The position numbers were made by a program, and so were the translations under genes. A stretch of DNA of 42,108 bases from Mycoemilia scoparia. Its lineage: Eukaryota > Kickxellomycota > Kickxellomycetes > Kickxellales > Kickxellaceae. Under the pieces are notes generated by a model. It had not been told where the DNA came from, did not search any database, and saw nothing but the letters and a program-made list of their open reading frames with translations. Of this stretch, positions 1-42,108 are shown one piece after another. Location of the stretch: assembly GCA_027575805.1 (NCBI GenBank), contig JANBPU010000144.1:1-42108 (forward strand). The letters run 5' to 3'. The stretch's first letter is position 1. Every line of letters starts with the position of its first letter.

Positions 1-110
1 TTTAATTTGGTAAACACAACTTTAGTGTATGTGGCATACAGCTACCTCCATAGGAGTAATAAAATGCTTAATCATCACACACGAGCCAGTCAAGAATAAT
101 AAGATTGTTG

Positions 111-216
111 TATGGGCAATAATTTTTGAAGGGCGAATATTTATAGGGGCAATCACAGCCAAATGGATGTCCAGTTTTACTAGTGAACTTTCACCCTTCA
201 AAAATTATTACCCATA
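111..216 (+). mobile_element. Miniature inverted-repeat element, copy 1 (MITE-like)
   Basis: A 106-base element with nearly perfect terminal inverted repeats of about 27 bases. The left end begins TATGGGCAATAATTTTTGAA and the right end is its reverse complement with about two mismatches. The centre has no coding capacity. Both ends finish in TA, which fits a TA target duplication as in Tc1/mariner-derived MITEs, though the TA could equally belong to the repeat. Related copies lie at about 373-475 and 26977-27085. Confidence 0.75.
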
Positions 217-372
217 TTGATTTTTTATTTAAAATAAAGCAGCTATCCAAAAACAAAAAAACTAGTAATAAAATGCTAATGTAATTCTTATACTATAAAG
301 AATTTATATTAAGAAATACCTAAACTCGCCTCTTGTTCATAAGCTACTTGAGAGATTAGCTTCAACAGGTAA

Positions 373-475
373 GTGTTTACTAATAAAACTAGACATACAT
401 TTGGCTATGATTGCCCCTATAATCATTAGTCTCCAAAATTTACCCTTCATAAATTATTTCCCATATGGTTTAGAA
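373..475 (-). mobile_element. Miniature inverted-repeat element, copy 2 (degenerate)
   Basis: This stretch matches the interior and one end of the element at 111-216, in inverted orientation. The shared interior includes the TTTGGCTATGATTGCCCCTA segment, followed by an end reading ACCCTTCATAAATTATTTCCCATA. The opposite terminal repeat is not recognisable, so the copy is truncated or decayed. It sits only about 160 bases from copy 1. Confidence 0.6.
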
Positions 476-702
476 CATACTCTTTAAAAACTAATAATAA
501 TTAAGGTGTAAAAAATATGGTTTTGACTGGTTTTGAAATGTAAAACTAAAATAAAAACTAGTGCTTGGTATACTAAAATATTTGTTAATTGTATTGTAGG
601 GATTGCCCATTTTTTGGGCATATGTTGATAAGTACTTTGTTGAGTTTATGTTGTGATAATAGAGATTTCATGTTCGATTGCAAATGGCTATCAACATATT
701 GA

Positions 703-2800
703 TTAGTTCTTTAGTGGCTCGATTCCTCTGCTTTCATAGTACATTTGCTTGAGTCTGTAACGGAATAGCTTTCCTGCAGTTGACTTTGGCAATTCCTTAA
801 TATATTCAGCCCCATGGCTCAGGTGATGCTCCTTCGTTGTTAATTGCTCGTTTACCCAGTTGACGATTTCTGTTGTATCATCTCCTGGGTTGGCAATATT
901 TGAAACAATATAGGCATATGGCACTTCGGTCTTATGTTCTGGATTGTATACCCCGACCACACAAGAGTAGGTAACCCCAGGATATGAGTTTAGTTTCGTC
1001 TCGATCTCAATAGGGAAAATAATCTTATCGTGATAGTAGATCATATCGCTCTTGCGTCCGTACAAGTGGATATTTCCATCATCGTCAATCATTCCAATGT
1101 CTCCTAGACAATAGAAGCCATCTTCATCAAAGGCCTTCTTTGTCGCTTCGGGATTGCCATAGTAGCTCTTCATTCTAGTCCTGGACTTGATCCACATCTC
1201 GCCAACTTGGTTGGCTCCAAGCTCTTTGCCTCTTGTATCCAAAATCTTGATATCCACACCAGACAAAGGTTGGCCCCGAGTCTCTGTGTAGCTAGTGACT
1301 CTCAAGCTGGCTATTCCAAAACACTCGCTTGAACCGTACAGGCTATGAATAGGGACACCGATTTCCTTTTCGACAAAGTTAGAGGCATCGTAGGTAAGTG
1401 GGGCTCCTGAAGAGTAAAAGTTCTTGACGGTACTTGTGTCGTACTTGGAATACACGTCCCTCCAACTATCACGGATGATTTCAATAAAGAATGGGGATAT
1501 GTTTATATCGCGCACTTGGTATTTTGAGATGTTTTCAAATATAGTCTCGAGTGGGATGGCGAATGAAGCTATGGTTGTTGTTCCTTGAGACAGATGGCGG
1601 ACACAATACAAGAGGATCCCATAGGCTACACCCATGGGCATACCTACTATAGTCGTGTTATCCTGGAGAGCTCTGAGCTCCGCGACTGTATCATGGCACA
1701 ACTCTGGGTAAGCACAGCTAACCAGAGCACGATGTGGAATTTCAATACCCTTTGGTGGCCCTGCAAATGTCAACAATAGGATCAGTTAGGACAAAATGAA
1801 TCTGGATTTTGTAGCTTAATTGGTCTACACTCAGATGAATAAATACCAAAACACTTGCCTGTAGTACCAGAAGAAAAACCGATAACTGCTGTGGTTTCGA
1901 ATTCCTCTTCATTTGAAATTACAAGGGGATCGAACTCTTCATCTGACATGAAAGTGAAAATCGATTGTGGAAGAGGCATTTCGTTTTCTTCACTATTTCC
2001 CTTTTCACCTCTATCGTTTCCATTGACTTCCTTGGGTGACGTCTGAGGCTGTATCACGTCTTCAAGTAGATAGATTTTATAAGGATTGTCTTCTAGAATA
2101 TCTTTGTCCACGAGCGAAATTGTTGCCTTGACCTTATCCAAAAGCTCTTTGGTTGTGATAATGACTTTGGGCTTGAGAATGGTTAGGCGAAGAGCAAGTT
2201 CAAACTCTGGATACTCTGGCATAGCCATGCTGTATATGCAACCTACATGCCAAAATAAAATAAAAAAAACATTAAATTAACCAGCCACTTGATTAAACTA
2301 GACCAGGTTGGAATGCTTGTTGAAAATTGGAATCGCTCCAGAGTCTCTCCTTTCCCTGCTTGCTTGTATACAGGAATAGAAACCAGAGGGGATCCATTGA
2401 CCAACAATCTAAGCAATAATTCACTTGATAGAATTTCTCTAGAGTTGTGAGAAGATTAATCCCACTCCACATTAAATTTTATTCATTGTTTTTACTTACC
2501 TGCCATGATCGTGGCGTGGAACAATGGTATCATATTAACATGGTTATCAAACAAGCTGAAAATGACATCGCCTCTTTTCAGCTTTAGGATATTTTGGAAC
2601 CCTGATGCTAGCTTATTAGACATGTCGTATATTTCCTTGTATGTCAGGGATTCGCTGGTTATACCACTGATGACGGCTTTCTTGCTTTCCCAATCGTTGT
2701 CATCGAGGTTGTTCTTCAAAGCATCAAATACAAAAGTCGAAACATCTTTGATAGGGAAGGGTTGAGTCACACAGTTTCTATAACTATAGTGAAATACCAT
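703..2800 (-). CDS. Acyl-CoA ligase-like AMP-binding enzyme, tandem copy 1
   Basis: An adenylate-forming enzyme (ANL superfamily, 4-coumarate/acyl-CoA ligase type), expected to activate a carboxylic acid as acyl-AMP and probably transfer it to CoA. The substrate cannot be read from sequence. The exons are 2800-2500, 2242-1859 and 1760-703, giving 580 residues. Core motifs are visible: SSGTTG-PPKG (A3, P-loop), YGSSECFG (A5), FYCLGDIG with LYGRKSD (A7/A8), and LPKSTAGKLFR with the C-terminal catalytic lysine (A10). There is no signal peptide, and the C-terminus PLKN is not an SKL-type peroxisomal signal. Intron 2 (1761-1858) has a GC donor and splits the A3 motif. The start MVFHYS matches the start MVFRVS of the neighbouring paralogue at 5552-7678. 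The 257-base first intron could hide a small exon. Confidence 0.88.
1761..1858 (-). other. GC-AG intron in adenylating enzyme copy 1
   Basis: The donor reads ACAG|GCAAGT and the acceptor TTTGCAG|GG. Splicing restores the invariant SSGTTGPPKG motif in frame. The nearest GT (in GCAAGTG) would not give this motif. Confidence 0.85.
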
Positions 2801-5551
2801 TGTCGAGATTTTATCTTATGTCGGATGGTGTGTGTATATATATATATAACAGGGACAAAAGATTAACGAGGGATGTTGCAGAAAAGAATGCTAGAGGTCC
2901 AGATTTATGTATCCTGAGGTGGAAAATTAAAAGAAAAGATAAAAGAAACAAGGTCTGGACTATTATTGCCACCGTGGAGATGTTTAAATAAGATCAGGGA
3001 GAAGAATTCCTAAAGGTTCAGGCGCAGCGAGGAGAGTCAATATCGGAAGCAAGGAGAAATCGTAATGGTCGCCATTCTGCTTTGTATTATGATTTATTGT
3101 TTGTAGAGAATTATGTTAAACTGGAGAGATGTGTACATGAGTGGATGAGGGCTGCTTCGAAATAGCCCGCTACTTGCAGTAGCAAATGCCAACCAAGCCA
3201 TTTTGGATAAGCATTTGGTCCACAGAAATTGCCATACTCCACCTCTGCCTTTCTCTCTCTCTCTCTCTCTCTCTCCAACACCATATTATGGTGGTGATTT
3301 TTCTGGCTTACTTCTTCGTATATTCTTAAATGTATAATGGTGTCAGGCGACAAAACTATTTTTGACATGGGCACTTTCTCCTACTGAGGCTTTCAGTAAC
3401 TCATGAGACACCTGATAAATAGTTGAGAGAGCGTTCTTGTGAGAACATGATGGAAGATTGCTTGGCTAACCATATGAGAAGCTAGTCTACATGAGAAACT
3501 TCTGCTTCGGATAGCTGCATCGGGTCTTAAATCGACTCTTAAAAATGTATCACATTGATCCATTGGCCTGGTGCCAAGGGTTTTTGACTGTTAGGTATAA
3601 TTGCAGACACAAGCTGGGCTTGTATGTATATGAAAGCAAGCCCCTACTTCATAACTTAACATCTGCACCTATTCTAGAAAATGGAGACCCTAGCTTTTTC
3701 ATATCTTGATCCAAAGTCATTTACCCTGATTCATAAAGACAATGATATGGATATTAGAATTTCTATATTAGGCTGAGGTCTTTCAATGATGAAGATGTAC
3801 AACAACATTGAAGAACCCTAGATATGCTCGGGATTAGATAGGCTCAAGCTTTATCAAGTCGAGTAATGGTTACCCTATTTCCAATACCATGATAAATGGA
3901 ATCGTAACAAAACGTTTATCTTCTCAGATGTATATTGTAATTATAAAATGCTAAAGTTAGCTTAACCTTTGCCAGCATATTCTTGTTTCTCAAGACACAA
4001 CATAGAAGGTTGAAGAGTAGGTAACACTTTTATTCTTACCCAAGATCATTTGGCATTAGATACATATAGCACACCATTTTTCTCTGTTAGCCAACAGAAA
4101 TCTAAATATCTGCTTTTGTAATTTGGAATGTTCTTAAGCTTGATCAGCTCCTACCAGCATCTATTTTTAGTTTTTCTTTTCATGGAAAACAAAACATCTC
4201 CCCTGAGTCTTTTTACTTCAGCATGCTAAGGACCTATGTCTTTGTGAAAGTGTGATGCCAAGCTCTGGGTGTCTCCGAAGGTTCATGGATAGTCATGAGG
4301 GGCTCGCAAAAGAATATGATTTCGAATTCACTTACAAATGTCTTTATTCAAGATTAATGCTGGTTATATTATAACCACTCAATCTTTGAATATATCGTGA
4401 GATGGCCTTTCTAACTTTCACTTGTCTACTGTATCAAGAATTTGTATCAGAATCATGTTCCTATTAGCCCCCATCATTGCCAACATTGTGAGTTTCAAGA
4501 TCCCACTACAGATGACCAGATCGATACACTTTGGGTTCTCTTTTTATTTTCTAAATTCAAAATGCTGTTAATATGCATTGTTTATGTATAGAGTATTCCA
4601 AATAAAGCAAACTGGCATGGAAAAGTCCATTTTATCCGGGCACAAGTATGCCTAACTATAACTTTAGGCCTTACAAATAATTTGCTGGTTATACATGCTG
4701 TAATATAGCTTAATAAGAATTAGAGTAACTTTTCCAACAATGCTTGTGACAAGGACAACGCCAGTAAACAAAATCTCTACTGTTTCTCAGCCAAAATTTT
4801 ATCCCATGGATTTGGCTACATTTATCTGAATCGTGAAAACAATAATAATGGTAGTAATGTCATTAGTATCATCTTCACAACAACAATCACCACCACCACC
4901 ACCACGACTATGAGAATTGGTCAATTAATCACGCTTTTATCCTCACATAGATAAGCACAAGGCAAATACTCTTGCAGCTACTACTTCAACCGCTTGTTTC
5001 ACACGCATCCACATGTATCAATTGAACATTGTGTAGGTAGAGGCGCTTCGCTGTATTGGGGCTGTCATGCAAGGTATCGCACTTTTCCATCAGCAAAAAT
5101 ATTCAGAAAGTTTGCATACTGAGTGGGATGGGGTTTCAAGGCGTCTGATCCACACATAACTGTTCTCACAATATCCACGTATTCCATTCTATAGCTTTGA
5201 TTTTCCGATTTACGAAGGGTTAAGTTATAGTTGAAATCAGAGTACTGTTCGACAGTAACCCCAGGGTATTTGCAACAACTATTGGGTTTAAAGAAAAGGT
5301 TAATTATAAGTTTACATATTAAATCAAACCAAAGAATTGCTGGATCGTTACTTCGCTTACTCCTTGTATACTACTTCATTTTTGAATTTCAATTTAATAA
5401 AATAAAACATACTAATAGCAAACTAAATACTAATAATTGTGGTGGGATTCCTTAGCACAAAAACTTTAAGCCTCAGACCGACAATACGTAAAAACCAAAT
5501 ATAATAGATTTAGGATATCTCATCAGTACTAATACTAGGCATCCCAGGTTG
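2801..5551. other. 2.7 kb stretch between the tandem ligase genes
   Basis: No convincing gene. It contains a (CT)n run at about 3254-3274, antisense to which an ERERER-coding frame is a repeat artefact. A (CAC)n run lies at about 4888-4906. One isolated minus-strand open stretch at 5072-5280 is listed separately. The length and lack of coding signal suggest decayed sequence or promoter-distal DNA. Confidence 0.5.
5072..5280 (-). other. Isolated exon-like open frame
   Basis: On the minus strand an AG acceptor (CCCAATAG) is followed by about 68 codons without a stop, ending in TGA. The frame reads as a protein-like segment including YPGVTVEQYSDF and ALKPHPTQYANF. I found no convincing partner exon upstream before the neighbouring ligase gene, and I do not recognise a family. 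It could be the last exon of a small or broken gene, or chance. Confidence 0.22.
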
Positions 5552-7678
5552 TCACTGGTTCTTGCGATTCCACTCATTTCGAAGCATGTATCTGTGTATC
5601 TTCCCAGCGTTGTTACTTGGGATTTCGTCAACTGCTTCGATGCCGCCATACAGTTTGTTCGGATGATCTAGCTGCTTGTTTGCCCACTCAGCAATCTCAT
5701 CCAGTACAATAGATTGTTTTGTTGAGCCTTTTGAGCCACTACTTAGGGCAACATAGGCTCTGGAAACCCATACATGCTCTTTATCAGGGATTCCAATAAC
5801 TGCACATCCCTTGACGAGCGGATGCTTAATCAATAGATCTTCGGCATCTACAATACATTTGTCATATACCAAGCATAGTGTCAGGATCCATTATACCAAA
5901 GTTATTTGAGAAATCTGCACACTGGGTGACACACTTGCCCTTTGGGAAAACCATGGTTTTGGAAGCAAAAAATATGACATCAGATTTGCGGGAGTGGAAA
6001 TAAATATGATTGTCATCTTTAATCGTAACAATATCGCCAACCCTATAATAACCTTCTTTGTCGAATGCCTTTGCTGTTGCTTCAGGGTTGTTAAGGTATC
6101 CTTTAAAAGCAGTGTGTGATCTTATGTAAAGCTCACCAGGCTCGCCTGAACCAAGTTCTATATCAATCACAGAAGCAGATATAAATATTATATAGTGGCG
6201 CGCATTGGTTGTATTGTATCCTTGATATCCGGTAAGCGCGGCCTACCTTTTCCATAGGTATCCACCACCTTGGCCTCTAATCCAGGGAGAATATGGCCCA
6301 CACTGTCCTGTGGAGAATCTTTAAGACCGAGGGTCACACCAAGACATTCGCTTGACCCGAACAAGGTATTAACTCTGATACCAAGGTTCTTGACAAAATG
6401 TTCATCGTAAGAATCCGGCATGGGCGCACCGGCGGAGTAGACACGCATAAGCGAGCTGGTATTGTGGCTGGAAACAACATCCCACTCATCAATCATCGCC
6501 TCAACTGTATTTGGAGAGGTGTAAAATGTATCTATCTGGTATTTTTCGATGGTTCTTGATATGAAAGGCACAGACATCCTGAACCCAGACACCAAGCAAT
6601 GTCCCTTGAGATAAGAATCAAATGAATCATTAATTTATGTTAGTTCCTTTTTAATTCATCAAGAAGAATAGGATGTGGCCTTGGTGGCAATTTGATGTTG
6701 CTATTGCTTGACTTACCATGCAGAGATGTGCGACAAGAGAGTATATACTATACACCACAATAGGCGGAAGGGTGGTAAGGTTGGTAACAACCCCAGTATT
6801 GGCAGACTTGTTTGTTTTGTGCAGCCCCTTGGTTATAAGTTCAGAATGGAATGCCAAATCGTGGACAGCGCAGGCCAAAATAACCCTATGTGGCACCAGG
6901 ATTCCCTTTGGTGGTCCAGTAGAGCCTGAGCTATATCCGATTATAGCTATAGTTTCATCCATTTCCTTCCATGTCTTTATAGACAAACGATCAAATGGAT
7001 CTGAGGACATTATGTCAAATAATGTCCGATAGGATTTTTCTGCACCGATTTGCTCGCCTTCATCAGGTTTATCGGCGGCATCTCTTACAAGGATGATTTT
7101 GATGTCAGATTTCTCTGATAAAGTGCTTCCGTTGTCTTTGTTTTCAATGCTGGAAATCTTTTCATTTGCTTGCTTGACGATGTCCTCCATTTGGTTCACA
7201 AAGTTGGGATCCACAAAGACGACTTTTGGCCGCGTTTCTACAAATCTACGAACTGTTTCGAATTGGGGAAAGTATGGAGATGACATCATTAAGGAGCACT
7301 GAGCCATGGCGACCCCATGGAATACGGGATTCATGTATATCTAAATAGACACAAGTAGCTTCTTAAGTATGAGAGCAATAATTTCACATATATTTTGGCA
7401 AAGTTGATATTTGCTGCCCTGCTTACCTCACGGAAAACATATGTAGCAACTACGTCTCCCCTTTTCAGCCCAAGTTTGTTTTGCAATCCAGAGGCAATGC
7501 CAAAACTCATTTTCTCTACTTGAGAGAAAGACAAGGTTTCACCAGTGTTTACGTCAATATTATGAGGCAAATCAGGGTCAACGCCATACTGAGTCTTCCT
7601 TGCCTTATCAAAGGTGAACGAAGAGATATCTGTTACTGGTATCTCAATATCTGTGGATGTAGATACTCTGAAAACCAT
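5552..7678 (-). CDS. Acyl-CoA ligase-like AMP-binding enzyme, tandem copy 2
   Basis: A paralogue of the enzyme at 703-2800 in the same orientation, with the same expected chemistry (acyl-adenylate formation, probably acyl-CoA ligation). The exons are 7678-7427, 7340-6717, 6604-6247, 6157-5939 and 5847-5552, giving 582 residues. Motifs are YSSGSTGPPKG (A3, uninterrupted here), LFGSSECLG (A5), YYRVGDIV with FHSRKSD (A7/A8), and IPSNNAGKIHRYML (A10). In A10 the GK lysine is kept but the usual preceding PK is PS. The last intron (5848-5938) has a GC donor, and splicing joins MVFPK to DAEDLLIKHP, the family sequence. Intron positions differ from copy 1, so introns were gained or lost after duplication. 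Substrate unknown. Confidence 0.88.
5848..5938 (-). other. GC-AG intron in adenylating enzyme copy 2
   Basis: The donor reads AAAGG|GCAAGT and the acceptor TTGTAG|AT. It gives the in-frame join MVFPKDAEDLL, as expected for the ANL C-terminal subdomain. Confidence 0.85.
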
Positions 7679-9362
7679 TGTATATATATGTGGATATAGG
7701 TATATGTATGGCTAAAATTCAAATAATAAACAATAGAAAGTAGTGTGTTATAATATAAAAGGGTTATTATATTAAAAGCTATGAATTCCTAGACTCTTCG
7801 GTCAAAAGAAAGGCCGTGATATTTATATTCCACTAAAGGGCAGCAGCAGCAGCAGCAGCATTTGGCTGTTATTTCTAGCAAGTAGCTCACACCAGACTAT
7901 GCAAATGATATCAGTAGTTTATAATAGCATAGCTTTGATGAATGGAGCCTTCAGAAGCTCAGACACAATTTGGTTGATTTCTGGATGGTTCCAAAAAATC
8001 TGATAGATTGATTCCATGGAAACAAGCATTCAGGATCAGGTGAGCCATTTACCACATATGCTTGCTTTGTTAGATTTTGGTTTATAAAAATACCTTCAGC
8101 TAGAAACATTATACTCACCAAAGTATCATGGACAGACTTGGTCAGATGTTTTCTCCATATAATTAAAAATAGACTTGATGAGATGAAACCTACTAGAAAC
8201 ATAGCAGTATTTGATGTCTGCTCTAAAAGGAGTGGCGGTGATTAATTAAAAAATGCATTGTATAAGTAGCTGGTCTCTGTCTCCACCTGTATCAGTTTAG
8301 AGCTTTCTTGATGGCAAGTGCACTGGTCCTTATAATATCACTCTTTTAAAAAGCAGGGCATAGTGAAAGAAACGATATTAGGGAACAACCAAAAATAACT
8401 ATTTCTAGATCATCACGGTATGCCACCATACTTAAGGGTTGGTTATTGTAGCCCTTGGGTTGCCATTTTCCTTCATGATCTACTGCAATTTTCAAACCTC
8501 AATAGATGGCAAAGTAATCTCCTCTAAAAGGGTACTAAGATGCTCCCTGAATACCAACCAATCATCATCACTGAAACTCCAGCTAAAATTTATAGTTTAT
8601 GGACTGATTTACAGGGAATGTGCGAGGGTATCTGTCTGTTCCCTTTTGATAGAGAACTTGCTATATGGAATATCTGGGGGGGGGCTAAGGCTATCTATTT
8701 TACCCCTTTGCCACAACATATTACGGAAGTGTACTTTTTATATTCAAATCAGATGTGAGATCAGCAACTGCAAGGTTATTATTAGGGATAATGATAGCGG
8801 ATTTGTTAAATTATTCTAAATAAGGATACAAAGGATAAGGGCAAGTGTAAACTCATCAATAGAGAAAGCTTTATATTCTTCTTGGATTACTCGTGACAAA
8901 GTAAAGAATGTCTAGAGATGCAAGTGATTATAGGAGGGCTTAATATGAGTGTGCTCTTTTTCTAGTAATTTTCCACACAGGTAGACAAAAATAGGAAATT
9001 GGAAATGCTTTGCTGGAATTATCATCCGTTATAGTTAAATTGAGGACTGAAATTCAACACCACAGAAAGAGAGAAATAAAGCACTATTTCACATTTATAC
9101 CCCGCCTTTCCTTGCCATGGATCACAATACTGTAATGTCAGATTAAGAAGTATATGGATATCTACACTGAAAGGGATTTAGGATCTAATGAGATCTAAAC
9201 AGGCTTGAGTTAAAAGGACTTCTAGTACATTTACTCAAGAACTTGGTAACCCTGATCTTTAGCAATGTTGGAATTAAATAATTATATTTATATATTTACA
9301 CAAAGTATAAACATATTTTTCAAAGAAAAACCACACCAAGTTCATAAAAAGGGACTTGTTGC
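7679..9362. other. Gene-free stretch upstream of ligase copy 2
   Basis: AT-rich sequence containing a (CAG)n run of about seven units at 7841-7860. Open frames at 7951-8202 (minus) and 8439-8819 (plus) show no family features or splice context. I consider the stretch non-coding. Confidence 0.5.
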
Positions 9363-10035
9363 TTATATCGATTCGATGAGGTTGCTGAGATCAGCCAAAG
9401 CCTCCTGCTTCTTGTACTTGCTGTCCTGAGTAGCCTCAAGACCACCATCGCTACTGAACTCGCTTGACCACTTGACAAAGGTGGTGTTGTCGGAAGTAAC
9501 CCTCTGGGCGTGGATGGTGTAGATAGCAGACATGACAGGAACTGGGGGATCAGACTCGATAAGTTCGTAAGTGATGAAGTGGTCGAGTTCTACATGTACA
9601 TAAAATTAGGTTAGGGTAATGAAAAGGTTTAGTAGTGTTTAGCTCTTTTTACCCTCCCTCTATTTTACTATGCCACATGAAAGATAATAAAGAAATGGCT
9701 TTGATCCTTACCAGAGATCTCAAGAACCTTGTATTTCTGGACGGTCTTGTCCTTGAAAGTAACCTTTCTGATCGATCCAACTACGATTTCAAAGGAAAGT
9801 ACGCATACGCGCAAGCATGTAAATATATACAGCTGCTATTTATAGCATTTTTCTAGAAGATGGAGTTCTGTATCTGCATAGTATACCTACTTTCGCCAGG
9901 GCTTCTGCCAACCAAATCACTACGCTCAACAAGAGACCAGAAAGTGAAGTCGAGCTCGGCGATAGCATCCCAAACCTTATCGATCGGGGCCTTAACAACG
10001 CGAGAAACAGTGACCTTTGAGGAAGAAGAAGCCAT
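9363..10035 (-). CDS. SRPBCC (START/Bet v1-like, polyketide cyclase-type) protein
   Basis: A small hydrophobic-ligand-binding-fold protein of 146 residues. Exons are 10035-9891, 9780-9712 and 9589-9363, which sum to an exact reading frame. The N-terminus (VSRVVKAPIDKVWDAIAELD, then FTFWS) is the typical first strand and helices of the fold. The joins GEIGSIRKVTF and LEISELDHFITYELIE are the usual central strands, and the C-terminus is the long ligand-covering helix ending LSNLIESI. The ligand or reaction is unknown. The chosen start is MASSSSK. An in-frame upstream ATG at 10116 would add a very hydrophobic 27-residue segment like a signal peptide, but the fold starts right after MASSSSK, so I treat that as 5' leader. 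Confidence 0.8.
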
Positions 10036-10939
10036 ATTTAAATAAAAAGAAGCAACAAATATAAATAAAAAGGACAGGAATGTGCACAAGAATGGATAAA
10101 GAAACAAAAATTTCAATTAAACAATTTTGCTAGGATACCATCTATCCTCAGAGTCTCTGAATCAGGTTTGAAAATTCATTCCTTAGTCGTTAGTAGTGTG
10201 CTGCCTAATAAGAAAGGGTGCTTTGCCAACAGGAGACAGGGAAAATATGATTGTAAGAATCACCACCACACACAATGATGATGATGATGAGGAAGATGAT
10301 GATCAGTGAGTGAGAGAGAGTGATGATGCTCTTGAAATTTCACCATGAAGAAGAAATATGGAGCTACTGCCAATTTTTTGCATCAGCGACCAATCATCCC
10401 TTCCGCCCTCACCCTGATCACACTGCCAGCCCTACTACTGAACGACGAATAATGATAGTGGGAAAGCTCACAAAAATGACTGCAAAAATACAATGATTGT
10501 TCAATACAAAGTTTTTTCATGCCTGATCCAACTGTGCTCATCCTCGCTCCCACTGTTCACTACACACCCTGCATGCTTGGTTCAGTTGCAACATCCGAAA
10601 CGTTTGCAAGCCAGATTGTTCACAGCCCCTTGGATCCAAAGCATAATGGTCAAGAGCCCATTTCGACGCATCAACAATACCACCATCCCACAATTAAGGG
10701 TTTAAATTACCTTTATTGTTGATCTAATTAAACTAGATTGTGATGATTTCCCCATAATGTTTTATAGTTTTAAAATATGTAAATAAAAGCTATCCAAATT
10801 CCTGGAAGTTTAGTTGGTTATTTAACGCACAACATCACGTCACATACCATGCTATCACTTCAAGGTACATACAGGGGCTTTTATGAATATTCAATCTCTA
10901 GACAACTTTATTTACTACGCCTCCTTCACGAGTATTTAA
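10036..10939. other. Divergent intergenic region
   Basis: About 0.9 kb between two divergently read genes, so it should hold both promoters. It includes a (GAT)n-like run at about 10275-10305. No gene seen. Confidence 0.5.
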
Positions 10940-11987
10940 ATGGTGGTGCTTTCTTACTTTTTAGAGAAGCGCGAAGAGAGGAGGAAAGCGCGCTACAGAG
11001 GCGACCCTAGTAAGGCTAGGTAAGTAAAAAGCTGTGATCGAAATACCATAATTTGCACTATACCAAACACAGTTTTATTTACACATCATCGATAGATATA
11101 AGCCAAGCGAAAAGGGTGCATTCGAGATAGTTATCAGAAAGGATCTTTTGGATAGTCGAAGACAATCATCTCTGAGCAATTGTAGCAGCAATGCTAGCAA
11201 TCCAAACCTAGAAACCAAACTACACGAAAGAATAGACAGTCACATAAATCAGCAACCAGAAAGTAAATCCCCCGAAATTGTTAATAATGATAAGGAACCA
11301 GCCCAATCGCAACAGCAAACCATACGGGAAGAATCAAACAAGCCTGAACCCCTTTACTCATTAGAAAAAATTGACTCAGTCCGGCTACAAAAGCAACAGC
11401 CACAGCAGACATCAACTGCTGATGATAACAAGCCCTTGGAATTATCATTAGATGCCGATCCTATTGATGATATTGACAACCATGTTTGCTTGGTGCCAGG
11501 CCAAGAGTCTGAAGAGCCAAAAGAAGACCTCGAGCAAGGACCATCAAATAAAGCCCAAAGCAAACCTCAAGGGAAAAAGACTAGTAGAAAGGGGGCCAAG
11601 TCATCTAAGGCAAAACCAAAGGCCGCCCCAAAAAAGACTAAAAGTGCAGAAAGGAAGCCCAAACCTCGGGAGATTATCAGCACAGATACCGAAAATGATG
11701 GCAATAGTAGCAATGCCAATGCTTTAAATGATTCACCAATGAAATTCAAAAGAGTCACTAGATCCATGACAAGGAATGCAGGTAAATATAACAACATACC
11801 TGAATTTTTGGATATATCATATTTCATGAATAACTAGAGAAAAGGCAAGCAAGCTAAAGAAAGCAATTACGATCACGCTTTAGGCATTGATGTCAAAGTT
11901 AAGCGAAAATATGGCCTAGAGATATCGAAAGATGCTATTATTCCCATCTCGCCCATCCTGAAACGCAAGACCAAAACCAAGAAGTGA
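10940..11987 (+). CDS. Lysine-rich basic protein, probably nuclear; function unknown
   Basis: I do not recognise the family. A first exon 10940-11019 (starting MVVLSYFLEKREERRKARYR) ends in a good GTAAGT donor. It joins exon 11096-11781 through CGATAG, giving the uninterrupted segment SKARYKPSEKGAFEIVIRKD. The middle is low-complexity and rich in S, Q, N and E. It is followed by a histone-H1-like run of K, P and A (about 11565-11680) and the sequence KRVTRSMTRN. The 3' end is uncertain. With the donor at 11782, using the acceptor AAAAG at 11844 gives a basic tail ending KRKTKTKK at 11987. Using CTAGAG gives a stop at 11883, and CTAG gives an immediate stop. The composition suggests a chromatin-associated role, but this is inference. 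Confidence 0.55.
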
Positions 11988-12165
11988 ACTAATGCCACCA
12001 CCAATTCACGCTACTCACAAACACTGTACACCTACATACATTTAATTGCCCATGTTAGTTCAATAATTAGATACTGCATGGTATATCAAACACACACATT
12101 CTTACATACCACCTTCTCCAAGAGAGAAACGAAACGCATGTCGTGCTAAACTCATTCACTCAAAT

Positions 12166-15100
12166 TCAATATTTGGTAGACTTTTTAAACTGCTCCTGGC
12201 CATCCAAAGTAGACTCGCTGACACTACGTTTCCTTGTTTGGGCATTTCCTATTTTATAGCAGACTTGCTTGCATCTATAAAAAATTATACAGCAAATGTC
12301 AACAGAGAGAATATTGTAAAGCTAATTAGAGCCAAAAGTGTGAATATTGGTGATGCAGACATAAGGTTTCATAGCCCATACCTTTCCTTATCAGTACATC
12401 TTTGTCCACACTGTTTAGTGGGATTGCCAATGTGATCCGGGCTTGGCTGGATATCCTCGACTGCAGTATCTGATAATTGTCAATGACCATGATAGTTAGG
12501 ACTCGAATGGCTTTTCAACGCCTATTACGTAAAAGTGCCTTACCACTCTACAAAGTTTTTAATGCCAATAGCGCATCAGTTATTATCAAGTATAGTCAAA
12601 TAAAATATAGAAAATGGAAATTTTGTTTGCATTTGGGATATCTACCTCTTGTTTGATGTACGTGGAAAGCCATTCATTATCAGTCGAAAAGTATCTGCTC
12701 TTTTGCTGGATAGGAGACATGACAACTGCTTCTGTCCCAACTAAGTTTACAAAACCCAGATCAAAAAATTGTAACTCAAACCTGTACAAAGATTTTTATA
12801 ATTTTGAATCTTCACCTAACCCACCTTGGTCATCGCATCCTATATGGGCATTTATATACTCTACATCCTGATCAAAGTTTCCTTCCAGAACAAATTCCTG
12901 GGGTTTGACCAGTCTCTTCAAGCTACATATAAATTTATAAATTAGTAGCTATTCATGAACATTAAAGCATGCTAAAAACCCTTTGTGTTTATATATGCCT
13001 TACCTTATACGACGAAATGCCAAGAGTTTATTGGTATTTGTCCATACCAACACTGTGCACCAAAGGACCTTGCTGTGCTTGCCATGGAATGCCGGGCTGT
13101 TATTGAGGCATACAGATACGAGGATCTCACTCATCCCACTTGACCTGCTTTCTCTCTATTATAAAACATATTATATATATATATATATATATATAACAAT
13201 TTAGACACCAATGTAAAGAAAGGTCAACTTTTTCTGCTACCGATTTACCTGATGAACACTAATGTAGAACTTTGGAAAACATTCTGTTGCTTTTATAACC
13301 TGATTCCCGAATGGTGGCTTTCGATTCAAGATCTTGATTTACAGGCAGTTGTTTTAGAAGTCATCCATACACTGGTGGAATGGTCTTCATAAAGTAGTAT
13401 ATGATGTTCTATAAATCCCAGCTTACATGTTCAATTTTCCTGGGATCCATTTGCGAAAGCTGGCCAATATTCCTTACTCCGTTGTCATAAAATGTTTTGG
13501 AGTACTTTGGTCCTATTTTATCTACCTGACACAGGACTTTGAATGAGGTATCCCAGGTCTCTGCTGAAATGAACCTATGCAGCATGATGGCTTGACAGAT
13601 CCCTTGCACATCTCCTTTATTCGAGTAGTGTTCAATTATGCACTTGGTAACCCTTAGGCCATGCTGGAATATTTGTCCCATGCTCCTGTTTATCCCAGGT
13701 GCTGCAGGACTATCCTTAATGTCTATCCCACCCATATTGCACTAATAAACAGAACTCTTCATCAGTGAACATTTGCTCTATACTATACTTTCTGCCAATT
13801 GGGCATCTAGACAGCTTATACACAATAATACCTGGAATAGTATATACATCTTATCTGCGACATCCTTTACTTTTCCTTTCAGCGGGTACTTGATTGCAAT
13901 GTGTTTGTTTAGTTCATTGAGCAGTCCCTTTTCTCCCATTGCAACTCTCCATTCAGAAAACTCCTCTGCCTTGCACATCGCTTCCAGCTTTCAAAGAAAA
14001 TAAGTATTAATAAGATCAATTAGAAAAGATTTTGGTAATATATGCATATCCCAACAAAAATATATTTGCTATCTTACTATTTGTTGAAAAGTAGGGTTCT
14101 CTGGCAGGCCTTTTACTATTTTCATGGTTGTGAATCTCAAATAGTATCTTGCCATGCTTTTCCCTAGCTCTATATGTTATATTCAAAAAGAAAGTGTACT
14201 AGTAAGTAGCTTGGAACAAAAGCATATAATTGACAAGAATATTGTTACATACCAAGCGGGATAAGTGATTTGTAGGTCTTGTTTTGCTGTATGAGCCCAG
14301 CGCCCTCAAGATCATCGATAACCCTGTCTGTAAATCCTGGATAGACAAACCTTGAGTTCAAATTCAAATAACAAGCTAAGAGATCGTTGTATATCTACTA
14401 TACGACTACTTACTATCTAGACGCTCTTTTGGATCTATATGGACAACATCCGCATCTTCTCCTGGAAGTTTGTAATACAGCGGATTTTTGTGGATACGGA
14501 TAGCAAGGAAGGTCGACTGAAGCCTATAAAAATATATATAATTCATCCAGAAAAATAAAAATGATAAAAGTTGTTTCCTTCATGTTGCTTAAAGACGTTA
14601 ATAAATAGGTCGTATGCTCAAATGATAGCTACCATCTTTTCGCATCTTCCTTGTTGAATAGACATCCTAAACATATTTCAGCATTGAGGTGCTCCACTAG
14701 GTTTTCATGGAGCCTATAACCAAATTATAAAGGTCGAATTAGCTTTTTGGAACATCAATAAACCACAAATGCTTGGGATAAAAAACAAATGCATTATACT
14801 TGCGTGCTTTCAAGTACTTCGCATCCCGACATCATCGTCTCATATTTGTTTCTGTTGTTCTCAGATGTCATTATTACTGCAACCCCATCTTTATCGAACT
14901 GGGGTCTACCTGCTCTCCCCATCATCTGCAAGATCTCCATCTGAGAGTATTCGCAAAACTTTCCACCATCATATCCTGCCAAGAAATGAAAAGCTTTAGA
15001 AACAGTGTAGTGCGTATGAATCCTATATAGAAATTGATTTTATATTTACCCATTGTCCCCTTTATTACGACAAGATGTGCTGGGAGATTAACCTATTTGG

Positions 15101-17909
15101 GTCCATAACAACGTTTGGTGTGGGCTTGAAAATTTATCCCGAATTTTATCAATCAATATACATAATATATAAAGTTTATGTAGATCTGCTTACTCCGACA
15201 GCCAAAGTAGATGTGGTACCTAGGATGTATAATATATTAAGATGTCAGCTTAAAAATAAATATAGCTTATAAGTCCGGACTCCAATGAAGAGAACATACA
15301 TAGAATGCTAATGCAGTTTTCTAAAAAGAGACTTTCAATCTTCTTTCGATCTCCAAAGTCAAGTCCAGCATGGTGGAATCCGACGCCGTAACGCGAGAAT
15401 TCTATTCAAGGTGAGAGTTAGATTAAAGGTATTGGATTATAGCATGAAAGCACGCAATGAGAGAAAAATGCATACCATCCAACTTTTTATCAACAAATGT
15501 CCTCTGACTAAATAGTTTAAAATTAGACGTTTGATCATCAATGCAATAGCGCCAATATATGACTCTGAATAGCCTAAATTTGTGCAATTGAAATAACAGC
15601 ATACCATTTTTGGTGTGGTGCTGTTGACTCCTTTTTTATCTCTTCGACCAATGTATGACAAGACTGCTGTGTAGATTTTCTGGTGCTACAAAACTGGAAT
15701 CACTCATAGCATTACGAGTGGAAAAACAGCCAAGAGGTGCCAAACAAAGTGATGGATGTTTACCACAAGTGTTGGTTTTCCGTTGCTGTGCTTTCTTATT
15801 ATCTCCATCAGCCTATACAAATTTATATTAAAAAATCCATAGAAAATCTTAGCATTGCTGAGAACATGTACCTTTTTGAGACCGAATATTTATTTTTAGC
15901 TATACTTGCTTGTAATCCAAGTTTCTTTCAAACATAAATGGCTTCTCACTCATTGGAAAACCATAAACAACCTTTGAAAGAGGAACTGGCCTGTAGCTTT
16001 CATCAAATACACAAACTTCGGTTTCCGTGTTGGTCTTGTCTTTACTTATCCACTGAGAGATGTCTTCAACATTCTTGACTGTGGCAGAGACTGCAATGAA
16101 TCTTATGTCCTGGTTTAGCGACTTCAAACGACTGACAATGGCTTCAAGTGTTGCTCCACGCTTCTCTTTAATGATATGCACTTCGTCAATCTAACAAGGT
16201 TTTTAAAAAGCATATATTAGGGCATCTTTAATGGATAAGGTCGTATACTGTGAATAAACAATGCAATGTTTACCAGCATGAGCTTGATGCTAGAAATGAA
16301 ACTTTTGTGCTTTTTCCACTTCCTGGTATAGGCATCCCACTTTTCCGGAGTGCTTATTCTAAAAAACAGAAGTGTATAACCCAAGAATCTCATTATAAAC
16401 TTTAGAAATGCCAAAATTACTCAAAGATCTGCTATTAGTTATACAATTTCTATAACCAGATACGATACTTACATCAATGTTTTGCTCTCCATTGCCTTCA
16501 TTGCTCCATAGTCAGTGTCACTAGTAAACATTTGGCCTAAATAAAAGGTTACTTTTACTGCCTTTCATAATGCATCTTTATATATTAAATGGAAAAGCAT
16601 AGCATGTATGGCTATAGTTACATTGAAAGCCAATATCTCCAAACTTTTTGTCCCAATCCTGAGCTCTTTCTGCGCATAATGCCTATAACGAGTTTAGTTA
16701 GCATATATGTATATCAACATCATCTTGATATCAAAGATGAGAGAAAGTTCGATATAAACCTAGGCAGTGCTACCTTTATTGGTGCCAAGTAGACGACTTT
16801 AATAGAACATGAATCTGGTCTGTTCAACATTGCTGCAATAGCCAGCTCCATCACACCCGTCTTTCCTGCTCCCGTTGGTGCTGTTATGAACAAAAGTAAA
16901 TATTATAATGGAGGTTCCAAGTTAATCTGGATACAAATACTATGTATAGATATGTACCACTTATCACTAAGCTCTTATTTCCTTGGAATACCTATGTGGA
17001 AGTAACTGAAGATAATATTATCAAGAACAGAATATGAACACACAGTCTATACATATACTGGACTGACCTTGGAAAAACATTCAGACTGCACCCGATTGAA
17101 GTATTGGAATGGGAAAATACTTTCAAATGGTGAGGCTTGTTATTGTCCAAGACAAATTTTATCGTTAATATAATGATGAAGCAAATGTGCACTATATTGT
17201 TTTTGCATATAAAAAGTCTAATAACTTTACTCACGGATTATAGAGCATGGTATTGCACCCGAAAATGGCGGGTTGTTGCATCTAACGAGGCTCTTTGTCG
17301 TAACTTGTGCACTATGTAATAATAACAACAAGATTAGGCCATATGCTATCTAATATAGAATCGATATGACATGATAAAGAATAATACTTCTGCTGCAACT
17401 TACTGAGCAACCTGGTTTGTAGTAGAGCGACTGTTGAATGTTGGGACTGCAGCTGTAGCCTGAGTATTTAAAATCTCTGGCATGTGGTGATTTTTTACCC
17501 ATGTAGTCTGACCAAGAGGTAAAGTGAGCCTTTGTCTTGAGCAACTACCACTGCTGCTATCAGCAGGAGCGGAGTTCATTTGAAACTGATTTGAATAGGT
17601 CGAATCCTTGGCGTTTATTGGAGTTCCCATGCAACTATTACTCATATAGGGATATCTATAACTATCGCTGGAATCTTTTCCAAATTTGCTAAAAAGTGAT
17701 GAACGACTTGGATCAATACTTTGTTGGATAAAATTTTGTGCTAAAGGTAGAGGCTGATAGGACGGCTGAATTGCTTGCTGGTCATTAAATTGAGCAGGAA
17801 GGACTGACGACCTAAGATCCATGGTATCACGAGGTGCTTCAAACTGTGCAAAGAAATCGTCCAGCTCTTGAAGCTCTTCCAGATTGACCTGATTTCTTTT
17901 CCCATCCAT
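12166..17909 (-). CDS. MER3: Meiotic DNA helicase MER3/HFM1
   Basis: The Ski2-like superfamily 2 helicase that promotes meiotic crossovers as a ZMM factor. At least 27 introns are needed. The exons read in order: a disordered N-terminus (17909-17402), SIFPFQYFNRVQSE, Walker A SAPTGAGKT (about 16870), the DEVH box IDEVHII (about 16190), VSATVKN, FCSTRKS, HHAGLDFGDR, TTSTLAVGVNLPAH, and QMMGRAGRPQFD (about 14910). A winged helix and Sec63 domain (ELGKSMARYYLRF, LFQCNMGGIDI) and helix-hairpin-helix follow. The C-terminal zinc knuckle typical of HFM1 (CGQRCTDKE then RCKQVCYKIG) ends at 12166. Introns 15813-15909 and 14714-14803 have GC donors. The joins around 12450-12790 are unresolved: the open segment FELQFFDLGF (12586-12789) looks coding, but its phase does not match the preceding donor. 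It converges with the basic-protein gene at 11987. Confidence 0.92.
13171..13195. repeat. (TA)n microsatellite inside a MER3 intron
   Basis: About twelve TA units between MER3 exons in the Sec63 C-terminal region. No effect on reading frame is evident. Confidence 0.8.
14714..14803 (-). other. GC-AG intron in MER3 (helicase/winged-helix boundary)
   Basis: The donor is AGCAC|GCAAGT and the acceptor GTTATAG|G. The join gives CEVLESTLHENLVEHL, matching the conserved HFM1 sequence in this region. Read-through gives STQV and then a stop. Confidence 0.85.
15813..15909 (-). other. GC-AG intron in MER3 (between the RecA-like domains)
   Basis: The donor is TACAA|GCAAGT and the acceptor TGTATAG|G. The join gives NLDYKLMEIIRKHSNGKPTL, as expected before FCSTRKS. 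Using the overlapping GT donor shifts the next exon into a non-homologous frame. Confidence 0.85.
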
Positions 17910-18055
17910 TATAAAACAAGTTGTCGGTAATTATGATGTGTAGGTGTATTTAAACTGAATTTTAAGCAGAAATGTTGAAAATAGCACCAAAGATGCATGA
18001 TAAATAAGGAATCGGATAAAAATATATATAGTGCAATTTCTCTAGGCGCATACAC

Positions 18056-18930
18056 TCAATTATCTTTAGGCTTGCCATCAGTATCTGCCCTGTCACTGCC
18101 AGAGCCGATACTATCTGAAATATCCTTGAATGATGGGCGACTGTTGAGCAAGGCCATGATACCCGATGCTATAAATGGAAATCCGTATTAAAAAGGTCAA
18201 TTTGGTTTTAAACTGCTGGGTGAATGCTAAGCTAATACTTACTCCATGCAATGCTAGTTAGTATAGGTCTGCTCGCCCCAGTTAGAGAGACCATGCCATT
18301 AGCCTTTTCTAGCACTTGTCTTCTTTTTCTTATAGACCAAACTACAGTTAATGCTAGCAATGCTGTTGCTGTATACTTTATAAGTGGGTTTACTGGCTCA
18401 TAGTCGATCTTGGATGTGCCAGGATAAATTGCAACTGGAACTTGTTTAGACTCTGTTATTCCCGAGAATGCATGATTTAGACACCGAATCTACACCACAT
18501 ATTGACAAAGTCATGATAAATACTATATTTGGTGGCTGATGTTGTTCCTATATAGCCTAAAGTGACACTATACTTACTACTGGGCTTGCATAAAGCGGCT
18601 TAACATCTTGGCTTGCCTCCGTAGCTTGAAAACCATAAAAAATATATTTCTTGGATATCATATGATTACTATTATAGATAGTTTAGTTATCCCAATGGAT
18701 TTTCCTAAATACCTTTTGGGCTAGGCTTTGAATCGCTCTCACCCATCTCTTCAAGAAGATAGTTGTAATAGTCCACTATGCCGTTATGATGTGGGATTGA
18801 TATATCTGGTTGAATGCTTTATTTTATTACTGTAATAACATAATTTGCTAATAAAACGCAGTTTTAGCTATTGTGGGATATCATTTTATATGCCTGTCAA
18901 ACTTTACCTTGGATCAAAAAAGTGATACAT
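18056..18930 (-). CDS. Small single-pass membrane protein of unknown function
   Basis: I do not recognise the family. Five exons join in one frame: 18930-18908, 18816-18713, 18624-18578, 18489-18243 and 18168-18056, for 177 residues. The N-terminus is MYHFFDPSIQPDISIPHH followed by an acidic stretch. A clear hydrophobic segment (LIKYTATALLALTVVWSI) is followed by the positive cluster RKRRQ, and the tail is serine- and aspartate-rich. The positive cluster directly after the hydrophobic segment resembles a membrane or tail-anchor topology signal. The target membrane cannot be told. It lies between MER3 (146 bases away) and RMI1 (104 bases away) on the same strand. The first exon carries only 23 coding bases, so the start is the weakest part of the model. 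Confidence 0.65.
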
Positions 18931-19034
18931 TTTAGCTGATATTTCATGTTCGATGCAAAGTCCAAATACGCCATACTGTACACTAATAACAAACTCCCTG
19001 TTTTAAAACAAATACTTGAAACAAAGAACTGCTA

Positions 19035-21139
19035 TTATAAAAATATTAGCTCTAAAAGTAGTGGTGCATCATGCGCTTTGGAATCGCTATCTAGCAATTC
19101 CATCTTGAATTTAGCCTTTTTATTTAATATTTTTTCGACCATCAACTTTTGGATAGGTGCTGCGTCTACAGATGACTTGATCCTTGTCATTAGATCTTTT
19201 GGGGACATTTCGAGCACAGAAGATAATGGCTAAAATTAATGTAAAAAAGCTATTGTTATTTCATTATATTCTGCTATAGGCCTCTTTTTTATTTCAGAAA
19301 AGAATAGCACTTGCCTCTTTTGGTATATTGACACACAGTATATCCTGGTTGGCATCTTGCATAACAGCTGTAACCCTAAAGTTCGATGCAGTACACAACA
19401 GCTTTCCAAAGTTCACAATAGAAGCCTTTAGATCGCATCATTAGTTAGTTGGCTGGTTTTGGTAATTATCGAATACGCCATCAATGCTACTCACCTCAAC
19501 AAAAACCTGCTTTTGTTGCTGCTTTTTTATGATATCTTGAACTTGACTGATCGATACCGTAGGTATGCTTACTGAACTAAAGGAAATGTCTTCTTCAAAT
19601 TCTGAAATATCCAAGGAAATGCTAGCGATCTGGTCGTCGTCTATGTCGTCAAACTTTAAGTCGTCGTCGTCGTCATCATCATCCAGTGTAATATCAATTA
19701 CCCTGCCGCTCCCTGTTTGACCTTTAGTCTCTGATATTTTGTTTGGAATATTGTTATTTACATGCAGTGCTTCTTGATTTGAAAAAACACTTGTAACTTT
19801 AGAACTATCTTTCATTGGAGTCGAATCCTTTTTCTATATTCACAAATAGACGATCTCTTTGTTTCACCTATCCTATAATACAAGAAAATGGCTGTAGATA
19901 TTGAGATGACAAACACTTACCACTTTTCTTGCCATTGAAAATATATCATCGTCATCATCACTGTCTATAAAATCAAACATGTCATCATCTGATTCTGTAA
20001 TGTATACTGGGCCAGAATTCTTGAGGCTTTTAGGTGGTTGCTTAGGCGGGCTCGGTTGCTCCATGCTAGGCTTCGCAATATCTGTTTTTGAGTAAGCGAA
20101 AAGGGTTAAAATGCCGATTAATTGTGATATAATATATTTTATATAATGGGACGATAAATATGTCTATCGTAACATTATGACTCACTTTTAGTTGACATGG
20201 AAGAACCATTATCGAGAGTAGTTTGCACTGTTCTACTTTCGTTGCCACTCCCTCCTCTGTCTCCAATCCTATAAATAAATGTATAGTCAAAATAGCATCA
20301 AATTTCTGTTCTTGGCAGAGGGATAAATTACAGAGTCTCGTAACGATTCAATTCTTACTTTAACAAACCCTTTAGCCTATGTCTTAGTGTGATGTTATGA
20401 TATTTTGGTGGGTGTCCTCCTAGAACTAATATATCTGAAGGCCCAACTTGGTAGAACCCCATATTCGCTGCAATCATAACAGGATTTCGAACAACCACCT
20501 ATATTTGTTGCACAAAAATAAAATACGATCCAGAATCTGATGTTGTTTGAGCATCAACAAGTAAAGAAAAACCATAAATGCTTCTACCTTTGTTCCTATT
20601 GGCATTTCAACAGATAGACTCTCGATCCTGACACTTTCGATAACAGAGACTTGATGTTTACCATCAGTCAAAACCAACTTTATCATGTTTCTAGGGAGCT
20701 TGGGCTCTTTTTGTAACTCCTCATCATTTACAATAGATTCTAATCCAGCTAGAGAAAGTTTGTGCTGTGATTCTTTTCGCTTAAAGTAGTCTTCTCTCTC
20801 CTTCAATCCTTGCCAGAGTTGGTAGTTGCTAACGCCAATATCGGTAACATTCTGTACTTGCAAAAGCGTGGGCCTGTTAGCCAATTCCAGGACTTTACTT
20901 GATCCTTTTATTGTTTTTGGAATTAAAATGGGCTGACATGCTTCTGATATATCAAAGTCCAGAAGTTGATCAAGAATCAGCCCAGCAAGAGCAACCTCGC
21001 TTAGATTGGCAATATCTTTATTGTGTTTTATTTTTATTTCCTCAGTCAAGTGCTTTACGCATTCATCGAGCCAGTGGTCGGAAAACTTTATATTATATTT
21101 GGAATGCAAAAGATTCTTTGCTAGTGTTATCACTGACAT
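19035..21139 (-). CDS. RMI1: RecQ-mediated genome instability protein 1 (RMI1)
   Basis: The OB-fold subunit of the RecQ helicase-Top3-Rmi1 complex that dissolves double Holliday junctions. Seven exons sum exactly in frame to 526 residues: 21139-20588, 20498-20359, 20268-20186, 20081-19921, 19833-19495, 19425-19315 and 19229-19035. The N-terminal region has the three-helix segment (FSDHWLDECVKHL). The OB fold follows: LPRNMIKLVLTDGKHQVSVIE, EMPIGTK joined to VVVRNPVMIAANMGFYQVGP, then ILVLGG. The middle is acidic, with an uninterrupted run of eight aspartates. The C-terminal part (ASIVNFGKLLCTASNFRV to PLSSVLEMSP) resembles the second OB domain of longer RMI1 proteins. The intron at 19230-19314 has a GC donor. 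It is the third gene in a same-strand group with MER3. Confidence 0.9.
19230..19314 (-). other. GC-AG intron in RMI1
   Basis: The donor is AAAGAG|GCAAGT and the acceptor AATTTTAG|CC. It joins CVNIPKE to PLSSVLEMSPKDLMTRIK, leaving the final exon open to its natural stop. The alternative GT donor four bases on leads to a different, shorter frame. Confidence 0.75.
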
Positions 21140-21500
21140 GGGTTCCTAGCATAAATTCATACCAGTCTTTTTGTGAATAAAATTACAAGAAAATATAAGC
21201 AAACGTATTTTATGAGAAATGTACCCTTGCACAAAGAATATCAATAAAGTGAAATTTTGTACCTTAATTATTTTAAGGCTACAATTATGGGGTAAATGCT
21301 TGCTAGAAAAATCAGGAATAAATGTGCTAAATCGAAAAATCAATAAACATTGAGGAAGTGTCATGGATTTGTTTCAAAAAAGACATACGCACTATCGGTA
21401 TAAAAGCTAGGAAATCAACTAATACTACAAAATATTCATATATATTTGGGTGACCATTTACTAGACATCAAGAACAAGATATATATTTCATATATATCGC
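21140..21500. other. Intergenic region between RMI1 and the HAX1-like gene
   Basis: About 360 AT-rich bases, expected to hold the RMI1 promoter and the 3' end of the upstream gene. No other feature seen. Confidence 0.5.
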
Positions 21501-22940
21501 CTATAGGCCAATTATTTTTTTGATACGCTCCAAGAATCCTGCGCTATGACCATTGTTTCTGTCTTGATCAATAAAACTATCTGGGTCATATATCCCACCA
21601 TCCTTGTTGTGCTGCACAAAGGCTTGGTTGTTGGTATTAGGTCCCGGTGCAACTGATACTGAGGTCTCAACGGTCCCATCTGGCTTGGTCGTGACTTTTT
21701 TGGTTTCAACAGAACCATCAGGCAAAGTCCGCGTAGCTAGACTATAGTATGTAGAGTACTGTTTGATATCATCACCACTACCCATTTTGCCAAAGTCTCC
21801 ACCACCGAAGGGATGTTGGTGCCATCCCTGACCTATATCACCATGGAGGGAACCGTCTGGCATCCCATTATAAAAGTATGAAAAGAATGGAGTCGGACCA
21901 TGTGGCATATCCGCATTTGGATATCCTGGACTATTAAGGTCGGAACAATTTGAATTTGTGGTCTCTGTGGTTTTTGTAGTTCCATCAGGGAAAGTTTCTA
22001 CTCGCTTTGTTGTAATCACCCCGTTTTCATTTCTAGTAGAAACAGTAACAGATGAGCTACTCCAAAAATTTTGACTACCATCCTTTGGTGACAGATCACT
22101 GGCATTAGGTGTTGACTTGAGGGATACCTTTTCAAAGCTCTCCAAGGCGTGATCGATTTTATCAACAACCAACTCATGCCACATCTGATCAAGCATAAAT
22201 GTAATTGGCTTCCTCATACTGGAAATGACTCCTTCATCAAATATACTTCCCGGAAGTTGAGATCTTACATAGTCTACAGGGTGGCGTTGGCTAGGCTCAT
22301 CAGGTATCTGAGATGATGCGTTCAGACAAAAGCCTTTGCCGCCATTGTTACTAAATCCTGGCTTCAAAATCGACCTTCGCAGTCCACTGCCATAATCTTT
22401 AAACCCTGGGGCCTTTTCATCACCATCATTAATAGCCCCAATATGATCTATCTGGTCTTCAATGTCATGGTGTTGCTCTTCGATGATCTTAACATCAAAC
22501 GGTCTATCGCCCATGTCTTTGTCCGAAATAGTTCTCGAAGACATCAAAATGCTCAGTGGCAGCCATATACTATTAAATATGCCGTCAATAGGATTTATAT
22601 TTTGAGGACCATTGCTGTATGAATCATCAAAAGTTCCTTTGGAATTATATCCCGCAATATCACCATTTTTCTTGCCGGTAAATATTTCTGAACTTGTCGG
22701 TGGTTTCACTATGTTTGATCCGGAATCATATTTGGAGTTAATAGGATATTTTTCGCTAAAATTTGGAGGGTATGAGGGCAAGCTTTTTCGTGCCTCTTGT
22801 GCTATGTCGGTAAACAGCTTTTCAAATCGAGAAAACGTATCAAACATGGTGTGTTCAAGTAATTCAGAGCAGGCATTGAATATTTCGGAAATATCTGGAG
22901 GAACTCTCCTGTCATCGCCACCTCCATTTCTTTGTGACAT
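21501..22940 (-). CDS. HAX1-like protein (possible mitochondrial partner protein)
   Basis: An intronless 479-residue protein, unusual here since nearly all neighbours have introns. The N-terminal part has FSRFEKLFTDIAQEARKSLP followed by SYPP, which resembles the F-rich segment ending in LPSHPP in animal HAX1. Later comes LRRSILKPG. The C-terminal part has two related motifs, ITTKRVETFPDGTTKTTETT and SLATRTLPDGSVETKKVTTK, followed by PDGTVETSV. This looks like the HAX1 C-terminal pattern of T-rich strands separated by PDG turns. The protein ends in a short amphipathic segment, FLERIKKIIGL. Yeast Mpm1 is an alternative comparison. HAX1 acts in mitochondria with CLPB in animals; any such role here is inference. 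It is transcribed divergently from TAD3. Confidence 0.6.
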   Translation of the reverse strand: MSQRNGGGDDRRVPPDISEIFNACSELLEHTMFDTFSRFEKLFTDIAQEARKSLPSYPPNFSEKYPINSKYDSGSNIVKPPTSSEIFTGKKNGDIAGYNSKGTFDDSYSNGPQNINPIDGIFNSIWLPLSILMSSRTISDKDMGDRPFDVKIIEEQHHDIEDQIDHIGAINDGDEKAPGFKDYGSGLRRSILKPGFSNNGGKGFCLNASSQIPDEPSQRHPVDYVRSQLPGSIFDEGVISSMRKPITFMLDQMWHELVVDKIDHALESFEKVSLKSTPNASDLSPKDGSQNFWSSSSVTVSTRNENGVITTKRVETFPDGTTKTTETTNSNCSDLNSPGYPNADMPHGPTPFFSYFYNGMPDGSLHGDIGQGWHQHPFGGGDFGKMGSGDDIKQYSTYYSLATRTLPDGSVETKKVTTKPDGTVETSVSVAPGPNTNNQAFVQHNKDGGIYDPDSFIDQDRNNGHSAGFLERIKKIIGL

Positions 22941-23476
22941 TTTTGGAAATCCAATTCTTCAAATAAAATCAATGTATTGGAATTTGTTTTCTGAACGATA
23001 CGAAAGTACGCAGTTGAAGTGTGGTTTAATAAAAGGTATGTATATTGACAACCAATCAGATCGGCTCGTGTTTGTGTATGAGTTGAAAATGAAAACCTCA
23101 AACAATTTGTTTGAAAATGACCCTTTTAAATACCAAAAACAGTTACAGAGATACGTATTATGGGACTACTTGATTCTATTATATCATTGTTTTTTTTAAG
23201 AAGCAATTTTGATATTGATAAAAATTTATAATAAAAGTCCATGACACAAAAAAATGAAGTTGTAAAACCGAATAACAAAATATAATATCTTGGTATATCA
23301 ACCAAGGTCATTAAATCTCAATTGCCTCAATTGCCTGCTTGTTTAGAGTTAGGAGTTTTAAATCTTCACCCATAACATTTTTTCTACATACTTCATCAAA
23401 AAGTATTAGAGAACAATTTTGCGAATCAACAAAACGAAAAATTCTATGCTATATTCAGTTGACCTGTTTGACAACA
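22941..23476. other. Divergent intergenic region, HAX1-like gene and TAD3
   Basis: About 540 AT-rich bases, presumably with both promoters. An in-frame ATG at 23339 could extend TAD3 by 46 residues, but the family-like start MSGDCVKERT at 23477 is preferred. Nothing else seen. Confidence 0.5.
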
Positions 23477-25113
23477 ATGTCTGGCGACTGTGTAAAAGAA
23501 AGGACCAATACTTTCACCTGGGAAAACATGAAAGTTGAAAGAATATTAACGGAAGAGGAGACGAGAAAATTAGAAACCAGTAAGTAGTATGGCTGGATCA
23601 AGATGAATTTCAATATACATTGGCATTTGCTACCTTCATTATTTTAAAACCAACAATATGTTCTTTAACACCAAAACTAGTCGATGTATTCACCACTACA
23701 ATTGAACCAAAACTAGCAAATAAATTTTTAAAGTATGTGTGTGAGATACAACCAAAATCTAAGTAAAGATGCTAATACTCAATCGCTAATTCCTTTGTTT
23801 ATGAAATAGATTTATACAAAATCATATTCCAAAGATAAATGATTTAGAGCATGTAAAAAGAGTTCGGAGATCACAAACTGATGACGGCAATGTCAATAAA
23901 GGTAGAGTCCTTAAAGTTTAGATTTGAAGAACCTGGTCATCATTCTAGAACCTATTAAAGATAAATGTTTTTATTCATCAAATAGGTATAGAACTTCGGG
24001 TAGTTTTGTGTCCAGTAGACCACATTTCTAAAGAAGAATTGATAAAAAGCCTAGAAAGTTTCGATCCAGCTATTATTCAGCACATCCAAGACAACTTGGC
24101 AATATATCCGGTTCCAAAGCATTCCCCATACACCATGTCACAATTCAATGAGTGGAAAAGTATATGGCCAATTTCGTATAAAAGGCCGACAACCCAGTAA
24201 TTGTCCGATCCAATCAGATAAGCTAAATTTAGCATCATGAACTGTTTAAAATCCCCAGATATAAACCATGTAAACTATTAACTTTATGTATCCATTATCT
24301 TGCAGAGACGAGGAATTGACTGGGAATGATCTAGAATATATTAAAAAATACATGGAAATTGCAGAAAATGAAGCTAGATTGGCTCAGGAATCAAACAATG
24401 TAAGTAATCACATTCTTTATTAAACAATAATAATAATAATACCCGATATCCACTAACTAAACTCCTGTCTTAATAAATTTCTGATCGATATTCTTGTAGA
24501 GAAAAATCGGCGCAGTCATTGTAAACCCACAGGACTCAAAGGTTGCGGCAATTAAAGGAGATATGACGCATAGCCTTCAACATCCACTCAAACATGCTAT
24601 CATGAATTGCATTGAGGCAATTGCAAAAGACACGGCTGAGAGCTACAAAACCATTAGTAGCACTTCTCCAAATGATTCTTTACATCACAAGCGAAAACTA
24701 GATGAATCTGGTATTACAAGTGATGCAATTTCTGCTGCTGAAGGAGGCTACTTGTGCCAAGATATGGACGTATTTACTAACAGTCAACCATGCGTAATGT
24801 AAGAACCCCGTTATCATTACTATACTATAAAAGCATCATTATAAATTACCATTGTTCGATAAAAGTTGCAAATGTCCGTATGTAAACTAATGCTGACTGA
24901 CTATAACCACCATTACTTTTAACTTTTTCATGTGTATGTAGGTGTTGCATGGGACTGGTCCACTCTCGGATACGCCGAATATTCTTTATTGGAGACAAAA
25001 AATCGGATAATAAAGGCAAAGACTTTGGAAGTCTTTCTGGATACAGGATCCATTGCAAAAAGGGTCTTAACCACCACTTCTCTGCATATATATGTGTGTT
25101 TGACACTGATTGA
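23477..25113 (+). CDS. TAD3: tRNA-specific adenosine deaminase subunit TAD3
   Basis: The non-catalytic partner of TAD2 in the heterodimer that converts adenosine 34 of tRNA anticodons to inosine. Seven exons sum exactly in frame to 340 residues: 23477-23579, 23681-23732, 23810-23901, 23986-24196, 24306-24399, 24500-24798 and 24942-25113. The deaminase domain shows RKIGAVIVNP, HPLKHAIMNCIEAIA, YLCQDMDVFTNSQPCVM joined to CCMGLVHSRIRRIFF, then RIHCKKGLNHHFSAY. The zinc ligands (HxI and PCxxC) are present. The catalytic glutamate of HAE is isoleucine, as expected for a TAD3-type pseudo-enzyme, where the position is usually valine. The N-terminal region (ELRVVLCPVDHIS) is the usual TAD3 extension. 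It converges with the RPAIN gene, leaving 79 bases between stops. Confidence 0.93.
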
Positions 25114-25192
25114 TGGCTATGCAGGACATGTTAAAAATATCCAAACAGCTTTATTTTTGTATTGATTGAATTTATAAATTGGAGATGAGCCT

Positions 25193-26491
25193 TTAGATAG
25201 CAAAGTCGACCCAATAGTCGCATGTCATACAAACAGCCATAACCGCTGTCTTGGAATATTCGCTACTATTATTTCCAGCATCAGAATTTTCAATTGAAAG
25301 CCCTAGTTTCTGCGAACAATTCCTATAATAAAGGTATATATTTGGTCAGAATGAGCTCTACAGCATAATAAGTTTATAGCCTGGTATAATCGAATGTTTT
25401 ATATACAATGAGACCTACTCTGCATGCTCAGATTTGAGGTTCTCCAGAGATTCGTAAAACTATAATAATGGCCAATGAATCAAAGCATGTTGTAACTGTA
25501 TGCATTTATATACAAGCTTAGATAGATAACAATTGTAATAATATTGCTTACTACTCGTTTTTGACTAAACCCACAATTCAAACAACCAAAGTGCTCTGCA
25601 CTTGCTATATCTTTATCACCTAATGGGGCAATAGCCTGTGTGCTGCACTTCGGACACTCAGCGCCTGGGACCACATTGTTTGCTATGTTTATTTCTTCTT
25701 GAAGCATGGCAGCCTCATATTCTTCGTGCTCTGCAGCCATCTCAATCTCGTCTTCCTCACCAATACTTGATAGATTCCCAACATTTAAGGCTGTTGAGAT
25801 ATTTCCACTCTGCATTTGAAGTTCACGCTTTATTTCCTGCTCAAGCTCAGCCAACTCATCGGCTTCATTGCAATAAAACTCTCCCATCAGTGCCTGTTCT
25901 TCGGCTATTGCTTTTTGGAAACTTTTCCACTCTTTATAGATAATCTCTTGTAGCTCCTAATATATATCAAATATGAGCTCTCGATGTTAACCCAATCCCC
26001 CATTTTCGCTAATTCGGTATTTTCTGAACATCTCAGGTGGCACTTACCTTTTCTGTCATATCTGGTGCGCTGCTAGAAAGCATATCATTATTTAGGGAAT
26101 TATTGGCCTTGTTGTTCTGGTTGAACATTTGCCCTAATGGCATAGAACTGTTATTATTTTGTTGCAGTAGACTAGGCTGCTTTATCTCTTCTTCGTCTTC
26201 GCTATCAGAATACAAATCATTGGGATCCACCGCACTATACTTTGTGTTGGCACCAGCACAATTTGGCCTCCGCCCAATCTTTTGGCCTCTGGACATGACT
26301 TCCAATTGCCTCCTCATAAGAATCGAGTCCTCTCGAGCCTTTTTGACTCGCTCCATACACTTCTCTCTGAACCTTTGTCGCCATGGAGCTTGTTTTCTCA
26401 GAGGCGTTGCACTCGCAGACAAGTGCCGATATGTTGGCATCGCATTTCTTGACTCCTGAGCTGGGGACGACAAAAGACTGCTTCCATACAT
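25193..26491 (-). CDS. RPA-interacting protein homologue (RPAIN/RIP-alpha family)
   Basis: A homologue of the RPA-interacting protein that imports replication protein A into the nucleus in animals. Four exons sum in frame to 339 residues: 26491-26048, 25956-25552, 25459-25419 and 25322-25193. The N-terminal basic segment APWRQRFREKCMERVKKARE matches the conserved RPA-binding/import region. A coiled, acidic middle (ELAELEQEIKREL) follows. The C-terminal zinc-finger region has CPKCST, FGCLNCGF, ENCSQKLG and VCMTCDYWVDFAI, the family pattern of spaced CxxC pairs. It is longer than animal RPAIN because of an N/Q/S-rich insert. Function is by family; not tested. Confidence 0.85.
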
Positions 26492-27212
26492 GTTTTATGA
26501 TTATAATTATGTGTGTATAAGATGTTTTTGTTTGGAGCAAAAGTGCTTTTATGAAATGGATAAATAAGTTTATATAATAACAAGGAAAAAGTAGAGTGAA
26601 GCTAGCTTTGACTCAAATTCGCACTTTGGCAAAAAAAAGGCTTCACAACACAAGCACAAAAGGCATTGTTACATTGATGACATCAAGCGTGTACTCTTCG
26701 CGACCACTCGATTTGATGAATTTTCCTATGACACCACTGCTCAAATCACTTGAGCCAATGTTGTTGCTCTCACCACGTTGGCTATAGTGTGTCAAGCTTT
26801 CAGTAGCTAAAAATGAGCTTAATTAGCTAGAGAGTGGGCTTGGCGAATTTTAAAATTTAGATATTTGGCCTGATTAAAAGCTGGGAAGCGTATTGTATTC
26901 CTCTTAAGCATCCAACAGAGCTGGCTTGGTATGACTTTATTTCGCAACACAACAGACAAAAAAGTGTCTTCAAAAATATGGGCGATTATTTTTGAAGGGT
27001 GAATACTTACTAGTAAACCAGGACATCCATTTGGTTGTGATTGCTGCCCCTATAACCATTCACCCTTCATTAATTATGATCCATATTCACAAAAACATCC
27101 ATAAATATAGCCAGCTGCCGTATCACTCGAGCCATCCTGCAATGGAGATCAAGAATTAGGTCATAATTATTTTTATTTCTTTTGATGCTTTACTGTTTAA
27201 AATGCAGTACTA
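26492..27212. other. Intergenic region with one MITE-like copy
   Basis: About 720 bases between the RPAIN promoter side and the 3' end of the CHY zinc-finger gene. It contains the miniature element at 26977-27085. Otherwise AT-rich with no coding signal. Confidence 0.5.
26977..27085 (-). mobile_element. Miniature inverted-repeat element, copy 3 (MITE-like)
   Basis: A 109-base element with terminal inverted repeats starting TATGGGCGATTATTTTTGAA and ending in a diverged complement GATCCATA. Its interior is the reverse complement of the interior of the copy at 111-216 (CATCCATTTGG, CCCCTATAA), so it is inserted in the opposite orientation. Ends are again bounded by TA. Confidence 0.75.
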
Positions 27213-27766
27213 TTAGCCGAGCTTGAAATCGAGGTCTTTTTCAACAAATATAGACTTTTGTATGTGGGATTTGACTCTCTCGTCCTTGACCATGCGGTTG
27301 TCAATTCTAATGTCCTCGCCCTCGACACCAAGAGAGGCCTTGGGTGTCTTGGCTTCAATCACATAATGGTTGTCACAGTGTGGACAGTATTCGTCCTCCT
27401 CTTCGTAATCTCTATAGAAAACATAATGTCGTATTGTGAAGGGGTTTGTTAGTAAGTGAACACACATCAGTGATTTGTATGCGATATATTGCTTTATAGG
27501 CCTTGCGCAGCTACTTGCTTCATATCCTTGCGGAAACACTTTTTACATTTTTTGCAAGCAAATATCATTTCGTCTGTTTTCTTTAATGGGTGGTTGGTAT
27601 TTTCGCTGTGACATTCGGGACAGTCAAACCACTTTTTGCAGCATGCTGCACGAATGGATACCTATATGTTGTCAAGGCAATATAAATTACTTTCGATACT
27701 TGCTACAAAGCATTGGGATTGGACTCAAGAATGGCATACCTGTGCGTTGAGGATATGTTTACACAT
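27213..27766 (-). CDS. CHY-type zinc-finger protein
   Basis: A zinc-binding protein of the CHY/Hot13-like family. Exons 27766-27740, 27661-27519 and 27411-27213 sum to 122 residues. The zinc ligands run in order: CKHILNAQ, ACCKKWFDCPECH, NHPLKK, FACKKCKKCF, then EYCPHCDNHYV. The C-terminal tail (KSHIQKSIFVEKDLDFKLG) is not zinc-binding. The intron 27412-27518 has a GC donor. The start is uncertain. The same frame is open upstream (YPILGLYSSNM) to an acceptor TTTCAG near 27802. A small upstream exon ending CAGTAAGT near 28217 could join in the correct phase. Role unknown; yeast Hot13 acts in the mitochondrial intermembrane space, but that cannot be inferred here. Confidence 0.8.
27412..27518 (-). 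other. GC-AG intron in the CHY zinc-finger gene
   Basis: The donor is ATGAA|GCAAGT and the acceptor TTCTATAG|A. The join gives CFRKDMKDYEEEDEYCPHC in frame. The GT inside GCAAGT gives the wrong phase. Confidence 0.88.
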
Positions 27767-28794
27767 GTTGGAGGAGTAGAGGCCTAGAATAGGATATCTG
27801 AAATACTCTTGACTCTAATAGCTCTTGGAAACAAACAACCAAGGCACATTCTATTCAACAATTCTGTTATAATCCATAGAAAAACTATGGGACTGTGTTA
27901 GAAATATTGTATTTGTAGCGGCACTGTCAAGTCTGGTGGCTTATGATGAACTCTTGGCACTGTGATCAGTAGATCAGTCTTTTGAAATTAACGTTTCAAA
28001 CCAAGGGAAGCTGATGGGGGGATGGTCTTGCTTTGATAAAGGTCGCAGAGCTTGCAACGGTCCAGGTCTTTGAAATGCCCCACTATGTGCATTATTTATA
28101 GATAATGGTGAGCATCAGGTTAGGCTGTCTTTAAATCTGGTGATGATTGGCTGTTGAGTGTGTAGCAAGATCCATAGATTGTTTACACTGTACCCGTTGT
28201 TCAGAGGAGACTTACTGTGAAACCAGGACACAACACATTCCTCAGAGCACCTATTTGTGTGGCACTATGGTGCGCTGCTGATGCTGGTACTGCCACTGAG
28301 AACAGGTCAATAAAGCTGTAAGGCATGCCAGTATTTTTACAGTGGCTATTCCGTGAGTTTCATTGGCTAGATCTAGTATTGACCATATTTTGGACTGCAC
28401 AAATGCTGGTGGATATGGGCAAAGTGGTTGTTTTGAAGGACTGCCAATTCGAAATTTTTCTTGCCAAAAAAGAACTGGCGAAACGAACAAGCAAGCTAGC
28501 TAGCTGGTCAAAAATGAGGGGAAGTAGCAGCATTGAGTCTATACATTCAGAAAAGAAAAACAAAAATGTGCTTGCAGGTTTGCACACTAATGAGGATTAT
28601 AACACGTTTGCCAAACAATAACAAACGGGAGAGGGCGAGAGAGCAGGCAGACAGTGATTGCTCCAAACTCAACACAGAAGCAATATTCTCTCTTCCTCAC
28701 TTCGCTTCATATCCCTTCACAGTTGAGCTTTTTGTTCCTCTACACCTTTCCTTATCCATATTGTTATTCACTACACCTAATAAAACTAAAAGAA
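27767..28794. other. Divergent region between the CHY gene and septin
   Basis: About 1 kb. A possible small 5' exon of the CHY gene lies near 28217-28250 (minus). The septin leader occupies the right end and is pyrimidine-rich near 28680-28790. Open frames at 28251-28621 show no family features. Confidence 0.4.
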
Positions 28795-30124
28795 ATGGCC
28801 TCTGCTCCCGCGGTAAGAACCCAATCTTTATTCAAATGCTTTTGAATTTCCAGCCAGGCTGTCGATGTGGAAATTTATTGAACAGCAAGCGCCAGCAGCA
28901 GCGTGGTTTATATACAGCACATTTCCTTTTTGAGCGGCAATTTTGAGCATTTGTTTCCATCTTGGTGAAAGCTAATTTCAATCGTATTTACAATCTGGCC
29001 TTTTCATTTGTATAGACCCAGCACCAAGAATATGTTGGCTATGATACCATCACCCAGCAGATGGAGCGCAAGTTCCTCAAGCGTGGTTTCAACTTTAACG
29101 TCATCCTTGTTGGTAAGTTTTGGTTTTTATTTGCAGCAGTAGGCTAGGCTCTAGATGCAGTGTTTGTAGAATTGACAAAAATTGGCCATTAAACTAAATA
29201 CCATGCTCTATTTGCATATTTGCTGTTGGTGCTGTGATTTTTACAGGCGAGTCTGGCATGGGAAAGACCACATTGGTCAACAGTATTTTTGCATCACACC
29301 TTGTCAACAGCCAGGGCCGTCGCACTGCCCAGGAGCCTATCCGCAAGACCACTGAGATCACACCAGTCACCCAGCAAATCGATGAGAACGGCGTCAAGTG
29401 CCGTTTGACCATCATCGACACACCAGGATTTGGCGACCAATGCAACAACGATGGCTGCTGGGTTCCAGTGATCAAGTACATTAAGGACCAGCATGCTGCA
29501 TATCTTGAGCGTGAGCTCAAGCCCCAGCGCGAGCGCATTATCAATGACTCTCGTGTGCATGCTGCGCTTTACTTCCTTAACCCCGGATTCCCAGGCCTTC
29601 GCCCATTGGACATCGAGGTCCTCAAGCGCCTAACCGAGGTTACCAATGTTATCCCCGTTATTGCCAAGTCCGACTCTCTCACCACTGAGGAGCGCGAGCA
29701 CTACAAAAAGAAGATCAAGGAAGAGATGGGATTCCACCGCATTCAACTCTACCCCTACCCCAGCGACGAAGATGATGAGGATGACAGAGCCCTCAACCTC
29801 GGAATCAAGGAGCTCCTTCCTTTCGCAGTCATTGGCTCTGAGGACATCTTTGTCGAAAATGGTAGATCTGTTCGTGGACGTCGCCATGTTTGGGGCATCA
29901 TTGATGTTATGAACGAGAATCACTGTGACTTCATCCACCTCCGCAACTTTATCCTCCGCACCCATTTGTCAGATCTCATTGAAGTTACCTCCCAGCGCCA
30001 CTATGAGGCATTCCGCACTCAACAGCTTCGCCAGATTAAGGAGCTTCGCGCTGCCCAGGCTGCCCAAGCCCAAGCCGCGCAATCCAGTGTTGCTGGTGGC
30101 AACCCCCAAGCCATTCAGAAGTAA
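28795..30124 (+). CDS. CDC10: Septin, Cdc10-type
   Basis: A GTP-binding septin of the filament-forming family that marks division and branching sites at the cell cortex. Exons are 28795-28812 (only MASAPA), 29016-29112 and 29247-30124, giving 330 residues. The polybasic segment KFLKRGFNFN precedes the P-loop GESGMGKTT, which is split by intron 2. Next come IIDTPGFGDQ (G3), AKSDSLTTEE (G4) and the septin unique element through WGIIDVMNENHCDFIHLRNFI. The C-terminus is a short A/Q-rich tail with no long coiled coil, which with the length and sequence indicates the Cdc10 group rather than Cdc3/11/12. Codon use is more GC-rich than in neighbouring genes, consistent with high expression. Confidence 0.92.
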
Positions 30125-32200
30125 ACCACTCTGGATGATCTCCTAGATAGTCATGTTACCTTGAAACAGTCTAAAGCTGTTATCCGATAACGATGGCAAT
30201 GAATGCTGATGGCCGTATCTTTCTGATATCGCGCCACCATTACAACCATCGCTATTATCATTAAACCGCTGACGTTTCAAGCCATATATACTCCATCATG
30301 CCCATATTTCCATTGACTAATTGCAACCCTAACTTCCTTTCCTTTAACCTTTATCTATCTATATCTAAGTCACTTACCCCCTTTTATTATATTCTCTTAC
30401 TATTACAACTAACTGTTACCAACTAAAATTAAATATCAGATAATGAAAAACAATGTGATCATATTTGGCTCACTTTCCTTTTCTAATGGCTGATTCAATC
30501 CTGCTGCCCTGGACAAAAATGTGGCATTAAAAGCAAAATACTTGGTCGTTCTTGGCACAACAAAAAGTGGGGACCTTCGCCATACACCACGCACGCCATT
30601 ATGTCTTTTTGAAGCTGAATAATGTCATATTTTTTTGAGTCTCTCACACCATCATTGGCAAAAATGAGTATTGTGTAGCTTCATGCCCAATTGTTTACTC
30701 TGACAGGAGACACCTGTTAGTGACTTCGTTTTTGTCATGAGGAGCTGTCACACTATGCGGAAGCTTCGAATCATCATGCCAGACAATCCTCGGCTCCTGG
30801 AAAGTCCTGGAGATGCACTGTATCTGATATCCGTTCAAAACGAAAGCCTACACGGCGCTACTGTCTAAACAAGAGGAGCTCAATTAGGTAAGGAAAATAT
30901 ACTGAAATGGTAGCCACAAGTTTTGGGGTCCTCCTGGTCTTTTAAATTACTTTCCATGGCACTAAAGTCACAAAGCCTCAAAGCAGTACTGGTTGAAATG
31001 GGGCTACAAGCACTGAGATTTCTAAAGAGAAATGTATATACAACACTCTATGGGCGCTGGCTAATGGACTGGAAGGCCCGAGACACTCTTTGCTGTTGTG
31101 ACCGAACTTTCTATGTACGGCTTTGCTAAGTGTGCTGTACTGAGTCAAAGTGCTATTTCCTGAGGACTGCGATCCGACCTCAAATGCATATGTTTCATAT
31201 TATTTATCTCTCTTTGAGTACCGACGGCAGTCTCCAAGTGATCCTAAAACTACCACCACCACCACCACCACCACCGGTTGGATATGATTACAATAATATT
31301 GTGGCAGGATGTTTACTCAGTACTTGGCAGGAGTGGCTCCTAGCAAATGAGCTTGTGGATAACGCCCAGTTGCCATTTTTGGTGGAGGCCCATGCACATT
31401 GCTGCCAACTGTATAATTACAAGATGAAACTCTGCAAGTCCAGTGATCAGAAAATTGTCAACGCATGGGCCACCCCAAAGAGAGAGCAATCAAATATGAT
31501 TCACAGTATTGTTTCCCAGGACCCATTCTTGGTGGTGGCCAGTGCACTGCTGATGATATGCGTTTGGATAAAGCGAAATTTCGCCATAATTATTAAAATT
31601 TTCTAATGGATCCGGTTCTGTGCACAGCTGTGATATTCTAATAACAGTAGAAAGAATACCCAAACAGGTGTGGAAAAATAGAATCAAGCCAATGATTATC
31701 GCCACTACACCGGGCACAATAACGAAACTTACCCCTATAAATGTAAAATTACCCCGTGTCAGTGTGTGTGGTTAGAGACACTCTGGGTTTCTTGCTATAC
31801 TACTGGTCGCTGAAGACACGTGGACTGGATGGTGGCATAAGCGAGACTTGGGTGGAGAGGCTGGCTCAGGTATAGAGATAACACCAGGGCATTTATATGA
31901 TTGGGCTCCGATGGGATGTGGAGGTTTCGTGGATACTTTCTATTGTTGCCTCTTTTTTAGTGCGTGTCTTTGTGGTTTATATCAGCTAGAAGAAGGAGGA
32001 CAAAGGAAAGCCTTGAAATGGCGGGAATTTATAAGCGTGACAGCTAATTCTACCCATAACAAGACCGAGAATATCGTAGCGCGGCCGCGAGGGTACAAAG
32101 AGGACACGCTGGCCACCTTTGCTCTTTACAATTCATTTTCCATCCTCCATTTGTTTTGCACTTTACCAAATACATTTATATACATATTTAGTAGATCACA
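30125..32200. other. 2.1 kb stretch upstream of the glutamate dehydrogenase gene
   Basis: It holds the septin 3' region and the GDH upstream region. A (CCA)n run lies at about 31250-31275. Open frames at 31130-31606 and 31848-32204 have no family signature and include the repeat. A GC-rich patch (GCGCGGCCGCGAGGG) lies at about 32079-32093, about 110 bases before the GDH start. No gene identified. Confidence 0.45.
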
Positions 32201-35200
32201 ATGACTGCATCTGCTCTTCTCAATAACGACTACTCTGATAATGTCTATTCTGGAAAGGCCAACCACTTGAAGGAGACCACCAACCTCCTTCATGGTGACG
32301 AGTATAGCTTCATTCCTCGCGAAAAGATTGACAAAGAGGTCAACTGGTTCTACAAGTATGTACCCTCCTCCTTCTCCTGTTCGTCGTCAGGTATCTTTTT
32401 GGCGGCTTTGCGAGGTCATCTATAGGAGCAATGGGCTTCAGCATCGCCCCAATTCCATCCACCAGCCTGTGGATGGCTTTTTAGCCTTCTCTCGTTTGTT
32501 TTGGCTACTCTGCTTATTTCTATACCCCTTGGAGCGTGCCATCTGCACTTTATGCTTAATTACGATGGCATATACATGCATTTATTGTCTGACTCCCCTA
32601 ACCTGCTATATGCTTTTTATTGTTCAATCAATAGTGATTTGGGTCTTGACGATTACTACTTCATGACCGAGTCTCCCGAGACTGTTGCCAACCATATCCT
32701 GGCTATCTATGGCTCCAAGATCATGAATGCCAGCAAGCAGCACGACAAGCTGACCGTCAATCTTGCCCAAAAAAGCGAGCAAGGTGCCGTCTACATCCAC
32801 AACTCTCAGCCTGGCATTTCCAAGACCGAGGGTCCTCACTACGAAAGCATTATTGACAAAGAGTTCCTCGATGTAAGTACTCCAGAGCTCGCATACCGCA
32901 TGGAATCCTTCCGTTCCCGTGGTACCGTGTACGACAAGACCCAGTCGACTCTCCGTGCCTATTTTGTCTCCAAGTGTAATTTCCCAGAATCCAAGGACAG
33001 CGATAATGCTGATGCTGCTGCCAACTCTACGACGGCATCTTCCGACTCTGTTGATATCAATGCCATTAGTGATGTCACTTTCTTGGCTAAAGCCACCGAC
33101 TCAATTAAGCAGCTCTACTCTAATCTCATTGCCAAGGTACTTAGCCGCACTGGACCCGTTATTCATCTTGACGACATCCCAACATCTGGAGAACACCGCT
33201 TGGTTGTAGCTTACCGCCAACGCAGTACCCAGTCTTACCTCTCTGCTCTCTCCGATCTTTACCACTACTACAGCTTCTTCTCATCTCGCAAGTACGTCGA
33301 GCAGTTCTCTAATGGCGTCACAATCATCTGTCTATACCTGAACCCACTAAATCCCAACGACAGTGAGGCTAAGGTCAGCCACACCATCAAGCAAATCACT
33401 CGCGAAGCCAGTCTTCTTTACTGTCTACCAACAACTCCCTTCCAGACATTGTACAAGCAACACAAGATCTCTGTCCAGGAGATGATTTATGGACATGTCG
33501 GTTGGGTATTTGTCCAGCACTTCGTCAATCGTCTTGGAAGCGAGTACGCATCCTTGACTCGTCTCCTTAGCAATGAAGATCCATCTCACCTTGAAGTTCT
33601 CGGAAACATTAAGAAGCGTCTTCGCCAGGAAACATTCACCAGGGAGTATCTCCTTGAAATTATCACTCAGCACACCAAGATCCTCAAGCTCCTTTACCTC
33701 GACTTTGCCAGCATTCACTACAGTGGATCTGATCTTGGATCTCCCAAGAGCAACGGCACGTTTGCCGGGCAGGGCTCAGAGGTCGACACTGCTCCAGGTA
33801 CTCCATTGGCCGAAGATGACCTTCGTGACATCATCAAGCGCGAGACAACCACCTCTCACGAAGCTCTTGTTCTCGAATCATTCTTGCTGTTCAACAAGCA
33901 CGTCCTCAAGACCAACTTCTACCAGCCCACCAAGGTCGCTCTTTCTTTCAGACTCAATGCCAACTTCTTGCCCGACATTGAGTTCCCCACCAAGCCCTAT
34001 GGTTTGTTCTTTGTCATTGGTAACGAGTTCCGCGGCTTCCACGTCCGCTTTATGGATGTAGCTCGTGGTGGTATTCGTATCATTCGCTCGCGCAACCAAG
34101 AGAACTACTTGTCCAACATGCGTACCCTGTTTGATGAGAACTACTCTTTGGCTTCTACTCAGCAGCGCAAGAACAAAGATATCCCCGAGGGTGGATCCAA
34201 GGGTACCGTCTTGCTCAACTTGGACTCTCAGGACAAGCCATTCGTCGCCTTCGAGAAGTACGTCGACTCGATCTTGGATCTCTTGTTGGACGGCCAGACT
34301 CCTGGTATCAAGGAGAAGCTCGTCGACTTGTATGGCAAGGAGGAAATCTTGTTCTTTGGTCCTGACGAGGGTACTGCCAACTATATGGATTGGGCTTCTC
34401 AGCATGCCCGCAGACGTGGTGCCAACTTCTGGAAAGCCTTCACAACAGGCAAGAGTCAGACCATGGGTGGTATTCCCCACGATACTTATGGTATGACCAC
34501 TCGCTCTGTCCATCAGTATGTTTTGGGTATCCTCAGGAAACTTGGTCTTAACGAAGAGGATTGTACTAAGTTGCAGACCGGTGGTCCAGATGGTGATCTT
34601 GGATCCAATGAAATCAAGATCAGTAAGGATAAGACTATCGCTGTTGTTGACGGTAGTGGTGTCCTCGTCGACCCAAAGGGTATTGACCGTGTTGAGCTCG
34701 GTCGCCTTGCCAATGCTCGCCAGATGATCAGCCACTTCGACACATCTAAGCTTACGCCACAGGGCTTCCGTGTCCTTGTTGATGACTATCAAGTCACTCT
34801 TCCTGACGGAACCATTGTTGCCGATGGTCTATCTTTCCGAAACTTGTTCCACTTGAATTCAAGAGCCTCTGCTGACTTCTTTGTCCCATGCGGTGGTCGT
34901 CCCGAATCTATTGACATCAACAATGTCAGTCGCATCATCTCTGAAGATGGCATACCAAACTTCAAGTATGTTGTTGAGGGCGCTAACCTCTTCTTCACCC
35001 AGGATGCTCGTCTCAAGCTTGAGAAGTTGGGCGTTCACCTCTTCAAGGATGCCTCCGCCAACAAGGGTGGTGTCACGTCTTCATCTCTCGAAGTCTTGGC
35101 TGCTCTTGCCCTTAGTGACGAAGAGCACGGTCAGCTTATGTGCGAACAGCCAGATGGATCTCTTCCCGAGTTCTACAAGGAATACGTCAAGAATGTCCAA

Positions 35201-35575
35201 GACTCTATTGAGCGCAATGCTCGTCTTGAGTTTGAATGTTTGTGGAGAGAGTCTGAGAGGACTAATAAGCCCAAGAGTGTCTTGTCCGATGATCTTTCAT
35301 TTGCCATCATCAAACTTCGTGAGGAGCTTGAACAAACTAGCATGTGGAGCAACATTCCTCTTCGCCGCCTAATCATGTCCAAGGCTCTTCCCAAGCTCTT
35401 GCTTGATAAGCTTGGCCTTGACAAGATCCTTGAGCGTGTTCCTGAAAACTACCTTAAGGCCATCTTTGGTGCCTTCTTGGCTTCCAACTTTGTCTACCAG
35501 TACGGCACTGAGCCCAGCCAATTTGCCTTCTTCGACTACATGTCTCCATTCTTCAGCGAATTGGGCCAGAATTAG
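32201..35575 (+). CDS. GDH2: NAD-specific glutamate dehydrogenase (large fungal type)
   Basis: The catabolic enzyme that oxidises glutamate to 2-oxoglutarate and ammonia with NAD. Exon 32201-32355 joins exon 32635-35575 across a 279-base intron as WFYN-DLGLDDYYF, giving 1031 residues, the usual size for fungal NAD-GDH. The regulatory N-terminal half contains FLDVSTPELAYRMESFRS. The catalytic half shows GLFFVIGNEFRGFHVRFMD, VARGGIRIIRSR, the catalytic lysine region IPEGGSKGTVLL, the Rossmann segment TGGPDGDLGSNE, VVEGANLF, and ASANKGGVTSSSLEVLAAL. Long antisense open frames here are shadows of strongly biased codon use. The second exon is intron-free for 2.9 kb, in contrast with the intron-dense genes elsewhere, and its codons are GC-rich, suggesting high expression. 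Confidence 0.95.
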
Positions 35576-36010
35576 ATTTTTGCCAAACCACTATACTAAT
35601 ACTACAATTGTCCATCCAAGTTCTGTTTTATATATACACACACACATATTTATTACTTTTGTAATCAACCATTTAGAATGCTATCTATTTGTCATCATGA
35701 TGTTGTTAAGTTGAGAATCCACCAGAGTATTCTCTAAAAAAGTGTACCAGAATACTATATCCAATGCCAGTCTAAAATGTATAGTCAGCCTATGGGTCAA
35801 ATTTGCTGAAGTCTCGTAAGCGTGTCACTTAGTTCAGCCAGACTTGCTGGAGAAACCTATCATCTTGAGTGGTTTATCATATCTAATAATGTTGAGCATC
35901 TGTTTTCAAAGTTTCAATCTATTTTTTCAAGTATACCAAAAATATTCTAATGCTTGTGCATTCTTTACAAAAACCAAAATGTGTTTCTAATAATTTTTAG
36001 ACTTGGTTTT
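35576..36010. other. Convergent 3' region
   Basis: About 430 AT-rich bases between two convergent stops. No gene or repeat beyond a short (CA)n run near 35636-35645. Confidence 0.5.
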
Positions 36011-36943
36011 TTATTCGCAGTCGCTAACATCGTTGTCAATTGTTACCTCAACTTTATTGCTATTGATGCTTGTCCTACTTTCTTGATTCCTACGTAAGCT
36101 ATATGAACTTGAACGTTGGAATTGATGTGGGTTCATTTCTTGATACTCGGTGACTGAATTGATGATAATATCCAAACATTCGTTTTTGCCCGCCTGCACT
36201 ACACAAAATGGGCATAGCTTGGCTTTGGGTGGAAATTTCTCTGTATGTGGTGGTGGTGGTGGTGGTGATATTGATGAAGATTTGGGTGTTGATTCTTGCT
36301 TTTGCTCCTGCTCAGTATTATAACTACTCGAGTCACTATCACTCCCATAATCGAGTTCATCAATCGTAGCTCTAATTAACCTGATAATATTTTTGCTGAA
36401 ACCCTTGTTGCTAGCTGCAGCTATAATCATCTCCACCTGTGTTCCACTATTAAATAAACTAATTAAAGCTTGAAGTGTTTTGCAAAGCTTTTCTCTATGT
36501 TTCTTACAATATGAATGATCCTGCAAACTGACACTATTTTTTTCTAATGCTTCAATAAATACTACCAGTCTACCTGTTTGTGGACTAAACTTTATAGCAC
36601 AGGCCTCCTTTTTGGATTCTCGTCCAAAATAGAAAGTCGGCTTGAGTGATTTGGTAATATTTACTAGAGCCATGGACTCACTGAGCTTAATCTCACCATA
36701 CCTTTCACGAATCTCTTCAACAAGAGGTGTTTTTAACTCATTATCATCGTAGGCACTAAAGTCGCTGCTCCCATTGTTTATTTTAATGGGCGGGACTAAT
36801 TGAGGCCTTTGTGTGTTTTTGTCTATTATTAGACTGTCTACTTGCCTCCCAAGCTCATTGACATCAACGCCCGAATTTGATCGCTTGGTCCTATGCTTAT
36901 TTTTTGAAGGTTTGGTATTATTAAACAAAAAACCGAATGACAT
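36011..36943 (-). CDS. Orphan intronless protein, function unknown
   Basis: I do not recognise this 310-residue protein. It is a single open frame. The N-terminus is basic (NNTKPSKNKHRTKRSNSG). A central region of about residues 70-200 looks folded, with alternating hydrophobic positions (EIRERYGEIKLSES, FYFGRESKKEACAIKF, RLVVFIEALEK, CKTLQALISLFNSGTQVEMI). A serine-rich acidic linker leads to a run of six prolines, encoded by a GGT repeat on the plus strand. Then comes a single cysteine pair in KLCPFCVVQAGKNEC, and the protein ends in a serine-rich tail. It converges with the GDH gene. Confidence 0.65.
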   Translation of the reverse strand: MSFGFLFNNTKPSKNKHRTKRSNSGVDVNELGRQVDSLIIDKNTQRPQLVPPIKINNGSSDFSAYDDNELKTPLVEEIRERYGEIKLSESMALVNITKSLKPTFYFGRESKKEACAIKFSPQTGRLVVFIEALEKNSVSLQDHSYCKKHREKLCKTLQALISLFNSGTQVEMIIAAASNKGFSKNIIRLIRATIDELDYGSDSDSSSYNTEQEQKQESTPKSSSISPPPPPPHTEKFPPKAKLCPFCVVQAGKNECLDIIINSVTEYQEMNPHQFQRSSSYSLRRNQESRTSINSNKVEVTIDNDVSDCE

Positions 36944-37736
36944 TGCTGTTGTGGATATTAAAGCTCCCTAGTGCTGTCAATAGCTTTATTTTGCTAAATT
37001 TGAGATATAATAATAATAAAGGGGGTTTAATGCAGAAAGGGTAACATAAACGGGGGTAAAAAGATAGGAGAAGATGTACTGCTAATAAGGGGATAAAATG
37101 GGCATTAATGCATGAAATGAAATTTCACTCTGACTTAAACAAGCTGGAGTTTTTGAGGGGGAATATGCTGGCCTTATCCAGTTGGTACACAAACGAGAGG
37201 TTGTCAGATTTTCTACATTCAGAATCAATGTAGAGACAGAACAAAGAAAATCCATCAAAATCAACCATTTACTTTCTGGTGTTACAATACTCTTTAATGA
37301 AAATACCCTCCTTTGATGTATGTGTTAGTGCCACAGGATGAATTTTTAGATTAAAAGGGTGGCATTAAGCCAAATTTTAATTCTTTGTGGAGGCTTTCAA
37401 TATCTGGTTTAGAGTATAGTTATTCATCAAGTTAAGCTCTGTAACAACATGATAACCTCTAGACTGATTTTCTCTACCTCACCTAAAATGTGATTTCTTT
37501 AAAATCAAAATTATAAAATCCCATTTGACTTGATTTTGGATGTAAAATATTTTTGGTATGTCTGTGTAATAGTAATCTGAAAATAAAATATAAAAATGTT
37601 AAAAAAGAGAACTACAAGATGATGCATTTATGATGCTGTTAATACTATCACTAGCCGTGTCTACTAATCTTCAGCTGTAGTTTTCTCTAATTAGCTCGCT
37701 TTTATCATGATTTTGGCGGTGCTGTTTTCTCGTTAT
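36944..37736. other. Intergenic region between the orphan gene and NOP56
   Basis: About 790 AT-rich bases. No exon, RNA gene or repeat recognised. The 37082-37264 open frame has no support. Confidence 0.5.
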
Positions 37737-39328
37737 TTACTTCTTGCTCTTCTTCTTCTTGGATGACTTTGGCGTCTTTCCAGATGGTGTGTTTTCTGCA
37801 GTCTTGGTCTTTTTGGACTTCTTTGGAGTTTCAACCTCCATGGCATCATCGTCAGCCTTTTCCTGAGCAGGAGCAGCTTTCTTTGAAGCTTCCTCAGTTG
37901 AACCAGCTATGTCGCCAAGGACCTTTTGCATGACATCGACATTCTTGGATGGTGGGGCACCAGTCTCGTAGAACTCTAGACGGTCCTCTACCTGCTTGCG
38001 AAGAGCTTCACCAAACTTGTTTGTTGGTTCATCAGAATAACAGTCAAGGCGAGAGGCAATAGTTGCCTTGTTGGCAAGGAATCTGGAAATGCGACCCTTG
38101 TTCTTTGTGCCTGCCTTGCCAATGAACGAAGAGTGGTAGATAAGACCATACTTGGGGGTGTTGCCCTTGGTCTTCAAGGCACGGAACAAAGCCTTTTCGG
38201 CACCAAGGATCTGAACAGTGGATGCTGGGTATTTGGACAAGTTGGTAAGAGAACCAGCGTGGGCAATGAGGCGGGCGCCAACAATGTCGCCGATAAGGGC
38301 AGCCAGGTTGGGGGCAACAAGACCCATCTTAGATTGAAGGTAGTCAAAGAGCTTCTTGCGGTAGTCAGATAGGGAAACAACACGGTTAGCAAAGTTCTCA
38401 ATGTTGATCATGTCGATATCGGAAATGTCGGTACCCATGGAGGTCTTGGCGGCCTCAATAATTTGGCGGGCCTTTGCTTCGTCATTTACAATCTCTTCAA
38501 TGGCACCAAGCTTCTCTTCGGTCAAGGTACCCTTGTTTCTGATGATGGTAGTGAGCTTGGCAAACTCAACATTGTTGGGAACAATCTTGACAAGTTCGGG
38601 GAAGTGCCACGAGTACCATTCGCGGGCACGCATAGCAAATGTGTTGAGATCTTTATCAAGCTGATCGAGCAAAGCAATGGCCTGAATAATCATGTTGTCT
38701 GAACGGTTGACGTTGAACTTGACCTTGGCTCTTGAGTAGGCGTGACCGAGACCAAGCTGGGCCTTATCAAGATCGCCGCTCTTGAGCTGGGCAAGAATCT
38801 TGTCACAGTGAAGTCTGATACCACGGATCAGCTCGAGTACCAAATCGTCAGTAACACAGGGGACGCCAGTAGCGGCCTTGATAGATCCAGCCAAGTTGCG
38901 CTCGCCGACACCAAGATTTGCGGACTTCTTGCTCTTTACAAGGTTCAACTCGATGAATGACTTGAGGGTTTCGCTGCAAATACCTTCAGAAACATCGTTG
39001 ATGTTTTCAAGAGCCTCAGCGGCATTCTTGAAGGGAACAAATGATTCAAGCTTGATAAACTTGCTCAATTTTCCCAAGTCGGTAACAGACTTTTGTACTT
39101 CATCGAGCTTGGCACCAATCGATTCGGCTTGCAAAACCTGGAATAGAGCGTAGCCAGAGGCTGTCTCATAAAGGATATTCTGAACGCTCTATAGTCATCA
39201 AAGTGTTGTTTAGTTATCCAGTTCAAATATTCATGTTTTTTTCGTAGCATGGTGGTTACTGTTGTGAAGTTGAGGCCGAGGTGGATTCATTTGACGGAAT
39301 TCAAGTAAAATGTGTGTCTTCTTACCAT
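37737..39328 (-). CDS. NOP56: Nucleolar protein NOP56 (box C/D snoRNP core)
   Basis: A core protein of box C/D snoRNPs that guide 2'-O-methylation and pre-rRNA processing in the nucleolus. The main exon 39188-37737 begins at an ATAG acceptor with [17 protein letters not shown]. Upstream, an ATG at 39328-39326 is followed at once by GTAAGA. The coding part of exon 1 would therefore be just the start codon, giving 484 residues. The NOP domain shows [20 protein letters not shown], the diagnostic [11 protein letters not shown], the [20 protein letters not shown] core that binds the kink-turn RNP, and the usual lysine-rich KKSKK tail. The pattern [12 protein letters not shown] and the overall length point to NOP56 rather than NOP58. 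Codon use is GC-rich. Confidence 0.93.
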
Positions 39329-39872
39329 ATCAAATATGTATTTTGATCTCCTTAGTTATAAAACTGCTTTTCTTGAAATCCTCTTGCTTTTGAAAAATTT
39401 TCGAGAAAGAAGTTGGACACACGAAAACCAATAAGGTTTAAAAACAAAAGGAGGATTTTGTTTTAAAAGGAGAGGAAGGGTTAGAATTTGGTATGGAGAA
39501 ATTAAAAGAAGAAGAGGGAGAAAAGGGAATAGCAGGTGTTTCTTTGCAGAACTTGGGTTCTCTCGCTCTGTGCCAAATGAAACTTTTTACTTAGAATGCC
39601 TTTATTAATGCGTAGAAGTTTAGCTCCAGCCCAAGTTTTTAGCTGTCCACAACAATATCGATTTTGACTGAAAAAAATTTACAAATTTATTTTTGCTTAA
39701 TCATTAAGTATCAAGCCTCTAATCTGATCTAAATGTTTCAATCACCATACATGCCCATAAATCAAGTTAATTGGCTGATGAGTTAAAGCAAGTATAGGTG
39801 TGGAAATAATTAATTCATATTAAAGTAAGAATAAACTGTGCTAATCTGTGATAAAGTTCGATTTCAAGCTTA
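39329..39872. other. Divergent region, NOP56 and the TPR gene
   Basis: About 540 bases, including purine-rich sequence on the plus strand (about 39440-39535) just upstream of NOP56. It presumably holds both promoters. No gene seen. Confidence 0.5.
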
Positions 39873-40997
39873 ATGGATAGTGGAAGTGACATAAACAATA
39901 AGTTACTTGAGAGTATCAGAAGGTTTGAAGGTATTCAGGGAAGCACATCATCAAGGGTAAATATATGGATCCTAGAAATTTCGAATTATTGTATAAACAC
40001 AACTTGAGATAAAAATACTTTGACAATGTCTCAAATGGTATATTAACCTGTACTATTTGTATCAGTCTCGCTATAGCAAAGTTAAATCAAGAGGATCCCC
40101 ATTCCACCTCAATATCACCAGCCCTGGATTTAGCTCGAGATCCTCCCCTGTCAAATTTGACTACACTAGCATATTAGAGCAGGCATCATCGGACAAGATT
40201 GATAATGGTGGTAATGCTAATGCAAAACCTAGTGGAGATACATATGGAAGAATGGAAGACAAAGTGAGTCAAGCGATTGACTATAAAAATATGGTAAGAG
40301 GGGCACTTTATCAGCGCTGTTATTTAACATAAGCATACACATAATAAATCAAGATCGTATAAATGTTGAAATGTAAAAAAACAGGGCAACGAGGAATTCA
40401 GGAATGGAAACTTTCAAATGGCAATCAAACATTACTCTAAATCAATTGAACTTGACCCAGCCTCAGCAGTATATTGGGGTAATAGAGCCATGGCCAATCT
40501 TAAAATAAAAAGGCAAGCCACTTTGTAAAACATAGATTAATCTATATTTCAGCACATTATGTATTCTATACATGCAAACAACCGTTTTTGATTCAAAAGG
40601 TACGAAAATGTAGAAAGTGACTGTAGCGAATGTTTGAGACGAAATCCCAGCAATGTCAAGGCCTTATGGCGGAGAGGAATTGCTCGCATCTCAACTAACA
40701 ATTACCTCTTGGCTAAACAGGGTAAGAAATCAATTCTAGAGAACATATCACTAAAATACAGGTTTCTTGACCCTTTATCTTGATGGAACGGTGATAGATT
40801 TAAAGAGAGCACTTTCTCTCGATCCCAAAAATAAAACCGTGTCCAATGAGCTATCCAAGCTTGAAAAGTTGTTACCGCAAACCCAGTTAAAAGACGACCA
40901 GATCTCGGTTCCAGTACAGATAGTAAAATCTGAAAAAGATCTTCCAGATGATATCTATCTGGCTCTAGAGCCTTATTTGAAACGACATACATTATAG
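39873..40997 (+). CDS. TPR co-chaperone-like protein (RPAP3/SPAG1-type repeats)
   Basis: A small protein with a tetratricopeptide-repeat cluster of the Hsp90/Hsp70-binding sort. Exons 39873-39956, 40066-40293, 40385-40512, 40600-40721 and 40798-40997 sum exactly to 253 residues. A serine-rich N-terminal part leads to TPRs: GNEEFRNGNFQMAIKHYSKS, IELDPASAVYWGNRAMANLK, IKRYENVESDCSECLRRNPS, and the third repeat LWRRGIARISTNNYLLAKQD. It ends LKRALSLDPKNKTVSNELSK. The N, R and K positions resemble the carboxylate-clamp type that binds EEVD tails. The intron 40513-40599 has a GC donor. The precise orthologue (RPAP3, SPAG1, TTC-type) cannot be fixed. Confidence 0.82.
40513..40599 (+). other. GC-AG intron in the TPR gene
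   Basis: The donor is AAAAG|GCAAGC and the acceptor TCAAAAG|G. The join NLKIKRYENVESDC has exact TPR spacing. A GT donor 12 bases downstream would also keep frame but would insert QATL between the helices, so the GC call is good but not certain. Confidence 0.7.
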
Positions 40998-41854
40998 TTG
41001 GTGATATAACAGCAGTAGTGTAGCACTTTAAATATTGAAGCATATGGTTCGAGTGAATGGTAGATTTTACAACTATGTTTTGCACCTTAGCTTTAATACA
41101 GCTAGAAGAGAAATATTTGTACTGCAGAGTGTAGAATACAAGTGAAAAGATATGTGAAAGGGCGGCCCTCTTACTTTCTCTTGGCATGCACTGAACCTTT
41201 TTAATGAATATCTCTATATAGACCTATATATACTATAAACTCTATACGACGTTAGCAATAGGGGAAAACCCATATGTAGACCGTTTTTTGAAAATAATCC
41301 CAAACATAGACCTTTTTTCAAAATAATCCCAAAAGTAGACCCTATTCCCATAATAATCCCAAAAATAGACCTTTTTGGTACTTGCTTTACTTTTTAATAA
41401 TATTTTAATAAATAAATAAATGAGTTTTATAGCATTAGCCTTGAAATTTTGTAGGTATATAAAGTAATATAAAAACAATGTATATATATATAATTTCAGC
41501 TAAATATATTTAAAATTAAGTGAGTAATATATAATTAATATAAACAAATTTTTACTTTTTTACTTTTTTGTAATATTTTTATAAATAAATCAAGAAGTTT
41601 TAAAGCACTTGGTTAGTAAAATGTAGAAAAGTATGAAAGAAATTTATTGAGAAAAATAAGAATAAAGATAGAGAGGTAAACTTGGAATATGAATAATGAT
41701 GATATAAAAAATATAAATAAATATATAACCCCCTTATTACATAGTGCACAGGAAAAACCACTATGTGGGTAAAAACCTTATTTAGGGAGTAATGAAAATT
41801 TGTGCACTATTAATACTATAATCCCTTCATTATTAGATCTTTTGGTATAGTAGA
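40998..41854. other. AT-rich region with tandem repeat and hairpins
   Basis: AT-rich DNA downstream of the TPR gene. It contains the tandem repeat at 41275-41375, short-period A/T runs at 41380-41730, and a perfect 8-base inverted repeat (ACATAGTG ... CACTATGT, about 41749-41776). A further TGTGCACTAT lies near 41813. It probably belongs to the transposon remnant that follows. Confidence 0.5.
41275..41375. repeat. Four-unit tandem repeat, period 29-30 bases
   Basis: The core TAGACC recurs at 41276, 41307, 41336 and 41366, each followed by a T-rich spacer and AATAATCCCAAA. Units are imperfect. The spacing of about 30 bases is regular, but units are near-adjacent with no unique spacers, so this is not a CRISPR array. 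Confidence 0.75.
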
Positions 41855-42108
41855 TTAAGTTGTAGTTGCTTTTGTAGTTGCTTTTTTGGATGTTGTTTTT
41901 TTCTGAAGTATTATTTTAAGAGCTGCAGCATTCCTTTTACAGGTCCTTTTATTGTGATTGGATTTATGACAAATAGAACATCAGATGGTATTAATAGATT
42001 TTTCCCGGCGAGATCTAAAGTGAATAGAACGAGGGCGACCAGCTTTTCTTTTGACTAAAGGTGGAAGAGTTTTACCATCTGAAACTAGAGTATCCAAATC
42101 TACAGGAG
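41855..42108 (-). pseudogene. Mutator-like (MULE) transposase, C-terminal remnant
   Basis: The minus strand reads from the window edge as LPPLVKRKAGRPRSIHFRSR, a stop codon, then CSICHKSNHNKRTCKRNA and a lysine/threonine tail ending at TAA 41855. The sequence is typical of the end of MULE/FAR1-type transposases: a KRxxGRPR basic hook followed by a CxxCxxxxHNKRTC zinc knuckle. The in-frame TGA just before the first cysteine sits where arginine is common, so a CGA to TGA change is likely. The catalytic and SWIM regions would lie beyond the window. The copy is probably inactive. Confidence 0.7.

What the first reader, a model, noticed from the sequence alone, without database searches (positions are those of the whole stretch)
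1761..40599. Unusually many GC-AG introns, all with a GCAAG donor
Seven introns in six genes need a GC donor to keep the conserved protein sequence: 1761-1858, 5848-5938, 14714-14803, 15813-15909, 19230-19314, 27412-27518 and 40513-40599. Against about 66 introns placed in this window that is roughly one in nine. GC-AG introns are usually about one percent of introns in eukaryotes. All seven donors read GCAAGT or GCAAGC, the form with best U1 pairing after the C mismatch. This suggests a lineage whose spliceosome tolerates or favours GC donors, and automatic gene models will miss these joints.
Basis: partly seen in the sequence, partly recalled or inferred. Interest (0 to 1): 0.75.

Follow-up and report, generated by a model that had tools for sequence, protein, structure and literature searches.

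The report
Unusually frequent GC-AG introns in Mycoemilia
In the fungus Mycoemilia scoparia, roughly one intron in ten among the conserved genes checked seems to start with GC instead of the usual GT although the one U1 RNA found looks ordinary, and the public gene models checked misread those sites.

Summary
The window is a contig of a 21.2 Mb fungal genome, Mycoemilia scoparia. All seven claimed introns are at the stated coordinates, with donors GCAAGT (6) or GCAAGC (1). A spliced protein alignment that left the +2 base free kept 47 well-flanked introns: 40 GT, 7 GC, 0 GA, 0 GG. Outside the window it kept 28 GT and 3 GC (mago nashi, FIGNL1, CCT8): 9.7%, 95% interval 2-26%; chance of 3 or more of 31 at a 1.3% rate is 0.0075. 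The excess is not confined to the window, but the rate is rough. Four of the seven window introns pass my rule, two have partial support, one rests on reading frame. All ten GC donors read GCAAG, against 21 of 40 GT donors. The one U1 snRNA found has the canonical end. Three public models covering four GC introns get none right. Most likely these are ordinary U2-type GC-AG introns at several times the usual fungal frequency, tolerated through strong flanking U1 pairing. High GC-AG shares were known in GC-rich algae; this genome is AT-rich. RNA evidence is missing.

The parts
1761..1858 (-). GC-AG intron, donor GCAAGT, in AMP-binding ligase A between SSGTT and GPPKG
   Evidence: AMP-binding 118.4 bits with the GC junction against 110.7 with the public GT junction; public model P0121 uses GTTTTG six bases downstream
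5848..5938 (-). GC-AG intron, donor GCAAGT, in AMP-binding ligase B before the C-terminal domain
   Evidence: right flank aligns, left flank weak; AMP-binding_C match starts just after the junction; public model P0122 reads through the GC donor
14714..14803 (-). GC-AG intron, donor GCAAGT, in HFM1/MER3 helicase (VLES|TLHENL)
   Evidence: public model P0001 uses GTATAA four bases downstream and loses the next exon; wHTH domain 48.1 bits with my model, no match listed with the public one
15813..15909 (-). GC-AG intron, donor GCAAGT, in HFM1/MER3 helicase (NLDY|KLMEII)
   Evidence: public model P0001 uses GTATAG four bases downstream and shifts the frame
19230..19314 (-). GC-AG intron, donor GCAAGT, in a gene taken to be RMI1-like
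   Evidence: reading frame only and ab initio parse; no Pfam match across the junction
27412..27518 (-). GC-AG intron, donor GCAAGT, in CHY zinc-finger gene
   Evidence: junction inside a zf-CHY match of 30.9 bits, cut-off 31.3; ab initio parse
40513..40599 (+). GC-AG intron, donor GCAAGC, in RPAP3-like TPR gene (LKIK|RYENVE)
   Evidence: against fungal RPAP3 relatives; score 260.1 with GC, 234.6 with GT only

Best explanation
These are U2-type GC-AG introns, spliced by an ordinary spliceosome with an ordinary U1 snRNA. In Mycoemilia scoparia they make up several percent of introns (my judgement: 4-15%) instead of the usual 1% or so. A C at +2 leaves an A-C wobble against U1, which is affordable only when the rest of the donor pairs well, so every GC donor found is GCAAGT or GCAAGC while GT donors vary freely. 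Mutation from GT to GC at already strong donors is then weakly selected against and such sites accumulate. Shown here: GC at the junctions of conserved genes inside and outside the window, the strong remaining donor consensus, the canonical end of the U1 found. Inferred: that they are spliced, the wobble, and the relaxed selection.
For:: donors and restored frames; 7 GC and 40 GT of 47 kept introns, none GA or GG; outside the window 3 GC of 31, P = 0.0075 at a 1.3% rate; with full references, allowing GC raises the alignment score in 7 of 7 alignments (by 16-79), more than GA or GG do in each; GA and GG add nothing in three; curated Pfam models score the GC junction higher than the GT alternative for FIGNL1 (135.9 against 122.4 bits), CCT8 (520.7 against 488.3) and AMP-binding (118.4 against 110.7); no GT/AG pair keeps the frame within 24 nt in mago nashi or CCT8; one U1, canonical. 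PMC4383343 (passages) reports that a +2C donor oligonucleotide binds U1 snRNP better than +2A, presumably by a wobble with a protonated A.
Against: No transcript data. The outside sample is 3 of 31 introns, lower bound 2%. The ab initio parse outside the window gives GCAAG, GAAAG and GGAAG introns as 16, 12, 6 at penalty 0, 8, 7, 2 at -1.5 and 6, 1, 1 at -3, with 129-134 GT introns; scaled to the number of sites the net GC share is about 3-5% (my arithmetic), and at the weaker penalties the margin over GA is small. It recovered one of the three outside GC introns. The mago nashi case hangs on the last four residues (IKPI). The tie of GC to AAG weakens if the two hand-removed HFM1 rows are left in (7 of 8 against 21 of 41, p 0.062), and the aligner's donor score favours AAG in general. 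Only 41 of 386 U1 candidates were scored, and five requests for a search for further U1 copies did not complete.
Confidence: 0.7

Rival explanations
1. The window is a chance cluster: GC-AG introns are genuine but only about 1-2% genome-wide, and a first reader scanning many windows picked an extreme one.
For: The window share (4 of 16 kept introns) is higher than outside (3 of 31); the interval outside reaches 2%; the ab initio net share outside is only about 3-5% (my scaling).
Against: 3 or more of 31 at 1.3% has probability 0.0075, at 2% 0.024; the outside loci were chosen by contig number or by chaperonin family, not by donors, although the genes tested in them were those I could match to a relative and MAGO had been flagged ab initio.
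Confidence: 0.2
2. The true donors are GT sites a few bases away (for example GCAA|GT), as the public gene models assume.
For: Public models P0001 and P0121 use GT four or six bases downstream; eight of the ten sites have some GT/AG pair within 24 nt that keeps the frame, with net length changes of 0 at 14714 and 19230 (residues replaced), -1 residue at 5848, 2 residues at 1761, 15813 and 40513, 3 at 27412 and 6 at FIGNL1 at best.
Against: The public choices in HFM1 shift the frame or drop an exon; mago nashi and CCT8 have no such GT/AG pair; with GT only the alignment scores fall in every gene with a GC intron and Pfam scores fall.
Confidence: 0.04
3. A variant U1 snRNA or another changed 5' splice-site factor pairs with or favours GC.
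For: All ten GC donors share GCAAG; the genome was only partly scored for U1.
Against: The U1 found has the canonical end; only strong donors carry GC, which is what a plain mismatch would give; GT donors stay the large majority.
Confidence: 0.05
4. Sequencing error or pseudogenes.
For: Single draft assembly; no reads seen.
Against: Ten separate sites on four contigs, all with the difference at +2 of a strong donor, seven of them in genes whose flanks align well.
Confidence: 0.01

Closest known systems
GC-AG introns of Aureococcus anophagefferens (39.6%), Micromonas pusilla (22.2%) and Chlorella (7.7%), PMC3033335 (passages read)
   Same: GC-AG share far above 1%; the passages say the U1 sequence is unlikely to explain it and call the origin an enigma.
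   Different: Those algae have the three most GC-rich genomes of that survey (69.5% and 65.9% for the first two); Mycoemilia is a fungus and the window is 39% GC.
Ordinary minority GC-AG introns of mammals and fungi (PMC2490688 passages; PMC7072748 passages and section 3.1)
   Same: U2-type look; the rest of the donor sits closer to the consensus when +2 is C.
   Different: There the share is under 1% of mammalian donors, and fungi average 98.7% GT-AG; here several percent. Meyerozyma guilliermondii (about 6.67% major non-canonical) is a reported fungal outlier.
GA-AG-rich species Eurytemora affinis and Oikopleura dioica (PMC7072748, section 3.1)
   Same: A species-specific rise of one non-canonical donor.
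   Different: The donor there is GA; no kept intron here has GA or GG.

Membership tests
U2-type GC-AG introns | GC donor with AG acceptor at a junction fixed by a conserved protein | tested here: met
   7 of 47 kept introns
U2-type GC-AG introns | Remaining donor positions stronger than in GT introns | tested here: met
   AAG at +3 to +5 in 7 of 7 kept GC (10 of 10 argued) against 21 of 40 GT, p 0.019 (0.0043); mean matches to the consensus 5.7 against 4.2 of 7. With the two hand-removed rows left in: 7 of 8 against 21 of 41, p 0.062
U2-type GC-AG introns | Spliced in vivo by the major spliceosome | not testable with these tools
   no RNA data
U12-type introns | Long conserved donor of the RTATCCTT kind (recalled) | tested here: not met
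   none of the seven window donors reads so
Lineages with abundant GC-AG introns (Aureococcus type) | GC-AG share clearly above 5% | tested here: inconclusive
   9.7% outside the window, interval 2-26%; ab initio net share about 3-5%
Lineages with abundant GC-AG introns (Aureococcus type) | High genomic G+C | tested here: not met
   window 39.1%; 19 of 20 sampled stretches 32.9-43.8%, the other being mostly N
Lineages with abundant GC-AG introns (Aureococcus type) | Canonical U1 5' end | tested here: met
   one gene found, 41 of 386 candidates scored

The most novel reading that the evidence does not exclude
Kickxellomycotina, or at least Mycoemilia, has a relaxed check of the +2 base after U1 binding (for example in U1-C, Prp8, Prp28 or U6), so that GC donors above 10% are normal in an AT-rich genome, and gene annotations of the whole group are systematically broken at these sites.
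Probability: 0.25. Interest if true: 0.7.

Novelty: new variant of a known kind. Interest (0 to 1): 0.5.

Why it matters
Earlier cases of abundant GC-AG introns were tied to GC-rich genomes, with the splicing side unexplained (PMC3033335, passages). An AT-rich fungus with a canonical U1 would separate base composition from splicing fidelity and make the cause testable by comparing U1-C, Prp8 and U6 with relatives that have few GC donors. In practice, public proteins of this species are wrong at such junctions: 4 of 4 checked sites.

Tried and rejected
Ab initio gene parsing first suggested few GC introns outside the window. It is noisy: with all +2 bases equal it also called many GA and GG donors (147 GT, 79 GA, 58 GC, 36 GG), and it missed the CCT8 and FIGNL1 junctions, so I used it only as a secondary, low estimate.

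Branch-point motif: CTAAY in only 36 of 121 predicted GT introns, too weak to help. Introner-like origin: against the other held loci the kept introns gave only short matches of 19-51 nt, many of them simple repeats, and, for one CCT4 intron, full matches to its two duplicate loci (matches within a locus were not looked at). The 18S search did not complete; the organism came instead.

Rows dropped before the count: of 92 distinct introns called, 43 failed the rule (flank scores of at least 15 on both sides, no gap near the junction, not retainable in frame, 50-400 nt): 32 GT, 7 GC, 3 GG, 1 GA. The failed GC rows are 5848 and six others, none of them GCAAG. I then removed by hand two kept HFM1 rows (16181-16485 with GCAAAA and 16496-16773 with GTAGCA) because the partial Spiromyces reference lacks exons there and the other two references give different introns that agree with each other; left in, the count is 8 GC of 49. 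The genes tested were those for which I had or could name a relative; MAGO had been flagged by the ab initio run first. Of the 20 sampled stretches L016 was left out (mostly N), and of the 19 chaperonin loci I used 12, the rest overlapping them. One search added NRK1, CLTA, SNRPA1 and septin, which gave GT introns and two artefacts (one GA, one GG) and are not in the 47; by flank scores they would add about two GT outside and one GT in the window.

Full report
What it is. The window is contig C51 of a 21,160,063-base genome in 466 contigs. A search with the helicase gene of the window returned a public protein named MER3 of Mycoemilia scoparia on a contig of exactly 42,108 bases, and the ligase search returned two more proteins of that species from a contig of that length. 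The species is in Kickxellales, Kickxellomycotina. The window has 39.1% G+C.

The observation. Joined exons restore recognisable proteins: SSGTT|GPPKG in an AMP-binding ligase, VLES|TLHENLVEHLNAEI and NLDY|KLMEIIRKHSNGKPTLV in HFM1/MER3, LKIK|RYENVE in an RPAP3-like TPR protein, and a CHY zinc-finger protein. I graded them. Four pass a two-sided homology rule (1761, 14714, 15813, 40513). 5848 is supported on the right side only. 27412 falls in a zf-CHY match just below the cut-off. 19230 has frame and ab initio support only.

Independent sample. Twenty stretches of 10 kb were taken from contigs chosen by number (19 used), and chaperonin loci by family (12 of 19 used); with the window and six small loci this made 299,574 bases. 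I wrote a spliced protein-to-DNA aligner in which the second intron base is free and only the other donor and acceptor positions are scored. Under one rule, stated in Tried and rejected, and after removing two HFM1 artefacts by hand, 47 introns remain: 40 GT, 7 GC, none GA or GG. In the window 12 GT and 4 GC; outside 28 GT and 3 GC. The three outside are mago nashi L013:618-736 (SLHFK|IKPI), FIGNL1 L011:1412-1497 (GEGEKM|VRALFAVARC) and CCT8 L038:2985-3109 (QQQEDE|AGDGTNYV). At the 1.3% GC-AG share found in a survey of 61 species (PMC3033335, passages) three or more of 31 has probability 0.0075. The interval for the outside share is 2-26%.

Controls. Allowing only GT lowers the score in every gene with a GC intron: by 79-89 in the three HFM1 alignments, 69 in CCT8, 42 in FIGNL1, 41 and 27-29 in the two ligases, 25.5 in RPAP3, 16 in mago nashi. 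Some of these drops include a second, artefactual non-GT row (CCT8, both ligases, one HFM1 alignment); with only GC added the CCT8 gain is 52. In 13 of the other 16 alignments the score does not change; in three it falls slightly or by an artefact (ZMAT2 25, DNAJC2 6, CHCHD2 4). Allowing GA or GG adds nothing in HFM1, RPAP3 and mago nashi, and less than GC in both ligases, CCT8 and FIGNL1. Curated Pfam models agree: AAA 135.9 against 122.4 bits for FIGNL1, Cpn60_TCP1 520.7 against 488.3 for CCT8, AMP-binding 118.4 against 110.7; for HFM1 the wHTH domain appears only with my model (48.1 bits) and Helicase_C rises from 34.7 to 45.3, where part of the difference comes from a neighbouring intron. 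One weakness: FIGNL1's junction lies in a part of the reference that I recalled; with that part blanked the aligner does not call it and GA scores slightly above GC, so its support without recall is the Pfam comparison. Another: eight of the ten sites have some frame-keeping GT/AG pair nearby, at the price of lost, added or replaced residues; mago nashi and CCT8 have none within 24 nt.

A result that leans the other way: an ab initio parser restricted to GNAAG donors found outside the window 16 GC, 12 GA and 6 GG introns at penalty 0, 8, 7 and 2 at -1.5, and 6, 1 and 1 at -3, beside 129-134 GT introns in the runs with GC. Scaled to the number of sites that is a net of about 3-5%. It recovered one of the three outside GC introns above, so I read it as a low estimate. 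My overall judgement is 4-15%.

Gene models. Three public Mycoemilia proteins were laid back on the window. P0121 uses GTTTTG six bases downstream of the GC at 1761 and puts two extra residues into the ATP-binding motif. P0001 uses GTATAG and GTATAA four bases downstream at 15813 and 14714, shifting the frame in one case and losing an exon in the other. P0122 reads through the GC donor of 5848. None of the four GC introns is annotated.

Mechanism. The Rfam U1 model finds one gene over the cut-off (C127:2073-2237, 96.5 bits; 41 of 386 candidates scored), and its 5' end reads ATACTTACCTG. So the C at +2 faces the usual A. All ten GC donors are GCAAG; GT donors have AAG at +3 to +5 in 21 of 40 (p 0.0043 for ten, 0.019 for the seven kept; p 0.062 if the two hand-removed rows stay). 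A closer fit of the rest of the site is the known habit of GC donors (PMC2490688, passages). A structural study found that a +2C oligonucleotide binds U1 snRNP better than +2A, presumably through a wobble with a protonated A, and that U1-C tunes binding of mismatched sites (PMC4383343, passages). I therefore take these as ordinary U2-type GC-AG introns that this species tolerates unusually well.

Known or new. GC-AG introns are well known. High shares were reported for Aureococcus, Micromonas pusilla and Chlorella, the three most GC-rich genomes of that survey, with U1 judged an unlikely cause in Micromonas and the origin called an enigma. Fungi average 98.7% GT-AG, with outliers. What is new is a probable high share in an AT-rich early-diverging fungus. 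In the listings of ten literature searches I saw no report of it.

Noticed in passing
window 111-466: An element of about 107 bases, present in inverted arms (111-137/190-216 and 136-195/368-427), has dozens of copies on other contigs, mostly above 90% identity: a short inverted-repeat transposon-like family.
   Followed up: partly
window 500-8400: The two neighbouring AMP-binding ligases are 33% identical paralogues whose introns, the GC ones included, appear to lie at different positions, so each GC intron seems private to one copy.
   Followed up: partly
window 18490-18616: A further GCAAGC-AG intron is called by the ab initio parser only; no homology was available.
   Followed up: no
L035, L036 and L042: Three nearly identical CCT4 loci lie on contigs C400, C24 and C460; one intron is 93-97% identical between them: recent duplicates or uncollapsed haplotypes.
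   Followed up: no
L013:2322-2440 and L014:2162-2280: Single dispersed 5S rRNA genes.
   Followed up: no
L028:1465-5063: A long frame that reads like a Ty3-type retroelement polyprotein (judged by eye from the translation).
   Followed up: no
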